From: Caldanaerobacter subterraneus | GTDB lineage: Bacteria > Bacillota > Thermoanaerobacteria > Thermoanaerobacterales > Thermoanaerobacteraceae | Reading direction: 5' to 3' | DNA: 64,000 nucleotides | Assembly: GCF_004345675.1 (NCBI RefSeq) | Contig: NZ_SLWU01000001.1 | Coordinates: 83,916 to 147,915, forward strand | Shown here: positions 1 through 64,000 of the stretch, in pieces | Layout of the letters: each line of letters starts with the position of its first letter | Position numbering within the stretch: position 1 is the stretch's first letter | Position numbers and translations under genes: made by a program | The notes under the pieces: generated by a model | Told to the model about the DNA's origin: nothing | What the model saw: only the letters and a program-made list of their open reading frames with translations | Database searches by the model: none

Positions 1-1269
1 AGAGAATATCCTTTGGAGTATTCCACAGCTAAGATTATGGCTAAAGAAATAAATAAAGAGCTTGGAATTGAGCTTCCCGAGGAAGAGATAGGGTTTATAG
101 CTATGTACTTAAAGACTTTTTCAGGAGAAAAGCCCGTGGAAGGGGGAAGAGTGGGGGTAATTGTCTTGACTCACGGACATGTGGCAAGCAGTATGGCAGA
201 GGTGGCTAATAGGCTTTTGGGAGTTAATCATGCTATAGGTATAGACATGGCTTTAGATGAAAAACCCGAAAAAGTTCTTGAGAGGACAATTGAGGTTGTA
301 AAAAGAATAGATGAAGGTAAGGGTTGCATTATACTAGTAGATATGGGTTCTCTTGTAACCTTTGGTGAAATTATAACAAAAAGAACTGGAATACCTACGA
401 GAGTTGTAGCAAGAGTGGATACTGTGATGGTGTTAGAGGCAGTGAGAAGAGCTATTATACCTGAGACTACTTTAGATGAAATAGCAGATGCTATAGACAG
501 TGAAAAGTCATATGTAGGGAAGGTAGAAACACTTTTTGACAAAAAGCCTTCCAAAGCTATTGTGACAGTATGTATAACTGGAGAAGGTACAGCCCTTAAA
601 ATAAAAAAGTACATTGAAGATTTGATTCCAGAACTTAAAGAAAATTACAAAGTAATTCCTGTCGGTATGCTAAGACAAGAGGATATAGCAAAAGAGATAG
701 AAAAAATAAGAAAAGAAAATGATGTGGCAGCATTTGTAGGTACAATAAATCCCGGCATAGAAAGTATACCCTTCATATCTGTAGAAGAAGTTTTAAAAGG
801 AGATGGGGTAGAAAAGATAAAGAAGATAATAGGGCTTAAAAAGGAAAATCCGCTAAAAGAGGTAATTGACAAGGAGCTAATTTTCTTAGATGTAGATGCT
901 TTTGTCAAAAGCGACGTGATAGATTTGCTGGCAGAAAAACTCTATGAAAAAGGATATGTGGATGACAGGTTTTTATTAAGCGTATATAAAAGGGAAGCTA
1001 TGGGAGCTACTATTTTAAACGATGGAATAGCCATACCCCATGGTTACCCAGAACATGTCATAAAACCAGCCATAGCTATTGCAAAATTGAAAGAGCCTAT
1101 ATATTGGGAAAAGGACCTCATGGCAGATTTAGTATTTATGATAGCGTTGAAAGAGGAGTCGAAAGAGTATTTTATGTATCTATATCATGTTTTAACAGAT
1201 CAAAATAGCATAAATAAATTGAAGGGAGCGCGAAATCCTGATGAAGTAAGAGAGATTCTTACGAGTTAG
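1..1269 (+). CDS. PTS-regulated multidomain transcriptional activator, 3' part
   Basis: The frame is open from base 1, so the N-terminus lies outside the window. Counting from the TTG at 13, the order is: the end of a PRD; an EIIA-mannose-type domain with the phosphorylatable His54 in THGH; an EIIB-galactitol-like segment with Cys187 in VCITGEGTA; and a C-terminal EIIA-fructose-type domain with His343 in IPHG. This mosaic is typical of LevR/ManR-type activators, whose activity is set by PTS phosphorylation. The missing part would be expected to carry the DNA-binding and AAA+ domains. A sigma-54-type promoter starts 21 bp after the stop and drives the galactitol-type PTS genes, so this is most likely their activator. 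A BglG-type antiterminator with similar PTS domains is less likely given that promoter. Confidence 0.8.
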   Translation, partial: REYPLEYSTAKIMAKEINKELGIELPEEEIGFIAMYLKTFSGEKPVEGGRVGVIVLTHGHVASSMAEVANRLLGVNHAIGIDMALDEKPEKVLERTIEVVKRIDEGKGCIILVDMGSLVTFGEIITKRTGIPTRVVARVDTVMVLEAVRRAIIPETTLDEIADAIDSEKSYVGKVETLFDKKPSKAIVTVCITGEGTALKIKKYIEDLIPELKENYKVIPVGMLRQEDIAKEIEKIRKENDVAAFVGTINPGIESIPFISVEEVLKGDGVEKIKKIIGLKKENPLKEVIDKELIFLDVDAFVKSDVIDLLAEKLYEKGYVDDRFLLSVYKREAMGATILNDGIAIPHGYPEHVIKPAIAIAKLKEPIYWEKDLMADLVFMIALKEESKEYFMYLYHVLTDQNSINKLKGARNPDEVREILTS

Positions 1270-1289
1270 TACAATACATGTCAAAAAGA

Positions 1290-1305
1290 TGGCATAATTC
1301 TTGCT
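1290..1305 (+). promoter_or_regulatory. sigma-54 (-24/-12) promoter
   Basis: TGGCAT-N5-TTGCT has the invariant GG (1291-1292) and GC (1303-1304) separated by exactly 10 bp, matching the RpoN consensus TGGCAC-N5-TTGCW with one change. Transcription would start near 1316, 27 nt before the EIIA start codon. A PTS-domain activator just upstream makes this the expected control for the operon. Confidence 0.75.
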
Positions 1306-1342
1306 ATATAAAATTTGCGAGATAACGAGGAGGTTGTATTTG

Positions 1343-1819
1343 ATGAAGCTTACAGAGTTTTTCCACAAAGAATTGATTGTTACTAATTTACAGGCCAATA
1401 ACAAAGAAGAAGTTTTTGAGGTTCTCTTTAATAAATTATTAGAGAATGGGTACGTAAAAGAAAGTTTTTTAGAAGGGATAATGACCCGCGAAAAGAATTT
1501 TCCCACAGGGCTTCTTTTAAATGGCAATAATGTTGCTATTCCCCATACAGATCCAGAACATGTTTTAAAACCTGCAATTGCAGTAGCTACTCTCTCAAAG
1601 CCAGTGGTATTTAAAAATATGGCTAATCCTCAAGAAGATGTAAATGTAAATATAGTATTTATGATAGCTCTAAATGCAGCTCACAGTCAAGTAGAGCTAT
1701 TGCAGCGACTTGTTGAAATGATTCAAAACGAAAATTTACTTGAAGAAATTTTAAAAGCGAAAGGTGGTGATGAAGTTGTAAAAATAATAGAAAGTTATCA
1801 GACATTAGAAAAGGAGTGA
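1343..1819 (+). CDS. gatA: PTS EIIA component, galactitol/fructose type
   Basis: A 158-residue phosphocarrier of the EIIA-fructose/mannitol/galactitol superfamily. It would pass phosphate from HPr to the EIIB made by the next gene. The phosphorylated histidine is His68 in VAIPHTDPEH. The start is the ATG at 1343, behind GAGGAGGT; the frame also runs upstream, but without a ribosome site and across the sigma-54 promoter. First gene of a three-gene EIIA-EIIB-EIIC operon with 4-10 bp gaps. The family is clear; galactitol as substrate is not, because the GatABC family also carries other polyols and pentitols. Confidence 0.88.
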   Translation: MKLTEFFHKELIVTNLQANNKEEVFEVLFNKLLENGYVKESFLEGIMTREKNFPTGLLLNGNNVAIPHTDPEHVLKPAIAVATLSKPVVFKNMANPQEDVNVNIVFMIALNAAHSQVELLQRLVEMIQNENLLEEILKAKGGDEVVKIIESYQTLEKE

Positions 1820-1823
1820 GAAA

Positions 1824-2117
1824 ATGGTTAGTATGAGGAAAAAGACAATATTAGTGGCATGCGGAACGGGAATTGCAACTTCTACGGTGGTAACAGAAAA
1901 AATATTGGAAGCTGCAAAAAAGGAGAACTTGGATGTAAATATCATACAGTGTAAAGTATCTGAGATAAAAAGCTACGCAGAGGATGCAGATTTTATAGTC
2001 ACTACGACAATACTAAAAGATAGTTTTGGGAAAAAAAGTATAAATGCACTTCCTCTTATAACAGGTATAGGAGAAGAACAAGTATTGAAAGAAATTATTG
2101 AAGAAATAAAGAAGTGA
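1824..2117 (+). CDS. gatB: PTS EIIB component, galactitol type
   Basis: A 97-residue cytoplasmic EIIB. The N-terminal P-loop-like motif ACGTGIATST contains the phosphocysteine Cys13, which receives phosphate from EIIA and gives it to the incoming sugar. Its length equals that of GatB proteins. It starts 4 bp after the EIIA stop behind AAGGAGTGAG, so the two are translated together. An internal ATG three codons in is an alternative start. Confidence 0.88.
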   Translation: MVSMRKKTILVACGTGIATSTVVTEKILEAAKKENLDVNIIQCKVSEIKSYAEDADFIVTTTILKDSFGKKSINALPLITGIGEEQVLKEIIEEIKK

Positions 2118-2127
2118 GGTGTAATCT

Positions 2128-3375
2128 ATGAGTATTATCAAATATATTTTGGATTTGGGAGCAACAGTAATGCTTCCAATAATAATTTTCTTACTGGCCC
2201 TTATATTAGGAGAAAAACCAGGTAGAGCTTTCAGATCAGCACTTACTATAGGAATAGGTTTTGTGGGGATAAATCTAGTAATTGGATTACTCGTTAATAA
2301 CCTCGGTCCTGCGGCTCAAGCAATGGTAGAACATATGGGAGTTCATCTTAACGTAATAGACGTCGGTTGGCCTGCTTCTGCAGCAATTGCTTTTGCCTCA
2401 AAAGTAGGAGCTTTTGTTATTCCTATAGGTCTTTTAGTAAATATAATAATGCTTGCTACCAGACTTACAAAAACTGTAAACGTAGACTTATGGAATTATT
2501 GGCATTTCGCATTCACTGGAGCTTTAGTGACAGCTGCTACAGGAAGCCTAACATGGGGATTGGTTGCAGCAGCAATAAATGCCGCGATTGTTTTATTGCT
2601 AGCCGACTGGACAGCAAAAATGGTACAGGATTTCTATGGCTTACCAGGTATATCACTTCCACACGGATTTTCTGCGGCTTATGTTCCAATAGCCATTCCT
2701 CTTAATAAACTCATAGACAAAATCCCAGTTATAAACAAAATTGAAGCGGACACAGATACAATAAACAAAAGATTCGGCATTTTTGGTGAACCTATTGTGA
2801 TAGGATTAATTTTGGGTGTTGTTCTAGGTATATTGGCAAAATACGATGTGAAAGGAATTTTAAACTTGGGTATTTCAATGGCTGCTGTAATGCTTTTACT
2901 GCCCAGGATGGTACGAATTTTAATGGAAGGATTAATCCCTATCTCTGAAGCAGCAAAAGCTTTTATGCAAAAGAGATTTCAAGGCAGAGAATTTTACATT
3001 GGACTTGATTCTGCAATAGCTGTTGGACACCCTGCTGCAATAGCCACAGCATTGGTATTAGTTCCCATAACTATACTTCTTGCAATAATATTGCCTGGTA
3101 ACCATGTGTTGCCTTTTGGTGATTTGGCTACAATTCCTTTTATGGTAGTTATGGTTGTACCGGTAACTAAGGGTAATGTCTTTAGGTCTATATTGATTGG
3201 TACAATAGTTATAGGAGTGGGATTGTGGATTGCAACAAATGTGGCTCCTTTGTTTACTCAGGTTGCTGCAGAAGCTGCCTTCAAGTTCCCAACTGGAGCT
3301 ACAGAAATATCCAGCATATGCGATGGTGCTAATCCTTTGACATGGGTGATTTTGCAGATAATGAGGCTATTTTAA
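2128..3375 (+). CDS. gatC: PTS EIIC component (permease), galactitol type
   Basis: A 415-residue polytopic membrane protein with roughly ten hydrophobic segments, of the length and character of GatC/SgcC-type EIIC permeases. It forms the channel through which the polyol or sugar is taken up and phosphorylated by EIIB. It begins 10 bp after EIIB and ends at a strong terminator. No dehydrogenase follows, as would be usual for galactitol or mannitol, so the true substrate and its next enzyme are unknown. The adjacent pentulose-phosphate epimerase locus hints at a pentitol or similar compound; that is an inference. Confidence 0.88.
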   Translation: MSIIKYILDLGATVMLPIIIFLLALILGEKPGRAFRSALTIGIGFVGINLVIGLLVNNLGPAAQAMVEHMGVHLNVIDVGWPASAAIAFASKVGAFVIPIGLLVNIIMLATRLTKTVNVDLWNYWHFAFTGALVTAATGSLTWGLVAAAINAAIVLLLADWTAKMVQDFYGLPGISLPHGFSAAYVPIAIPLNKLIDKIPVINKIEADTDTINKRFGIFGEPIVIGLILGVVLGILAKYDVKGILNLGISMAAVMLLLPRMVRILMEGLIPISEAAKAFMQKRFQGREFYIGLDSAIAVGHPAAIATALVLVPITILLAIILPGNHVLPFGDLATIPFMVVMVVPVTKGNVFRSILIGTIVIGVGLWIATNVAPLFTQVAAEAAFKFPTGATEISSICDGANPLTWVILQIMRLF

Positions 3376-3376
3376 A

Positions 3377-3406
3377 AAATGGGAGGGCTTCCTCCCATTT
3401 AATTTT
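3377..3406. terminator. bidirectional rho-independent terminator
   Basis: A perfect 10-bp stem (AAATGGGAGG / CCTCCCATTT) with a GCTT loop, flanked by A and T runs. It lies between the convergent EIIC and SorC-type genes and includes the last bases of the latter. Confidence 0.9.
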
Positions 3407-4358
3407 CAATTAAATAGTGAGCTACTTCTATATCTGTGACAAGTATATCTATCCATTTTCCTACTAAAGCAGCTTTTACAATTTCTTTTTTATGAAGGCC
3501 ACCTGCTACACCCATCATGATTCTGGCACTTTTACGTATTTTAGATAAATTGCCTGCAATTAATCGTTCGTGGATGGGGTGAGATACTATTCTGCCACTT
3601 GCATCAATAAAGTGCAGGGCAATGTCTCCTATTGCTCCTACTTTCTCTAGATCTTTTATTTCATCGACAGTGATGTAGTTGTATTCCAGAATTGTAGAAT
3701 TCCATAGGCTTCCTAAGCCTACCAAAGCTATATCTATATTTTCACTTTTCTCAATTACTTGACTTACAAGTGGATTTTTTAAAAAGACTTCTTTTTCATG
3801 TTTATTGCTTGCAAAAGCAGGAGCGTGTAGTAACAGACATTTTCCGCTTATTGCAGAAGATATCTGCATGGCAATGTGGTTACTAAGGAGAGATGGAGTA
3901 TGTCCCATTCCACCTATTAAAGGTACTACTGTAGTATCAGGGTAGTAAATAGGTATTAAGTGGTTTGCAAGTGCTGAAAGAGTTTTACCCCAGGACACGC
4001 CTATTACGTCATTAGGTTCTAGTATGGAAATAAAGTAGTTAGCAGCTGCTTTTCCAAGTTCTACAATATCAGCATCCGACATAACAGCTTTTTTAATCAC
4101 TTTTACGCCTTTTAATCTGTATTTTTTCTGGATTTCTTCTTCAAGTTCTTTTACCCCAGATGTAGATGTTAGGACCTCTACTCTAACAAGGCCTAATTCT
4201 TCCGCCTTTTTTAAAAGTTTTGAAACCCATGGCCGAGAAATTTGTAGCTTATCAGCTATTTGCTGCTGTGTTAGACCATAAGTATAATACAATTCCGCTA
4301 CCAAACTTATTTTTTGAAAAAGATGTAAATCTTTGTCTATTTTCATTGTTTTCATCAC
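3399..4358 (-). CDS. SorC/DeoR-type sugar-responsive transcriptional regulator
   Basis: A 319-residue SorC-family regulator. The N-terminal helix-turn-helix (about residues 29-58, LTQQQIADKLQISRPWVSKL) binds DNA. Residues from about 60 on form the NagB-like phosphosugar-binding domain that SorC, DeoR and CggR proteins use to sense a sugar phosphate. The start is uncertain: GTG at 4358, ATG at 4355 and ATG at 4346 are all possible, and none has a good ribosome site. It is transcribed divergently from the epimerase/cupin/dehydrogenase operon, so that operon and itself are the likely targets. The effector is probably a pentulose- or ketose-phosphate made by that operon, which is an inference. 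Confidence 0.85.
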   Translation of the reverse strand: MMKTMKIDKDLHLFQKISLVAELYYTYGLTQQQIADKLQISRPWVSKLLKKAEELGLVRVEVLTSTSGVKELEEEIQKKYRLKGVKVIKKAVMSDADIVELGKAAANYFISILEPNDVIGVSWGKTLSALANHLIPIYYPDTTVVPLIGGMGHTPSLLSNHIAMQISSAISGKCLLLHAPAFASNKHEKEVFLKNPLVSQVIEKSENIDIALVGLGSLWNSTILEYNYITVDEIKDLEKVGAIGDIALHFIDASGRIVSHPIHERLIAGNLSKIRKSARIMMGVAGGLHKKEIVKAALVGKWIDILVTDIEVAHYLIEN

Positions 4359-4436
4359 CGTCTAATTTTGTTTAATTTGCTCTCCTTAATCTTATCACAG
4401 TCAAGTAATTATTACAAGATTTTGTCTATCTTTTGC

Positions 4437-4465
4437 TTGACTTTTTAAAAAAGATAAGTTAAACT
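4437..4465 (+). promoter_or_regulatory. sigma-A-type promoter for epimerase/dehydrogenase operon
   Basis: TTGACT (4437-4442), a 17-bp spacer and TAAACT (4460-4465). It sits in the divergent region between the SorC-type regulator and the epimerase, where an operator is also expected. Confidence 0.6.
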
Positions 4466-4529
4466 AAATAATAAGGAGCACGATTGATATCAATAGGAAC
4501 ATTTGTTACTAAATTTATGGAGGGCAAAA

Positions 4530-5174
4530 ATGAAGATTTCAGCTTCTATATTGGCCGCTGATACAGCTTTTTTAGGTAAGGAAGTTTTAGAACTGGAAAA
4601 ATTAGGTATAGATTTTATTCATGTGGATGTTATAGACGGTCACTATGTAAATAATTTCGGATTTAGCCCTAAAACTGTTAAAGATTTAAGACGAATAACT
4701 GACTTACCAATAGAAGTTCATTTGGAAATATTAAATCCAGAAAACTATGTCGAAATATTTTCAGAAGCTGGGGCAGATATTATAATAGTCCAATTTGATA
4801 CTTGTAGCCATCCTTTGCGAATTTTAAGAAAAATCAAGGCTTTAGGTAAAAAAGCTGGTGTTGCTTTAAGCCCATGTGTTTCTTTTGAAAGCTTAAGATG
4901 GTGTTTAAATGATGTGGATTATTTGTTGTTCATGAGTGTGGAACCCGGGTTTGGGGGACAAAATTTTGAAACTTTTACCATAGACAAGATAAAATTAGCG
5001 AAAGTTCAACTGAAAGAGATGGGGTTTTCTATTCCCATAGGGGTGGATGGAGGAGTAAATTTAGGCAATATAAACTTACTGAGAGAAGTGGGGGTAGATA
5101 TTGTAGTGGTAGGAAGTGCACTATTTTTAAATGAAAACAAAGAAAGATTTATTTTCCAAGTAAAAGGAGGTTAA
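4530..5174 (+). CDS. rpe: ribulose-phosphate 3-epimerase family protein
   Basis: A 214-residue TIM-barrel epimerase that interconverts D-ribulose 5-phosphate and D-xylulose 5-phosphate or a related ketose phosphate. Visible motifs are the metal-binding and catalytic HVDVIDGHYV (His31, Asp33, Asp36), the HLE of strand 3, the phosphate loop VEPGFGGQ and the second catalytic aspartate in VDGGVN. The start is the ATG at 4530 behind GGAGGG. The canonical DVMDGHFVPN is here DVIDGHYVNN, and the gene lies in a regulated sugar locus rather than a housekeeping one. It may therefore act on another sugar phosphate, such as allulose 6-phosphate. Confidence 0.85.
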   Translation: MKISASILAADTAFLGKEVLELEKLGIDFIHVDVIDGHYVNNFGFSPKTVKDLRRITDLPIEVHLEILNPENYVEIFSEAGADIIIVQFDTCSHPLRILRKIKALGKKAGVALSPCVSFESLRWCLNDVDYLLFMSVEPGFGGQNFETFTIDKIKLAKVQLKEMGFSIPIGVDGGVNLGNINLLREVGVDIVVVGSALFLNENKERFIFQVKGG

Positions 5175-5177
5175 GAA

Positions 5178-5537
5178 ATGATTGTATCTCACAAAGACAA
5201 AAAAACACCTTCCAAATTGGAAGGGGAATTAAAAAACGTAGTAAAAAGAATTTTAATTACTCCCCAGGATGGATGGGAAGGCTGGGTTATGAGACATTTT
5301 GAAATAGGTCCGGAAGGTTATACACTAAAACACAGTCATCCTTGGCCTCACATAAATTACATTATAAAAGGCCAGGGAATGCTTTATGTAGATGGGAAAG
5401 AGTATGAAATAACAGGAGGGTCTTTTGCTTATATACCCTCTAATGCCCTTCATCAGTTTGTAAACATGGGAGAAGAGGTACTTGAGCTTATATGTATAGT
5501 GCCAGAAGAAGGAGAAAGTGAAATTAAAAGGAGGTAG
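5178..5537 (+). CDS. small cupin-domain protein
   Basis: A 119-residue single-domain cupin. The first cupin motif supplies His52, His54 and His58, the second supplies His92 (NALHQFVN), and together they form a probable metal site. Small cupins of this kind include sugar isomerases, epimerases and sensory domains. It begins 3 bp after the epimerase stop behind AAGGAGG and is followed 2 bp later by E1alpha, so it is firmly part of the operon. A role as a ketose or pentose isomerase fits the context but is not proven by the sequence. Confidence 0.8.
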   Translation: MIVSHKDKKTPSKLEGELKNVVKRILITPQDGWEGWVMRHFEIGPEGYTLKHSHPWPHINYIIKGQGMLYVDGKEYEITGGSFAYIPSNALHQFVNMGEEVLELICIVPEEGESEIKRR

Positions 5538-5539
5538 AA

Positions 5540-6517
5540 TTGACTATGGAACTTTCAAAAGAAAAATTGCTGTGGATGTACAAAAAAATGGTTCAAATAA
5601 GACAGTTTGAGCTAAAGACAGATGAGCTTTATAAGAAAAATATGATATGGGGGACATACCACCTGTACGTGGGAGAGGAAGCTGCTGCAGTTGGAGCTTG
5701 TGCCGCATTAGAGCCCACGGACTATATAACGAGTACTCACAGGGGACATGGGCATACAATAGCAAAAGGTGCGGATTTGAAGAGGATGATGGCAGAGCTT
5801 CTTGGCAAAGAGACGGGGCATTGCAAAGGAAGAGGAGGTTCAATGCACATAGCAGATATTTCTACAGGCCATTTGGGTGCGAATGGAATCGTAGCTGGAG
5901 GAATTCCCATAGCTACAGGCGCGGCTTTAGCTTCTAAATTAAGAGGAGATAAAAGAGTTACGTTATGCTTTTTTGGTGATGGTGCAGCAAATACAGGAGC
6001 ATTTAATGAATCTCTAAATATGGCAGCAATATGGCAATTACCAGTTGTATATTTCTGCGAGAATAATCAGTATGCTATGTCTGCACCAGTAAATAAATTT
6101 ACTGCTGTAAAAAATATTGCTGACAGAGCAGCATCTTACAATATGCCTGGTGTAATAGTAGATGGGAATGATGTGTTAGAGGTATACAAAGCGGTAAAAG
6201 AAGCAGTGGACAGAGCAAGGAAAGGTGAAGGGCCTACACTTATAGAAGCAAAGACTTATAGATGGTTTGGACATTCTAAGAGTGATCCTAGAGTATATAG
6301 GACTAGAGAAGAAGAAGAGGAATGGAAGAAAAAAGATCCTATAAAGAGATTTGCAGAAAAACTGCTTTCAGAAGGAGTGGCAACAGAAGAGGAATTAAAG
6401 AAAATAGACGAAGAGGTTGCAAAAGAGATAGAAGAGGCCTATCAATTTGCAGTAGAAAGTCCTGAACCCATGGTAGAAGACCTGGCAAAATACGTTTATG
6501 CAGAGGAGGGAGAGTAA
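5540..6517 (+). CDS. acoA/pdhA: 2-oxoacid/acetoin dehydrogenase E1 component, alpha subunit
   Basis: A 325-residue thiamine-diphosphate enzyme subunit. The cofactor motif runs from GDG at 146-148 through 26 residues to NN at 175-176. The HRGHGH loop (about 67-72) and the GRGGSMH loop (98-103) are those of the acetoin/pyruvate dehydrogenase E1alpha family. With E1beta it decarboxylates a 2-oxoacid or cleaves acetoin and transfers the acyl group to E2. TTG at 5540 lies 5 nt from AAAGGAGG and ATG at 5546 lies 11 nt away, so either may be used. Pyruvate and acetoin enzymes cannot be separated by eye, and the sugar-type neighbours leave the substrate open. Confidence 0.88.
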
Positions 6518-6519
6518 AG

Positions 6520-7500
6520 ATGGCAGAAAAGCTCTATATAGAAGCGCTGGCAGAAGCAATAAAAGAAGAGTTTGAAAGAGACCCTAACGTTTTTATGATG
6601 GGCGAAGATATAGGAATATATGGAGGAGCTTTTGGAGTAACAAAGGGTATGTATCCTAAGTACAAAGACAAACTAATAGAGACACCAATTTCAGAAGCTA
6701 GCATAGTAGGTGCAGGAGTAGGTGCAGCTCTTGTAGGTATGCGACCTATTGTAGAAATAATGTTTTCTGACTTTATGATGGATGCGATGGAGTGGATAGT
6801 AAACCAGGCTGCAAAACTAAGGTATATGACAGGAGGACAACTTAAAGTACCTCTTGTAATAAGGTCTCCTATGGGTAGTGGGACAGGTGCAGCAGCACAG
6901 CATTCTCAAAGTTTGCCTGCCATGTTTGCCCACATACCGGGTCTTAAAGTAGTGATGCCTGCAACTCCTTATGATGTAAAGGGGCTTTTTAAAGCGGCTG
7001 TAAGGGATGACAACCCAGTAATATTTTTTGAGCATAAACTCCTCTATTGGACAAAAGGGGAAGTGCCTGAAGGAGACTATATAGTTCCAATAGGAAAAGC
7101 CGATGTGAAAAGAGAGGGGAAAGATATAACCATAATAGCTGGGTCTATAACAGTAATAAGGTCACTAGAGGCTGCAGAAAAATTAAAAGGTGAAGGAATA
7201 GATGTAGAAGTAATAGATGTAAGGAGCTTGTCACCACTTGATACAGAAACTATAGTAAACTCAGTAATAAAGACAGGTAAAGTGCTGATAGTAGAGGATG
7301 ACAACAAAAGCTATGGTTGGGGTGCGGAAGTTTTGTCGAGAATTGTAGAAAGTGATGCTTTTGACTATCTCGACTACCCAATACAGAGATTGGGTGGGAA
7401 GGATGTGCCAATTCCTTACAATCCCAAGTTAGAGAGAGCGGCTGTACCTCAAGTAGAAGACATAATAGAGGCAGTAAAAGCTATATTTGGCAAGGAGTGA
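6520..7500 (+). CDS. acoB/pdhB: 2-oxoacid/acetoin dehydrogenase E1 component, beta subunit
   Basis: A 326-residue transketolase-like beta subunit that completes the E1 heterotetramer. It carries the family motifs GEDIGIYGG near residue 27, the [16 protein letters not shown] segment, and the C-terminal domain with [14 protein letters not shown]. It begins 2 bp after E1alpha, typical of subunits made in equal amounts. The C-terminal domain (about 200-326) is full length and nothing is missing. Confidence 0.9.
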
Positions 7501-7507
7501 TTGAAGG

Positions 7508-8752
7508 ATGGCAAATGTAAAACTTATGCCTAAGTTAGGTATGACTATGACAGCTGGCAAAGTAGTTAGATGGTTGAAAAAAGAAGGTGAAAAAGTAGAA
7601 GCAGGAGAGCCTCTTTTGGAAATAGAAACTGACAAAGTTACAATGGAAGAAGAAGCAGGTTACACAGGGACTCTTTTAAAAATTCTTGTAAGAGAGGGAG
7701 AAGAAGTTCCTATAAATCAGCCTATAGCTATAATAGGAGGAGAAGGAGAAGACATAGAAGAGATACTAAAAACGTTAAAAGTCTCTGAGGGAGTTGAAGA
7801 AGAGAAAAAAGAAGAGAAGATAAAAGTAAAAATAGAGGAGAAGCCAGAAGAGGTGAAAAGAGAAGAAATATCTAAACCAAGAGCTACACCGGCAGCAAGG
7901 AAAATAGCAAGGGAACATGGGATAGACCTGTCAGAAGTAATAGGCTCTGGAGCTCACGGCAGAATTCATAGGAAAGATGTAGAAGAATATATTAGAAAGC
8001 GTACTGAAATAGTGCCTTCACAAGTAACAGTAGAACAAAAAGTAGAGAAAAAAGAAGAAATACCCTCTTATAGAGTTATTCCTTTCACAGGAATGAGAAA
8101 AATAATAGCAGAAAAAATGCAAAAAAGTATAAATACAGCTCCTCATTTTTATGTTACTATGGAAGTAAAGATGAGAGAAATTTTAAAATTGAGAGAGACA
8201 TTAAATAGTAAATTGAAAGAGGATGAAGCAAAAATTAGCCTTAATACCCTGCTTATGAAAGCTGCTGGAATAGCAATAAAAGATTATCCGATATTTAATT
8301 CTTATGTAGAGGAAGGCCAGATAATTTTAAGGAATGAAATAAATATAGGATTGGCGGTAGCTTTGGATGAAGGACTAATTGTACCTGTTATAAGGGAAGT
8401 AGACAAAAAAGGATTGAAAGAAATAGCAGGGGAAGAAAAAGAACTTATTCAGAAAGCAAGAGAAGGAAAATTAACACCTGATGAGTATACTGGAGGAAGT
8501 TTCACAATCTCTAATTTAGGTATGTTTGATGTAGTAAGATTTACAGCCATAATTAATCCTCCAGAAGTAGCGATTTTAGCTGTAGGTAAAGTAAGGGAAA
8601 TTCCCGTTGTAGAAGAAGGACAAATCGAAATAGAGCCGATAATGGAAATGACTTTATCTTCAGATCATAGAGTAATAGACGGTGCTCTCGCGGCTAAATT
8701 TTTGAGAAGGATAAAAGAAATTTTAGAAGATCCCTTACAGTTTATGTTGTAA
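7508..8752 (+). CDS. acoC/pdhC: dihydrolipoamide acyltransferase (E2)
   Basis: A 414-residue E2 core protein. It has one N-terminal lipoyl domain with the lipoylated Lys43 in ETDKVT, a charged Glu/Lys linker (about 85-120), an E3-binding domain (about 126-162, ATPAARKIAREHG), a second linker and a C-terminal acyltransferase domain with catalytic His387 and Asp391 in SSDHRVIDG. It transfers the acyl group from lipoate to CoA. It contains a normal E3-binding domain, yet no dihydrolipoamide dehydrogenase gene follows, so E3 must come from elsewhere in the genome. Confidence 0.92.
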   Translation: MANVKLMPKLGMTMTAGKVVRWLKKEGEKVEAGEPLLEIETDKVTMEEEAGYTGTLLKILVREGEEVPINQPIAIIGGEGEDIEEILKTLKVSEGVEEEKKEEKIKVKIEEKPEEVKREEISKPRATPAARKIAREHGIDLSEVIGSGAHGRIHRKDVEEYIRKRTEIVPSQVTVEQKVEKKEEIPSYRVIPFTGMRKIIAEKMQKSINTAPHFYVTMEVKMREILKLRETLNSKLKEDEAKISLNTLLMKAAGIAIKDYPIFNSYVEEGQIILRNEINIGLAVALDEGLIVPVIREVDKKGLKEIAGEEKELIQKAREGKLTPDEYTGGSFTISNLGMFDVVRFTAIINPPEVAILAVGKVREIPVVEEGQIEIEPIMEMTLSSDHRVIDGALAAKFLRRIKEILEDPLQFML

Positions 8753-8774
8753 AAAAAGCGAGGATGTGAGTTTT

Positions 8775-9104
8775 ATGTACACTTACATGAAAGGAATGCT
8801 TTACTGCCTTTACTGCAAAAAGGAGACTGAACATACGATAGTCTATGAAGGAGATATGATAAAAAAGATAAAGTGCGATGAATGTGGAACAGAATTGGAG
8901 ATAGACAAGGAAAAGGCGAAGAAAAACTATACAGAAGATTTTATAAATAGAATATTTACAAAACCACAACGTATGACTGAGGAGTTGCAAAAAGACCTTA
9001 CTGCTTTTCTACTTTCACTTCCCATAAGGATTGTCACTAAGCCGTACAGGGTTCTGGAGGAAGTTAAAGAACAAATTGATAAAATTAGAAGGAAAGATAT
9101 ATAA
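8775..9104 (+). CDS. small zinc-ribbon protein of unknown function
   Basis: About 109 residues with two CxxC pairs (Cys11/Cys14 and Cys34/Cys37) that make a probable zinc ribbon, followed by a basic, mostly helical tail. The start could be the ATG at 8775 or the GTG at 8766; the gAGGAt ribosome site favours the ATG. It begins 22 bp after E2 and is likely co-transcribed. I do not recognise a function. It may be a nucleic-acid-binding or assembly protein. Its operon position does not prove a role in the dehydrogenase complex. Confidence 0.65.
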
Positions 9105-9125
9105 CAATGATTTTTTTAAAATCTA

Positions 9126-9158
9126 CCCTTCCCTTATAATAATGGGGAAGGGAATTTT
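9126..9158 (+). terminator. rho-independent terminator
   Basis: An 8-bp stem CCCTTCCC / GGGAAGGG (9126-9133 and 9145-9152) followed by AATTTT. It separates the dehydrogenase operon from transketolase. Confidence 0.6.
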
Positions 9159-9161
9159 ACA

Positions 9162-9189
9162 TTGTTTTTCAGCAGTTTTCGTGTATAAT
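9162..9189 (+). promoter_or_regulatory. sigma-A-type promoter for transketolase
   Basis: TTGTTT (9162-9167), a 16-bp spacer and a perfect TATAAT (9184-9189), about 45 bp before the transketolase start codon. Confidence 0.6.
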
Positions 9190-9234
9190 AATATTAAAGA
9201 AATAAGGCAAAATATAGTTCAAGGAGGAGAAAAC

Positions 9235-11238
9235 ATGGCAGAGAGAATAGAGCAGTTGGCCATAAACGCTATAAGAGTGCTGTCTATTGATGCCATTGAA
9301 AAGGCGAAATCAGGCCATCCCGGGATGCCAATGGGAGCAGCTCCTATGGCGTATGTGCTTTGGACAGAGTTTATGAATCACAATCCTCTCAATTCTAAAT
9401 GGTTCAACCGCGACAGGTTTGTCCTGTCAGCAGGACATGCTTCAATGCTTCTGTATGCGCTTTTGCACCTTTCAGGCTACAAAGTTTCCATGGAAGACAT
9501 AAAGAATTTCCGCCAGTGGGGGTCAAAAACTCCTGGGCATCCGGAGTACGGCCTTACTGATGGAGTAGAGGCGACGACTGGACCTTTAGGGCAGGGCCTT
9601 GGGATGGCAGTAGGAATGGCAATGGCTGAACGTTTCCTTGCCAATAAGTATAACCGCGGTTCTTACAACATAATAGACCACTATACATATGTAATTGCAA
9701 GCGATGGAGACCTAATGGAAGGGATATCTCACGAAGCAGGTTCATTGGCAGGCCATTTAAAGCTTGGCAAACTGATTGTGCTTTACGATTCTAACGATGT
9801 AACCTTGGATGGAGACAGGCACTTATCCTTTACAGAAAGTGTTGCAGATAGGTTCAAAGCCTATGGATGGCAGGTTTTAAGAGTCGATGATGGCAATGAC
9901 CTTGACGCTATAAGAAATGCTATAAGTGAAGCTAAGAAAAACACAGAACAGCCTACCTTAATTGAAGTAAAGACCGTCTTGGGTTACGGGGCTCCCAATA
10001 AAGCAGGCAAATCTGATGCACACGGGGCTCCACTAGGTGAAGAGGAGGCTCGTTTGGCAAAAGAATATTATAAATGGGAGTATGAACCTTTCTTTATTCC
10101 AGAAGAAATATACGAGCATTACAGAGCTAAAGTTCTTGAGAGAGGCAAAAAGGCAGAAGAAGAATGGAATAAACTGTTTGAGGCTTATAAAAAAGAATAT
10201 CCTGAATTAGCAAAAGAGTTAGAAGATGCCATAAATGGAAACCTTCCAGAAGGCTGGGACAAAGACATGCCTTCTTATGATAAAGGGGCTTATGCGACGA
10301 GAGATGTATCTGGAGAGATGATAAATGCTTTAGCAAAAAATATCCCCTACTTCATAGGTGGCAGCGCAGATCTTGCAAGTTCTAACAAGACAGCTATAAA
10401 AGGAGAAAAGCCCTTTGGGCCTACCAGCAATTACACTGGAAGAAATATATGGTTTGGCGTAAGGGAATTTGGAATGGCTACAGCTTTGAATGGGATGGCA
10501 CTCCACGGAGGACTTAAAGTCTATGGCGGAACATTCCTAGTATTTAGCGACTATCTCCGCCCCGCTTTAAGGCTTTCAGCTTTAATGGGAGTACCTGTAA
10601 CTTATGTATTTACACATGACTCAATCGCTGTAGGAGAAGATGGGCCTACACATCAGCCAGTAGAGCATCTTGCGGCATTTCGCGCAATGCCAAATGTGTC
10701 AGTTATAAGGCCAGCAGACGGGAATGAGACAAGAGCTGCATGGAAATTAGCAGTGCAGTCTAAGAATGTACCCACGGTTTTGATTTTGACAAGGCAAAAA
10801 CTTCCAATTCTTCCCACAACAAAAGAAAGAGCTGAAGAAGGCGTGGCAAAAGGTGCTTATATAGTATCAGACGGCGAAAAGGAAACTCCTGATATCCTTC
10901 TTTTGGCATCTGGATCAGAAGTATCTTTAGCAGTTGAAGTGCAAAAGAAGTTAAAAGAAGAAGGGATAGACGCAAGAGTGGTGAGCATGCCCTCATGGGA
11001 TAGATTTGAGGAACAGGACAAGTCCTACAAGGACTACATACTGCCTCCAAATGTTAAAAAGAGACTGGCTATTGAAGCGGCAGCACCTCTTGGATGGGAG
11101 CGCTATGTAGGAGATGAGGGTAAAGTATTGGGGGTAAATACATTTGGCGCTTCTGCTCCGGGAGAAAAACTGATGGAGGAATACGGGTTTACAGTGGACA
11201 GAATAGTAAAAGAGGCAAAAGAGCTGCTCAGGAAGTAA
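9235..11238 (+). CDS. tkt: transketolase
   Basis: A 667-residue one-piece transketolase, the normal bacterial length. It moves a two-carbon ketol unit between pentose phosphates and glycolytic sugars using thiamine diphosphate. Visible features are the N-terminal [11 protein letters not shown] motif (His28), the diphosphate motif SDGDLMEG with its following loop, and the pyrimidine-domain segment [12 protein letters not shown]. The start is the ATG at 9235 behind AAGGAGGAG; the open frame runs further upstream but crosses the promoter. It is a single-gene unit with its own promoter and terminator. Codon choice is richer in G and C than in neighbouring genes, as expected for a highly expressed protein. 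Confidence 0.95.
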
Positions 11239-11268
11239 ATAAATTTACAAGATTTAGGGAGTTTTACG

Positions 11269-11304
11269 CTGCTCCTGCTTTATAGGCAGGGGCAGTTTTA
11301 TTTT
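11269..11304 (+). terminator. rho-independent terminator of transketolase
   Basis: A 10-bp stem CTGCTCCTGC / GCAGGGGCAG with one G-U pair, a short AT loop and a TTTTATTTT tail. Confidence 0.9.
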
Positions 11305-11328
11305 CCTCTAAAATTTTTTCGCTTTCTA

Positions 11329-11337
11329 TGGTATACT
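11329..11337 (+). promoter_or_regulatory. extended -10 promoter for LevR-type activator
   Basis: TGG-TATACT (11329-11337) is an extended -10 element 37 bp before the TTG start; no good -35 box is visible. Confidence 0.4.
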
Positions 11338-11374
11338 TTTTATTAAACATACACGAAAAAAGGGGAGATTCTCC

Positions 11375-14119
11375 TTGACAAATAAGGAGAAAGTTTTTAA
11401 TCTGGTCAAAGAGCTATCCCAGAATATAAATGTAAAGGAGAAAAAGGGCATAACTGCTCAGGAGGTAGCCCGGAAATTAAATCTGAGAAGAAATGTAGCA
11501 AGTCACCTTCTAAACGAACTTCACAAGGAAGGTAAGTTAATAAAAATTAACACAAGGCCTGTGTATTTTGTAGATAGGGAAATTTACGAAAAGAGGGCAA
11601 AGGAGTTTAAGGATACTACAAAGGATGTAAGCACTTCCTTGAAATCTTCATCAGAAGATCCTTTTGTAAAGCTTGTAGGCTACAACGGCAGTTTAAAAGA
11701 ACAGGTAAAACTGTGCAAATCTGCTGCTTCATACCCGCCAAACGGACTTCCTATTTTGCTTACTGGTAGTACAGGAGTAGGGAAAAGCTATATTGCTCAG
11801 CTAATTTATGAGTACGCCAAGTATATAGGAGTTATAGATGAAAATGCGCCGTATGTGATATTTAACTGCGCAGAATATGCAAATAATCCTGAACTTTTGT
11901 CTGCTAATTTATTTGGTTATGTAAAAGGGGCATTTACAGGGGCTGACAGGGACAAACCAGGCCTTTTAGAAGAGGCTGATGGAGGTTATCTGTTCTTAGA
12001 TGAAGTGCACAGGTTACCTCCTGAAGGGCAGGAAAAACTCTTCCTCTTTATGGACAAAGGCATATTCCGAAGGCTGGGAGAGACGAACAACTGGAGAACG
12101 GCAAAGGTAAGATTTGTATTTGCTACTACTGAAGACCCTGAAAAGACTTTTACAAAAACTTTTTTAAGAAGGATTCCTTTGGTGGTCCACATACCTTCTT
12201 TTGATGAAAGGCCTTTGCACGAAAGATTGCAATTAATTTACAATTTTTACAGAAATGAAGCAAGAAATTTAGGGATGGATATTTTAATAAGTAAACAGGT
12301 TTTGAATGTGCTTTTAAAGACAAAGGTTTCAGGGAATATCGGTAAACTTATAAATGTCATAAAATATAGCTGTGCCCAGGCTTACAGCCATATTATCAAG
12401 AGCAAAACCAATATTTTAAGAATTCACCTTTATGACCTTCCTAAGGAAATGCAGACGGACCTTGATATAGTAAAAAGTAACTTCCACTTCAATGGAATGC
12501 TCATTTCTCACAATAAAAAGGATGAAGGTTTGTCCTGGGAAAAGGATGACAATAGAGAGATATACAGTGCTTTAAACAAAATGTTTGAACTTTTTAAGGA
12601 ATATCAAAATAATGGCATTGCTTCTGAAGAGTTTAAGAAAAACGTGTTGGTTTATTTAAACGAACTGACGGATACTATAATTTTCAAGAATGACAGCAGC
12701 TATATAGATTCAATAGTCTTTAACGCTATCAAAAATGTTGTAGAAAATGTTCTCAATATAATGCAAAACATGTATGGAATTAAATATTATGGCAATTCTG
12801 TTCTTGTCCTGTCTCATTTTATCAATTACCTTTTGAGTGATGTGACTTATGAGAAGTATTCTGAGAGCATAGAGTCAGCTTTGGAGATATTGAAAAATAT
12901 CTTCCCGAAAGAGTTTATAATAGCAAACAAAATGGCGGATCTGATAGAGGTAAACCTCGATATTAAACTCAACAAGATTGCTGTGGCATATTTTACACTT
13001 TATGTAAGAAGTTTAAACAAGACTGAGTCAGCAAATTTGATAAATTCCATAATAATCGCTCACGGGTATTCTACTGCCAGCAGCATTGCCAGCGTTGCTA
13101 ACAGGCTTTTGGGACAGTTTGTCTTTGAAGCTTTTGACATGCCAATTGAGATGTCTACACAGGAGGTAATGGCAAGGGTTCAGGAGTATCTAAAAAATAT
13201 TGATACCTCAAGAGGAGTTATCATTCTTGTTGACATGGGTTCTTTAGAGGAGATATACAAATCTTTAACTGACATTGTGGAAGGAGATATAGCGATTATA
13301 AACAACATAACAACGCAGCTGGCTTTGGATGTTGGGAATAGAATACTTCAAAATCAGCCTCTGGAGCAGATTGTTACAGAGGCGATACAGAGGAACAGTA
13401 TTACCTATAAGTTTATTAAAACAGAGAGAAAGAAAATCTCTATACTTACAACTTGTATTACAGGAATTGGAACTGCAGTTAAGATAAGGGATTTACTATA
13501 CGAATGTTTAAAAGGTGAAAAAATAGAAATAATTGCATACGACTTTAACAGATTAAGAGGAAATGGTATTGGGGATGAGATTTTCAAAGCCTATAATGTG
13601 AAACTAATTATAGGTACTGCGGATCCGGGAATAAAGGATGTACCTTATTTATCTTTAGAGGATTTAATCACAGGGAACGGGGAGGTATTGTTAAAGAGGG
13701 TTTTAGAAGGGGTTGTCGATAATGAGGTTATAGAAAAGGTAAATCAGGCAATAGTCAAACACTTTTCGTTGCAGAATGTGCTTCAATATCTTACGTTCCT
13801 TAATCCTGCTAAAATAATTGACCAGGTAGAAAAAGCTATCAGTGATTTGGAAATTTATCTGGGATTCAAATTTCCAAATAGTCTTAAGATAAGTCTTTAT
13901 ATTCATGTGAGTTGTATGATAGAAAGATTGATAATGAAAGACCCTATCAATTGTTACGAAAATATTGAAGAATTTGAAAAGTGTCATAGACACTTCATAG
14001 AAGGTGTAAAATCTTCTTGTAGTGTAATAGAAGAAACCTACAAAGTGGATATTCCACTATCAGAAATTGGGTTTATATACGATATAATCCGCTCAAAGGT
14101 AAAAGATGTAGCTATTTGA
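11375..14119 (+). CDS. levR: LevR-type sigma-54 transcriptional activator with PTS regulatory domains
   Basis: A 914-residue activator of sigma-54 RNA polymerase. Domains in order: winged helix (about 1-65); AAA+ domain with Walker A GSTGVGKS (131-138), the sigma-54 contact motif GAFTGA (185-190) and Walker B LFLDE (206-210); a PRD-like region; EIIA-mannose domain with His563; EIIB-galactitol-like segment with Cys694; and a final PRD with Cys870, His871 and His873. PTS phosphorylation of the histidines would set its activity according to sugar supply. The start is TTG behind AGGGGAG at 8 nt. It stands alone with its own terminator, so its targets are in trans or just downstream. A 13-bp palindrome inside its final PRD coding region recurs upstream of two nearby operons. 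Confidence 0.92.
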   Translation: MTNKEKVFNLVKELSQNINVKEKKGITAQEVARKLNLRRNVASHLLNELHKEGKLIKINTRPVYFVDREIYEKRAKEFKDTTKDVSTSLKSSSEDPFVKLVGYNGSLKEQVKLCKSAASYPPNGLPILLTGSTGVGKSYIAQLIYEYAKYIGVIDENAPYVIFNCAEYANNPELLSANLFGYVKGAFTGADRDKPGLLEEADGGYLFLDEVHRLPPEGQEKLFLFMDKGIFRRLGETNNWRTAKVRFVFATTEDPEKTFTKTFLRRIPLVVHIPSFDERPLHERLQLIYNFYRNEARNLGMDILISKQVLNVLLKTKVSGNIGKLINVIKYSCAQAYSHIIKSKTNILRIHLYDLPKEMQTDLDIVKSNFHFNGMLISHNKKDEGLSWEKDDNREIYSALNKMFELFKEYQNNGIASEEFKKNVLVYLNELTDTIIFKNDSSYIDSIVFNAIKNVVENVLNIMQNMYGIKYYGNSVLVLSHFINYLLSDVTYEKYSESIESALEILKNIFPKEFIIANKMADLIEVNLDIKLNKIAVAYFTLYVRSLNKTESANLINSIIIAHGYSTASSIASVANRLLGQFVFEAFDMPIEMSTQEVMARVQEYLKNIDTSRGVIILVDMGSLEEIYKSLTDIVEGDIAIINNITTQLALDVGNRILQNQPLEQIVTEAIQRNSITYKFIKTERKKISILTTCITGIGTAVKIRDLLYECLKGEKIEIIAYDFNRLRGNGIGDEIFKAYNVKLIIGTADPGIKDVPYLSLEDLITGNGEVLLKRVLEGVVDNEVIEKVNQAIVKHFSLQNVLQYLTFLNPAKIIDQVEKAISDLEIYLGFKFPNSLKISLYIHVSCMIERLIMKDPINCYENIEEFEKCHRHFIEGVKSSCSVIEETYKVDIPLSEIGFIYDIIRSKVKDVAI
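13981..13993. repeat. palindrome GTGTCATAGACAC, copy 1
   Basis: A perfect GTGTC/GACAC dyad around ATA, within the codons for Cys870-His873 of the LevR-type activator. The same 13 bp occurs at 14649 and 28681. Confidence 0.8.
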
Positions 14120-14122
14120 AAG

Positions 14123-14156
14123 TGCCAGCAGTGTTACACTGTCTGGCATATTTTTT
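14123..14156 (+). terminator. rho-independent terminator of LevR-type activator
   Basis: A stem of TGCCAG-CAGTG with CACTG-T-CTGGCA (one bulged T), a TTA loop and a TATTTTTT tail. The right arm and T run resemble sequences at 14741-14766 and 28797-28819. Confidence 0.8.
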
Positions 14157-14638
14157 ACTCCTTTACCTGTGGTCCTACCTCTCTCAGAATGCTTATGGGG
14201 TATTACAATGAATGGCATTCATTAGAAGAAATTGCACTTTATATGGAGCAAATTGGAAACAGCCTATATTATGGAGGTGTAGGAGGGGATACAATAGTAG
14301 AGGCTGCTCGGCATTTTGGGTTTAAAGAGGCGAAATTAAAATATGGATGGGAGGAATTGAAAAAATCCATAGCTTCAGGAAATCCCTGTATTGTATATCT
14401 CAGGATAAGAGCGGGAGATTATCCACGGTATTATCTGGATGACAAGCCAGTATATACCAATTTTACAGGGGGACACTGGGTAGTTGTTTGTGGGTTGGAA
14501 GCTGATGAAAATGGGAATGTAAAATATGTAGTAGTCAATGATCCGGCAAGTGGGGCTAATCCTAAAAATTTACACCCTTGTCCTTCGATACAGCATGGTC
14601 GAGATTTAGGCTTTTGGTAATACTGAGGGAGGGAGAGA
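14156..14638 (+). pseudogene. C39-type cysteine peptidase fragment
   Basis: The frame gives FTCGPTSLRMLMGYY at 14162-14206, which is the catalytic-cysteine motif of C39-like peptidases. It is followed by the family's histidine segment GGHWVVVCGL and the NDPASG loop. The start is missing: the cysteine motif abuts the upstream terminator with no start codon or signal peptide. Near 14576 the reading frame shifts; the other frame continues as RYSMVEI, a stop, then AFGNTEGGR. The fragment therefore lacks both ends. The 143-codon frame from the ATG at 14189 would begin after the catalytic cysteine, so it cannot be an active peptidase. Confidence 0.7.
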
Positions 14639-14700
14639 AAGCAGAACAGTGTCATAGACACTTTTCTTCGGGATTTTAAATTTCTTTGCAGTGTAATAAA
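14639..14700 (+). pseudogene. remnant of a PRD-type regulator 3' end, with palindrome copy 2
   Basis: One frame reads AEQCHRHFSSGF then stop. This matches the FEKCHRHFIEGV segment of the LevR-type activator 670 bp upstream. The DNA match continues at AGTGTAATA (14690-14698 versus 14021-14029) with only a 1-base difference in spacing. The palindrome GTGTCATAGACAC lies at 14649-14661. It is either a decayed duplicate of the activator's tail or a retained binding site. Confidence 0.45.
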
Positions 14701-14727
14701 AAATTGTTGATTGTTAAATAGATATAG

Positions 14728-14766
14728 ACCATGCCAACGGTTACTACACTTGTTGGCATGGTTTTT
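14728..14766 (+). terminator. stem-loop with T run, terminator-like
   Basis: A perfect 11-bp stem ACCATGCCAAC / GTTGGCATGGT (14728-14738, 14752-14762) and a TTTTT tail. Its right arm overlaps a sigma-54 promoter match. Confidence 0.65.
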
Positions 14767-14769
14767 GCA
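14754..14769 (+). promoter_or_regulatory. sigma-54 promoter match before ABC importer operon
   Basis: TGGCAT-N5-TTGCA fits the -24/-12 consensus with one change and correct 10-bp GG-GC spacing. It overlaps the right arm and T run of a hairpin, so the match could be chance. However, a copy of the palindrome lies about 95 bp upstream, where an activator site would be expected. Confidence 0.4.
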
Positions 14770-14949
14770 ATTATTTTTTAGCGGAAAATGTGATATGCTT
14801 ATTTTATGGAGAAAGTGTGGGACTACAGCAAGTATTTTCAGTAAACGATTGACAGTTTGAAGAAAAAGGAGGGAGAAGGGCGGGAAGAAGAAAAACATTT
14901 TAGATTTTTCAAATTTTAAGATTTTTACATGAGGAGGGAGCCATTTATA

Positions 14950-16254
14950 ATGAGAAAATTTATTGCTTTACTAGTAGTGATGGCGTTGATAATTGGTGCT
15001 ATGGCAGGATGTGCTACTAAAACCAGTCAAAAAGAGCAGCAGCCTTCTCAGGAGGCTCAACAGCCCACTCAGCCGCAAGTCACTATAAAATTCTGGCAGG
15101 CTGGTGGAGACACAGCAGGTGCAGCTGAAAAAATGTCTGAACTCATCAAAAAGTTTGAAGAGAAACATCCAAACATTAAGGTAGAGTATATGGCAATTCC
15201 ATGGGCAGAGGAACCTCATAATAAGTTCCAGACAGCTATAGTAAGCGGTGAAGTAGCTGATTTGCTGATAGTAGGATCTCCTTTTGACCACGTTCTCGCA
15301 AGCAGTGGAGCGATAATTCCTTTAGACCAGTTTATAGATGAAGAATTGAAAAAAGATCTGATGGATGTCTTTTCAAGAGAAGGAATTTATCACGGCAAGA
15401 ACAAGGACCTTGATGGCAAATTAATCTCTATACCTATGTTTGGTGATGTTAGAACGATTGTATATAACAAAGACATCTTCAAGAAAGCAGGAGTGCCTGA
15501 GCCTACAGAATCTTGGACATTAGAAGAATTTAAGCAAAATGCTTTGAAACTCACAAAAGATGGCGTGTACGGATTTGGCACTTCTGGAAGATATGCATCC
15601 CAATGGTTGCCATTTGTATGGGACAAAGGTGGAGAAATACTCAACCAGGAAATGACAGAAGCAACTATTACTACTCCAGAATGGAAAGAAGCATGGGAAT
15701 ATTACATTGAGCTTATCAACAAAGCTAGTATGCCGGGTTCGGTAAATGTTAACTTGGCAGAGATTCAGAAATTGTTTGCACAGGAAAAAGTAGCAATGTT
15801 TGTAACCACACAGGACTATGTAGAAGAGCTCATGAAAGATCCCAACTTAAAAGATAAAATAGGTGTTGGACAGATGCCTCATGACAAATATCAGACAGCT
15901 TTTGCTGGAGCAGATGTTTTTGTGATTACTAAGCAATCTAAGCATCCAAAAGAAGCTTGGGAACTTTTAAGATTCCTAGTATCCACGGAGAACCAGCTAG
16001 AGTATTGTAAGACTGTGGGATTCTTACCTGCAGTTAAGTCAGCAGCTAGCGATCCTTACTTTACAAATGACCCTGTTAAAAAAGGCTTCTTGCAGGCTCT
16101 TGAACATGGTAAATTCTATGTGAAGTCAGACAAGGCAAATGGTATAACTACGATACTGCGTGCAGAGATTCAGAATGCTATTACTGGTAAAAAGTCAGTC
16201 CAAAAAGCTTTGGAAGATGCAAAACAAGCCATAGATTTACTTCTAAATTCTTAA
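14950..16254 (+). CDS. ABC sugar transporter substrate-binding lipoprotein
   Basis: A 434-residue family 1 extracellular solute-binding protein. The signal peptide ends in AMAGC with the lipidated Cys21, then comes a Gln-rich linker and the two-lobed binding domain (IKFWQAGGDTAG onward). It captures a sugar or oligosaccharide outside the cell for the two permeases downstream. The start is the ATG at 14950; the in-frame ATG at 14929 lies just before the ribosome site GAGGAGGGAG. The neighbouring amino-sugar kinase, NagZ and SIS proteins suggest GlcNAc- or MurNAc-containing ligands, which is an inference. Confidence 0.9.
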   Translation: MRKFIALLVVMALIIGAMAGCATKTSQKEQQPSQEAQQPTQPQVTIKFWQAGGDTAGAAEKMSELIKKFEEKHPNIKVEYMAIPWAEEPHNKFQTAIVSGEVADLLIVGSPFDHVLASSGAIIPLDQFIDEELKKDLMDVFSREGIYHGKNKDLDGKLISIPMFGDVRTIVYNKDIFKKAGVPEPTESWTLEEFKQNALKLTKDGVYGFGTSGRYASQWLPFVWDKGGEILNQEMTEATITTPEWKEAWEYYIELINKASMPGSVNVNLAEIQKLFAQEKVAMFVTTQDYVEELMKDPNLKDKIGVGQMPHDKYQTAFAGADVFVITKQSKHPKEAWELLRFLVSTENQLEYCKTVGFLPAVKSAASDPYFTNDPVKKGFLQALEHGKFYVKSDKANGITTILRAEIQNAITGKKSVQKALEDAKQAIDLLLNS

Positions 16255-16271
16255 CACTTCAAGTAAATGAG

Positions 16272-16310
16272 GGAGAGGGGAGCCTTAATTCAGAATTTGT
16301 TCCTCTCTCC
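16272..16310 (+). other. intercistronic stem-loop after binding-protein gene
   Basis: GGAGAGGGGA pairs with TCCTCTCTCC across a 19-nt loop, without a T run. It probably stabilises the abundant binding-protein mRNA or partly attenuates expression of the permeases. Confidence 0.5.
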
Positions 16311-16402
16311 TGTAATAAATTTAGGTGCCTACAAATTGATCTTGTTTCCAGAAGAAATTTGCGGAAGAGAGAATTCATATTAGGAAAGTGGTGGAGGAAA
16401 AG

Positions 16403-17296
16403 ATGATCGTTACAAATAGAAAAGAGAAAGTTGGATATTACTTATTCTTGTTGCCAGCCTATTTGATTTTTGCAGTATTTATTTTTTGGCCTGTGGTTCA
16501 CTCTTTGTATCTTTCTTTTTTCAAATATAACATAGTTACAATTACTTCTCCACAATTTGTGGGATTGAGGAATTATCTATATTTACTCAAAGACGAGGTT
16601 TTCTGGATAAGTTGCAAAAACACCTTGTTTTTTGTGATAGGTACTGTTCCTGTGAAGATGTTTTTAGGCCTTTTGGCTGCAATGCTTCTCAATAGAAAGG
16701 ATTTGAAATTTAAAGCTTTCTACAGAACCTGCTTTTATATTCCTGTGGTAGTCTCTATGGTAGCAATTTCCATCGTGTGGATGCTTCTTTTCAACCCGGG
16801 TCCAAATGGAGTAGTAAATATTTTGCTTTCAAAATTTGGAATTCAGCCGCTAGGTTGGATAGCAGATTCTAAACTTGCGCTGCCTACAGTGATGTTGCTA
16901 GTAATATGGAAAGATTTGGGTTATATTATGGTAATTTACTTAGCAGGGCTTATGGCAATTCCCGATGAAATTTATGAAGCGGTGGCATTAGATCCCGTGA
17001 GCTCGTGGCAGAAATTTTGGTATATTACATGGCCTTTATTAAAACCAACAACGATCTTTATACTTATCACCCAGGTGATAGATTCATTCCAGGTATTTAC
17101 TCCAATTTATGTGATGACAGAAGGAGGACCGGGCTATAGTAGTACTACTATAGTAAATTACCTATATGATAAAGGTTTTAGAGAATACGAGATGGGAATT
17201 GCATGTGCAGTAGCATACCTGTTATTTGTGGTGTTACTTGTTTTAACCATACTGCAGAACAAACTTTCTAAAGCAGAAGAAGTATCTTACGACTAA
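16403..17296 (+). CDS. ABC sugar transporter permease (MalF/UgpA type)
   Basis: A 297-residue inner-membrane protein with six predicted helices. The cytoplasmic EAA loop EAVALDPVSSWQKFWYITWP contacts the ATPase. The start is the ATG at 16403 behind GGAGG; a GTG five codons earlier is possible. It pairs with the next permease to form the translocation channel. No ATPase gene is present in this operon, so a shared MsmX-type ATPase encoded elsewhere must energise it, as is common in Firmicutes. Confidence 0.9.
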   Translation: MIVTNRKEKVGYYLFLLPAYLIFAVFIFWPVVHSLYLSFFKYNIVTITSPQFVGLRNYLYLLKDEVFWISCKNTLFFVIGTVPVKMFLGLLAAMLLNRKDLKFKAFYRTCFYIPVVVSMVAISIVWMLLFNPGPNGVVNILLSKFGIQPLGWIADSKLALPTVMLLVIWKDLGYIMVIYLAGLMAIPDEIYEAVALDPVSSWQKFWYITWPLLKPTTIFILITQVIDSFQVFTPIYVMTEGGPGYSSTTIVNYLYDKGFREYEMGIACAVAYLLFVVLLVLTILQNKLSKAEEVSYD

Positions 17297-17338
17297 ATGA
17301 CGAGAATACGAAAATTTACCTGAAGAGAGGGATGCAAA

Positions 17339-18163
17339 GTGAAAAAACTGTTGCTTTATTTAATATTGACTTTAATTGCCTTTTTGATGCTTTCCCCACT
17401 GTTATGGATGGTATCTACTTCGCTTTCTAAGGACTCTGTAATTGTATCTACAAGCCTTATCCCAAAAGAATTTACTTTAGAAAATTATGTAAAAGCATGG
17501 AATTTTCCTCGTATATTCAATAAAGATGTGACTTTTGGCACATTCTTTTTGAATAGCATAATAGTGACGGTATGTCTTGTTATAGGAGGACTTTTTTTTG
17601 ACTCGCTGGCGGGATATGTTCTTGCTAGAAAGGATTTCCCGGGAAGAAGTTTGTTTTTCTATGCTGCCCTTATAACCCTTATGATTCCCTTTTATGTTAC
17701 AGCAATACCTATGTTTCTTATAGTTAAAGGATTGGGCTGGATTAATACCTATCAGGGTTTAATTGTTCCCTTCCTATCATCTGGGTTTGGGATATACATG
17801 TTTAAACAATATTTCCAGACAATTCCTATTGAATTGGAGGAAGCTGCAAAAATAGATGGTTATTCAGACTTCTGGATTTACGCCCGAGTGATAGTGCCTC
17901 TTGCCAAGCCAGCATTTGCAACAATGGGAATTTTAAAGTTTTTGTGGTCATGGAACATGTTCTTTTGGCCTTTGATCGTTACTACAGATATCAAGATGAA
18001 GGTATTGCAGCTAGGGCTTACAATGTTTAGGGGTCTTAATGTGACTCAATGGGGACTTCTTACAGCAGGTATGACCATGGCAACACTGCCTACTATTTTG
18101 GTATACTTGCTTTTCCAGAGATACTTTACAAGTGGTTTGATAGCAGGCTCTTTAAAAGGCTAA
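17339..18163 (+). CDS. ABC sugar transporter permease (MalG/UgpE type)
   Basis: A 274-residue membrane protein with about six helices and the EAA loop EEAAKIDGYSDFWIYARVIV (about 180-199) that docks on the ATPase. It is the second half of the importer channel. The GTG start follows GAGAGGGATG. It is followed 19 bp later by the sugar kinase, which links uptake to phosphorylation. Confidence 0.9.
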   Translation: MKKLLLYLILTLIAFLMLSPLLWMVSTSLSKDSVIVSTSLIPKEFTLENYVKAWNFPRIFNKDVTFGTFFLNSIIVTVCLVIGGLFFDSLAGYVLARKDFPGRSLFFYAALITLMIPFYVTAIPMFLIVKGLGWINTYQGLIVPFLSSGFGIYMFKQYFQTIPIELEEAAKIDGYSDFWIYARVIVPLAKPAFATMGILKFLWSWNMFFWPLIVTTDIKMKVLQLGLTMFRGLNVTQWGLLTAGMTMATLPTILVYLLFQRYFTSGLIAGSLKG

Positions 18164-18182
18164 AAAGTGGGGTCGAAATAGC

Positions 18183-19196
18183 ATGAAAATTTTTGCTGGG
18201 TACGACTGCGGAGGCAGTAAAACAAAGTGCATTATTGCAGATGAAAATGGAGAAATCTTGGCCAGTGCGGAAGAGGGGCCTTCAAATTTTCTTTCTTGCG
18301 GTTATGAAATTGCAAGAAAATCCATAAAGGAATGCACCCGACAGGCTCTAATAAAGGCGGGTTTGGAAGAAGATCAAAAAATTTACAGTGCCTATATAGG
18401 GTCAGCATCTGTTGAGTTGTTTTCTCAAAATGAAAGGATTTATAACTTTTTCAGGAGTTGTGTTAATGCAGAGCATCTGGGGATAAACAACGATGCCTAT
18501 ATAGCTTGGTATGGGACTACTTTTGGAAGTACAGGAATCATATCAATAGCAGGTACTGGGGCAGTGACTTACGGAATACGCGAAGACGGGAGTTGGAAAA
18601 AGGTAGGAGGATGGGGATATCTTATAGGAGATGACGGCTCAGGATATTCGTTAGGGAGGAAAGCTCTTCAATTAGCAGTGAAGTCATATGATGGAATAAT
18701 TGAAAAAAATAGATTTGAAGAGGAGATATCAAAGTTTTTTAATTTGGATTCCATGAGAGACCTTGTAGGAATGTTGTATCAGGACCCCTACAAAGGAGTG
18801 AAGATAGTAGCTTCTGCTGCCACATGTGTTTTTAAATTATTCGATGCCAACTATTGTTTAGCGATAGAACTCATAGATAAGGCAGTTTCTCAGATTGCCG
18901 ATTCAATATATGCAGTTTATTCTTCGCTGGATTTAAGAAACCAATTTATCAAAATAGGAGTATCGGGAGGAGTATTTTACGGAGGAGGAAGTAAATTACT
19001 AGATCTTCTTCAAAGTAAACTTATAGAGCGTGGGGTGGAAAAGTTCTGCCTCACCTTCCCTCACATACCTCCTGAGGTTTCAGCGCTGTTACTTTCTTAC
19101 AGCCAAGTAAAACATCAAGATTACGAGAAGATAAAGCAGGCTATCTTATGCCGATTCAAAAACAACAATGAGGTGGATCAAAATTGCGTATTCTAG
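18183..19196 (+). CDS. BadF/BcrA-type ATPase, probable N-acetylglucosamine kinase
   Basis: A 337-residue sugar kinase of the ASKHA fold. It has the phosphate-1 motif YDCGGSKTKCI at the N-terminus, an adenosine/phosphate-2 motif IAGTGAVTYG (about 121-130), the GGWGYLIGDDGSGYSLGR loop and a C-terminal GVSGGVFYGGG segment, all as in NAGK-type N-acetylhexosamine kinases. It would phosphorylate the sugar brought in by the ABC importer. A second, related kinase lies at 28883. Its last codons overlap the next gene by 13 bp. Confidence 0.85.
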   Translation: MKIFAGYDCGGSKTKCIIADENGEILASAEEGPSNFLSCGYEIARKSIKECTRQALIKAGLEEDQKIYSAYIGSASVELFSQNERIYNFFRSCVNAEHLGINNDAYIAWYGTTFGSTGIISIAGTGAVTYGIREDGSWKKVGGWGYLIGDDGSGYSLGRKALQLAVKSYDGIIEKNRFEEEISKFFNLDSMRDLVGMLYQDPYKGVKIVASAATCVFKLFDANYCLAIELIDKAVSQIADSIYAVYSSLDLRNQFIKIGVSGGVFYGGGSKLLDLLQSKLIERGVEKFCLTFPHIPPEVSALLLSYSQVKHQDYEKIKQAILCRFKNNNEVDQNCVF

Positions 19197-20461
19197 GAGG
19201 ATATGGAGAAAGAGTGATTACACCTCCTTTCCTGGGAATTATGGCAGGATATGATAAAAGAAAAAGCCCGGCAAAAGGAGTTCATGATGACCTTTATGTT
19301 AAATGCTTGGTTTTTAAAAAAGAAGAGGAAATATTTGTTTTATTTTCACTTGACGTTTTAGGGGTGGACAAAAAACTTGTTGACGAAATAAAAACGCAGG
19401 TTAAATCTCTTGTGAATATCCCTGGCGAGCACATTCTTGTATGTGCTACTCATACCCATAGCGGTCCTTCAGAAATATTTTGGGGAAAAGATAATTTTAA
19501 CCCTGAATACTGGAATTTTGTAGTTTCACAATGTAAGAATAGTTTTGAAGAAGCACTTAATGACCTGAAAGAGTCTGCTTTATGGTACGGAAAGAAGGAA
19601 ATTTATGGAATTGGTTCAAAAAGAAATGCGTACAGCGCTGAAAGAAGAGAAGAAGGCATTAAATGCAAATTTTTTGAAGTAAGAAGGGAAAAAGATGAGA
19701 TTGCCATAGTTAATTTTCCTTGCCACCTTACAGTATTAGATGAAAATAATCTTTACTATTCCAAAGATTTAGTCCAGGGATTAAAGTTGGAGCTGGAGGA
19801 AAATAAGATAAAAAAGTTTGTATTTATAAATGGAGCTGCTGGGGATATAAGTACCCGATTTTACAAAAAGGAATCTACGTTTGAAGAAGCGGAAAGATTG
19901 GGGCGTGTACTGGGGAAAGAAATATTAGGTGAAAGACCGCGGATGAAGAAAATTGAGATTAACGAGCCAAAATGGGCAAAAGAAATTGAGCTTTTATTGA
20001 AATACAAAAGGAATTTCTCGAAAGAAGAAAAAGAGCGCAAAAAAGCTGAAATACTGCAAATTCTTGCTCAGATAAATGATAAGAGGGCCAGAAGAGACTT
20101 GGAGTCTGCATTGATAGTTCTAGAAAGGCCGGATAGGGACTTTTCAAAAATTCCTGAAGTTATTAAAAGAGGGGAAGATTTTCTAAAAAAAATAAAAATA
20201 AGTCTATGGAAAATGGGAGATATTGTTTTTGTAGGGGTTCCTTTTGAAATTTATTATGATACGGGGCTTAAAATTGAAAAAATGGTGAAGGAAAAATATA
20301 AAAAAGCTGTAGTACTGGTACTGGGATACTGTGGTGGGTATGAAGGTTATATCCCTCCCTCAGAGAATTTTTCTCGAATTTCCTATGAAGTAATCGCATC
20401 TCCCTTTGAAGAAGATGCAGAAGAAGAAATGCTTGAAGCGCTAAGAAAAGAACTAAATTAG
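19184..20461 (+). CDS. neutral/alkaline ceramidase-like protein
   Basis: A 425-residue protein whose N-terminal two-thirds resembles the neutral/alkaline non-lysosomal ceramidase domain. Features are the zinc-type motif ATHTHSGPSE (about 88-97), a buried VNFPCHLTVL histidine segment and NGAAGDIS. It has no signal peptide, so it acts in the cytoplasm, unlike secreted ceramidases. Bacterial members in sugar operons are thought to be amide or ester hydrolases of undefined substrate. The start is TTG at 19184 behind GAGGTGG. Context suggests it cleaves an amide on an imported glycoconjugate, which is an inference. Confidence 0.7.
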   Translation: MRILGGYGERVITPPFLGIMAGYDKRKSPAKGVHDDLYVKCLVFKKEEEIFVLFSLDVLGVDKKLVDEIKTQVKSLVNIPGEHILVCATHTHSGPSEIFWGKDNFNPEYWNFVVSQCKNSFEEALNDLKESALWYGKKEIYGIGSKRNAYSAERREEGIKCKFFEVRREKDEIAIVNFPCHLTVLDENNLYYSKDLVQGLKLELEENKIKKFVFINGAAGDISTRFYKKESTFEEAERLGRVLGKEILGERPRMKKIEINEPKWAKEIELLLKYKRNFSKEEKERKKAEILQILAQINDKRARRDLESALIVLERPDRDFSKIPEVIKRGEDFLKKIKISLWKMGDIVFVGVPFEIYYDTGLKIEKMVKEKYKKAVVLVLGYCGGYEGYIPPSENFSRISYEVIASPFEEDAEEEMLEALRKELN

Positions 20462-20475
20462 AGCGGTGGTGAAAA

Positions 20476-21603
20476 ATGAAATACTTTCAGCTGGAAGAAG
20501 CATTGAAGTTGTTAGAAGAATTTAGCAGAATAGAGAGTCCAAGTAGAGAAAAAAAGTATACTGATAGATTTGTAGATCGGTTGGAAATAGAATTTTATAA
20601 TCTGGGAATGAATGTAAAGCGAATAAAACAGCAAGATGTTGGGGATTTTTTAGAATGTTCTATAGGAGAAGGAAAGAAAAAGATTCTTCTTTTGGGGCAT
20701 ATTGATACAGTCTTTCCTTCAGGTACTTTTTCAAAAAGGCCCTTCAGGGTAAAAGATGGCATGGCTTTCGGGCCTGGAGTACTTGATATGAAGGGGGGAA
20801 TTGTGGTTCTTCTGTATACCCTTAAAGAAGTTATTGATGACCTTCCAGATGGAGTAAAACTTGTGGCCTTTTTAAACAGCGACGAAGAAATTGGTTCGAT
20901 TTACAGCAAAGATTACATTATGGACCTTTCAAAGGAGGCCGTGGCGTGTCTCTCATTTGAACCTGCCAAACCCGGGACTCTTACAGTAGAAAGAAAGGGA
21001 ATTTTTAGCTTTGAAATGTTTGTAAAAGGAATTCCAGCCCATTCGGGAGTAAACTATGAAAAGGGAAAAAGTGCGATAGAAGAAATATCTCGCAAAATAT
21101 GTACTCTTTACGATGAAGTGAGAGACTTAGAAAAAGGTATAAGTGTGAACGTGGGATATGTGCAGGGAGGAGACAAAATAAATATAGTTGCAGAAGAAGC
21201 AAGGGCCCAAGTGGAAGTAAGGTATTTTCAAAGAGAACATGAAAGGGAGATAAAAGAGAAAATTGAGAAAATAACTGCTACTTCTTTTGTTGAAGGAACA
21301 AGCACAAATATTGTCATACTTTCAGAAAGGCCTCCTTTAATTGCCAATGAGGGATGTAGGAAGTTATTTGAAATTGCTAAAGAAGAAGCTCAAAAATTGG
21401 GAAGAGAAATTATTGGAAGAAAAACTGGTGGAGGGGGGGATGCCTCTTTTGCGGCAGTATGGGGTATACCGGTGCTAGATGGACTTGGACCAGAGGGGGA
21501 AGATTCTCATACAGATGCAGAATTTGTTTTGGTGGATAGCCTCCCATTTAAAGTAGCTCTGGCTGCCAGAATTATACTAAGGATAGCGGAAGGAGGGTTC
21601 TAG
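20476..21603 (+). CDS. M20-family metallopeptidase
   Basis: A 375-residue cytoplasmic peptidase or deacylase of the M20 family (carboxypeptidase G2/ArgE/DapE relatives). The two-zinc site can be read: His75 and Asp77 in GHIDTVFP, bridging Asp104 in LDMKGG, the catalytic Glu137-Glu138 in SDEEIGS and a C-terminal His in EDSHTDAEF. A dimerisation insert (about 180-290) is present. It lies 14 bp after the ceramidase-like gene and directly abuts the SIS gene. It could remove an amino acid or acyl group from muropeptide-derived material; the exact substrate is unknown. Confidence 0.85.
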   Translation: MKYFQLEEALKLLEEFSRIESPSREKKYTDRFVDRLEIEFYNLGMNVKRIKQQDVGDFLECSIGEGKKKILLLGHIDTVFPSGTFSKRPFRVKDGMAFGPGVLDMKGGIVVLLYTLKEVIDDLPDGVKLVAFLNSDEEIGSIYSKDYIMDLSKEAVACLSFEPAKPGTLTVERKGIFSFEMFVKGIPAHSGVNYEKGKSAIEEISRKICTLYDEVRDLEKGISVNVGYVQGGDKINIVAEEARAQVEVRYFQREHEREIKEKIEKITATSFVEGTSTNIVILSERPPLIANEGCRKLFEIAKEEAQKLGREIIGRKTGGGGDASFAAVWGIPVLDGLGPEGEDSHTDAEFVLVDSLPFKVALAARIILRIAEGGF

Positions 21604-22335
21604 GTGAATACCCGATATATAGAGAGTATCAGAAAATTAATAGATGAGATTGAAAAGACGCAGTGGCAGGTAATAGAACAGGTTTCCCAAGTATGTGCAC
21701 AGGCAATAAAAAACGACAAACTTCTTTATTTCTTTGGGACTGGACATTCACATATGATGTGCGAAGAGCCTTTTTACAGGGCTGGTGGCCTTGCATGTGT
21801 ATATCCAATATTGGAACCTTCTCTTATGCTCCACGAGGGAGGATATAAAAGCACCTTGATGGAGAGAGTAGAAGGGATAGGGAAGATACTTCTGGAAAAC
21901 AGTGGGCCAAGTGAAGGAGATGTACTATTTTTGATTTCAAATTCCGGTAGAAATTCTGCAGTAATAGAAATGGCTATCGAGGCAAAAGAAAAGGGAATTA
22001 TCACTGTAGCCATTACATCTCTAAAACATTCAAAGACCTTCTCTTCCAGGCACAGAAGTGGCAAAAACCTCTATGAACTTACGGATTATGTAATAGATAA
22101 TTGTGGAATTCCTGGAGATGCAATAGTGGAATACGAAGGCTTTTCTCAGAAGGTAGGACCTACTTCTTCTATTGCTGGAATTCTTATAATAAACACTATA
22201 ATAACCAACGTAGTGGAGAAATTATTGTCCTGGGGTATAACACCTCCAGTATTCATAAGTGCCAATACGGACGAAGGTGAAAAGTTTAACCAACACCTTC
22301 TTGAAAAGTACAGGCTTCGAATAAAGGTTTTGTGA
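21604..22335 (+). CDS. SIS-domain protein (UPF0309 type)
   Basis: A 243-residue sugar isomerase-fold protein. FFGTGHSHMMCEE near residue 44 and LISNSGRNSAVIEMAIEAKE (about 109-128) are the phosphosugar-binding loops of SIS domains. Proteins of this length and pattern are annotated UPF0309 and usually sit in amino-sugar clusters. They may act as etherase, isomerase or phosphosugar-binding proteins. The GTG start follows the M20 stop codon directly, behind GGAGGG. It resembles the MurQ fold, but the lengths differ and a true MurQ is encoded at 57109. Confidence 0.75.
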   Translation: MNTRYIESIRKLIDEIEKTQWQVIEQVSQVCAQAIKNDKLLYFFGTGHSHMMCEEPFYRAGGLACVYPILEPSLMLHEGGYKSTLMERVEGIGKILLENSGPSEGDVLFLISNSGRNSAVIEMAIEAKEKGIITVAITSLKHSKTFSSRHRSGKNLYELTDYVIDNCGIPGDAIVEYEGFSQKVGPTSSIAGILIINTIITNVVEKLLSWGITPPVFISANTDEGEKFNQHLLEKYRLRIKVL

Positions 22336-22366
22336 AAGATTAAAAGCGTTGAGGGGGGGGTATATT

Positions 22367-24592
22367 ATGAAATGGTGTAAAAAGGTTGTAAGCTTAATTA
22401 TTTCGGTATGTATGGTGATGACTTTCATCAGTCTGAAAGAAAGCAGTGCCATTGCCAAAGAAAAAGAGGGGAGAGAAGAAGTGAGAGTAGCAGTATTAGA
22501 AGCGAAGGAAGCTACAACTCCAAAAAGTGTAGAACAAGTCATTCACGTGTTAAAGGAATATGGAATAAAAGCTGAAAAAATTTCACCAAAGGAGGTTGCA
22601 AAGGACAAACTAGAGAAATTCGATGTAATTGTCATACCTGGAGGAAGGTCTCTCAATCAGGCAGAAGCCCTGGGAGAGAAGGGTCGGGAAGCTATTAAGG
22701 AATTTGTTAAAAGAAGAGGAGGATACATCGGAATTTGTGCAGGGACATATCTCGCTACCAAGGGCGAGGGTAAATATGATTCCTATCTTGGAATTGTGAA
22801 TGCTCAAGTCGTTGATATTGAACACTGGAACAGGGGATGTGGTGACGTCCAAATTAAGGTAAAATCGCTGGAGCATCCTGTGATTTCTGGTTATTATGGA
22901 ACTCTCACCGTCCACTATAAAAACGGACCTATTTTGAAAAAAATTGATGTACCAGGTATGCCATCTTACGTAGAATTGGCTTCCTACATCAGCGATATTC
23001 ATGACAACGGACCGGAAGGAATTACGCCTAACACTCTGGCTTTAATTGCTTCAGAATATGGTGAAGGAAGAATAGTACTTTTCAGCTTTCATCCCGAATA
23101 TACTGCGGGGCTGGGAAAAATGCTTATGCAAGCGGTATTGTGGTGTGCAAAAACTTCTCCCGAAGAGTATCCTCTCAAGTTAAAGAAAAGCCATGATGTG
23201 AAAGTCAAAGGGGCATGGCTGTGGGGAAGCACAGTGTACAATTTGGGAGTAGATGGAGCGAAGATAATAACAGATCAGATGAAAGAATATGGTTTTACCG
23301 ATATATTTCTTCTTGTAAAAGGGACGGCAGGGAGAGTTGATTATAATAGCAGAATAGCTTTGGGACTAGCTCATCCCGATAGGGATATATTAAAAGAAGT
23401 AGTAGAGGAAGCACACAAAAAGGGAATAAGAGTTCATGCCTGGTTTGTTGTGAACTCTGATAAACAGTGGGCAACGCTTCATCCCGAAGATAGGATGGTA
23501 CACATCAAGAAAGGGCCCGATGATAGTAGGATATCTCCATTATCTATAAATTACAGGGAATATGTAAAGAATCTTGTAAAAGAAGTCTTGGAAAACTATA
23601 AGGTCGATGGAATTCACCTGGATTATATAAGATATCCACACGTGGTATTTGGATTTAATGAGAATTATGAGGTTACAGAAGCAGTAAAAATAGGAATAGA
23701 TATGAATAAAATAAAATCTTTGATAGATCGCACTTTCTATACGGATAAAGATGGCAAATCTATATTTGAAGCGTATGATAGAGGAGATAAAGATGTTGTT
23801 GGATGGATAGAAATGAGGAAAAACGCCGTAAAATCTTTTGCAGAGGAAATAAAGGAAGTAGTGAAGTCCTACAGTCGAAAAGTGAAATTTTCTGCTGCAT
23901 TGATGCCAGAAGGAGCATATGATTCTAACTTCTTAACAGCCCAGAATGATTCTAGAACCTTTGCATTAGTGCATTATGGACAGGATTATAAAGATGCTTC
24001 TTCCATTTATGACTTTGCGGTGCCTATGCTTTATTGGGGGGACTATGGCAAATCACCCCAATGGACTGCAGTACTTTATAACAATGCAGTAGAAATGTTT
24101 GATAATAATAAGAGAGTATATGCTGGATTACAGGCATACAGTCCTGTTAAAACTTATGACCTTTGTGATGCAGTAAATTATATAAGACAAAGTGAAAGCG
24201 AAGGAATAGTTTTCTTCAGGTTTGGGACTTTTGGCTTAAGTAAAACTGCAGTGAAAGAGGCGAAAGATGGCGAAAAAGTGATGACCGTGATTATGACAAA
24301 TCCTTTAAACCAGGATAATTCACCGAATGTCGACATTACGAAGGTTGAAATAGAGCTTAAAGGAAACTATGTAGCAAAGGAGATCGTGGAAACAAGTTCA
24401 GAAATCTCTGCCAAAATTTCTGAGAGTGGAAAAGTAGTTATAATAACAGGTAATCCTTGTATACCACAGAATGGAACATTGAAAATTGCCATATCAGTTC
24501 GAGGGGAAGAACCCAAGGATGTAGAACCTGCCCAGGTTAGATTTTACGTAACAGACAAGTACTATGAAGTAAGAGTCTACAACCAATACTAA
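22367..24592 (+). CDS. exported amidotransferase-like (BPL_N) / GHL10 glycosidase fusion
   Basis: A 741-residue protein with an N-terminal signal sequence (about 1-32). Residues about 45-270 form a class I glutamine-amidotransferase-like fold of the biotin-protein-ligase N-terminal type, with nucleophile-like Cys124 in GICAGTYLA. Residues about 280-620 form a GHL10 TIM barrel, recognised by KGAWLWGSTVYN, RVHAWFVVNSDK and DGIHLDYIRYP with its catalytic-type aspartate. A small beta domain follows at the end. It would act at the cell surface on glycans, possibly wall glycans. The start is the ATG at 22367 behind a G8 run. The two-domain pairing is unusual and its chemistry is unknown. Confidence 0.75.
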   Translation: MKWCKKVVSLIISVCMVMTFISLKESSAIAKEKEGREEVRVAVLEAKEATTPKSVEQVIHVLKEYGIKAEKISPKEVAKDKLEKFDVIVIPGGRSLNQAEALGEKGREAIKEFVKRRGGYIGICAGTYLATKGEGKYDSYLGIVNAQVVDIEHWNRGCGDVQIKVKSLEHPVISGYYGTLTVHYKNGPILKKIDVPGMPSYVELASYISDIHDNGPEGITPNTLALIASEYGEGRIVLFSFHPEYTAGLGKMLMQAVLWCAKTSPEEYPLKLKKSHDVKVKGAWLWGSTVYNLGVDGAKIITDQMKEYGFTDIFLLVKGTAGRVDYNSRIALGLAHPDRDILKEVVEEAHKKGIRVHAWFVVNSDKQWATLHPEDRMVHIKKGPDDSRISPLSINYREYVKNLVKEVLENYKVDGIHLDYIRYPHVVFGFNENYEVTEAVKIGIDMNKIKSLIDRTFYTDKDGKSIFEAYDRGDKDVVGWIEMRKNAVKSFAEEIKEVVKSYSRKVKFSAALMPEGAYDSNFLTAQNDSRTFALVHYGQDYKDASSIYDFAVPMLYWGDYGKSPQWTAVLYNNAVEMFDNNKRVYAGLQAYSPVKTYDLCDAVNYIRQSESEGIVFFRFGTFGLSKTAVKEAKDGEKVMTVIMTNPLNQDNSPNVDITKVEIELKGNYVAKEIVETSSEISAKISESGKVVIITGNPCIPQNGTLKIAISVRGEEPKDVEPAQVRFYVTDKYYEVRVYNQY

Positions 24593-24602
24593 GAGATTGA
24601 TG

Positions 24603-24655
24603 GGGAGCACCTTTGTGGCTTTAGACACAAAGGTCTCCCTTGGCTTGTGCTTTTT
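24603..24655 (+). terminator. stem-loop with T run
   Basis: GGGAG-C-ACCTTTGTG pairs with CACAAAGGT-CTCCC, and a TTTTT follows 11 nt later. It is likely an attenuator or terminator between the fusion gene and NagZ. Confidence 0.5.
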
Positions 24656-24696
24656 AATGGGGTTTTACTTTATGGACTCATAGGGAGGGAGTAAAA

Positions 24697-26295
24697 GTGG
24701 AAATAAATAAGATGAGTTTGGATGAGAAAATAGGTCAAATGATTATGGCAGGTTTCCCTTCTAATTATTATGATGAGCACATTGACGTACTTGTAAGCAA
24801 GTACAAGGTAGGAAATTTTGTATTGTTTACAAGAAATATAGGTTCTGTAGAAGAGATTGTCAGTCTTACCGAGACCATTCAAAAAAAGGTCCTTGAACAA
24901 TCAGGTATACCTGCTATTATAGGAGCAGATCAAGAAGGAGGGATGGTCAGCCAAGTTAGGGAAGAGGCTGTATTTTTTCCAGGGAATATGGCAGTATCCG
25001 CTGCAAATATAGAAGGAAGCACATTGAAAGAAGGAGAGATAGTAGGAGAAGGTCTCAAAGCCTTGGGTATAAATCTTAATATAGCACCTGTACTGGATGT
25101 GAATAACAATCCTAAAAACCCCATAATTGGCGTGAGGTCATATGGGGATGACCCTGAGAGAGTAGCTAGACTAGGGATTGATTTTATAAAAGGCATGCAA
25201 AGCAAAGGAGTAATTGCTACAGCAAAACACTTTCCAGGTCACGGAGATACGTCGGTAGACAGCCATCTTGATATGCCTGTTGTCCCTTATGACAGAGAGA
25301 GGCTTGAAAGAATGGAGTTTTATCCTTTCAGAAAAGCAGTGGAAGTTGGTGTGGATGCAATTATGACAGCTCATATATATTTTCCGGCAATGGATACTGA
25401 AAAAATTCCTGCTACCTTATCTTACAACATCCTCACAAAGCTTTTGAGAGAGGATATGTGTTTTGAGGGGATTACCATAACTGATTGTATAGAGATGAAT
25501 GCAATTTCAAAGAAATTCGGTTCGGAAAAAGGAGCAGTCAAGGCGATAAATGCTGGTGCTGATATGGTAGTTATATCCCATCATCTGGATGTACAGATAA
25601 GGTGCATAGAGGCTATAAAGGAAGCTGTTCTAAACGGAGAAATTCCTGAGGAAAGGATAAATGAATCAGTAGAGAGGATATTGAGGATAAAGAAAAAGTA
25701 TGGATTCTTTGAAAATCCTTATCCTGACCTGATCAGAGCAAAAGAAGTGTTAAGTTGCAAAGAGTATATAGAATTTGCTAGAGAACTCAGTGAAAAAAGT
25801 ATTACCCTCATAAAAGATGAAAAAGGGCTGATACCTCTTGGTGATGCTAAAGATATGAGAATTGTCTTCATTTCTCCAGAGCCGAAAATGTTTATGGGAG
25901 GGATATGGGAGGCTGTCAGAAGGAAGTATACTCTATCAGAAGTTTTGAAGGAGGAGTTTGGAGGAAAATCAATAGTGATTTCCTTCAATCCGGAGGAGAA
26001 TGAGCTAGAAAAAGTGGTTGAGGAGTGTAGAGAGAGTGACAAAATAGTAATAGGAGTTTCCGCGCTGAATTTAAACCCGGGGCAAGTAGAGCTTGTGCGC
26101 AGGTTATCTTGCTTGGGAAAAGATATAATAACGATTTTACTTGGAAATCCATATGATTTTCTTCTGATAAAGGAATATGTTTCTACCTGCATTTGTGCTT
26201 ATGAACATACTCCTTTATCGGTGAAAAGTGTTAGAAAAGTTTTAAAAGGAGAAATAAAATGTGAAGGAGTTTTGCCTGTAAAGATAGAAATATAA
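24697..26295 (+). CDS. nagZ: beta-N-acetylhexosaminidase, GH3 (NagZ type)
   Basis: A 532-residue two-domain glycosidase that releases N-acetylglucosamine from wall fragments. The GH3 barrel carries the KHFPGHGDT motif (Lys177-Thr185) with the DSH that forms the acid/base His-Asp dyad, and the nucleophile Asp263 in ITDCIEMNAI. Residues about 350-532 are the C-terminal alpha/beta domain seen in Gram-positive NagZ. There is no signal peptide, so it is cytoplasmic. The GTG start follows GGGAGGGAG. A close paralogue at 60257 is broken, so this copy probably supplies the activity. Confidence 0.92.
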   Translation: MEINKMSLDEKIGQMIMAGFPSNYYDEHIDVLVSKYKVGNFVLFTRNIGSVEEIVSLTETIQKKVLEQSGIPAIIGADQEGGMVSQVREEAVFFPGNMAVSAANIEGSTLKEGEIVGEGLKALGINLNIAPVLDVNNNPKNPIIGVRSYGDDPERVARLGIDFIKGMQSKGVIATAKHFPGHGDTSVDSHLDMPVVPYDRERLERMEFYPFRKAVEVGVDAIMTAHIYFPAMDTEKIPATLSYNILTKLLREDMCFEGITITDCIEMNAISKKFGSEKGAVKAINAGADMVVISHHLDVQIRCIEAIKEAVLNGEIPEERINESVERILRIKKKYGFFENPYPDLIRAKEVLSCKEYIEFARELSEKSITLIKDEKGLIPLGDAKDMRIVFISPEPKMFMGGIWEAVRRKYTLSEVLKEEFGGKSIVISFNPEENELEKVVEECRESDKIVIGVSALNLNPGQVELVRRLSCLGKDIITILLGNPYDFLLIKEYVSTCICAYEHTPLSVKSVRKVLKGEIKCEGVLPVKIEI

Positions 26296-26334
26296 ATAAA
26301 ACTATCGTTATTGAATAAGGAGGTAAAAAATGTA

Positions 26335-27468
26335 ATGGAAGGTCCAAGAGCTTGTAGAAAAGAGGAATTTAAAGAAGCATTAGATCTTATTAACCACGTA
26401 TTTCGCATTACTCAGGGTCACGAGCCTACGATGGGGCAGGAGTTTCCTCTACTTCTCAGCGAAGATAATCTGGAAAACATGAGGGTAATTGCAGAGGATG
26501 GGAAAATAGTATCTATTGTAAATTTCTACATCACCACGATTCTAATAGAAGGAACTCCTATAAAAGCTGCTTCAGTAGGAGCAGTTTGTACTCATGAGGA
26601 CTACAGAGGAAAGGGATATTCTTCCCTGTTACTGGATGATGCAGAAAAAGAGATGAAGAAAAAGGGAGTAGATGTTGTGCTTGTCTCTGGAGATAGAAGC
26701 CTGTACTTGAGAAGGGGGTATTGTAAAGCTGGATGGGCAATCCGATTTGATGTATACCCTGAAGAATTGGGAGAGGATATTGAGCTTGTGGAATTTGAAG
26801 ATAAGTATTTGATTGAAATGGCGAAAATGTACAATAAACAAACTACTAGATATTATAGAAGCTTGTTTGAATTCAAAAACCTTCTAAAAGGTGCAACTAC
26901 ACCATGGGGAAATTTCACTTACAAGACTTATCTTGTAAAGAGAGGAGATGTTTTAAAAGGATATGTAGTTCTTCGTATAATTCACGAAAACCCTGAAAGA
27001 GGATATGTAGTTGAATACGGGGGCGACGAGAGGACTGTGCTTAAGAGTTTAAAAAAGATGGCAGTAGTACATTCTCTGACCCATATTCGAGTACCCTGTA
27101 CTTTTAATGAAAAAATGGTAGAAGTCATAAAAGAAGAAAATATTCCTTTTGAAGAAATTAATCTTCTAGGAACAGTTAAAGTTTTGAATTTCAAACAACT
27201 AATGGAAAAACTAGTTCCATACTTTTCTCAGTATGTAGAAAAAGAAATTATAAAAAATTTGAAATTTGTCGAGGATGAGGGTAAATATACTATAGAATTC
27301 AATGGAGAAACTCTGACATTGGATGGGGTAGAGAAACTTACAAAATTAGTTTTTGGAGACAAAGGATTTGGAATAGCCCTTGATGGAGTAGGACCTCGCC
27401 TAAAAGAATTTTTCTCAAGAGTGTTTCCATTGCCTTTTGTATGGCCTGGAAATCTCAATTTCCAGTGA
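26335..27468 (+). CDS. GNAT-family N-acetyltransferase, Eis-like architecture
   Basis: A 377-residue protein. The N-terminal GNAT domain (about 5-140) carries the acetyl-CoA loop HEDYRGKGYSSLL. A second, degenerate GNAT-like region and a C-terminal SCP2-like segment (about 300-377) give it the Eis-like layout. It would acetylate an amine such as an amino sugar or peptide. The start is the ATG at 26335 behind AAGGAGGT; the TTG at 26311 precedes that ribosome site. It follows NagZ by 39 bp, as GNAT genes often do in wall-recycling clusters. Confidence 0.75.
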   Translation: MEGPRACRKEEFKEALDLINHVFRITQGHEPTMGQEFPLLLSEDNLENMRVIAEDGKIVSIVNFYITTILIEGTPIKAASVGAVCTHEDYRGKGYSSLLLDDAEKEMKKKGVDVVLVSGDRSLYLRRGYCKAGWAIRFDVYPEELGEDIELVEFEDKYLIEMAKMYNKQTTRYYRSLFEFKNLLKGATTPWGNFTYKTYLVKRGDVLKGYVVLRIIHENPERGYVVEYGGDERTVLKSLKKMAVVHSLTHIRVPCTFNEKMVEVIKEENIPFEEINLLGTVKVLNFKQLMEKLVPYFSQYVEKEIIKNLKFVEDEGKYTIEFNGETLTLDGVEKLTKLVFGDKGFGIALDGVGPRLKEFFSRVFPLPFVWPGNLNFQ

Positions 27469-27555
27469 GGTAGAGTTGGTGAAGGATATATAATATATTA
27501 TATTACTTAACTGTACTGTAGTATGGAACGTATAAGAAGAAGGAGATGAGAAAAA

Positions 27556-27936
27556 ATGCTCATGAAAATACTGAGAACATTCCTTGGATGTTTTTTGACA
27601 GGGTTAATAGTTCAAAGTGCATGGGTAGCGCTGGTAGAGGCCTACGGGCTTATAGGGGGATGGTTTGCGGCCTTCATCATAATAAGTCCTATGTGGTTTC
27701 TAAATCATTACCTGGGGTTGATTGAAAATGAAAAGGATGGAGCATGGATTGATATGGCAATAGGCATTGCTGTGGCGGGGCTGGTGAGAGATCTATTTAA
27801 GGTTCATTCTTTCAGCTTTGCTTTCAAAGTCTTGCCAGTTTTGCTTGCAGTCATCGCAGGAGGAATTGTAGGAGGCTATCTCGCGGTGTTTGTAAAACAA
27901 GGGATGGCAAAAGAAACGGAGGAGGAGAAGGTATGA
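27556..27936 (+). CDS. small membrane protein, first of a paralogous pair
   Basis: A 126-residue integral membrane protein with about four hydrophobic helices and a charged tail (KETEEEKV). The core pattern GLIGGW-x-A...NHYLGL...WIDMAIG recurs in the next gene, so the two arose by duplication. They overlap by 4 bp (ATGA) and probably form a heteromeric membrane complex. From memory the pair resembles the Listeria Lin0368-type proteins annotated as putative glycerol-transport subunits, but I could not check this. No known transporter motif is visible. Confidence 0.7.
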   Translation: MLMKILRTFLGCFLTGLIVQSAWVALVEAYGLIGGWFAAFIIISPMWFLNHYLGLIENEKDGAWIDMAIGIAVAGLVRDLFKVHSFSFAFKVLPVLLAVIAGGIVGGYLAVFVKQGMAKETEEEKV

Positions 27937-28265
27937 AGTATGAATGCATCATCACTGCATTTGTAGCGGGATTTATCTTTCCTTTTCTTATAGAATTATT
28001 GTGGCATGAGATGGTAAGATTGTGGGGACCGATGGGGGGATGGATTGGTGCAGGGTTCATTGTGGGAACAGTATGGATAGTGAATCATGGTCTGAACTTG
28101 ATACCCCAAATGGGGCCATGGGTTGATATGACATGGGGACTATGCGCAGGCCTTTTTACTGCTTCAATAGTGCGTGGTGGGAAATTCAAAAAAGCTCTTC
28201 CTCATTTGGTGGGAGGGATTTTAGGAGGAATAGTGGCAGGGTATATTTTGTCATTGTTTGTTTAA
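27933..28265 (+). CDS. small membrane protein, second of a paralogous pair
   Basis: A 110-residue membrane protein with about four helices. It aligns with its upstream neighbour through GPMGGWIGA, WIVNHGLNL and WVDMTWGLCAG. The overlapping start and stop imply coupled translation. The gene is followed by a terminator, closing the locus that begins at 14950. Function unknown; uptake or a membrane scaffold are both possible. Confidence 0.7.
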   Translation: MKYECIITAFVAGFIFPFLIELLWHEMVRLWGPMGGWIGAGFIVGTVWIVNHGLNLIPQMGPWVDMTWGLCAGLFTASIVRGGKFKKALPHLVGGILGGIVAGYILSLFV

Positions 28266-28281
28266 AAAATGTACAAAGAAG

Positions 28282-28316
28282 GCGGGTGCTAAACTTTCCA
28301 AAGCGCCTGCTTTTCA
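28282..28316 (+). terminator. rho-independent terminator
   Basis: GCGGGTGCT pairs with AGCGCCTGC (two G-U pairs), followed by TTTT. Confidence 0.65.
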
Positions 28317-28411
28317 GTTGTTTTTAGTGCAATTTTTGAGGGGAAAATATAAGAAAATAAAATTATTGCAACCAAAAATTCATAGATATGCCTTAACCGA
28401 ACAGGCATAGG

Positions 28412-28553
28412 AAATTGCCAATAAGTCCATGTTTAGCTCTTTTCATGCTAAACAATGAAGGAGTACCTGCAAATTATGAAGCAGATATGGAAGCTTTAAT
28501 TACTCTTTGTTTTTTACATTATATAGGGTGGTAGACCTGGTTTTCAGGCAGAC
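28412..28553 (+). pseudogene. sugar isomerase C-terminal fragment (fucose isomerase-like)
   Basis: One frame reads LPISPCLALFMLNNEGVPAN and continues YEADMEALITLCFLHYI; after a one-base shift it continues as GGRPGFQAD. The pattern 'NEGVPA-x-EAD-x-x-ALIT ... GRP-F-AD' resembles the C-terminal part of the L-fucose isomerase-like (COG2407) family. There is no start, the frame shifts near 28526 and stops follow, so this is debris. The 330 bp around it hold no intact gene. Confidence 0.45.
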
Positions 28554-28680
28554 TAGTATTGAGGTTGTGAATAAGCTTTATCTTGACCTTTTTATATTAT
28601 AACAAGTGTAACTCCTAAGAAGTGAGTGATGTTATTATTTGAGCCTGCTGCTTAGAGTATCTTTTAACACATTTAACCTA

Positions 28681-28693
28681 GTGTCATAGACAC
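28681..28693. repeat. palindrome GTGTCATAGACAC, copy 3, with half copy at 28721
   Basis: Identical to copies 1 and 2. A partial copy GTGTCATAG begins exactly 40 bp later at 28721. One frame across it reads CHRHIE, as in the tail of the LevR-type activator. It lies about 115 bp upstream of a sigma-54-like sequence. Confidence 0.7.
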
Positions 28694-28806
28694 ATAGAAA
28701 TTCTTATCCTGTTTTTATCAGTGTCATAGTCTGCAATCTTTAAATAGGCTGTAAAGAGGAGGAATAATCTAGTTATAAGGGAGATAAAGAATTTTATTAC
28801 ACTGTT

Positions 28807-28822
28807 TGGCACATTTTTTGTT
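28807..28822 (+). promoter_or_regulatory. imperfect sigma-54 promoter match before amino-sugar PTS operon
   Basis: TGGCAC-N5-TTGTT has a perfect -24 box and correct spacing, but the -12 box has GT instead of GC. It lies 60 bp before the kinase start codon. Mannose-family PTS operons are classically sigma-54/LevR controlled, which supports it. Confidence 0.35.
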
Positions 28823-28882
28823 ATAAGATAATGAGTAGAAATGTCGATTTTTAATGTAACTTGAGATAGGGGAGTTGAAAGG

Positions 28883-29872
28883 ATGTTTTTCTTGGGAGTA
28901 GATGGAGGAGGAACGAAAACAAAATTTGCACTCATTGATGATCAATTGGAAATTTATAGTACTTTTGAAACGACCACATCCCACATAGCACAGGTAGGGA
29001 TAGAAGGGGTTGTAAGGGTTCTTCAAGAGGGATTGAAGTCAGTACTTTTTGAAGAAGGGATATGCAAAGAAGAAATAAAATATGCAGTTTTGGGAATGCC
29101 GGGCTACACCGAAGTTAAGACTAACGACACCCAAATTGAGAGGGCTGTAAAAGAAGTATTTGGATTTACAAATTATCATATCGTAAACGATGCGGAAGCG
29201 GGATGGGCAGGAGCACTTGCCTGTCAGCCAGGTATTAATATAGTAGCAGGTACGGGTTCTATTGCGTTTGGAGTGGATGAAGAAGGTCGCAGGGAAAGGA
29301 TTGGGGGATGGGGAGAATTTATAGGAGATGAAGGGAGCGCGTATTGGATTGCGAAGAAAACACTGGAAGTGTACAGCAAACAGAAAGACGGAAGGTTACC
29401 AAAAACAGTGCTTGTGGATATAATTGATGAAAAATACGGGATAAAAGATAAATTTGAGATAATCGATATAATGCACAACCGATTCAAATTAAAGAGGGAT
29501 AAAATAGCAGAGCTATCTTTGTACACATTTGAGGCGGCGCAGAAAGGATGCAGATATTCTGCAGAGATTTTTGAGAAGGCAGCGTATGAACTTTTTCTGC
29601 ATGTAGAGGGGTTGACAAAAAAGATGAGATTTTCTAAACCAATTTTGGTTTCATATGTAGGAGGAGTATTTAAAGCAGGGGAATTAATTTTACAGCCATT
29701 GAGGACTTTTCTGGGGCAATTGGGCGATGAAATTCTATTAATTCCTCCTCGGATGGAGCCCTGTTTTGGAGCGGCATATTACGCTTATTTGAGATACAAG
29801 AATTTGAGAGCGGAAGAAAGTTTAACTGAGAAGCTATTAAAAGAAATCGCTAAATATTCAGAAAAAAATTAG
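28883..29872 (+). CDS. BadF/BcrA-type ATPase, probable amino-sugar kinase
   Basis: A 329-residue kinase with the ASKHA phosphate-1 motif GVDGGGTKTKFAL at the N-terminus, VAGTGSIAFGVD (about 121-132) and GGWGEFIGDEGSAYWI, the pattern of bacterial N-acetylglucosamine and glucosamine kinases. It heads the mannose-family PTS operon. It could phosphorylate free amino sugar produced inside the cell, which the PTS itself cannot do. It is related to, but clearly different from, the kinase at 18183. Confidence 0.85.
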   Translation: MFFLGVDGGGTKTKFALIDDQLEIYSTFETTTSHIAQVGIEGVVRVLQEGLKSVLFEEGICKEEIKYAVLGMPGYTEVKTNDTQIERAVKEVFGFTNYHIVNDAEAGWAGALACQPGINIVAGTGSIAFGVDEEGRRERIGGWGEFIGDEGSAYWIAKKTLEVYSKQKDGRLPKTVLVDIIDEKYGIKDKFEIIDIMHNRFKLKRDKIAELSLYTFEAAQKGCRYSAEIFEKAAYELFLHVEGLTKKMRFSKPILVSYVGGVFKAGELILQPLRTFLGQLGDEILLIPPRMEPCFGAAYYAYLRYKNLRAEESLTEKLLKEIAKYSEKN

Positions 29873-29926
29873 TTTACAAAAGGACTTGAATATGATAAAA
29901 CCTAAAGTAAAAGGAGATGAGTATTA

Positions 29927-30409
29927 TTGGGGAACATAGTTTTGGCGCGAATAGATGATAGATTAATTCATGGGCAGGTAGCAGTGGTCTGGGCTTCGCA
30001 TGTGAAAGCAGATATGATAATAGTGGTGGATGATGAAGTAGCAGGAGACCCTACTCAACAGATGCTGCTAGACCTAGCAGCGCCACAAGATGTAGAGACA
30101 CTATACTTGACGGTGGATGGGACATTAGAAAAAATATCTCAAATATCTTTTAATAAAAGAGTGTTGATCATTGTTCGGGATGTGAGTATTTTACTGAAAC
30201 TTGTAGAAGAGGGGTTACCAATAAAAGAAATAAACATTGGCAATATGCATTTTAAAGAAGGGAAAAGACAAATTACACCGACTGTATGGATGGATGAGAA
30301 AGATATAGAAGCTTTCAAAAAACTGGTTAGTTTAGGTATAAAATGTGAGATAAGAAGGGTACCTTCAGAAAAGGGTAGAGAGATTACCGAGTTTATTCAA
30401 GAGGTGTAA
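29927..30409 (+). CDS. agaV: PTS EIIB component, mannose/sorbose family
   Basis: A 160-residue EIIB whose N-terminus ARIDDRLIHGQV contains the phosphorylated His15. It takes phosphate from EIIA (31977) and passes it to the sugar carried by EIIC/EIID. The start is TTG behind AAAGGAG; no ATG lies near. Family membership is certain; galactosamine as substrate is inferred from the following enzymes. Confidence 0.88.
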   Translation: MGNIVLARIDDRLIHGQVAVVWASHVKADMIIVVDDEVAGDPTQQMLLDLAAPQDVETLYLTVDGTLEKISQISFNKRVLIIVRDVSILLKLVEEGLPIKEINIGNMHFKEGKRQITPTVWMDEKDIEAFKKLVSLGIKCEIRRVPSEKGREITEFIQEV

Positions 30410-30412
30410 ATT

Positions 30413-31945
30413 ATGCTGATAAAATCTTTAATAATAGGTTTGTACGCAGGCCTTGCAGGAGTTGATGGGAATAATACTCAGTTCAAGATAGGGAGACCTC
30501 TTGTAGCTGGCATGATAGTGGGATTTCTTTTAGGAGATGTAAAGAAGGGTTTGACCGTCGGTACTATATTAGAAATGTTAGGATTGGGTATGGTTGGTCT
30601 TGGTGGAGTATCTCCTCCCAATATCATTGTTGCAGGAATTTTGGGGGCAGCTTTTGCGATAGAAGCAGGAATTTCAGCAAAACTTGCAGTTTGTTTGGCT
30701 ATTCCTTTTGCCATGATAGTTCAATGGGGGATGTCGAGAGTTTATAAGGGTTATAGTTGGTTTGCTGATAAGATCGATAAATATACTGAGAGAGGAGAAA
30801 TAAATAAAGTAGAACTTTTACATATTTCTGGCATAATCCCTTTGTTTATTTTTTATGGAGTAGTAGTGTTTTTTTCTTTTTATCTTGGTATAAATATAAT
30901 AGAAAAATGGATAAAATTACTACCACAGTTCTTAGTAGAAGGTCTTGAAATGGCCGGAGGTTTAATGCCAGCAGTGGGTTTTGCACTACTTTTAAAGGCT
31001 ATGTTGAAAAGAAAATATATTTTCTTGGTATTATTGGGATTTGCTTTTGTGGCATTTTTTAGATTTCCCTTAATAGCAGTGGTTTTAATAGTTACTGCTT
31101 TTGTGATGTACAAGTTTCTTAAAGAAAGGGGCAATAAAAGTGAGAACACAGACCGAATAATGACATTTAATCTAAACAGTAGAAAGGTTACAAAAAAGGA
31201 GTTATATAAAATTGCCTGTCGCTCACTCTTTTTGCAGGCTTCCTTCAATTACAAAAAAATGCAGGCTACTGGATGGCTTTACAGTATACTACCTGCTTTG
31301 AGAAGAATCTATAAAGAGAGGCAAAACGACTTAAAAAAAAGTTTGAAAGCTCATTTGGAAACTTTTAACAGTCATCCGTTTTTAACTCCGTTAATTCTCG
31401 GAATTATAGTTGCCATGGAAGAGAAGCATCAGAATATCGATACAATTAAAAAGGTGAAAGCAACTTTAATGAGTGCATTTGGTGGAATTGGAGATTCAGT
31501 GATATGGATGATGGTATTTCCAATATGTGCGGGATTGGGAATTTCTCTAGCAAGTCAGGGGAGTTTATGGGGGCCTGTGCTTTTTCTTGCATTGTTTAAT
31601 GTTATCCATTTTACACTGGTGTTTGGAGGAATAAATTATGGTTATAAAAAGAACCTAGGTCTTCTCCCCAATTTAAGAAACTATACCAAGGTTATATCAT
31701 CTGTGAGTTCTGTAGTCGGACTTGTGATAGTAGGAGCATTAATAGCGCTGTATGTAAATGTCAGTTTACCTGTAATAGTTGGATTAGTGAAAACCCGAAG
31801 TATTTATGCTGTTTTAGATAATTTTTTGGAAATCATATTTATGTTATTTGCATACTGTTTATTTAGAAAAGGATTATCTCCTAACAAAGTTATAGGTATT
31901 GCTGTATTATTTGGGATTGTGCTGAAGTATTTGAAAGTTCTCTAA
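30413..31945 (+). CDS. agaWE: PTS EIIC-EIID fusion, mannose/sorbose family
   Basis: A 510-residue membrane protein that joins two normally separate PTS subunits. Residues 1 to about 240 match EIIC, with IIGLYAGLAGVDGNNTQ and LGLGMVGLGGVSPPN. From about 255 the EIID signature begins: KELYKIACRSLFLQASFNYK, then GWLYSILPALRRIY, HPFLTPLILG and the GIGDSVIW motif near 365. There is no stop or frame change between the halves. The short basic linker KERGNKSENTDR separates them. The fusion would fix a 1:1 stoichiometry of the transport complex. Confidence 0.88.
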   Translation: MLIKSLIIGLYAGLAGVDGNNTQFKIGRPLVAGMIVGFLLGDVKKGLTVGTILEMLGLGMVGLGGVSPPNIIVAGILGAAFAIEAGISAKLAVCLAIPFAMIVQWGMSRVYKGYSWFADKIDKYTERGEINKVELLHISGIIPLFIFYGVVVFFSFYLGINIIEKWIKLLPQFLVEGLEMAGGLMPAVGFALLLKAMLKRKYIFLVLLGFAFVAFFRFPLIAVVLIVTAFVMYKFLKERGNKSENTDRIMTFNLNSRKVTKKELYKIACRSLFLQASFNYKKMQATGWLYSILPALRRIYKERQNDLKKSLKAHLETFNSHPFLTPLILGIIVAMEEKHQNIDTIKKVKATLMSAFGGIGDSVIWMMVFPICAGLGISLASQGSLWGPVLFLALFNVIHFTLVFGGINYGYKKNLGLLPNLRNYTKVISSVSSVVGLVIVGALIALYVNVSLPVIVGLVKTRSIYAVLDNFLEIIFMLFAYCLFRKGLSPNKVIGIAVLFGIVLKYLKVL

Positions 31946-31976
31946 GAATAGAACTTTATTTCTGGAGGTTAAAGCG

Positions 31977-32402
31977 ATGAAACTAATTGTAACAGGGCAT
32001 GGGAAATTTGCGAGCGGGTTAGCTAATGTAATAGAAGTTATAGCGGGAAAACAAGATGAATTGTTTGCTATTGAATTTGTCGGTCAGGACTTAGAAAAAT
32101 ACACGCAGGAAATGGAGAAAATTATAAAAGTTGCTTCTAAGGAAAAGGAAAGTGTGATAGTACTGACAGACTTGATAAGCGGTACGCCTTTCAGGATATC
32201 TTCTTTTCTCAGTGAAAAATATCCTAATGTGTATGTAGTGGCAGGGACCAATGTGCCTATGCTAATAGAGGCGGTGTTTAAGAGAAAGGATTTTAAAGAC
32301 CCGGAAGAATTGGTCAGACACCTCATTGCTGTAGGAAAGAATGGAATAGAAAGCCTTGATAATTTGTTAAGACAAAAGACCAATTCAAAGGTAGTTGGCT
32401 AA
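31977..32402 (+). CDS. agaF: PTS EIIA component, mannose/sorbose family
   Basis: A 141-residue EIIA with the phosphorylated His8 in MKLIVTGHGKFASG, taking phosphate from HPr. SVIVLTDLISGTPFR is the conserved second strand-loop. It completes the EIIB, EIIC-EIID, EIIA transporter set. The ATG start is behind GGAGG, 31 bp after the fusion gene. Confidence 0.9.
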   Translation: MKLIVTGHGKFASGLANVIEVIAGKQDELFAIEFVGQDLEKYTQEMEKIIKVASKEKESVIVLTDLISGTPFRISSFLSEKYPNVYVVAGTNVPMLIEAVFKRKDFKDPEELVRHLIAVGKNGIESLDNLLRQKTNSKVVG

Positions 32403-32440
32403 TTTATATTCTCTCAAAAATATTACAAGAGGTGAACAAA

Positions 32441-33295
32441 ATGCCATTAGTTAACACAAAAAAGATGCTGGAAGATGCTAAGAAAAACAAATACGCTGTA
32501 GGAGCCTTTAACGTGCACAACCTTGAAACCTTGAAAGCGGTTGTAAAAGCTGCATATGATATGAGATCACCTTTAATTTTACAGACAACACCTGGCACAA
32601 TAAAGCATGCAGGAGAAGACTATATAGCGGCAATGGCAAAAGTCGCATCAGAAAAATATGACATACCAATAGCACTACATTTAGACCACGGAAATTCCTT
32701 TGACCTCGTTGTAAAATGCATAAGGGCAGGTTACACTTCAGTAATGATTGATGGGTCAATGCTTCCCTATGAAGAAAATGTGGAACTTACAAAAAAGGTT
32801 GTAGAAGTGGCTCATGCAGCAGGTGTAACCGTGGAAGCAGAACTTGGGAGTATAGTAGGCGTTGAAGACGATATGTACGTAAAAGAAGATAAAAGTGCAT
32901 TTACAGATCCCAAAATGGCAGCGGATTTTGTAGAGAAGACAGGAGTTGACTCATTAGCTATAGCAATTGGCACGGCTCATGGGATGTACAAAGGAGAAGT
33001 AAAGCTTGACTTTGAAAGGCTAAAAGAAATAGCGAGCTTAGTAGACATTCCATTGGTACTTCATGGTGCATCAGGAGTTCCTGATGAGTTGGTAAAAAAA
33101 GCTATAGCACTGGGTATATGCAAATTAAACATTGCCACAGAATTAAAAATTCCTTTTGCAAATGCAATAAAAGAAGTATTTAAAAATAACCCAGATGAGA
33201 GCGATCCGAGGAAATTCCTTGCACCTGGAGAAAAAGCGATAGAAGAAGTCGTAAAAGAAAAAATAAAACTTTTTGACTGCGGGGGAAGGGCATGA
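32441..33295 (+). CDS. gatY: class II tagatose/fructose-1,6-bisphosphate aldolase
   Basis: A 284-residue zinc aldolase. The family motifs are IALHLDHGNSFD with metal-binding histidines (about 82-84), GYTSVMIDGS, EAELGSIVG, a second zinc histidine in IGTAHGMYKG and the phosphate-binding LHGASGVPDE. It splits ketose bisphosphate into dihydroxyacetone phosphate and glyceraldehyde 3-phosphate. The neighbouring AgaS and LacC-like kinase favour tagatose bisphosphate. The start is the ATG at 32441 behind AAGAGGTG rather than the GTG within it. It overlaps the next gene by 4 bp. Confidence 0.9.
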   Translation: MPLVNTKKMLEDAKKNKYAVGAFNVHNLETLKAVVKAAYDMRSPLILQTTPGTIKHAGEDYIAAMAKVASEKYDIPIALHLDHGNSFDLVVKCIRAGYTSVMIDGSMLPYEENVELTKKVVEVAHAAGVTVEAELGSIVGVEDDMYVKEDKSAFTDPKMAADFVEKTGVDSLAIAIGTAHGMYKGEVKLDFERLKEIASLVDIPLVLHGASGVPDELVKKAIALGICKLNIATELKIPFANAIKEVFKNNPDESDPRKFLAPGEKAIEEVVKEKIKLFDCGGRA

Positions 33296-34221
33296 TACTG
33301 ACAGTTACTTTAAATCCCTCAGTTGACAGAAGTTACAGAGTGGACAATTTTCAAGTGGGCAAAATTTTCAGAGCACAGGAAGAAAACAGCGTTGCAGGTG
33401 GGAAAGGAATCAATGTAACAAAGGTTATAAAAACATTGGGAGAAGAGGTAACAGCAACAGGATTTTTAGGCGGCAAATCAGGAGAATTCATAGAAGAAGA
33501 GCTTAACAAAATAGGTGTCAAATGTAGCTTTATCAAAATAGATGGAGAAACCCGCACATGTATAGCAATTTTAGACCCTGTATCAAAAACTCAGACGGAA
33601 ATCTTGGAAAAGGGACCTTATGTGTCTCAGGAGCATGTAGAAAAATTTTTAGACAATTTTAATGAACTATCAAAGAGCTGCAATATCATAACAGCCTCAG
33701 GCAGTGTACCTCGGGGTGTTTCTGAAGATATATATGTAGAACTCATAAACATTGCAAGACAAAACGGTGCTAAACTAATTTTAGATACAAGCGGTGAATA
33801 CCTCTCAAAAGCTGTTAGGGCAAAACCATTCATGATCAAACCTAACAGAGAAGAAGTAGAAAAACTGCTCAATAGAAAATTAAAAGATATTGAAGAAGTC
33901 AAAAAAGCGGCTTTAGAGCTCAAACAGTTTGGAATAACTATTGTGTCAATATCTTTAGGAAGTGAAGGTTCTATCGTTGCATGTGAGGAGGGAGTATTTA
34001 GACTTATACCACCTCAAATAAAAGTAGCAAGTCCTGTGGGCTCAGGGGACTCATATGTTGCAGGTATGGCAGTAGGCATAAAAAGAGGATTTGATATTGT
34101 TGATGCTGCGATATTAGCAACTGCATGCGGCGCGGCAAATGCCATGTATTACAAGACAGGATATGTGACGATTGAAGACATAGAATATCTAAAAAATAAT
34201 GTCAAAGTACAAAAACTTTAA
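33292..34221 (+). CDS. lacC/fruK: PfkB-family 1-phosphofructokinase / tagatose-6-phosphate kinase
   Basis: A 309-residue ribokinase-fold sugar phosphate kinase. It starts MILTVTLNPSVDRSY, typical of FruK/LacC, has the GGKGINVTKV motif (about 37-46) and the C-terminal catalytic-base motif GSGDSYVAG. It would phosphorylate tagatose 6-phosphate to the bisphosphate used by the preceding aldolase. LacC and FruK cannot be told apart by eye; the operon favours LacC-type activity. Confidence 0.88.
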   Translation: MILTVTLNPSVDRSYRVDNFQVGKIFRAQEENSVAGGKGINVTKVIKTLGEEVTATGFLGGKSGEFIEEELNKIGVKCSFIKIDGETRTCIAILDPVSKTQTEILEKGPYVSQEHVEKFLDNFNELSKSCNIITASGSVPRGVSEDIYVELINIARQNGAKLILDTSGEYLSKAVRAKPFMIKPNREEVEKLLNRKLKDIEEVKKAALELKQFGITIVSISLGSEGSIVACEEGVFRLIPPQIKVASPVGSGDSYVAGMAVGIKRGFDIVDAAILATACGAANAMYYKTGYVTIEDIEYLKNNVKVQKL

Positions 34222-34242
34222 AATAAAGTAGGGGGTATGGAC

Positions 34243-35409
34243 ATGTTATTAGGTTACAGTGAAGAACAATTAAAAGAAAGGAAAGGCTATGCTACAGCGA
34301 AGGAAATAAATCAGCAGCCGCGATTATGGAGAGAACTTTTTAATAATATTCTTTTAAATCAAAAAAGAGAAATCACTGAATTTTTAAATCCAATATTCCA
34401 ACTAAAAGATTTAAAAATTATACTAACTGGTGCAGGAACATCTGCTTTTGTAGGCTATAGCAGTGAAGGCTATCTAAGGAGAATGCTTGGACTAGACGTA
34501 GAAGCAATTGATACTACAGATATTGTTGCAGCACCAGAGAACTTTTTCTTTAAAGACAGACCAACTCTTTTAATTTCCCATGCAAGGTCTGGCGATAGTC
34601 CAGAAAGTTTAGCTACAATAGAGTTAGCAGAAAAGATTATAAAAGATGTTTACTTCCTAAACATCACCTGCAATAAAGATGGCAAAATGGCAAAAAGCAC
34701 AATTGACAAGAAAAATTGTTTAAACATATTTATGCCTGAAGAAGCAAATGATGAAGGTTTTGCAATGACAAGTAGTTTCACATGTATGCTTTTAACAGAT
34801 TTAATGCTGCCACACATAGAACAAATTGAGAACAAAAAAGACCTCTTTGAAAAATTAGCAAAAGAAGCAGAAAGAATAATAGAAGAAGAGGCGAGGATAA
34901 TAGAAGAAATATCAAAAAATGACTATGACAGATTGATATATCTGGGCAGTGGCAACTTAAAAGGATGTGCTGCAGAAGCTGCATTAAAATCTTTAGAATT
35001 ATCACGAGGGGAAGTCAATACTAATTTTAACACCCCTTTAGGATTTAGACATGGTCCCAAATCTGTGATAAACGATAAAACACTTTTAGGATTTTTTGTA
35101 TCAAACAATCCTTATACACAAAAATATGATTTGGATCTCATAAAAGAAATAGCAAACGAACCCGGTCAAAGAAAATTAATGGCTTTTTTGCCGACAGATA
35201 TGCAAATAGAGGGAGTAGATTATATATTCAAATTGAGACAGGACTTTACCAATATAGAAGAAGCCTATTTAACACTTTTATATATTATTTATGCACAAAT
35301 GTTAGCTTTTTATAAATCCTTGAATTTAGGAATACCACCTGACAATCCAAATCCTGAAGGAAGAATAAATAGGGTTGTTAAAGGTGTAATAATTTATGAA
35401 TATGTTTAA
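34243..35409 (+). CDS. agaS: SIS-domain galactosamine-6-phosphate deaminase/isomerase
   Basis: A 388-residue protein with two SIS domains. ILTGAGTSAFVGYSSEGYL (about 64-82) and LISHARSGDSPES are the first sugar-phosphate site; YLGSGNLKGCAAEAALKSLE and NTPLGFRHGPKS form the second. This matches AgaS, which converts galactosamine 6-phosphate to tagatose 6-phosphate and ammonia. The start is the ATG at 34243, 7 nt behind AGGGGG. It is the last gene of the operon and completes the route from PTS import to triose phosphates. Confidence 0.9.
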   Translation: MLLGYSEEQLKERKGYATAKEINQQPRLWRELFNNILLNQKREITEFLNPIFQLKDLKIILTGAGTSAFVGYSSEGYLRRMLGLDVEAIDTTDIVAAPENFFFKDRPTLLISHARSGDSPESLATIELAEKIIKDVYFLNITCNKDGKMAKSTIDKKNCLNIFMPEEANDEGFAMTSSFTCMLLTDLMLPHIEQIENKKDLFEKLAKEAERIIEEEARIIEEISKNDYDRLIYLGSGNLKGCAAEAALKSLELSRGEVNTNFNTPLGFRHGPKSVINDKTLLGFFVSNNPYTQKYDLDLIKEIANEPGQRKLMAFLPTDMQIEGVDYIFKLRQDFTNIEEAYLTLLYIIYAQMLAFYKSLNLGIPPDNPNPEGRINRVVKGVIIYEYV

Positions 35410-35412
35410 CTT

Positions 35413-35444
35413 AAAGCCATGGAGAAGTTACTCCGTGGCTTTAT
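35413..35444 (+). terminator. stem-loop terminator after AgaS
   Basis: AAAGCCATGGAG pairs with CTCCGTGGCTTT (one G-U); the T tract is short. Confidence 0.6.
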
Positions 35445-35481
35445 AACTGAAAGGAGTACTATCTCAAGGAAAGTAGAATGA

Positions 35482-35510
35482 TTGACTCTATGACAGTAAT
35501 TTGTTATAAT
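35482..35510 (+). promoter_or_regulatory. sigma-A promoter for potassium transporter operon
   Basis: TTGACT (35482-35487), a 17-bp spacer and TATAAT (35505-35510), near consensus. It gives a leader of about 85 nt. Confidence 0.8.
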
Positions 35511-35559
35511 TTAAACGTCGAATCTTTTTGCTTTAAACATTTTATCAGTAAAAACCGAT

Positions 35560-35580
35560 AAAGGCCTTAATAGGCCTTTT
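35560..35580 (+). terminator. leader hairpin, possible attenuator
   Basis: A perfect 8-bp stem AAAGGCCT / AGGCCTTT with a TAAT loop and a weak T tract, 23 bp before the KtrB start. A second small stem TTTATC/GATAAA precedes and partly overlaps it (35540-35561). Confidence 0.5.
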
Positions 35581-35602
35581 CTCCATAGGAAGATGATTTT
35601 TT

Positions 35603-36937
35603 ATGACAAAAATAAAACTGACACCTACGCAAGTACTTGCTTTAGGATTTGCGACTATTATATTGATTGGGACTTTATTACTAATGCTACCTGTGGCAAC
35701 TAAAAGTGGAGAAGGTGCAGATTTTATAACTGCACTATTTACAGCCACATCAGCCACGTGTGTTACTGGCCTTGTAGTTGTTGACACAAAAACATATTGG
35801 TCTACTTTTGGGCAAATAGTGATAATATTGCTGATACAAGTTGGCGGTTTGGGTATTATGACCATGTCAACGCTTTTTGCGTTGATCCTTGGGAGGAGAA
35901 TTACATTTAAAGAGAGATTGGTGATGCAAGAAGCTTTCAATACAAATAGTCTTGGAGGCATTGTGAGATTTGCCAAGTATATACTAATGGTTTCTTTTTT
36001 ATTTGAAAGCATTGGCGCAATTATATTGACTTTGAGATTTTTACCTCAGATGGGATTAAAAAAAGCAATGTATTACGGCTTTTTCCATTCTATTTCTGCA
36101 TTTAATAATGCTGGCTTTGATCTTATGGGGAATTTTAGGAGTCTAACGGGTTATGTATCTGACTGGGTGGTAAACCTGGTCATAATGGGCTTAATAATAT
36201 TTGGTGGATTAGGATTTTATGTTTTGCTTGACATATGTGAACATAGACATTTTAGCAAACTTACATTGCATTCAAAAGTTGTTATAACTATTACATTGTT
36301 TTTGATTGCTGGTGGAGCACTGCTTATATTTTTATTTGAATACAATAATCCAAAAACATTAAAGCCATTGGACTTTCCTACAAAGATACTTGCATCATTA
36401 TTTCAAGCTGTGACACCTAGGACAGCTGGTTTTAATACGCTATCGCTTTCTGACATGACCATAGCGTCTAAATTTTTGACAATAATACTCATGTTTATTG
36501 GTGCTTCTCCAGCTGGAACAGGGGGAGGTATCAAGACAACTACTTTTGGAGTTATACTATATACTGTATTATCAGTTATAAAGGGTGAAGAAGAGACAGT
36601 ACTTTATAAGCGCACTATTAGCAGAAACATAGTCTATAAAGCTGTAGCTATATCCTTTATAAGCGTTTTTATTATTTTCTCTGTGACTATGGTTTTATCT
36701 ATTACTGAAACATCCGACTTTTTGACCTTGTTATACGAGACAACCTCAGCTTTTGGAACTGTAGGATTATCACTCGGGCTTACACCTGAATTGACTACAG
36801 TGGGCAGAATTATTATAATATTTACAATGTATACTGGCAGAGTTGGTCCTTTAACATTGGCGTTAGCATTGGCACAAAGGCAGAAGAAACCTAAACCTAT
36901 TATGAAGTATGTGGAAGAAAAAATTATGGTAGGTTAA
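35603..36937 (+). CDS. ktrB: potassium uptake transporter, membrane subunit (KtrB/TrkH family)
   Basis: A 444-residue membrane protein with four repeated pore units. Selectivity-filter-type loops can be seen as TSATCVTGLVV, AFNNAGFDL, VTPRTAGFNTL and TSAFGTVGLSLG. The GASPAGTGGGIKTTT segment is the intramembrane gating loop. It moves K+ (often with Na+) across the membrane and needs the KtrA ring encoded 15 bp downstream. Length and pattern are normal for KtrB. Confidence 0.93.
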   Translation: MTKIKLTPTQVLALGFATIILIGTLLLMLPVATKSGEGADFITALFTATSATCVTGLVVVDTKTYWSTFGQIVIILLIQVGGLGIMTMSTLFALILGRRITFKERLVMQEAFNTNSLGGIVRFAKYILMVSFLFESIGAIILTLRFLPQMGLKKAMYYGFFHSISAFNNAGFDLMGNFRSLTGYVSDWVVNLVIMGLIIFGGLGFYVLLDICEHRHFSKLTLHSKVVITITLFLIAGGALLIFLFEYNNPKTLKPLDFPTKILASLFQAVTPRTAGFNTLSLSDMTIASKFLTIILMFIGASPAGTGGGIKTTTFGVILYTVLSVIKGEEETVLYKRTISRNIVYKAVAISFISVFIIFSVTMVLSITETSDFLTLLYETTSAFGTVGLSLGLTPELTTVGRIIIIFTMYTGRVGPLTLALALAQRQKKPKPIMKYVEEKIMVG

Positions 36938-36952
36938 AATAGAGGTGGAACG

Positions 36953-37606
36953 ATGAAACAATTTGTTGTTATTGGGTTAGGAAGCTTTGGCATGAGTTTG
37001 GCCAAAACTTTATATGAAATGGGCAATGACGTACTGGTTATAGATAAAGATGAAGAGTTGGTACAATCTATGGCTGGTTTGGTAACTCATGCAGTGCGGG
37101 CTGATGCTACTGATGAAAATGTACTTAAGTCACTTGGTGTGAAAAATTTTGATGTGGCCATAGTCGCTATAGGAAAGAATATGGAATCAAGTATTATGAT
37201 AACAATGTTGGTCAAAGAGATGGGGGTAAAATATGTAATAGCAAAAGCTCACAATGAATTACATGCAAGAGTTCTTTACAAAGTGGGAGCAGATAGAGTG
37301 GTGATGCCTGAAAAAGATATGGGTATAAGGGTTGCCAGGAATATTTTTTCAAGCAATTTATTGGATCTTATTGAGTTTTCTAAAGATTACAGCATAGCAG
37401 AAATTCTCCCGATTGAAGAGTGGTTTCATAAGACATTAAAGGAGATAAGGATGAGGGAAAGATACGGATTAAATGTCATAGCTGCAAAAAAGATGAATGA
37501 TGAGATTATTGTGTCACCGGGGCCAGATTATGTGGTTGATGAAGGTGATATATTGGCTGTTTGCGGCAAAAATATAGATATTAAGAAATTCGAGATAAAA
37601 ATGTAG
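36953..37606 (+). CDS. ktrA: potassium uptake regulatory subunit (KtrA)
   Basis: A 217-residue cytoplasmic protein. An RCK-N Rossmann domain carries the nucleotide motif IGLGSFGMSLA (about 7-17) and an acidic residue at the end of strand 2 (VIDKDEE). A TrkA-C domain (about 135-217) follows, a site where c-di-AMP binds in other KtrA proteins. It gates KtrB in response to ATP/ADP. It starts 15 bp after KtrB behind GAGGTGG. Confidence 0.93.
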   Translation: MKQFVVIGLGSFGMSLAKTLYEMGNDVLVIDKDEELVQSMAGLVTHAVRADATDENVLKSLGVKNFDVAIVAIGKNMESSIMITMLVKEMGVKYVIAKAHNELHARVLYKVGADRVVMPEKDMGIRVARNIFSSNLLDLIEFSKDYSIAEILPIEEWFHKTLKEIRMRERYGLNVIAAKKMNDEIIVSPGPDYVVDEGDILAVCGKNIDIKKFEIKM

Positions 37607-37670
37607 ATTATAAGAAAGCAAGAAAAATAAAGCCATTGGAGATTTATATAACATTTCATTATATCAGTAG

Positions 37671-37835
37671 GTGCCAAAATGTTATGAATCTATGGATGTA
37701 ACTGGATATGTTACAGAAGATGTAGTTGATTTAACAGGATTAAAAGAAGGAACAATAATTATAGGAAGAACTTCAATTTCAAGCAGGAGCAATTGGAGCA
37801 GTATCTCTTGTTATTTCAGAGTTGTTTGCGTATTC
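37671..37835 (+). pseudogene. xylulokinase (FGGY) fragment
   Basis: The frame from 37671 reads VPKCYESMDVTGYVTEDVVD and continues LTGLKEGTIIIG, a typical FGGY xylulokinase stretch. After a shift near 37770 it continues as QFQAGAIGAVSLV, the ATP-site segment of the same family. Both ends of the gene are missing. The fragment fills most of the KtrA-oxidoreductase gap. Confidence 0.65.
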
Positions 37836-37862
37836 GAGACTACGATTTAACGAGGTGTTTCC

Positions 37863-38786
37863 ATGAAAAAATTAAAAGCAATTATTGTGGGGCCGGGGAA
37901 CATTTTTAATAAAGCTTATCTGCCTTTTATATTTACTTTAGAAGAGCTAGAGATAGTAGGAATAGTGGGCAGAAATGAAGAGAAACTTAAAAAATATAAA
38001 GAAAAATATGGTTGTAATGTTTACACAGACTTGGAGGAAGCGATTAAGTTAAAGCCGGACTGTGCATTTGTCCACACGGCAACTGTTAGCCATTACGAGA
38101 TAGTAAGAATGCTTCTAGAAAATGGAGTTAATGTGTATGTAGATAAGCCTATTACAAATGAAATAGATAAAACAAAAGAGCTTATAGATTTGGCAAGAAA
38201 AAAATCACTTATTTTTACTATAGGATTTAATAGGCGATATGCGCCTTTGTATCAAAAAGCTTTTGAATTCTTTGAAAGTGTCAAACCAGAGCTTTGTCTA
38301 ATGGAAAAACACCGAGATAATGATATAAGAGATGATTTAAAATATACCTTGTACGATGATTTTATTCACATTGCAGATACGCTTTACTACATAGTAAAAG
38401 AAGTCGGAGAACTAGATATACATGTTTTAAAAGAAAATAATGCTTTAAAATCCATAATGGTTACACTGAAATCCAAAAATTCTACGGCAATAGGTTTAAT
38501 GCACAGAAATACAGGGAAAGACTACGAGAAGCTAGAAATACATGGTAATAATAGAAGCGCTGTTGTAGAGGATATGGAATTATTAAGAACAATGGAGAAG
38601 GGGCGCGTGGAAGTTCATACTTTTGGAAGTTGGGACAGCACATCTTACAAAAAAGGTTTTGTAAATATTGTAAAAAGTTTTATAAGAAATGTATTAGATG
38701 ACAATAAAAAATTAGCAAATGAGGAATTAGATTATGCTTTGAAAGCTCATGAAATTGTGGAAGAGATATATAAAAAGGCGTTATAA
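37863..38786 (+). CDS. Gfo/Idh/MocA-family oxidoreductase
   Basis: A 307-residue NAD(P)-dependent dehydrogenase. The N-terminal Rossmann fold has GPGNIFNKAYLPF, unusual in replacing the common GxGxxG with GPGNIF. VDKPITNEIDKT (about 98-109) carries the catalytic-type lysine of EKP-like motifs. The C-terminal half is the family's alpha/beta substrate domain. Substrates of the family are sugars, inositols or sugar nucleotides; none can be assigned here. The adjacent xylulokinase fragment suggests a former sugar locus. Confidence 0.8.
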   Translation: MKKLKAIIVGPGNIFNKAYLPFIFTLEELEIVGIVGRNEEKLKKYKEKYGCNVYTDLEEAIKLKPDCAFVHTATVSHYEIVRMLLENGVNVYVDKPITNEIDKTKELIDLARKKSLIFTIGFNRRYAPLYQKAFEFFESVKPELCLMEKHRDNDIRDDLKYTLYDDFIHIADTLYYIVKEVGELDIHVLKENNALKSIMVTLKSKNSTAIGLMHRNTGKDYEKLEIHGNNRSAVVEDMELLRTMEKGRVEVHTFGSWDSTSYKKGFVNIVKSFIRNVLDDNKKLANEELDYALKAHEIVEEIYKKAL

Positions 38787-38814
38787 AATCAGGGCATCTG
38801 CCCTGATTTTATAA
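38783..38814. terminator. bidirectional terminator
   Basis: A near-perfect 32-bp palindrome around GGGCATCTGCCC with flanking ATAAAATC/GATTTTAT, between convergent genes. Confidence 0.9.
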
Positions 38815-40150
38815 CAATTTTGCTGCTAGTTCTGCTACTTTTGAGCGTTCACCCTTGATTAAGGTTACATGTCCTGATAATTTCGATTCTTTGAATTTTT
38901 CCACTACCTGCGTAAGTCCATTGCTTGTTGCGTCAAGGTAAGGATTATCAATTTGTTCGGGATCCCCTAAAAGGACTATTTTACTACTTTCTCCTACGCG
39001 GGAGATGATTGTTTTTATCTCGTGGCGTGTAAGATTTTGTGCTTCATCTATTATTATGAATTGTTTCGGTATGCTTCTCCCTCTTATATAAGTCAGCGCT
39101 TCAATTTCTATATTTTTTATACCGGCAATTACATCTTCAATATTTGTGTCTGTTTTTCTATTCCTGAAGATGTATTCAAAATTATCATATATTGGCTTCA
39201 TCCATAGTTTTAATTTTTCTTCTTTATCACCAGGAAGATATCCTATGTCATTCCCCATTGGTACAATTGGGTGGGCAATGAGAAGTTTATTGTACACTTT
39301 ATCATCAAGCACTTTGGAAAGCCCACAGGCAAGAGCTAAAAGACTTTTTCCTGTTCCGGCTTTTCCTGTTAAAGTTACAATGGGAATACTGTCGTTTACC
39401 AGCAAATCTATTGCCATTCGCTGCTGAACATTTCTGGGGGATACATCCCATACGGATTCGGGTGAATAGAGGTGTTCGAAAGAATCTGTGTATTTGTTGT
39501 ATCTAGCTACTGCTGATTTATTGCTTCCAAAAGAATCTTTGAATATCACGAACTGATTTGGATAAATGTCAATAGTTTCTTTTAATTCGGGGACTTGACT
39601 TTTGGGAAGATGTTTTTCTGTATAAAAAGAATCTATGGTAGAAGGGTGTACAAATACTGTTATAAAACCTGTATAGAGGGCATCGTAATTTTTGATTTTG
39701 TCAGAGAGATAATCCTGGGATGAGATTCCTAGAGTATCAGCTTTTACGCGCATTATCACATCTTTTGGTACAAGAATCACAGGCATAGGATTTTCCTTTT
39801 TTTGTTCTTCATGGAACAAATTTAAAGCTACTGCGAGAATACGATTATCATTGGCTATTTCAAGGAAGTGTTCTTTTACAGTTTCATTTGCGATATGATT
39901 TAATTCAATTTTTATCAACCCACCATTTTCTAAAGGGACTCCTTCATTTAGTTTTCCCTTTTCTCTTAATCTATCGAGAATCCGCCCTACTAACCTTGCA
40001 TTTCTTCCTACCTCGTTCTGAAGGTTTTTCATGCTGTCTATTTCTTCTATCACAACTGCAGGGATGATTACTTCATTGTCATCAAAATTGTATTAAAGAC
40101 ATGGGGTCATGCAAAAGAACATTTGTGTCGAGAATATACTTTTTCTTCAA
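38809..40150 (-). pseudogene. PIN-PhoH family ATPase (YlaK type), one-base frameshift
   Basis: The 414-codon frame ending at 38809 holds the end of the PIN domain and a complete PhoH ATPase domain with Walker A TGKAGTGKSLLALA and Walker B FIIIDEAQNLT. The first 22 codons lie in another frame starting at TTG 40150 behind GAGGGGGG: KKKYILDTNVLLHDPMSLIQ, the PIN start with its catalytic aspartate. The frames meet at a run of four T (40084-40087, minus strand) where three would restore one protein of about 446 residues. Either this is a sequencing error or the N-terminal PIN motif is lost. PIN-PhoH proteins act on RNA. Confidence 0.8.
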
Positions 40151-40249
40151 TAGATTACCCCCCTCTTAGAGTTTATCCCTTCATAAAAATTGTATCACAA
40201 TTTTGAAAAGTATGTGTTAATTTTGTGTAAAAAATTTTTATTTTTATAC

Positions 40250-40278
40250 TTGACAAAGAATAATTTTTATTCTATTAT
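40250..40278 (+). promoter_or_regulatory. sigma-A promoter for LacI-family regulator operon
   Basis: TTGACA (40250-40255), a 17-bp spacer and TATTAT (40273-40278), near consensus, 54 bp before the regulator start. Confidence 0.8.
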
Positions 40279-40282
40279 ATAG

Positions 40283-40306
40283 TTAAGCGTTTTACTAAAA
40301 CGTTAA
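40283..40306. promoter_or_regulatory. LacI-type operator palindrome
   Basis: CGTTTT-ACT-AAAACG flanked by TTAAG and TTAA, immediately downstream of the -10 box. It is the expected autoregulatory site for the adjacent LacI-family repressor. Confidence 0.65.
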
Positions 40307-40331
40307 ACTATATTAACAAGGTGATAGGAAT

Positions 40332-41354
40332 ATGGCAGTTACAATAAAAGATATTGCTAGATTAGCAAATGTATCTGTAACAACTGTATCAAGAGTCATA
40401 AACAATAAACCGGAAGGGGTTAGCGAGGAAACGAGGCAAAAAATTCTTAAATTAGTAAAAGAGCTTGGGTATCAGCCTAATGCCATTGCAAGGGGGCTAG
40501 TTACTAAAAAGACTAAAACCATTGGTCTTATAATTCCTGATATTTCTAACCCATTTTTCCCTGATATTGCCCGAGGAGTAGAGGATAGTGCTCACATCTA
40601 TGGCTACAATGTTTTCTTATGTAATACGGATGACAATTTAGAGAAGGAAAGTGAGTATATAAGGGCATTAAAAGAAAAATATGTGGATGGGATAATATTT
40701 ACGAGTAGTGTACCGTCAGATTATCAGCATATTATGGAATTAGTTAGAGATGGAGTTCCTATTGTAATGATGGACAGACGAATGGAATCAGAGGAAATAT
40801 ATGGGGTTTTTATTGACAATTATGAAGGAGGATATCTTGCAACGAAACATTTAATAGATTTGGGGCATAGAAAAATTGGATGTATTACTGGGCCTCTTAA
40901 AGTAAAAAACGCGAGAGAGAGGCTGGAAGGATATAAAAGGGCATTACTAGATAATGGAATAGAAGTAGACGAAAGGCTTATATTTGAGGGAGACTATAAA
41001 ATAAACAGTGGAATAATTGGAACAGAAAAATTACTAAATGATAATAAAGATATCACAGCTATTTTTGCATGTAATGACTTAATGGCATATGGGGCATATA
41101 AAACAATACGTTCCTATGGTTATAAAATTCCGGATGATATTTCAGTGGTAGGGTTTGATGATATATTGCTTTCTCAAATAATGGAACCTCAATTAACTAC
41201 TATAAGGCAACCTGCGTATGATATGGGGCTTACAGCAGCCCGTATGTTAATAAAACTTATAGAAGGGAAAAAAGTAAGTAAAAAAATCATAATTTTTAAA
41301 CCCCAGCTAGTAATAAGACAAAGCACGGCATCTGTCGACGAGGGGGTTTTTTAA
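40332..41354 (+). CDS. LacI-family transcriptional regulator (RbsR-like)
   Basis: A 340-residue repressor. The N-terminal helix-turn-helix and hinge helix read TIKDIARLANVSVTTVSRVI (about 3-22) and PNAIARGLVTKKT. The remainder is a periplasmic-binding-protein-like sugar domain with TIGLIIPDISNPFF. It heads the nucleoside import and salvage operon and probably represses it until ribose or a nucleoside is bound. It likely controls itself through the palindrome at 40283-40306. Confidence 0.9.
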   Translation: MAVTIKDIARLANVSVTTVSRVINNKPEGVSEETRQKILKLVKELGYQPNAIARGLVTKKTKTIGLIIPDISNPFFPDIARGVEDSAHIYGYNVFLCNTDDNLEKESEYIRALKEKYVDGIIFTSSVPSDYQHIMELVRDGVPIVMMDRRMESEEIYGVFIDNYEGGYLATKHLIDLGHRKIGCITGPLKVKNARERLEGYKRALLDNGIEVDERLIFEGDYKINSGIIGTEKLLNDNKDITAIFACNDLMAYGAYKTIRSYGYKIPDDISVVGFDDILLSQIMEPQLTTIRQPAYDMGLTAARMLIKLIEGKKVSKKIIIFKPQLVIRQSTASVDEGVF

Positions 41355-41373
41355 AAAAGAGTGATGGGGGCAA

Positions 41374-41394
41374 AATCCCGCTTTATGCGGGATT
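41374..41394 (+). other. intergenic stem-loop
   Basis: AATCCCGC pairs with GCGGGATT around TTTAT, without a T run, between the regulator and the binding-protein gene. It is a possible partial terminator or mRNA processing site. Confidence 0.5.
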
Positions 41395-41431
41395 GCTAAT
41401 AAATCACTATCTAATAAAAGGGGGAAAATAA

Positions 41432-42568
41432 ATGAGAAAAATTATTGTTTTTGCGGTTATTTTAAGTTTAATGTTTATTTTCGGCCTCACAGGGTGCGGG
41501 AAGAACAGTGAAGTATCGAAGGAACAAACTACAGTTGCTGATTCCAAAGAAAAACCACTTAAAATTGTTTTACTTATTAACGGTACATTAGGAGACAAAT
41601 CATTTTTTGACTCTGCAAATCATGGGATAGAATTAATCAAGAAAGAGTATGGAGATAAAGTAATAACAAAGGTAATTGAAATGTCTTATGATAATTCAAA
41701 ATGGGAACCTACTCTTCAAGATGTTTCAGAGCAAGATTGGGATATTATAATTGTTGGTACTTGGCAGATGGCGGAATACCTCCAGAAGCTCGCTCCTCAA
41801 TATCCAGAGAAGAAATATATAATTTTTGATACTTCTGTTGACTACTCTAAAGGTAATCTTTCCAATGTGTATTCTATTCTTTATAAACAGAATGAGGGTT
41901 CTTTTTTAGCAGGAGCTTTAGCCGCGAAAATTGCAAATTCAAATATGCCTCTTGTTACGGGGAAAAAACTTATAGGTTTTTTGGGTGGAATGGATATACC
42001 TGTAATAAACGATTTCCTAGTAGGTTATATTCAAGGTGCACAATATGTGGATAAAGATATAAAAGTTGCTATTTCGTATATAGGTGATTTTTCTGATTCT
42101 GCCAAAGGTAAAGAGTTAGCACTTGCTCAATATCAACAAGGTGCTACTATAGGCTTTAATGTAGCAGGGCAAGCAGGTTTGGGACAACTCGATGCAGCAA
42201 AAGAAATGAAAAGATATGCAATAGGTGTAGATTCGGATCAAGCGTTACTTTTTGCTGAATCAGATCCTGAGAAAGCAAATTTAATTGTTACTTCAATGCT
42301 AAAACGTGTAGATAATTCACTTCTCAGAGCAATAAAGCTATATAAAGAAGGTAATTTAAAGTTTGGCGAAGCAGAAGCGCTTGGATTAAAAGAAGAAGCT
42401 GTAGGATTAGCAGATAACGAGTATTATAGAAAATTAGTACCAGAAGATATTAGGCAATTTATTGAGGATTTAAAAACTAAAATAATAAATGGGGAAATAA
42501 AAGTAGATTCGGCATTTGGAATGGATACTAATAAGCTCAATGAAATAAGAAATGCTGTAAAACCATAA
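41432..42568 (+). CDS. BMP-family nucleoside-binding lipoprotein
   Basis: A 378-residue lipoprotein. The signal sequence ends LTGC with lipidated Cys22. The BMP/Med domain that follows carries the family pattern GDKSFFDSANHGIEL near the N-terminus and GVDSDQALLF (about 268-277). BMP proteins deliver purine nucleosides to ABC importers such as BmpDEFG, NupABC and RnsABCD. The ATPase and two permeases follow directly, and nucleoside hydrolases lie downstream, which supports nucleoside as ligand. Confidence 0.9.
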   Translation: MRKIIVFAVILSLMFIFGLTGCGKNSEVSKEQTTVADSKEKPLKIVLLINGTLGDKSFFDSANHGIELIKKEYGDKVITKVIEMSYDNSKWEPTLQDVSEQDWDIIIVGTWQMAEYLQKLAPQYPEKKYIIFDTSVDYSKGNLSNVYSILYKQNEGSFLAGALAAKIANSNMPLVTGKKLIGFLGGMDIPVINDFLVGYIQGAQYVDKDIKVAISYIGDFSDSAKGKELALAQYQQGATIGFNVAGQAGLGQLDAAKEMKRYAIGVDSDQALLFAESDPEKANLIVTSMLKRVDNSLLRAIKLYKEGNLKFGEAEALGLKEEAVGLADNEYYRKLVPEDIRQFIEDLKTKIINGEIKVDSAFGMDTNKLNEIRNAVKP

Positions 42569-42580
42569 AGAACCTTGAAA

Positions 42581-42618
42581 GGGTATATGTATTAGCTTTT
42601 TTGCTAATGCATATACCC
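42581..42618 (+). other. strong intercistronic stem-loop
   Basis: A 16-bp stem GGGTATATGTATTAGC / GCTAATGCATATACCC with a TTTTTT loop and no following T run, between the binding protein and ATPase. It probably protects the upstream mRNA and lowers expression of downstream genes. Confidence 0.65.
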
Positions 42619-42638
42619 TCTTATAAGGAGGAAGAAAA

Positions 42639-44189
42639 ATGAAAGAAATATTAAAAATGCAAAATATAACTAAAGTATATCCTAACGGTATAGTAGCTAA
42701 CAAAAGGGTTAATTTTTCAGTTAATGAGGGAGAAATACATGCTTTGGTAGGGGAAAACGGTGCGGGAAAGACTACATTAATGAAGATACTTTTTGGTCTA
42801 GAACAACCTGAAGAAGGGGCTATTTACCTTAATGGGAAAAAAGTAAGTATTAATTCGCCTTTTATTGCGATCAAGAATGGTATAGGGATGGTACATCAAC
42901 ATTTTATGCTTGTTCCTTCTCTCACTGTTGCAGAAAATATAGTGTTAGGAATTGAACCGAGGAAAAGAGGATTTATTGATTTTAAAAAAGCTGTAGAAAT
43001 TACAGAAGAGCTTGCACAAAAATATAATTTGAAAGTAGATGCTAAGGCTGTAGTACGTGACCTTCCTGTGGGAATGAAACAGAAAGTAGAAATACTGAAA
43101 GCATTATTAAGGGGAGCTAAAATTTTAATCCTTGATGAGCCTACAGCGGTGTTAACTCCTCAAGAAACAGAAGAATTATTTGAAGAACTTTTGCGCTTGA
43201 AAGAAAAAGGTCATACTATAATATTCATATCCCACAAATTACGCGAAGTTAAACAAATTTCAGATAGAGTTACTATTATGCGACACGGGAAAAATGTAGG
43301 TGTCTTTAAAACTTCTGAAGTTACAGAGCAAGATATTTCAAAATTAATGGTGGGACGTGATGTAGTTTTAAAAATTGAAAAGACTCAGCATAAACCAGGA
43401 GAAGTCGTTTTAGAAGTTAAAAATTTGACTTGGATAAACGAATGGGGAAAACCTACTCTTAAAAATGTGAGTTTTAGTGTTAGAAGTGGAGAAATATTAG
43501 GAGTTGCAGGTGTAGAGGGAAATGGTCAAAGAGAATTGGTTGAAATTATAACAGGTCTTAGGAAGTTTGATAAAGGCGATTTGTTGTTAGATGGCAAGAT
43601 AATAAATAACCTTTCTATAAAAGAAAGGAGAGAATTAGGGATTTCATATATACCAGAAGATAGAATGGTTTACGGAGTAGCAGCGGAAGCTTCAATTGCA
43701 GAAAATCTGATAGCAGATAGGTTTGAGAAAAGAGAGTTTAATCATGGTATATTAACGAATATTCGAAAAATAGCAAGTTTTTCAAAATACTTAATTGAAG
43801 AATTCAAAATTCAATGTTCCTCTTTTAACCAGAAAGTAAAAATGTTGTCAGGAGGTAATATTCAGAAAGTGGTGGTGGCACGAGAATTTTCTTCGGGACC
43901 TAAACTTTTAATAGCAGATCAACCAACAAGGGGAATTGATGTAGGAGCTACAGAATTAATTCACAAAAAAATTATTGAACTCAGAGACAGAGGAACTGCT
44001 GTATTGCTAATATCTGCGGATCTTAATGAAATAATGGAGTTGAGTGATACCCTTATTGTAATGTTTGGAGGAGAAATAGTTGCATATTTTGATGATTTGT
44101 CTAAGGTAACAGAGGAAGAGTTAGGAACTTACATGTTAGGATTAAAGAAACAATCTTATGAAGAGATAAGGAGAGTTCTATATGCATAG
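42639..44189 (+). CDS. nucleoside ABC transporter ATP-binding protein
   Basis: A 516-residue double ATPase. The first half has Walker A GENGAGKTT (about 38-46) and Walker B LILDEPTAVL. The second half has a degenerate Walker A GVEGNGQREL, signature LSGGNIQK and LIADQPTRGID, the usual asymmetry of ribose- and nucleoside-type ATPases (RbsA/YufO). It powers the two permeases that follow and overlaps the first by 8 bp. Confidence 0.93.
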   Translation: MKEILKMQNITKVYPNGIVANKRVNFSVNEGEIHALVGENGAGKTTLMKILFGLEQPEEGAIYLNGKKVSINSPFIAIKNGIGMVHQHFMLVPSLTVAENIVLGIEPRKRGFIDFKKAVEITEELAQKYNLKVDAKAVVRDLPVGMKQKVEILKALLRGAKILILDEPTAVLTPQETEELFEELLRLKEKGHTIIFISHKLREVKQISDRVTIMRHGKNVGVFKTSEVTEQDISKLMVGRDVVLKIEKTQHKPGEVVLEVKNLTWINEWGKPTLKNVSFSVRSGEILGVAGVEGNGQRELVEIITGLRKFDKGDLLLDGKIINNLSIKERRELGISYIPEDRMVYGVAAEASIAENLIADRFEKREFNHGILTNIRKIASFSKYLIEEFKIQCSSFNQKVKMLSGGNIQKVVVAREFSSGPKLLIADQPTRGIDVGATELIHKKIIELRDRGTAVLLISADLNEIMELSDTLIVMFGGEIVAYFDDLSKVTEEELGTYMLGLKKQSYEEIRRVLYA

Positions 44190-45258
44190 GGAAGTATTAT
44201 TTGAAATCGTAAGAACAGCAGTAGCAATACTTATTTCACTTTTTGTTGTATTTTTAATTGTTTTCTTAGTTAGCAGCCAACCTACAGAAGCGTTGTCGAA
44301 ATTTTTAATTGGTCCACTTTCCAAAGTTAGATACTTTAGTAATGTTTTAGAGTTGAGTATTCCGCTTATTTTTAATGGTCTTGCTATAAGTATAATGTTT
44401 CAAGCAAAGCAATTCAATATTGGCGCAGAAGGAGCCTTTTTCATGGGAGCGGTAGCTGCTACCGTAGTGGGAATTACTATGAATTTACCCCGAATAATTC
44501 ATTTGCCTTTTGCTATAATAGCTGGAAGTTTTATAGGTGGGATACTTCTTTTTATACCTGCTATTTTGAAATCAAAGTGGAATGCCAGTGAATTAGTGTC
44601 TTCCCTTATGTTGAACTATATTCTTTACTACTTTGGGATATTTATAATAAATTACTATCTTAGAGATGTAAATGCAGGCTACATGGTATCTTATCCTCTT
44701 AACTCTTCTGTTTTACTGCCAAAATTGATGGTTGGTACAAGACTACATTATGGAATATTTATAGCCATAGCTATGATCATTATAATGTATTATTTCCTTT
44801 ATAGGACAAAATGGGGATATGCTATTAGAATGACAGGATTAAATGAAAAATTTGCTGAATATGTAGGAATAAATGTGAAAAAAGTTATATTATATGCTCA
44901 AATAATAGGTGGAATTATTGCAGGTATGGGGGGAGCAGTAGAATTATTAGGGATGTATACCAGATTTGAATGGCAAAAGCTACCTGGATATGGATGGGAT
45001 GGCATAATTGTTGCTATTCTTGCACGAAATAATCCTCTTTTAGTACCGGTTGCTGCTTTTTTCCTTTCTTACATAAGAATTGGTGCTGATTTAATGGCAA
45101 GAATGACTGATGTTCCTAGCGAAGTAGTATCAGTTATTCAAGCGCTAGTAATTATGCTTATTGCTGCAGAGAGTTTCATGGCAAAATGGAGACATACCAT
45201 GGTAGTAAAACGCGCAAAAGAAGAATTTTATGTTAATAATGGAGGTAGCTTACAATGA
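44182..45258 (+). CDS. nucleoside ABC transporter permease 1
   Basis: A 358-residue branched-chain-type permease (BPD_transp_2, YufP-like) with about eight to ten helices. The NIGAEGAFFMGA motif near the start is typical of BMP-linked importers. A conserved GLNEKFAEYVGINVKK loop contacts the ATPase. It overlaps both the preceding and the following gene. Confidence 0.9.
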   Translation: MHREVLFEIVRTAVAILISLFVVFLIVFLVSSQPTEALSKFLIGPLSKVRYFSNVLELSIPLIFNGLAISIMFQAKQFNIGAEGAFFMGAVAATVVGITMNLPRIIHLPFAIIAGSFIGGILLFIPAILKSKWNASELVSSLMLNYILYYFGIFIINYYLRDVNAGYMVSYPLNSSVLLPKLMVGTRLHYGIFIAIAMIIIMYYFLYRTKWGYAIRMTGLNEKFAEYVGINVKKVILYAQIIGGIIAGMGGAVELLGMYTRFEWQKLPGYGWDGIIVAILARNNPLLVPVAAFFLSYIRIGADLMARMTDVPSEVVSVIQALVIMLIAAESFMAKWRHTMVVKRAKEEFYVNNGGSLQ

Positions 45259-46178
45259 AAATTTTAGAAATTATATTTTCTACTAGTTTTGGCTACGCGA
45301 TTTTAAGAGTTACAACTCCTATATTGTTTGCGGCACTAGGAGCTGTCATCTCTGATAAAGCTGGGGTCATTAATATAGCGCTGGAAGGTATAATGCTAAT
45401 GGCTGCACTCTGGGGGGTAATAATAAGTGCTTTTACTCACAGTGCATGGTGGGGACTTGTTGCAGCAATTGTAAGCGGGGTTCTCATGTCATTTATTCTA
45501 GCATATTTTTCCCTAAATCTAAAGACAGACGTTATTCTAGCGGGTATAGCTTTGAATCTTTTTTCAAGCGGCGGAACCATTTTTATCCTTTACCTAGTAG
45601 CCCATGATAAAGGTATTTCCTCTTCGCTAAAAAGTGAAGTGTTACCACAGATGACTTTGCCGTTGGTAAACAAAATTCCAGTAATTGGTCCAATATTCTC
45701 GGGCCATAATATTTTGACATATATAGCTTTGCTTGCTGTGATTTTAGTATACGTCTTGCTCTATAGAACGCCCTTAGGATTAAGAATAAGAGCGGTGGGA
45801 GAGAACCCTGATGCGGCTGATTCTGTAGGTATAGGAGTTAATAAAATAAGGTATATTGCTCTTTTATTAAGTGGTATACTTGCGAGTTTTGGAGGAGCAT
45901 ACCTTTCAATGGGCTATGTTTCTTGGTTTTCTACTAATATGACAGCTGGAAGAGGTTTTATTGCACTAGCAGCCGAGGCAATGGGGAAAGGGACACCTTT
46001 GGGAACCTTTTTTGCTTCTCTATTATTTGGTTTTGCAGGAGCTTTAGCTAATAATTTGCAGTCCTTACGAATACCGTCTGAATTTATACAAATGATCCCA
46101 TATATTGTTACTATAATTGGTTTGGTTATATATTCTTCAAGTCAAGTGAGTAGAATAAAAAAGGTTAAAGAACAGTAG
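45255..46178 (+). CDS. nucleoside ABC transporter permease 2
   Basis: A 307-residue permease (YufQ-like). ISDKAGVINIALEGIMLMA at the N-terminus and GENPDAADSVGIGVNKIRY are the signature of the second permease in BMP/nucleoside importers. It overlaps permease 1 by 4 bp (ATGA), showing translational coupling. Confidence 0.9.
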   Translation: MKILEIIFSTSFGYAILRVTTPILFAALGAVISDKAGVINIALEGIMLMAALWGVIISAFTHSAWWGLVAAIVSGVLMSFILAYFSLNLKTDVILAGIALNLFSSGGTIFILYLVAHDKGISSSLKSEVLPQMTLPLVNKIPVIGPIFSGHNILTYIALLAVILVYVLLYRTPLGLRIRAVGENPDAADSVGIGVNKIRYIALLLSGILASFGGAYLSMGYVSWFSTNMTAGRGFIALAAEAMGKGTPLGTFFASLLFGFAGALANNLQSLRIPSEFIQMIPYIVTIIGLVIYSSSQVSRIKKVKEQ

Positions 46179-46195
46179 GAAAGGAGAGTAATATT

Positions 46196-47128
46196 ATGGT
46201 GAAAAGGAAACCTGTTATTATAGATTGTGATCCTGGGCATGATGATGCAATAGCTTTGCTTCTTGCGTTTGCGAGCGATAAACTTGATGTTAAAGCTGTT
46301 ACAACTGTTGCAGGCAATCAAACAATTGATAAAACTTTTAACAATGCTCTCAAGGTACTTAGTTTTGCTGGAATAAATACTGTGGTAAGCAAAGGTGCTG
46401 CTAAACCTCTTGTTAGAGATTTGATTACTGCTCCTGAAGTCCATGGAGAAAGTGGCCTTGATGGTCCTATACTTCCGCCTCCTACTTTGAAACCTAGTGA
46501 TAAAACTGCTGTGGAGACTATTATAGGAATATTGAAAGAAAGTGATGAGAAAATTACATTCATACCTACAGGACCACTTACTAATGTTGCTACAGTACTT
46601 CTTTCTGAACCTGAGGTGAAAAACAAAATAGAAAGAATAGTATTAATGGGTGGTTCAATGATAGGAGGGAATTGGACACCCGCAGCAGAGTTCAATATAG
46701 TAGTAGATCCTGAGGCTGCAAGTATAGTTTTTAACTCAGGAATACCTATTACTATGTGTGGGCTTGACGTAACGCATAAAGCACAGATATATAAAGAAGA
46801 AATCGAAAAAATTAGGAATATTGGTAATAAAGTTGGCGTTATGGTTGCAGAACTTCTTGATTTTTATAGCAAATTCTATGAAAGGTTTGGTTTTAAAGGT
46901 TCTCCTTTACACGATCCAGTGGCTGTAGCCTATGTGATTGACTCTACGTTAGTGAAAAGCAAGATGTGTCATGTCGATATAGAGACAAAAGGGGAATTTA
47001 CGGATGGTTGTACAGTCGTTGATTATTACAATATTACTCAAAAATCCAAAAATGTAGAGGTAGTGTTAGATATTGATAGAGAACGTTTTATAAATATGTT
47101 ATATGAAGCTTTAAAGAAATATAATTAG
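46196..47128 (+). CDS. nucleoside hydrolase (IunH family), copy 1
   Basis: A 310-residue N-ribohydrolase that splits nucleosides into base and ribose. The calcium-binding IIDCDPGHDDAIALLLA (about 8-24), VLMGGSMIGGN, AAEFNIVVDPEAA and the active-site segment GSPLHDPVAVAY are all intact. The GHDD variant, in place of GIDD, is seen in many inosine-uridine hydrolases. It lies next to a paralogue (47146) and upstream of ribokinase, which would take the ribose released. Confidence 0.92.
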   Translation: MVKRKPVIIDCDPGHDDAIALLLAFASDKLDVKAVTTVAGNQTIDKTFNNALKVLSFAGINTVVSKGAAKPLVRDLITAPEVHGESGLDGPILPPPTLKPSDKTAVETIIGILKESDEKITFIPTGPLTNVATVLLSEPEVKNKIERIVLMGGSMIGGNWTPAAEFNIVVDPEAASIVFNSGIPITMCGLDVTHKAQIYKEEIEKIRNIGNKVGVMVAELLDFYSKFYERFGFKGSPLHDPVAVAYVIDSTLVKSKMCHVDIETKGEFTDGCTVVDYYNITQKSKNVEVVLDIDRERFINMLYEALKKYN

Positions 47129-47145
47129 AAGGAGAGTGTATAGCC

Positions 47146-48075
47146 ATGAAAAAACCAGTAATAATTGACTGTGACCCAGGCATTGATGATGCTATAGCAT
47201 TGTTTTTGGCATTTGCTAGTGAAAATTTGGATGTAAAAGCGATAACTACAGTAGCGGGTAATGTGATATTAGAAAAGACGTCGAAAAATGCTTTAAAAAT
47301 AAGTGAATATGCGGGATACAATGTAAAAGTTGCGAGGGGTGCTTCTAAACCTCTAATGAGAGAATTGATAACTGCAGAATTTATTCATGGGGAATCAGGA
47401 CTTGGAAGTATAACTTTACTTGAACCTGTAAGAGCGTTTTATCACAAGAATGCTTATGATACCATATATGAGGAAGCAACAAGTTGTGAAGGAAAGTTAC
47501 ATATTATAGCGTTAGGACCGTTGACAAATATTGCAATTACATTGTTAAAGTATCCAGACATAAAAGAAAAGATAAATCACATCACTGTGATGGGAGGTTC
47601 TACAGAATTAGGTAATAGTACGCCTGTTGCGGAATTTAATATTTATGTAGATCCAGAAGCCGCAAAAATTGTATTCAATTCAGGAATTCCAGTTACTATG
47701 GTAGGATTGAATGTAACAAATACAGCATACATTATTACAGAGGACTTAGAGGAAATATCAACTTATAAAAATAAAGTTTCAGATTTTGTAGTTAAGTCAT
47801 TATCGCCTCTTTTTAAATTTTTTGAAAAGATAGACTTTCCCGGTGTGCCTCTTCATGATCCTGCTGTAGTTGCTTCTGTAATTGATGAGAATATCTTAGA
47901 AACAAAATTTCTTAGAGTTGATGTAGAAACAAAAGGAGAGTTTACTAGGGGAAAAACTGTAGTAGATGTCTATGGCGTTACCAACAAAGCGCCTAATGTA
48001 AATGTGGCTCTAAAGATAAATAGAGAAAGATTTATTGCTCTTTTCAAGGAGTTGGTAAAAAGATATGAAATATGA
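47146..48075 (+). CDS. nucleoside hydrolase (IunH family), copy 2
   Basis: A 309-residue paralogue of the preceding gene with IIDCDPGIDDAIALFLA (about 6-22), AEFNIYVDPEAA and GVPLHDPAVVAS. The two differ throughout the substrate loops, so they probably split different nucleosides. It starts 17 bp after copy 1 behind AAGGAGAG. Its last 11 bp overlap the amidohydrolase. Confidence 0.92.
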   Translation: MKKPVIIDCDPGIDDAIALFLAFASENLDVKAITTVAGNVILEKTSKNALKISEYAGYNVKVARGASKPLMRELITAEFIHGESGLGSITLLEPVRAFYHKNAYDTIYEEATSCEGKLHIIALGPLTNIAITLLKYPDIKEKINHITVMGGSTELGNSTPVAEFNIYVDPEAAKIVFNSGIPVTMVGLNVTNTAYIITEDLEEISTYKNKVSDFVVKSLSPLFKFFEKIDFPGVPLHDPAVVASVIDENILETKFLRVDVETKGEFTRGKTVVDVYGVTNKAPNVNVALKINRERFIALFKELVKRYEI

Positions 48076-49357
48076 TTTGATTTTAAAGAATGTTACTATA
48101 ATTAACAAGAAAGGGTGTATAAAGAGAGGGCAGGATATATATATCAGAGGAGGTAAAATCGTTAAAATTTCCACTAATCTTAGAGATGAAACAGAAGGGG
48201 ATGTGTTAGATTGTACGAATTTGTACGTAACTCCTGGGTTGGTTAATCTTCATGCTCATTCTCCGATGAATATTTTTAAAGGGATTGCGGAGGATGTTGA
48301 TATTTACGATTGGTTTAACGTAGAAATATGGCCTTACGAGAGTAAAATAACCCCTGAAGATGTATATTATGGAACACTTTTAGCAATTGTGGAAATGATC
48401 GAAAACGGAGTGACTGCTTTCGCAGATCATTATTTTTACGCTGAAAAAATTTGTGATGCAATTTTAGAAACTGGAATACGTGGAGATGTTGCTCCTACAT
48501 TGTTTGGAATGTCCTCTACTTTTGAGGAAGACCTTAAAAAAGTATCTTTTCTTATCGAAAAAATGAATGGTATAAGTAAAAGATTAAATTTAAGATTCGG
48601 TCCTCACGCTCCTTATACTTGTCCACCTTCCACATTAAAAAAAATTATTGAAGCTGCAAAATTTTATGAAGTAGGACTCCATATTCATATGGCTGAAACG
48701 CAAAAACAAGTGGAAGATAGCTTAAAAGAATATAAGAAAACGCATTTTGAGATACTTCATCAAGTAGGAGGTTTTGAGCTTCCAGTTATTATAGCTCATG
48801 GAATTTGGATAGCTGAAAAAGATTTTGAGTTTTTAAGTGATAATACTTATTTTGCGTTGTCACCTAAAACATATATGAAACTTAATATGGGTATAGGTAA
48901 TATATGGAAATATTATAGGCGTCTTAAAGTGAGTATCGGAACGGATGGTGCAGCAAGCTCTAATTCTTTAAATCCTCTTGAACAAGCTCGTTTGTTTGCT
49001 CTGCTGGGGAAATTAGTATATAGTTCTACAGACTATACATTAAAAGAGGTATGGCAAGTGCTTATGAGAGGTCATGAAGCTCTTAGTTTTAACACTGGAG
49101 ACGTCGAAGAAGGGTATAATGCAGATCTTGTTTTTTGGGACTTAAACAAACCTAACACCAGTCCTGTGCACAACCCTCTTGCAGCTATAATATATAGTGC
49201 TGATTCTAGAAATATTGTGCATGTAATGGTTAATGGAACTTTTTTAAAGAAGGATGAGAAGGTTTTACTTGATGTAGAGGAGATTGTAAAAGAAGCACGT
49301 AGACACGCAGAGAATATCTTGAAGAGAGGGAAAGGTGAGGCAAGTTTCTTTTTCTAG
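48065..49357 (+). CDS. amidohydrolase, probable nucleoside/nucleobase deaminase
   Basis: A 430-residue metal-dependent amidohydrolase of the ATZ/TRZ (MtaD-like) type. The metal ligands are seen in HAHSPM (about 63-68), GLHIHMAET, IIAHGIWI and IGTDGAAS. Family members deaminate adenosine derivatives, guanine or cytosine. In this operon deamination of an imported purine nucleoside or of the base freed by the hydrolases is likely. The exact substrate cannot be read. Confidence 0.85.
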   Translation: MKYDLILKNVTIINKKGCIKRGQDIYIRGGKIVKISTNLRDETEGDVLDCTNLYVTPGLVNLHAHSPMNIFKGIAEDVDIYDWFNVEIWPYESKITPEDVYYGTLLAIVEMIENGVTAFADHYFYAEKICDAILETGIRGDVAPTLFGMSSTFEEDLKKVSFLIEKMNGISKRLNLRFGPHAPYTCPPSTLKKIIEAAKFYEVGLHIHMAETQKQVEDSLKEYKKTHFEILHQVGGFELPVIIAHGIWIAEKDFEFLSDNTYFALSPKTYMKLNMGIGNIWKYYRRLKVSIGTDGAASSNSLNPLEQARLFALLGKLVYSSTDYTLKEVWQVLMRGHEALSFNTGDVEEGYNADLVFWDLNKPNTSPVHNPLAAIIYSADSRNIVHVMVNGTFLKKDEKVLLDVEEIVKEARRHAENILKRGKGEASFFF

Positions 49358-49381
49358 TTCTTGATCATAAGGAGGGGAATT

Positions 49382-50782
49382 ATGAAAAAAGCTTGGGAAT
49401 ATGCAAAGGAAATCCTTGAAAATAATAAGCCTAAAATTCTTACAAAAGAGGAACAAACATGGAATATGATAGAAATGTTAGAACTTCATGAGGATGAGAG
49501 GACTAAAATGCTGTGGAAGAGTTATGTTCCGGGTTCTGGGGCAGAAGAAAGTCTCATTGTAGGGGCTATTCAGAGTGTTGAAAATAAAGGAATGGACGTA
49601 AAAGAAGCAGAAGAACTTCTTCCTATGGGGTTTGATGCTTTTAAAAGAGGAGATATGAAGGAATTAAATAAAATTACTTCGAAGATATTTAATAAATTAT
49701 ATACTGCTCCCAGGAATCCTTATTCAGAATATTGGAAATTCAAACAATATACTTCATGGGAGGAATATAGAAAATCTGTGACATTTACACATACTGATTT
49801 ATATAACGTGTTTTCCAGGGATTATGAAAATAAAGTTGCGGGGGGATGGATAGCTCAAATATGCGGTGGAGCATTAGGAACAGCCTTGGAAGGATATACG
49901 ACAAAAAGATTAAAAGAAGTTTTTGGGGAGATTAGAGGATATGTTAGAACACCAAATACATTTAACGATGATATTACGTACGAACTTGCTTTTCTTAAAG
50001 CTTTTGAGGGGAGAGGATATAATATTACATCTGAAGATATAGCACTAGAATGGGTTGCACTTATTCCTTTCGGTTGGTCTGCTGAAGATGTAGCACTCAG
50101 AAACTTAAAACAAGGGATTTTCCCACCAAACAGTGGTAATTTTAATAATCCTTATTCGGAATGGATAGGTGCACAAATGAGAGGGGCAATATGTGGAATG
50201 GTGGTTCCTGGCAATCCTGAAGAAGCTGCTAGACTTGCATGGATAGATGCAGTTATTAGCCATGAAAACAATGGAGTACTTGGTGAAGTATTCAATGCTG
50301 TAATGGTTTCTCTTGCTTTTGTTGAAGAAGATGTGAGAAAAATTGTGGAGCAGGCAGTCTCTTTAATACCGCGGGACAGTGAATATTATTCTGTAGTAAA
50401 ATATGCATTGGATACATGTAAAAACAGTAAAAATTGGGAAGAGGCATGGGGGCTTTGTGAGAAAAAATTCGAACAATACAACTGGGTGCATGCTTATCCT
50501 AACGCAGCAGCAGAAGTGGTAGCTTTATGGTTCGGAGAAAAAGATTTTGATGAAACGATGTATATTATAGCCATGGCAGGACAAGATGTTGACTGCAATG
50601 CTGCTCAAATAGCCACAATATTAGGGATAATAGGTGGAACACGTGCTGTTGGAGATAAATGGACTAAACCTATAGGGGATAACTTAGAGACTTATATGAG
50701 AGGTATGAAAAAAATAAAAATAAGCGATTTAATTGAATGGACGGTAACTGCTGTGAGGAGAGCGAATAGCAGTAAAAATTAA
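49382..50782 (+). CDS. ADP-ribosylglycohydrolase family protein
   Basis: A 466-residue protein. The first 130 residues are an extra N-terminal region. The ARH/DraG domain that follows has GGWIAQICGGALGTALEG, the metal-binding NTFNDDITYELAF and the C-terminal GQDVDCNAAQIATILG aspartates that bind magnesium. ARH proteins remove ADP-ribose from proteins or other molecules. Within a nucleoside operon it may instead cleave an N-glycosidic bond of a small molecule. The start is the ATG at 49382 behind AAGGAGGGG. Confidence 0.85.
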   Translation: MKKAWEYAKEILENNKPKILTKEEQTWNMIEMLELHEDERTKMLWKSYVPGSGAEESLIVGAIQSVENKGMDVKEAEELLPMGFDAFKRGDMKELNKITSKIFNKLYTAPRNPYSEYWKFKQYTSWEEYRKSVTFTHTDLYNVFSRDYENKVAGGWIAQICGGALGTALEGYTTKRLKEVFGEIRGYVRTPNTFNDDITYELAFLKAFEGRGYNITSEDIALEWVALIPFGWSAEDVALRNLKQGIFPPNSGNFNNPYSEWIGAQMRGAICGMVVPGNPEEAARLAWIDAVISHENNGVLGEVFNAVMVSLAFVEEDVRKIVEQAVSLIPRDSEYYSVVKYALDTCKNSKNWEEAWGLCEKKFEQYNWVHAYPNAAAEVVALWFGEKDFDETMYIIAMAGQDVDCNAAQIATILGIIGGTRAVGDKWTKPIGDNLETYMRGMKKIKISDLIEWTVTAVRRANSSKN

Positions 50783-50838
50783 AAGTTATAGTTTATATTT
50801 TAGCTTTTATTAAAATATTGGTATACGAGGTGAGCAAT

Positions 50839-51747
50839 TTGAAAATAGCAGTGGTAGGCAGTATAAATAAAGACTATACAGCGCAGGTTGACAAACTACC
50901 ACAAAAAGGTGAAACAGTCATTGCTTCGAACTATAAAATTTCACTTGGAGGAAAGGGAGCAAATCAAGCAGTAGCTGCTAAAAGACTTGGAGCTGAAGTT
51001 GCTATGATTGGAGCTGTTGGTAAATTAGATGGAGGACAAGATATAGTAAAAAAACTTGAAAATGATGGGATAGATGTTTCAGGAATATTAATAGTTGATG
51101 ATGAGGTAACTGGGAATGCCATGATTACAGTTGATGAAAAAGGAGCAAATACTATAGTAGTCTATCCAGGTGCCAATAATAAATTAAGCCCATTATGGAT
51201 AGAAAAACAAAAAGAAATCATTAGAAACGCACATTTTGCAATTTTGCAGCTAGAAATTCCAATAGAAACAGTTGAGTTTGCAGTGAAAATTTCAAAAGAA
51301 TATAATGTGAAAGTTATTTTAAATCCTGCTCCTGCTAAAAAATTACCTGAAGAAATATACGAATATGTAGATATAATTACACCAAATGAAGTAGAGCTTA
51401 CTCAATTAACAGGTACTGAGGATATAAAAGAAGGTGCAAGTATATTAATACAGAAGGGGGTTAAGGAAGTTATCGTTACATTAGGTGAAAGAGGATGTTA
51501 CTATACAGATGGAATAAGAGAAATTTTTGTAGAAGCGGTACGTGTAAAAGCGATAGATACTACTGCAGCTGGAGATGCTTTTAATGCTGCAATTGCAGTA
51601 GCTTTAGGAGAAAAATTGGACATAAATTCTGCTCTTATTTTTGCGAATATTGCAGGAGCATTGACGACTACTAAAATGGGTGCGCAAGATGCATTACCAT
51701 TCAGGCAAGAAGTAGAAAGTTTTAAAAAAAATTTGGTATTTGGATGA
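50839..51747 (+). CDS. rbsK: ribokinase
   Basis: A 302-residue PfkB-family kinase. It has the N-terminal GSINKDYTAQVDKLPQKGET, the GGKGANQAVAAKRLGA motif (about 36-51) and the C-terminal DTTAAGDAFNAA catalytic-base motif, all typical of ribokinase. It phosphorylates ribose released by the nucleoside hydrolases. TTG at 50839 behind GAGGTGAG is the likely start; an earlier TTG at 50818 lacks a ribosome site. Confidence 0.9.
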   Translation: MKIAVVGSINKDYTAQVDKLPQKGETVIASNYKISLGGKGANQAVAAKRLGAEVAMIGAVGKLDGGQDIVKKLENDGIDVSGILIVDDEVTGNAMITVDEKGANTIVVYPGANNKLSPLWIEKQKEIIRNAHFAILQLEIPIETVEFAVKISKEYNVKVILNPAPAKKLPEEIYEYVDIITPNEVELTQLTGTEDIKEGASILIQKGVKEVIVTLGERGCYYTDGIREIFVEAVRVKAIDTTAAGDAFNAAIAVALGEKLDINSALIFANIAGALTTTKMGAQDALPFRQEVESFKKNLVFG

Positions 51748-51768
51748 GATGAAGTTTAAAGAAGTGAG

Positions 51769-51790
51769 GGACGGATTTTCCGTCCTTTTT
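51769..51790 (+). terminator. rho-independent terminator of nucleoside operon
   Basis: GGACGGA / TCCGTCC with a TTT loop and TTTTT tail. Confidence 0.92.
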
Positions 51791-52110
51791 GTATAGTTAA
51801 AAATAGGAATAGCTACGGGTATTTAATGATGTTTGAATTTTACCAAAATACCAGGATAGTATTCTTTCGAGTATACTAGCAATAAAATTATTAAAGCTCT
51901 AGAGTTAGAACTAAGCTAGTGGTGAGAAAAGACAAAAAGACATTACTAAAAGATTTCTACAAAATTTTAGTGTAAATTTTTAATGGACACTATTGAAATG
52001 AAAACATCTAATGATATAATTATTTATAATCTTGAATAAAAATTTATGACATTTGAGAAGTGACGTAGAGCCAGAATTTTTACAATTTATAAGGGGGAGT
52101 GAAGTGACTA
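51791..52110. other. 320-bp intergenic region
   Basis: No gene or recognisable fragment was found. It contains the promoter for the next gene near its 3' end; the rest is A+T-rich. Confidence 0.5.
51993..52020 (+). promoter_or_regulatory. sigma-A promoter for peptide-binding lipoprotein
   Basis: TTGAAA (51993-51998), a 16-bp spacer and a TGA-extended TATAAT (52015-52020), about 90 bp before the start codon. Confidence 0.7.
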
Positions 52111-53757
52111 GTGAGGGGGAAAAAGGGCGTAATTTCATTACTTGTTGCAGTGTTATTTATCGTATCTTTAAGTTTTTCAGGATGTTCTAAATCTTCTACT
52201 CCTACATCTTCCCAAAAATCACTAGCAGATGAGCAGGTTTTAAACATTAATTTAGGGGAAGAACCGCCTTCTCTGGATCCGCAGTTGGCTACTGATTTAG
52301 TATCATTTGAAGTGTTAAATGCTACATTAGAAGGGCTAGTGAGGCTAAATAAATACGGGAAAATAGAAAAAGGTTCTGGACTAGCTTTAGATTGGGAAGT
52401 TTCTCCAGATGGGTTGAGGTATGTTTTTCACTTGAGAGATGCAAAGTGGAGCGATGGAACCCCTATAACTGCTCATGACTTTGAATACGCTTGGAAGAGG
52501 GCTCTTGACCCGAAAACTGGGTCAAACTATGCCTACATGCTCTATTATTTAAAAAATGGAGAAGCTTTTAATAAAGGGGAAGCTAAGGCAGAAGATGTAG
52601 GTGTAAGGGCTCTTAATGACAAAACACTAGAAGTGATACTCGAAAGACCAGCTCCGCAATTTTTGGGTTTGACAGGATGGGGTACTTATTTGCCTGCTCA
52701 AAAAGCGGCTATTGAAAAATTTGGAGATAAATATGGAACCTCTCCTGATACGATGGTCTATTCCGGTCCTTATATGATAAAAGAATGGAATCACGAACAG
52801 AATATAGTACTTGTAAAAAATCCCTACTATTGGGATAAGGATAGTGTGAAACTTCAACAGATAAATATGGACATGGTAAAGGAAGAAAATACTATTATTC
52901 AAAACTGGGAAACAGGGCGTTATGATTCTATTAGTGTACCTGCCCAATATATTGCAAAATATAAAAATGATCCGAATTTTCACCAAATGCCAATAGGTGT
53001 AACTTACTATGTCATGTTCAACAACAAATCCAAGATATTTTCAAATGTAAATATAAGAAAAGCTTTCAGTTATGCGATTGATAGGCAGTCTTTTGTAGAT
53101 TATGTTTTCGCTGGCGGGGGGATACCTGCTCTCGCTTTTGTGCCACCAGGAATACCTGGAGATAAAGAAGAATTTAGAAAAGAAGGCGGGGATTACTTTA
53201 AAGATAATGACGTAGCAAAAGCGAAAGAATTGCTTGCACAAGGCATGAGAGAACTAGGAATTGATAAGCTCCCCAAGATTAAATTTGTAGCTGGAGACAG
53301 TGATGCAGCGAGGAAACATTCACAAGTATTACAAGAGTTTTGGAGTAAAAATTTAGGTGTAACTGTTGATATTTACAACGTAGCTTTCAAAGTAAGACTT
53401 GATATGATGAATAAAGGAGATTACGATATAGTGTATACTAATTGGGTAGCTGACTACAACGACCCAATGACATTTTTAGACCTTTGGGTTACAGATGGAG
53501 GTAATAACAGAGCTTTTTATAGCAACCCTCAATATGATCAACTCATAAAAAAGGCTAATTCTACAATTGATAATTCCGTTAGAATGCAGGCTATGCATGA
53601 GGCAGAGAAGATATTGATGGAGGATATGCCTATTGCTCCTTTACTTTTTAGGATTACCTCGTATTTAGAAAGACCCTATGTAAAAGACTGGATAAGATTT
53701 CCTGTGGGGATAGACGATGAGTGGAAATGGACGTATATAGAAGGTAAAAATAAATAG
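52111..53757 (+). CDS. oppA: oligopeptide-binding lipoprotein (OppA/MppA type)
   Basis: A 548-residue family 5 extracellular solute-binding protein. The signal peptide ends SFSGC with lipidated Cys25. The Opp/Dpp fold shows LNINLGEEPPSLDPQLATD near the start and HFLRDAKWSDGTPI-type loops. The GTG start follows AGGGGGAG. No permease or ATPase is adjacent, so it must dock on an Opp system encoded elsewhere. The neighbouring glutamate racemase, DAP decarboxylase and wall-recycling genes make a murein-peptide ligand plausible. Confidence 0.9.
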   Translation: MRGKKGVISLLVAVLFIVSLSFSGCSKSSTPTSSQKSLADEQVLNINLGEEPPSLDPQLATDLVSFEVLNATLEGLVRLNKYGKIEKGSGLALDWEVSPDGLRYVFHLRDAKWSDGTPITAHDFEYAWKRALDPKTGSNYAYMLYYLKNGEAFNKGEAKAEDVGVRALNDKTLEVILERPAPQFLGLTGWGTYLPAQKAAIEKFGDKYGTSPDTMVYSGPYMIKEWNHEQNIVLVKNPYYWDKDSVKLQQINMDMVKEENTIIQNWETGRYDSISVPAQYIAKYKNDPNFHQMPIGVTYYVMFNNKSKIFSNVNIRKAFSYAIDRQSFVDYVFAGGGIPALAFVPPGIPGDKEEFRKEGGDYFKDNDVAKAKELLAQGMRELGIDKLPKIKFVAGDSDAARKHSQVLQEFWSKNLGVTVDIYNVAFKVRLDMMNKGDYDIVYTNWVADYNDPMTFLDLWVTDGGNNRAFYSNPQYDQLIKKANSTIDNSVRMQAMHEAEKILMEDMPIAPLLFRITSYLERPYVKDWIRFPVGIDDEWKWTYIEGKNK

Positions 53758-53763
53758 TGCTTT

Positions 53764-53797
53764 AAAAAGGGTCAAGCTTATAAGCTTGGCTCTTTTT
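53764..53797 (+). terminator. rho-independent terminator
   Basis: AAAAAGGGTCAAGCTT pairs with AAGCTTGGCTCTTTTT (two wobble pairs), ending in a T run. Confidence 0.9.
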
Positions 53798-53825
53798 AAG
53801 ATGTTTACAGATATTCCCGCAAGTG

Positions 53826-53851
53826 TTAGATAAATTTCTTAGATAAATTTC
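53826..53851 (+). repeat. tandem 13-bp direct repeat
   Basis: TTAGATAAATTTC occurs twice in perfect tandem, just upstream of the racemase promoter region. Confidence 0.8.
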
Positions 53852-53855
53852 TGTA

Positions 53856-53882
53856 TTGATTATTAAAGTCTGATGATATAAA
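53856..53882 (+). promoter_or_regulatory. possible promoter for glutamate racemase
   Basis: TTGATT, a 15-bp spacer and a TGA-extended TATAAA; the spacing is short, so confidence is limited. Confidence 0.4.
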
Positions 53883-53960
53883 ATTGGATTAAATACTTAG
53901 ATGGGGGGTGAAAAGTAGAATAAAGTGCAGAAAAAATATTTTAAGCAAAAGGTGGTGGAA

Positions 53961-54761
53961 ATGGATAAAAATGGACCTATAGGAATTATTGATTCAGGAG
54001 TCGGAGGAATTACAGTTTTAAAAAGACTTTTGGAAATTTTGCCAGAGGAAGATTACATATATTTCGGAGATACTTTAAGGGTTCCTTACGGCAATAGACC
54101 AAAAGAAGAAATAGAAAAGTTTACACGAGAAATTGTGAATTACTTGAAGAAGCAAAAAGTCAAAGCTGTAGTGATTGCTTGTAATACTATATGTTCAAGT
54201 ATTAATAAGAATGACTATGAAATTTTGATGTTTGGAATATTAGAAGCAGGAATAAAGAGTGCAGTGGAAGCTACTTCAAATGGCCGAATAGGGGTAATAG
54301 CTACTAAAAGGACTGTAGAAAGTGAAGCTTATCTAAAGGGGATAAAAAGATTAAATAGAAACGCGATGGTTTTCCAAAAGGCTTGTCCGGAGCTGGTTTT
54401 AATTGTAGAAAATGGGTTTTATGAGGCATCTTCGATTTACACAGCTGTAAAAAAATGTACTGAAGAATTTTTAGGGAAAGATATAGATACTCTAGTGCTT
54501 GGTTGTACTCATTTCCCTATTTTGCTTCCCTTTATTGAAAGAGTAGTAGATAATAAAGTGACTGTAGTAGATCCAGCAATAAAATTAGCTCATGAAGTGA
54601 AAAAATATTTGGTAGAAAACAATTTGGTTAAGGACAAAAAAGGAGGACAACTTCGATTTTTAGTTACAGGTGAAAAGGAAAATTTTATAAAGGTCGCTGG
54701 AACATTTCTCAACGACAAACATATAGATGTTTTAAGAATCGCTATAGAGGAACTGAAATAG
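53961..54761 (+). CDS. murI: glutamate racemase
   Basis: A 266-residue cofactor-independent racemase making D-glutamate for peptidoglycan. Visible motifs are IGIIDSGVGGITVLK, YFGDTLRVPYG and the two catalytic cysteines in VIACNT (about 71-76) and VLGCTHFPIL. The ATG at 53961 behind AAGGTGG gives the normal family length; the GTG at 53925 would add twelve unusual residues. It is followed 21 bp later by DAP decarboxylase. Confidence 0.92.
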   Translation: MDKNGPIGIIDSGVGGITVLKRLLEILPEEDYIYFGDTLRVPYGNRPKEEIEKFTREIVNYLKKQKVKAVVIACNTICSSINKNDYEILMFGILEAGIKSAVEATSNGRIGVIATKRTVESEAYLKGIKRLNRNAMVFQKACPELVLIVENGFYEASSIYTAVKKCTEEFLGKDIDTLVLGCTHFPILLPFIERVVDNKVTVVDPAIKLAHEVKKYLVENNLVKDKKGGQLRFLVTGEKENFIKVAGTFLNDKHIDVLRIAIEELK

Positions 54762-54782
54762 GGATTTAAGGGGGAATAAAAA

Positions 54783-56126
54783 ATGTTTTACAACTCTATA
54801 AAAGTAAATTCCAAGGGTCATTTAGTTATAGGTGGTTGTGATGCAGTAGAACTTGCTGAGAGATTTGGAACTCCTCTTTATGTAATAGATGAGGATGTAC
54901 TCAGAGCCAATTCCAGAATCTTTTACAATGCATTAAAAAGCCACAACCCTGAAAATGAAGTGGTTTATGCAGGAAAAGCTTTTTTAACTACAGCTATGTG
55001 CAAAATAATACAGCAAGAAGGATTAGGACTTGATGTAGTATCAGGAGGAGAGCTGTATACTGCATTAAAAGCTGGTTTTCCGACAGAAAAGATTTATTTC
55101 CACGGGAATAACAAATCTGAAGAAGAGCTAATTATGGCTCTACAAAGTGGAGTCGGCAGGATAATTATTGATAATTGGGATGAATTAGAACTTTTAGAGA
55201 TTTTGGCAAAGAAGTTAAACAAAGAACCGGCAATCTATATAAGAGTTACGCCTGGGATAGAAGCTCATACACACAGATATATAATGACAGGGCAGATAGA
55301 CTCAAAGTTCGGTTTTACTATTTCTAACGGAGAAGCTTTTAAAGCAGTAAAGAGAGCTTTAACCTCAGGAAGTTTAAAATTTAAAGGACTGCACTGCCAT
55401 ATAGGGTCTCAAATATTGGAATCTACTCCTTATAAAATTGCAGTGAAAATCATGTTAGAGCTTTTAAAGGAAATAAAAGACACTTTAGGAAGAGGAGTAG
55501 AGGAATTAGATTTAGGTGGAGGCTTTGGAATCCCATATGTGGAAGATGATAGTTACCAGCCAGTTGAAGAAATGCTAAGGGACATATTAGAGGAATTGGA
55601 GGCCCAAGTAAGTCTTCTTAAAGTAAAACTACCAAAAATTATTGTGGAACCGGGAAGAGCAATTATAGGAAATGCTGGTATTACTCTTTATAAAGTAGGA
55701 GGAGTAAAGGAAATACCTGGTGTGAGGAAATATGTTTTTGTGGATGGCGGCATGTCAGATAATATTAGGACTGCTCTTTACGGTGCAAGGTATTCTGCTG
55801 TGATTGCAAATAGGGTATATAATGGACGTTTGAAAAAAGTAACAATTGCTGGAAAACTTTGTGAATCAGGCGATGTAATTATATGGGATATTTTGCTACC
55901 TGAAGTGAAAAAAGGAGATATAATTGCTGTACTTAATACAGGGGCGTATGGGTATTCTATGGCAAGCAATTACAATAGATTGCCAAAACCTGCTGTGATT
56001 TTGGTTTCAAAAGGGAAAGCAGAGATTATTGTAAAAAGAGAGACATATGAGGATGTAATAAAAAATGATGTAGTACCAGAAAGGCTAGAGGAGAAGTTCC
56101 AAGGGCGGGAAATGCAAGCAATATGA
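54783..56126 (+). CDS. lysA: diaminopimelate decarboxylase
   Basis: A 447-residue PLP enzyme of the alanine-racemase/ODC fold. The cofactor lysine lies in VVYAGKAFLTTAMC (about 59-72). HCHIGSQI, LDLGGGFGIPY, EPGRAIIGNAG and the C-terminal KLCESGD and NTGAYGYSM motifs are complete. It converts meso-diaminopimelate to lysine. Beside an oligopeptide-binding protein and wall-recycling genes, it could help turn recovered diaminopimelate into lysine as well as serve biosynthesis. Confidence 0.93.
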   Translation: MFYNSIKVNSKGHLVIGGCDAVELAERFGTPLYVIDEDVLRANSRIFYNALKSHNPENEVVYAGKAFLTTAMCKIIQQEGLGLDVVSGGELYTALKAGFPTEKIYFHGNNKSEEELIMALQSGVGRIIIDNWDELELLEILAKKLNKEPAIYIRVTPGIEAHTHRYIMTGQIDSKFGFTISNGEAFKAVKRALTSGSLKFKGLHCHIGSQILESTPYKIAVKIMLELLKEIKDTLGRGVEELDLGGGFGIPYVEDDSYQPVEEMLRDILEELEAQVSLLKVKLPKIIVEPGRAIIGNAGITLYKVGGVKEIPGVRKYVFVDGGMSDNIRTALYGARYSAVIANRVYNGRLKKVTIAGKLCESGDVIIWDILLPEVKKGDIIAVLNTGAYGYSMASNYNRLPKPAVILVSKGKAEIIVKRETYEDVIKNDVVPERLEEKFQGREMQAI

Positions 56127-56184
56127 ATCCTATTATAATGTTTATGAAGTAAAACTACACATTTTTTAAAATTTAAGAAGGAAT

Positions 56185-56212
56185 TTTACAACTTACGTCG
56201 AATATATATATT
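56185..56212 (+). promoter_or_regulatory. possible promoter for MurR operon
   Basis: TTTACA (56185-56190), a 16-bp spacer and TATATT (56207-56212), 26 bp before the MurR start. Confidence 0.5.
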
Positions 56213-56237
56213 AACAAGAAAGAGAAGGGCGGTCAGT

Positions 56238-57086
56238 ATGACGGACGTTTTAGCAGTAATCAGAGAAATGAGCTCTAGTTTTACACCTTCAGAAGCCAAA
56301 ATTGCAAAGTACATTTTAGAGAATCCGACTGTTGTTACAGAATTATCTATAAATGAATTGGCCAATGCTTGTGATACTAGTGAGGCAAGTATCATAAGGT
56401 TTTGTAGAACTATAGGCTTGAAAGGGTTTCAAGAGTTAAAAATCAAAATTGCAGTCTCCCTTGCAAAGCAAACAAGAAAGCTGGATGGAGGCATTACTAG
56501 TGAAGACGATGTTATGGCTGTGATACAGAAAATAGCTAATTTTAACAAACAAGCGATCGATAGCACTATCGCAGTTTTAAACGCAGAGGAATTGACAAAA
56601 GCTGCAGAAGCTCTTGCAAATGCAAATAAGATTGATTTTTACGGGGTTGCGGCTTCTGGAGTGGTGGCTTATGACGCAATGTTAAAATTTTCTAGAATAA
56701 ATATACCATGCACTGCGTATCAAGACACTCACCTACAGCTAACGTCTGCAGTTAATTTAAAAAAGGGAGATGTAGCATTTGGAATTTCTTATTCAGGAGC
56801 TACTAAAGAAATAGTTGAAGCTATTCAAACTGCCAAGGAGGCGGGAGCAACTACTATAAGCTTGACGAAATACGGACAGTCACCCCTTGCCAAAGCTGCT
56901 GATATAAATCTATTTGTTTCTTCTGAGGAGGCTATGTTTAGAGCGGGGGCTATGGCCTCCCGCATAGCCCAACTTACTGTTATTGATATATTATTCATTT
57001 TAGTAGCACAAAAAAAGTATAACGACGTAGTCAGATATCTTGAAAACACCAGTGAAGTGCTATCTATGCGCAAAATAAATAATTAA
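56238..57086 (+). CDS. murR: RpiR-family regulator, MurR-like
   Basis: A 282-residue regulator. The N-terminal HTH_6 domain (about 1-77) contains [24 protein letters not shown] domain (about 105-250) has [16 protein letters not shown] and [11 protein letters not shown] and would bind a phosphosugar. Position directly before MurQ supports control by MurNAc 6-phosphate, as for MurR in other bacteria. Confidence 0.88.
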
Positions 57087-57108
57087 ATCAAAGAAAGGAC
57101 TGGGTTTA

Positions 57109-58029
57109 ATGACGCTAGAGGAATTAATAACCGAAGGAAGAAATCCAAACACGATGGATATAGATAGACTTAGCACCGTTGATATGCTTAAAAAGATCAA
57201 CGAAGAGGACAAGAAAGTGCCACTTGCAGTGGAGAAAGTTATACCTTCTATAGCTGAAGCGATTGACAGAATCGTACCGAGGATGAAAAAAGGAGGGCGC
57301 CTTATATACGTTGGAGCCGGTACAAGTGGGCGTATTGGTATTTTGGATGCTTCCGAATGCCCTCCTACCTTTGGGGTAGACCCTGGACTGGTGGTAGGGA
57401 TAATAGCAGGTGGAGATAGTGCAATAAGAAATGCAATAGAGAGCGCAGAAGATGATGTAGAAGGGGGGAGGCAGGACCTTGTAAGTATAAATTTGACAGA
57501 GCGAGATAGTGTAATAGGTATATCTGCTAGTGGCAGGACGCCTTATGTCATAGGAGCTTTAAGATATGCTAAAGAGGTAGGAGCCCTTACAATAGGATTA
57601 TTCTGCAATGAAAATAAAAATGTTGAAAACATAGTAGATGTGATGATTACTCCAATAGTGGGTCCAGAGGTTATAATGGGTTCTACTCGAATGAAGGCCG
57701 GTACTGCCCAAAAACTTGTGCTGAACATGATTTCTACAGGAGTAATGATAAAGCTTGGGAAAGTTTATAGTAATTTAATGGTAGACCTTCAAGCCAGCAA
57801 CGAAAAATTGAGAGAAAGAGCAAGGCGGATGGTAAAATTGGCTACTGGTGCAAAGGAGGACTTGATAGAGAGAGTTCTTAATGAAACAAATTATAATGTA
57901 AAATTGGCAATTTTAATGATAGTAGGAGATATGGAGAAAGAAAAAGCTCAAAAGCTTTTGGAGATGGCGGACGGATATATAGCAGAGGCGATTAAGCTAA
58001 AAGATTTAGTTTTACAAGGAGAGGAATAA
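57109..58029 (+). CDS. murQ: N-acetylmuramic acid 6-phosphate etherase
   Basis: A 306-residue SIS-fold etherase that cleaves the lactyl ether of MurNAc 6-phosphate to give GlcNAc 6-phosphate and lactate. [20 protein letters not shown] (about 65-84), [18 protein letters not shown] with the catalytic Glu, and [17 protein letters not shown] are all characteristic. Length and ends are normal. It requires MurNAc 6-phosphate, but no MurP or AnmK-type gene is visible in the cluster. Confidence 0.94.
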
Positions 58030-58032
58030 ATT

Positions 58033-59097
58033 ATGAGTTTTAATCTTTCGAAGTTGGAAAAGGCTTTTATGTTATTGGATAAAGGGATAGAAGAAGGAGT
58101 ATTTCCAGGAGTTGCAGCAGTAGGTGATGACAAGGGTTTTGTGAGGGTTGAAGTAAAAGGGAATAAAAGATTATATCCGTATGATGAAAAGCTTAACAGA
58201 GAATCTCTGTTTGATTTGGCTTCTCTTACAAAAGTTGTAGCTACAACTATGTTGCTAATGAAAATGTTAGAGAGCGGACTTATATCTGTATACGATAGAG
58301 TTTCAGAGTATATCCCGAATTTTAAAGGCGATGGCAAAGATAAAATTACTATATTTCAACTTCTCACTCATACTTCTGGATTGCCGGCTTACCTTCCCTT
58401 TTATGAAAAATGCAAAGATTACCTTGATTCTATAAATTACATATGTGAAGAAGTAAAGTTAAATCCAAATAAAAATGTGGAATACAGCGACTTAAATTTC
58501 ATTCTGTTAGGTAGGATATTAGAAATTTTAGGAGGCAATAGACTTGACACGTTATGTCATAAAGAGGTATTTGAGCCATTGGGAATGAAAGATACAATGT
58601 TTAATCCTATAGGAAAGGATGTTGTTCCTACAGAATTAGACAAAACTACTGGCAAGGTTATAGAAGGGGTATGCCATGATGAAAATGCGAGGTTTTTTGG
58701 AGGAGTGTCGGGACACGCAGGGCTATTTTCAACCATAGATGACCTTGTAAAATTTGCTACAATGCTTATAAACTTTGGCAGAGTTAGAGAAGAAGTATTT
58801 TTGTCCTATCCTCTGTTTATCAGAATGATAACAAATTATACCCCAAATTCAGAAGAAAACAGGGGATGGGGATGGGTTATAAAAGGGCACACTGCTTTTG
58901 GCGGAGATTTATTTTCGGAAAAAGCTTTTGGCCACACAGGTTTTACAGGTACTTCTATCTGGGTAGATCCGGAGTATAAAGTGTTCATGATACTACTAAC
59001 AAACAGAGTGCATCCTACTCGTGAAAATGTGAAGATAATAAGGTTTAGGCGGCTTTTCCACAATGCTGTGCTTTCAGCTTTGGATTGGAGGAATTAG
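58033..59097 (+). CDS. amiE: serine hydrolase of beta-lactamase fold (AmiE-like amidase)
   Basis: A 354-residue penicillin-binding-fold hydrolase. The SxxK motif SLTK (Ser64-Lys67), YSDLN (the YxN motif) and a C-terminal HTGFTGTS (the KTG-like motif) are present. There is no signal peptide. In the Bacillus murQ cluster the equivalent protein AmiE is an N-acetylmuramyl-L-alanine amidase. It starts 3 bp after MurQ behind AAGGAGAGG and is followed by NamZ, so this role is likely. A generic esterase remains possible. Confidence 0.82.
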   Translation: MSFNLSKLEKAFMLLDKGIEEGVFPGVAAVGDDKGFVRVEVKGNKRLYPYDEKLNRESLFDLASLTKVVATTMLLMKMLESGLISVYDRVSEYIPNFKGDGKDKITIFQLLTHTSGLPAYLPFYEKCKDYLDSINYICEEVKLNPNKNVEYSDLNFILLGRILEILGGNRLDTLCHKEVFEPLGMKDTMFNPIGKDVVPTELDKTTGKVIEGVCHDENARFFGGVSGHAGLFSTIDDLVKFATMLINFGRVREEVFLSYPLFIRMITNYTPNSEENRGWGWVIKGHTAFGGDLFSEKAFGHTGFTGTSIWVDPEYKVFMILLTNRVHPTRENVKIIRFRRLFHNAVLSALDWRN

Positions 59098-59099
59098 AG

Positions 59100-60242
59100 T
59101 TGGTAAAGTGTGGAGTAGACCTTTTGGAAAAATATAAAGAGCTTTTTAAAGGCAAAAGAATTGGGCTAATTACTTCACCTTCTGGTGTTAATCAAGATAT
59201 GAAATCTACAATAGAAATCTTCCATGAGAATTTTAACTTAACTGCTTTGTTTTCACCAGAGCACGGAGTGAGAGGAGAATTTCAAGCAGGTGAAAAAGTA
59301 AAGGGATACGTAGATGAAAGGACAGGAGTGAAAGTTTATAGCTTATACGGAGATACAAAAAAACCTACACCAGAAATGTTAGAAGAAATAGACGTTTTAG
59401 TGATAGATGTGCAGGATGTGGGTTCCAGGTATTATACTTACCTTTATACCATGGCTTATGCAATGGAAGCGTGTAAAGAAAATGGTAAAGAATTTGTAGT
59501 TTTAGATAGACCTAATCCTATTGGAGGTTTGAAAGTAGAAGGGAACATATTAGATACCAAGTTTAGGTCTTTTGTAGGATGGTATCCAATTCCGCAGCGC
59601 TATGGTCTTACTATAGGGGAGTTGTCTCATCTGTTTAACAAAGAATTTGGCATCAATTGTGATTTGCACGTCGTAAAGCTTGAAGGCTGGAAAAGAGATA
59701 TGTACTACGATGAAACAGGCCTTTTGTGGGTCAACCCCTCACCTAACATTTCTTCTCTAGATGCAGCAGTGCTATATAGCGGTACTTGCTTATTTGAGGG
59801 AACTAATATTTCGGAGGGGCGAGGTACTACAAGACCTTTTGAGATTATAGGTGCTCCTTGGATTGACCCTTACAAATTAGCCGATTCTATGAACAAAAAA
59901 GGGCTAAAAGGGGTTGTATTTAGGCCAGTTTACTTTATACCGAGTTTTTCTAAACACAAAGGACAGTTGTGCAAAGGGGTTCAAATACACGTAAAAGATA
60001 GAAAAGCTGTTGACTCAGTTGAAGTGGGGATAAAGCTATTATACGAGATAATAAGGCAAAGTGGTGAAAATTTTGAATGGTTGCCACCATATGGGGAAAG
60101 TAACGTATATTTTATTGATTTGCTAGCAGGTACAGATGAGTTAAGGCTGATGAAGTATGACGAGGATCAGTTATTGGATAAATGGAAAAGAGAAAGTGAA
60201 GAGTTTAAAAGATTGAAAGAGAGTTATCATTTCTATGAATAG
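59100..60242 (+). CDS. namZ: exo-beta-N-acetylmuramidase (NamZ, DUF1343)
   Basis: A 380-residue protein of the DUF1343 family, shown in Bacillus to be NamZ, which removes MurNAc from the non-reducing end of wall glycans. KRIGLITSPSGVNQ, LFSPEHGVRGEFQAGE, VIDVQDVGSRYYTYLYTM and EGTNISEGRGTTRPFE are family motifs. It shows no signal peptide, in contrast to secreted NamZ. TTG at 59100, 8 nt from GGAGG, is preferred over the TTG at 59085, which would overlap the previous gene. Confidence 0.9.
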   Translation: MVKCGVDLLEKYKELFKGKRIGLITSPSGVNQDMKSTIEIFHENFNLTALFSPEHGVRGEFQAGEKVKGYVDERTGVKVYSLYGDTKKPTPEMLEEIDVLVIDVQDVGSRYYTYLYTMAYAMEACKENGKEFVVLDRPNPIGGLKVEGNILDTKFRSFVGWYPIPQRYGLTIGELSHLFNKEFGINCDLHVVKLEGWKRDMYYDETGLLWVNPSPNISSLDAAVLYSGTCLFEGTNISEGRGTTRPFEIIGAPWIDPYKLADSMNKKGLKGVVFRPVYFIPSFSKHKGQLCKGVQIHVKDRKAVDSVEVGIKLLYEIIRQSGENFEWLPPYGESNVYFIDLLAGTDELRLMKYDEDQLLDKWKRESEEFKRLKESYHFYE

Positions 60243-60256
60243 AGAGGATTGAAAAA

Positions 60257-61829
60257 ATGAAGAAAATAGAAGAAATGACATTGGAAGAAAAAATAGGGCA
60301 AATGCTGATGATAGGTTTTCCGTCAGCTTTTTACGACGACCATATAAGAGAATTGGTAACAAGTTATAAAATAGGGAATGTAATACTGTTTTCAAGAAAT
60401 GTGCAGGATGCAAGGCAAGTAATGGATTTATGCACTGACATACAGAAAGAAGCAATAGAAAATACCGGAATACCAGCTTTTATCTCTATTGACCAGGAAG
60501 GTGGCATGGTCACAAGGATTTACAGAGGAGCTACTTATCTTCCCGGCAATATGGCTATTGGTGCTACAAAAGACCCAGAAAATGCTTATAAAGTGGGAGA
60601 AATAGCTGGAAGAGAATTGAGAACTATAGGCATAAACATAAATTTCGCTCCGGTTATGGATGTGAACAACAACCCTTTAAATCCAGTGATAGGAGTCAGG
60701 TCTTACGGTGAAAACCCAGAGGATGTGGCTAATTTTGGAATAAACTACATAAAAGGGCTTCAAAAAGAAGGTGTGATAGCTACAGCTAAACATTTCCCGG
60801 GACATGGGGACACAACTGTGGATTCTCACCTTGATTTACCGAAAGTCAATCATGGCAAGGATAGGCTTTATGAAGTGGAATTATACCCGTTTAAGAAAGC
60901 TGTAGAAAATGGCGTAGATGCGATAATGACAGCTCATATACTTTTCCCGGCTTTAGAAGATAGTAAAGTTCCTGCAACTCTTTCTTATAATATCCTTACC
61001 CGCATCTTAAGGGAAGAATTCAAGTTTGATGGGTTAATTATAACTGACTGTATGGAAATGAATGCGATAGCCAAATATTTTGGCACTCAAAAGGCGGCGT
61101 CAATGGCTATAAAAGCTGGAGCAGATATAGTTTTGGTTTTTCTTACACAAAAGAATTGCAAATAGATGCTTTTAATGAGATAAAAAATGCTGTTATACGT
61201 GGAGAAATACCAATTGAGAGAATTGATGAGTCTGTTGAAAGAATTATTAAGGTAAAAGAAAAGTACAAACTTTTTGAAAGTCCATATCCTGATGAAAATA
61301 AAATTAAGACTTTAGTTGGTAACAAGACCCATCAAGAAATTGCTAAAAATATAAGTTTATAAAAGATGAAAAAGAACTTTTGCTTATAAGAAGTAAAAAG
61401 GTGTTAGTTATTTCACCAGAAGCGGTGCCTATTTCAGCTGTTGATGATGCGATGATAGAAAAACTATCCTTTTCAAGAGAGTTTGTGAAAAAATTTGGTG
61501 GAGTAGAAAGGACAATATCTATAAATCCTGATGAAGAGCTTATATAAAATTTGAAAGAAGAAACCAAAGACAAAGAAATAGTAGTAATTGGTACTTATAA
61601 TGCTAGTCTAAATCAAGGTCAGGTGAGGCTTGTAGATTCCATACAGGAAGTCAATAAAAATATAATTGTAGTTGCGTTAAGAGACCCTTATGACTTAATA
61701 AAATTTAAAGAAATATCCACGTATATTTGTACTTATATACACACCTTGCAGTACAAAGTATACTTGAGATTTTAGATGGTAATTATAAGGCGAAAGGTAA
61801 ATTACCTGTTTCAATAATGTGAGAGGGGT
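60257..61829 (+). pseudogene. nagZ: second NagZ-type beta-N-acetylhexosaminidase, frameshifted
   Basis: The first 295 or so codons read as an intact GH3 domain close to the NagZ at 24697, including KHFPGHGDT and ITDCMEMNAI. Near 61138, in a T run, the frame shifts; the correct continuation is TKELQIDAFNEIKNAV. A second shift lies near 61354, an in-frame TAA at 61545-61547, and a third shift near 61740 in an AC repeat, before the true end GKLPVSIM. The C-terminal domain is therefore lost. The 302-residue product keeps the catalytic residues but lacks the end of the barrel. Confidence 0.85.
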
Positions 61830-61839
61830 GGGGATTAAT

Positions 61840-62803
61840 AAAATATTATATACAAAAATTTGTCAAGAGATTATGTTGATGAAATTTTGCAGCTTTGGAA
61901 CAAGGAGATTGGGAATAAATTCCCGATGAGGAAGCAACTTTTATTACAAAATACATTTGAAAATGTTAATGTTTTCTTGGAAGGTTCATGGATAGCTTTA
62001 GAGGAAAAGACCGGTAAAGTTGTAGGCTGTATAGTATCAAGAGTATGGAAGGAAAATTTGGATTGTATAAAAGAAAATAAAAGTATTGGACATATACATT
62101 TTTTATTAATAGATTCTGAATATAGAAAAAAGGGAATTAGAACACAGATTTTATTAAAAACGGAGGATGCATTAAAGAAAAAAGAAATAAAAACAATTAT
62201 ATTAGGTCAGGATCCATGGCATTACTTTCCAGGGATTTCTCTGGAATTTAAAGAAACACAAGAATGGTTTAAGAAAAAGGATATTTAAATTATGGCATAG
62301 AAAGTGATATGTACTGCAATTTGTCCAATAAACAAATTAATTTGCCTTATTTGGAAAATATAAAATTTAGTATATTGAATTTAGAGGAAAAAGATGATTT
62401 TTTGTCATTTTTAAAAGAGAATTTTCCAGGAAGATGGGAATATGAGGCAATCCATTATTTTATGAAAGGGGGAAAAGGCAGAGAATTTGTAATAGCTAAG
62501 AAAAATTCAGATATTGTAGGTTTTTGTCGAATTAATGATAGTCATTCACCTTTTATAGCACAAAATGTTTATTGGGCACCATTGTTTGACAAAGAATTAG
62601 GTGGAATTGAGCCTTTAGGTATTGCACAAAAAGAAAGAGGCAAAGGGTTAGGCATTGCAATTGTTCAAGCCGGCATATATTTTTTATATCAAAGAAAAAT
62701 TAAAGATGTAGTTATAGATTGGACTGATTTAGAGAATTTTTATAGAAAGTTAGGCTGGGAGGCCTGGAAACAGTATTTTGTATTTAAAAAGGTTTTGCTA
62801 TAA
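61840..62803 (+). pseudogene. tandem-GNAT acetyltransferase, frameshifted
   Basis: Two open frames (61860-62288 and 62309-62803) are parts of one protein with two GNAT-like halves. The first ends EWFKKK, and the other frame continues GYLNYGIESDMYCNL across an A5 run at 62274-62278, so one base restores continuity. The true N-terminus (KILYTKI) also sits in another frame before 61860. The second half has the acetyl-CoA motif AQKERGKGLGIAIV. Tandem-GNAT genes are common beside wall-recycling genes. If the shifts are sequencing errors, one protein of about 315 residues results. Confidence 0.65.
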
Positions 62804-62919
62804 TAATACTTTTTGAAAGTAAGAGTTTTACGCTATACCAAAGATATAAATACCTATATTCATTCTGAGGTCAAGTCCAAATTTTTGTGTAAAATCCCCC
62901 TGGTTAGAACATGAACCTT

Positions 62920-63051
62920 CTTTATCACCACCGTTCAATTCATTGTACTGCTTCCGCCCCATGGTGTCAAGGATACGCTACGCCGGGCTTTTGCCCGTCC
63001 TTGACACCATGGGGCTCCAGCAGTTATCAAAAACTAACGGTGGTGATAAAG
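62920..63051. repeat. nested inverted repeats at the 3' end of the transposase gene
   Basis: The outer arms are 16 bp (62920-62935 and 63036-63051, CTTTATCACCACCGTT and its complement). The inner arms are 17 bp (62957-62973 and 62998-63014, around ATGGTGTCAAGG). A terminal CGGGC-TTTT-GCCCG hairpin (62984-62997 region) sits at the apex, with a 10-nt bulge TACGCTACGC on one side. It would fold into one long structured arm. Confidence 0.85.
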
Positions 63052-63052
63052 G

Positions 63053-64000
63053 TCATTTTATTGAAATAACCTTATCTTTCGATTTTTTTGAAATTTCTTT
63101 TTGCCACTCGAAATACTCAGTCATATCTAAATACTTCCTCCCTGAAGCCCATTTTTCATCTTGTTCCATTAACAATGCTCCTATTAGGCGAATGCCAGAT
63201 TCTCGACTTGGGAATATTCTTATAACTCTTTCACGACGACGAATTTCTTCATTTAGACGCTCTAACATATTAGTAGTGCGAAGTCTCCTTCGATAAGGCT
63301 CAGGAAGTTCTAAAACCGCTATTGCATCTTCAAACCCTTCTTCTAAAATCTCCATTGCTTTAGGAGCTTTATCTCTATATTCATCTAATACTTGATTTAA
63401 TAGCATTCTCGCTGTTCTGGGATCTGGTGCTTCAAATATGGCTCTTAGTTTGGCATGTAATTCTTTTTGTAAAGCTTTTGGAGTCTTATCAAGGATATTT
63501 CTCATAAAATGTGTTTGGCACCTTTGCCACGTAGCTCCCTGGAAGTGTCGACAAATAGCTTGTACAAGTCCACTATGATGATCGGAAACTACCAAATCAA
63601 CTCCATGGAGCCCTCTCTGCTTCAGCCATGAAAAGAATTCACTCCAGCTATCTTCTGATTCACTGTCTCCTATCATAAGGCCTAATACTTCTCTATAGCC
63701 GTCTTCATTTATGCCTACAGCAATTAATACGCTGCGTTGACGAACACGTCCCTCTTCTCTTACTCTTATCACCATTGCATCAACTATAACAAAGGGAAAG
63801 CTTTTTTCTCTTAAAGGTCTTGAATTCCACGCTGTAATAATAGGATCGAGATTTTTGCAAAGCTCGGAAATTGTGGATTTTGAAAATTCAGTTCCACAAA
63901 GTTCATAAGTGATTTCTTCGATTTTTCGGGTAGATACTCCATTAACCACCATCTCCATTAGTGCCAACAAAAGGGCCTGCTCACTTCTCTGGTAACGGTT
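63053..64000 (-). CDS. IS256-family (mutator-type) transposase, partial
   Basis: The frame is open to the window edge, so about 315 C-terminal residues are seen. The DDE residues can be placed: Asp in FVIVDAMVIRVR, Asp in DLVVSDHHSGLVQAI, followed by the WQRCQTHFMRNIL segment, and Glu in MLERLNEEIRRRERVIRIF. These match the Transposase_mut family. The stop at 63053 follows a basic tail and lies next to the nested inverted repeats. It appears intact within the window. Confidence 0.93.
   Translation of the reverse strand, partial: NRYQRSEQALLLALMEMVVNGVSTRKIEEITYELCGTEFSKSTISELCKNLDPIITAWNSRPLREKSFPFVIVDAMVIRVREEGRVRQRSVLIAVGINEDGYREVLGLMIGDSESEDSWSEFFSWLKQRGLHGVDLVVSDHHSGLVQAICRHFQGATWQRCQTHFMRNILDKTPKALQKELHAKLRAIFEAPDPRTARMLLNQVLDEYRDKAPKAMEILEEGFEDAIAVLELPEPYRRRLRTTNMLERLNEEIRRRERVIRIFPSRESGIRLIGALLMEQDEKWASGRKYLDMTEYFEWQKEISKKSKDKVISIK

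Follow-up and report, generated by a model that had tools for sequence, protein, structure and literature searches.

What does a 13-bp palindrome, GTGTCATAGACAC, do when it recurs at positions 13981, 14649, and 28681 of one window (the whole 64,000-nucleotide stretch of Caldanaerobacter subterraneus DNA analyzed here), once inside levR, the gene for a LevR-type sigma-54 activator, and twice before transport operons? As judged from sequence comparisons, the repeated motif is probably a LevR enhancer (upstream activating sequence [UAS]), one copy of which lies in the 3' coding end of levR and two of which precede operons.

Three copies of a paired site

A previous interpretation of the same DNA (the sequence-only reading) had counted the palindrome exactly three times, and exact-match searches agreed: three identical 13-mers within 15 kb are the only exact copies in the 2.58-Mb genome, and no further copy was found in the window with up to two mismatches allowed. 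A search of the whole genome (G000) with the looser dyad GTGTCNNNGACAC returned the same three places. Because the backwards control for this pattern also gave three matches genome-wide, the loose dyad is not rare by itself; the distinctive point is the occurrence of three identical 13-mers in 15 kb.

The conserved unit proved to be larger than the lone palindrome originally described. Every copy opens a pair, in which site A (AGTGTCATAGACAC) is followed 40 to 42 bp downstream by site B (AGTGTnATA), and each of the three pairs is in turn followed by TACACT, 9 bp ahead of a sigma-54 −24 box. The partial fourth copy that had been placed near 28721 (AGTGTCATAG, at 28720) is actually site B of the copy 3 pair. 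The pair pattern AGTGTNATAGNNN{20,34}AGTGTNATA had three matches in the genome and none in the backwards control.

Absence of rpoN had been named as a point that would count against sigma-54 control; the genome profile search found rpoN (PF04552 at 1.9e-64, C18). Strict sigma-54 sites numbered 27 in the genome (backwards control, 1). The suggested genome-wide check for the motif next to −24/−12 elements singled out only two of these 27, those of copies 2 and 3, as having AGTGTnATA within 400 bp upstream.

Table 1. Features of the levR locus and its predicted targets (window positions)
Feature	Position	Strand	Basis
levR, LevR-type sigma-54 activator gene, 914 aa	11375..14119	+	Pfam, GAFTGA motif, alignment
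Copy 1 site A (AGTGTCATAGACACT), proposed LevR enhancer site, levR codons 869-874	13980..13994	+	Motif search
Copy 1 site B (AGTGTAATA), levR codons 883-885, 41 bp past site A	14021..14029	+	Motif search
Hairpin past levR stop codon, then T-run; predicted levR terminator	14122..14149	+	z −4.15, −3.68
Relic sigma-54 promoter of copy 1 (TGGCATATTTTTTACT)	14144..14159	+	Element search
C39-peptidase-like ORF fragment between levR and copy 2	14189..14620	+	Pfam
Copy 2 site A (AGTGTCATAGACACT), noncoding	14648..14662	+	Motif search
Copy 2 site B (AGTGTAATA), 42 bp past site A	14690..14698	+	Motif search
Hairpin over copy 2 −24 box, where T-run starts	14726..14764	+	z −5.39, −5.79
Copy 2 TACACT half-site, 9 bp before −24 box	14745..14750	+	Motif search
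Predicted sigma-54 promoter, ABC importer operon (TGGCATGGTTTTTGCA)	14754..14769	+	Element search
Predicted target cluster 1	14929..28265	+	Pfam
Copy 3 site A (AGTGTCATAGACACA), noncoding	28680..28694	+	Motif search
Copy 3 site B (AGTGTCATA), 40 bp past site A	28720..28728	+	Motif search
Copy 3 TACACT half-site, 9 bp before −24 box	28798..28803	+	Motif search
Predicted sigma-54 promoter, PTS operon (TGGCACATTTTTTGTT), atypical −12	28807..28822	+	Element search
Predicted target operon 2	28883..35409	+	Profile matches, several NCBIfam below curated cut-offs

levR, its 3' end, and the downstream operons

The domain order of LevR is a presumed N-terminal HTH (from alignment only), AAA+, PRD, EIIA-Man, and PRD. 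The AAA+ sigma-54 interaction domain matched PF00158 at 6.8e-41, with GAFTGA at residue 185, and C-terminal to it Pfam identified PF00874 in two stretches and PF03610 (EIIA-Man). Between EIIA-Man and the last PRD, no Pfam match at E≤1e-3 was obtained for an EIIB-Gat-like domain. The N-terminal segment gave no Pfam HTH match; it aligns with the N termini of homologues, and its HTH label is borrowed from descriptions of LevR (PMC10864463). Site A of copy 1 encodes residues 869-874, within the last PRD stretch (residues 819-907 by Pfam), where the sequence-only reading had placed it.

Both TACACT (14135-14140) and the −24 box of the relic promoter lie in the 3' arm of the predicted levR terminator hairpin. 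The sigma-54-like elements described previously do sit where they were placed. Copy 1 also has one, which is without the −12 GC and folds as a terminator; in the sister species G006 the equivalent place is occupied by TGGCACATTTTTTGCA. This relic promoter looks like the terminator of levR. The segment between levR and copy 2, 14120-14640, had no match in the nine other same-genus genomes searched.

The copy 2 promoter differs by one mismatch from TGGCAC-N5-TTGC, with GG at −24, GC at −12, and correct spacing, and the leader past it aligns with that of the levR-adjacent promoter of G006 (p=0.001). The predicted cluster that follows encodes an ABC importer (a solute-binding protein and two permeases), a BadF kinase, a ceramidase-like protein, and an M20 peptidase, together with SIS, glycosidase, GNAT, and two DUF6905 proteins assigned by Pfam; its gene order is the same in G006. 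The TGGCAC-N5-TTGTT sequence reported for copy 3 is present, although its −12 element is weak, with GT where the consensus has GC; the same −12 occurs in G006. Predicted operon 2 encodes a BadF/NagK-like kinase, mannose-family PTS IIB, fused IIC-IID, and IIA components (Aga-like), a class II aldolase, a PfkB-type kinase, and an AgaS-family isomerase.

A stem-loop directly before the T-run (z≤−3.5) was found at 11 of 17 levR-type promoters, including those of copies 1 and 2 and excluding that of copy 3. Among relatives, the sigma-54 promoter past the levR stop codon overlaps a terminator-like hairpin in 8 of 12.

Conservation of the pair and alternative explanations

In related species, too, the 3' coding end of levR contains this pair, and a sigma-54 promoter lies a short way past the stop codon. 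An order-wide search of 24 genomes found the pair in 10 of the 12 with levR (a match at E≤1e-150) and in none of the 12 without it, with no control matches; in the two levR-bearing genomes without the pair (G027 and G028), site A is changed and site B intact. A-B spacing is 40 to 42 bp in all 16 arrays examined, four of which are noncoding, and [TA]ACACT lies 9 to 10 bp ahead of TGGCA in 13 and is missing in 3. The distance from site A to the −24 box ranges from 106 to 268 bp and shows no clear helical phasing. Site A is off-motif through amino acid changes in all three Clostridium genes, L015, and both Thermoanaerobacterium-type genes, and it is absent in L019.

In 398 genomes of the phylum, the pair pattern matched in four genomes outside the genus, and control matches also numbered four, which indicates a chance rate of ∼0.01 pair per genome; no levR match was found in the 3-kb stretches around these four pairs. 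The pattern ACACTN3TGGCAYN5TTGC occurred at 13 places in the same genomes (control, 0). Six of these stretches hold levR, a seventh (G027) lies ∼2.8 kb after levR, and four of these seven are outside the genus; the remaining six places had no levR nearby.

The hypothesis that the regulator gene carries an activator site within its 3' coding end was supported, and synonymous differences showed the pair there to be conserved beyond protein need. In the codons of sites A and B, 27 differences were observed versus 89.6 expected among 8 Thermoanaerobacter-like sequences, 54 versus 177.5 among 11 sequences including three from Clostridium, and 139 versus 404.5 in a set of 17 that takes in the degenerate L015 and L019. 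These values, 0.3 to 0.4 of expectation, are the lowest of 863 to 893 placements along levR in all three sets. Site A alone had no synonymous differences, with none in residues 869-873 in any set tested. In the closest set (five Thermoanaerobacter genomes), the signal ranked only 17 of 896.

These residues are well conserved in Thermoanaerobacter and the palindrome could form a 6-bp hairpin, so that protein, mRNA structure, or codon use might constrain the levR 3' end and make its resemblance to an enhancer incidental. We regard this as the least probable account. The constraint is restricted to the two sites (in the 8-sequence set, observed/expected values were 52/58.3 between A and B and 201/190.2 after B), the same motif recurs in noncoding DNA, and RNA pairing is not maintained, because most same-genus relatives carry AGTGTCATAGACAG, which is not fully self-complementary. 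Moreover, no such constraint was evident in five levR genes from enterobacteria in which the first 260 bp past the stop contained no visible sigma-54 promoter (35 versus 29.9 expected, 1.17; rank 743 of 890). Scarcely more credible is the proposal, raised as an alternative in the sequence-only reading, that copies 2 and 3 are functionless decayed duplications of the levR tail left by recombination, their sigma-54-like boxes being just terminator arms. Copies 1 and 2, if not 3, do fold as terminator hairpins, the copy 1 promoter has decayed, and an insert and rearrangement are evident. With the elements excluded, 7 of 54 comparisons of copy 2 and 3 flanks with levR tails reached p<0.05 (∼2.7 expected by chance, and the tails are mutually related); the other 47 were no better than shuffled sequence, which gives no convincing homology in support of the "retained tail remnants" of that reading, though flanks of that age would be unalignable in any case. 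Yet elements and spacings are intact where the rest is not clearly alignable. The suggested comparison of loci across relatives identified a counterpart of the PTS-operon array in G006, where a near-identical array (AGTGTCACAGACAC, AGTATCATA, TACACT, and TGGCATGCTTTTTGTT) precedes the orthologous BadF gene and the 200 bp upstream does not align with the window (p=0.62). Similar arrays stand before second operons in L015, with more degenerate ones in G027 and L016. Such conservation of elements within diverged flanks contradicts decay without function.

Somewhat less improbable, but still unlikely, is binding of the motif at levR-linked operons by another regulator, such as a repressor or catabolite regulator. 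LevR binding is predicted from sequence, and TACACT beside the −24 box could be the site of a different protein. In addition, the first 70 residues of LevR, where the presumed HTH lies, share 44 to 60 positions among Thermoanaerobacter-like carriers and only 34 to 35 with Clostridium and Tepidanaerobacter carriers; the latter two groups are hardly closer to the LevR of the window than is a paralogue from this genome (32 positions). Against this, the pair tracks levR within the order, and downstream of the sites lie sigma-54 promoters, a type that needs an activator.

Proposed mechanism and comparison with known systems

In the preferred LevR enhancer model, LevR oligomers would bind the pair AGTGTCATAGACAC plus AGTGTnATA, with sites about four helical turns apart, and TACACT, 9 bp before the −24 box, would provide a third half-site. 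In relatives, the coding-embedded pair would serve the promoter past the levR stop codon. Here, an insert splits levR from the neighbor operon; the old copy 1 promoter has lost its −12 element and persists as a predicted terminator. The ABC importer operon (14929 on) would be transcribed under a second pair, whose sigma-54 promoter is complete, and the BadF kinase/Aga-type PTS operon (from 28883) under a third. PTS-controlled phosphorylation of LevR would govern all three enhancers, in which case the ABC importer and PTS would be induced together, as we propose; the inducing sugar is probably an amino sugar.

More tentatively, sigma-54 activator genes might end in their own enhancer, with the terminator doubling as target promoter, and LevR regulons might grow by enhancer-promoter copying. 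If so, the last ∼250 bp of an activator gene would combine coding sequence, enhancer, terminator, and promoter, and after copying, coding and regulatory duties would divide between the copies, the ABC importer being the example here. If the LevR enhancer model is right, the locus is a clear bacterial case of coding sequence acting as enhancer, kept from Thermoanaerobacter to Clostridium, and nature supplies controls: the constraint is not seen in homologues that have no promoter downstream, and copies no longer under coding duty retain hardly more than the sites. Motif searches restricted to intergenic DNA would overlook such enhancers. A testable route by which a regulator gains operons would also be provided, in this case linking an ABC importer with a PTS-type regulator.

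Sigma-54 regulons of Clostridiales have been surveyed by Nie et al. (2019; PMC6615313). As described there, activators mostly adjoin their targets, 170 of 263 have one target operon, multiple sites per operon are frequent, distances are mostly 100 to 250 bp, and the promoter consensus is TTGGCATN5TTGCT. Motifs were trained on noncoding upstream sequence and genomes were scanned from −400 to +50 of starts, a range that can extend into an upstream gene; neither "coding region" nor "Thermoanaerobact" appears as a string in the main text of that article.

CelR, of the cel operon in Bacillus thuringiensis and Clostridium acetobutylicum, is likewise of the LevR type and has several enhancer sites at each promoter, and mutation of UAS2 and UAS3 lowers expression (PMC10864463). 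Compared by description only, it differs in that its sites lie in the celA promoter region, the available text of PMC10864463 mentioning no coding-embedded enhancer. Within the present genome, other sigma-54 activator genes have a sigma-54 promoter 21 to 108 bp past the stop codon, the same activator-then-promoter layout, and at one such locus (C4:2705) the −24 box is also within a hairpin (z −6.83); their site sequences, where identified, are unlike those of levR. LevR of Bacillus subtilis is also a PRD/EIIA-type sigma-54 activator of a PTS operon, and its enhancer lies 125 bases upstream of the levanase operon transcription start (PMC10864463). With repeated or dyad sites upstream of a −24/−12 promoter, the levR array may be likened to the LevR UAS; in the window, a pair lies wholly in codons 869-885 of the activator gene, and two further arrays would act on an ABC cluster and a PTS operon.

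Layout of the repeated unit

The 13-bp palindrome described in the sequence-only reading is present as three exact copies, and a whole-genome search (2,575,920 bases, 79 contigs) placed GTGTCNNNGACAC at these three places only. Every copy of the palindrome (site A) is followed after 40 to 42 bp by AGTGTnATA (site B), and in all three arrays a TACACT half-site stands exactly 9 bp before the -24 box. The partial fourth palindrome exists as sequence, but it is the site B partner of copy 3. Because site B was found at 40 to 42 bp in 16 of the 16 arrays examined, and because the loose dyad alone was not rarer than its backwards control in the genome search, the lone palindrome was rejected as the unit. 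TACACT was present in 13 of the 16 arrays.

Array positions (plus strand) and genes of the neighborhood in the window
Feature	Position	Description
levR	11375-14119	sigma-54 AAA+ domain, two PRD stretches, EIIA-Man domain
Copy 1	13981 (site A), 14021 (site B), 14135 (TACACT), 14144 (-24 box)	sites A and B inside levR 3' coding end
C39-peptidase-like ORF fragment	14189-14620	after levR
Copy 2	14649 (site A), 14690 (site B), 14745 (TACACT), 14754 (-24 box)	before ABC importer cluster
Cluster beginning with ABC importer	14929-28265	
Copy 3	28681 (site A), 28720 (site B), 28798 (TACACT), 28807 (-24 box)	before PTS operon
Operon	28883-35409	BadF/NagK-like kinase, mannose-family PTS, class II aldolase, PfkB-type kinase, AgaS-family isomerase

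The levR product is filed as LevR-type by its domains; EIIB-Gat was not detected in it, and its HTH had no Pfam match. Several NCBIfam matches of the operon genes score below the curated cut-offs, so their products are assigned to amino sugars provisionally. In Thermoanaerobacter wiegelii (L012) and at locus L014, a PTS operon directly follows levR, and past it lie genes for an aldolase, a kinase, and an isomerase that closely resemble those of the window (82-95% identity). In the window and in the sister species (G006), the ABC cluster and a further PTS intervene. On contig C15 of the sister species (L100/L101), approximately 6 kb separates the DUF6905 genes from the PTS operon, far more than in the window.

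Conservation of the site pair within levR

In relatives, the pair occupies the same levR codons, with a sigma-54 promoter after the stop codon. Among 24 genomes of the order, the strict pair pattern was found in 10 of the 12 that carry levR (E<=1e-150) and in none of the 12 that do not; in the two levR-bearing misses, site A was changed and site B was intact. Site A was off-motif through amino acid changes in three Clostridium genes and at L015, and L019 retained site B only.

For the ten codons that make up sites A and B, synonymous differences were set against an expectation taken, per gene pair and amino acid, from the rest of levR, and the same two-window mask was placed at the 863-893 positions with enough comparable codons. 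The observed/expected ratio was 0.30 in 8 sequences, 0.30 in 11 sequences (48-84% identical to the window protein), 0.39 once L015 and L019 joined them, and 0.34 for the full set of 17 Bacillota sequences, and each time it was the lowest of all placements. Site A alone had zero synonymous differences in every set, and variation at site B in the 11-sequence set fell at the motif's free position (GTC or GTA) and in the last, edge codon. Codons between the sites (52 observed, 58.3 expected) and after them (201 observed, 190.2 expected) changed at about the expected rate. With the five closest genomes alone, the site codons ranked just 17 of 896. Five enterobacterial homologues, in which the 260 bp following levR showed no sigma-54 promoter, gave a ratio of 1.17 (rank 743 of 890). 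The pattern in the levR tail is the one expected of a DNA site that overlaps codons, and linkage together with conservation points to the motif as the putative binding site of LevR.

Across the 70 positions of the presumed HTH region, Thermoanaerobacter-like carriers have 44-60 in common. Clostridium and Tepidanaerobacter carriers share only 34-35 of 70, hardly above a paralogue (32); the HTH sequence therefore speaks neither for nor against a common site.

Arrays outside levR and their history

Copies 2 and 3 carry the same site pair in noncoding DNA. A scan of the whole window with a -24/-12 consensus was uninformative by itself (32 matches, 24.4 expected), and the strict sigma-54 pattern was informative (27 matches in the genome, 1 in the control). 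Of these 27 strict sites, those of copies 2 and 3 were the only ones with an AGTGTnATA in the 400 bp before them. The sister species has AGTGTCACAGACAC, AGTATCATA (42 bp), TACACT, and TGGCATGCTTTTTGTT before the orthologue of the gene at 28883, although the 200 bp upstream did not align (p=0.62). Additional arrays precede second operons at L015 and, in more degenerate form, in G027 and at L016.

Across 398 genomes of the phylum, ACACT-N3-TGGCAY-N5-TTGC occurred at 13 places (control, 0). levR was present in six of these stretches, and one more place is the second array of G027, approximately 2.8 kb after levR; of these seven levR-linked places, three are within the genus and four are outside it. 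At the other 6 of the 13, levR was absent from the stretch, and at one of them (L106) nothing beyond a 30% match to the AAA+ domain turned up. The levR tails of three genomes (G366, G404, and G208) contain TTTAGTGTCAT or TTCAGTGTCAT, and across the matched stretch these genes share 43-44% identity with the query. The pair pattern itself, searched elsewhere in the phylum, gave four extra-genus matches, equal to the control count, with no levR in the 3-kb stretch.

In the sister species, the levR-adjacent promoter runs into the ABC operon. The leader of copy 2 aligned with the G006 leader after that promoter (p=0.001), and the sequence past the copy 1 relic promoter, whose -12 element has decayed to TTACT, did not (p=0.33). 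Given this difference, the copy 2 promoter is probably the counterpart of the levR-adjacent promoter of G006, and an insert now parts it from levR. Segment 14120-14640 had no match in nine other genomes of the genus, and the C39-peptidase-like ORF in it lacks the start of its domain. Speculatively, the copy 1 sites could remain active over a distance of about 770 bp.

The proposal that copies 2 and 3 are remnants of a levR tail was examined in 54 shuffle tests (the arrays of copies 2 and 3 and of G006, three parts each, against six tails). Seven of the 54 comparisons, all of sequence outside the elements, reached p<0.05, where about 2.7 were expected and the tails are not independent; for the intersite parts of window copies 2 and 3, none of 12 did. 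On these numbers, a tail origin is a possible reading and no more. Because flanks of comparable age are unalignable, decayed duplication can be put forward only as a possible origin of the copy 2 site pair. The observation behind the sequence-only reading has been confirmed and extended, and its interpretation is supported in part.

Predicted promoters that follow activator genes

In 11 of the 17 levR-type promoters, a hairpin with a T-run behind it (z, -3.5 to -8.8) has the -24 box as its 3' arm. Folding revealed no such hairpin at the remaining six, which refutes overlap of terminator and promoter as a general rule. Where the overlap hairpin is lacking at L012 and the loci closely related to it (L062, L063, and L064), another hairpin that resembles a terminator lies ahead of the promoter; the idea that either arrangement serves is drawn from these four loci only, with the hairpin judged by eye. 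Neither form was visible on inspection by eye at L014, L016, and L068. Overlap occurred at 8 of 12 levR-adjacent promoters of relatives, and we infer that this promoter often doubles as the levR terminator. In the remaining 25 strict sigma-54 sites of the genome, comparable overlap was found only at C4:2705 (L079), where the promoter lies 59 bp after another activator gene and the -24 box is in an arm of a hairpin with a 14-bp stem. The strong hairpin at C6:54352 (z, -4.61) is upstream of the box.

Other activator genes were also followed by promoters. Positions 13-1305 of the window hold the last part of a second LevR-type activator, whose frame opens before the window (match, C1:82464-84788), and a sigma-54-like promoter, TGGCATAATTCTTGCT. 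The activator appears to end at 1269 and the promoter begins 21 bp on, at 1290, so that any enhancer more than ∼20 bp upstream must be in coding sequence. The layout at L010 is the same. At two further loci of this genome, L091 (C10:65752) and L088 (C8:68512), strong palindromes (AATACACATATGTGTATT; a repeat with 16-bp arms) lie at or just after the stop codons of sigma-54 activators, upstream of the next sigma-54 promoter. Enterobacterial LevR-like genes of Trabulsiella, Enterobacillus, and Yokenella (L028, L029, L031, and L040) have a sigma-54 promoter shortly past the stop and carry GTGACAC a short way before its -24 box, reminiscent of the TACACT of the window.

Within the literature text available, in which the primary LevR and CelR papers figure as citations, no description of a sigma-54 activator whose gene houses its own enhancer was found. 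The system looks like those of LevR and CelR, which combine an activator under PTS control with multiple enhancer sites and a promoter of the -24/-12 type (PMC10864463, PMC6615313). The system described here would be a variant, in which the enhancer lies in the coding end of the activator and arrays are present at other operons as well.
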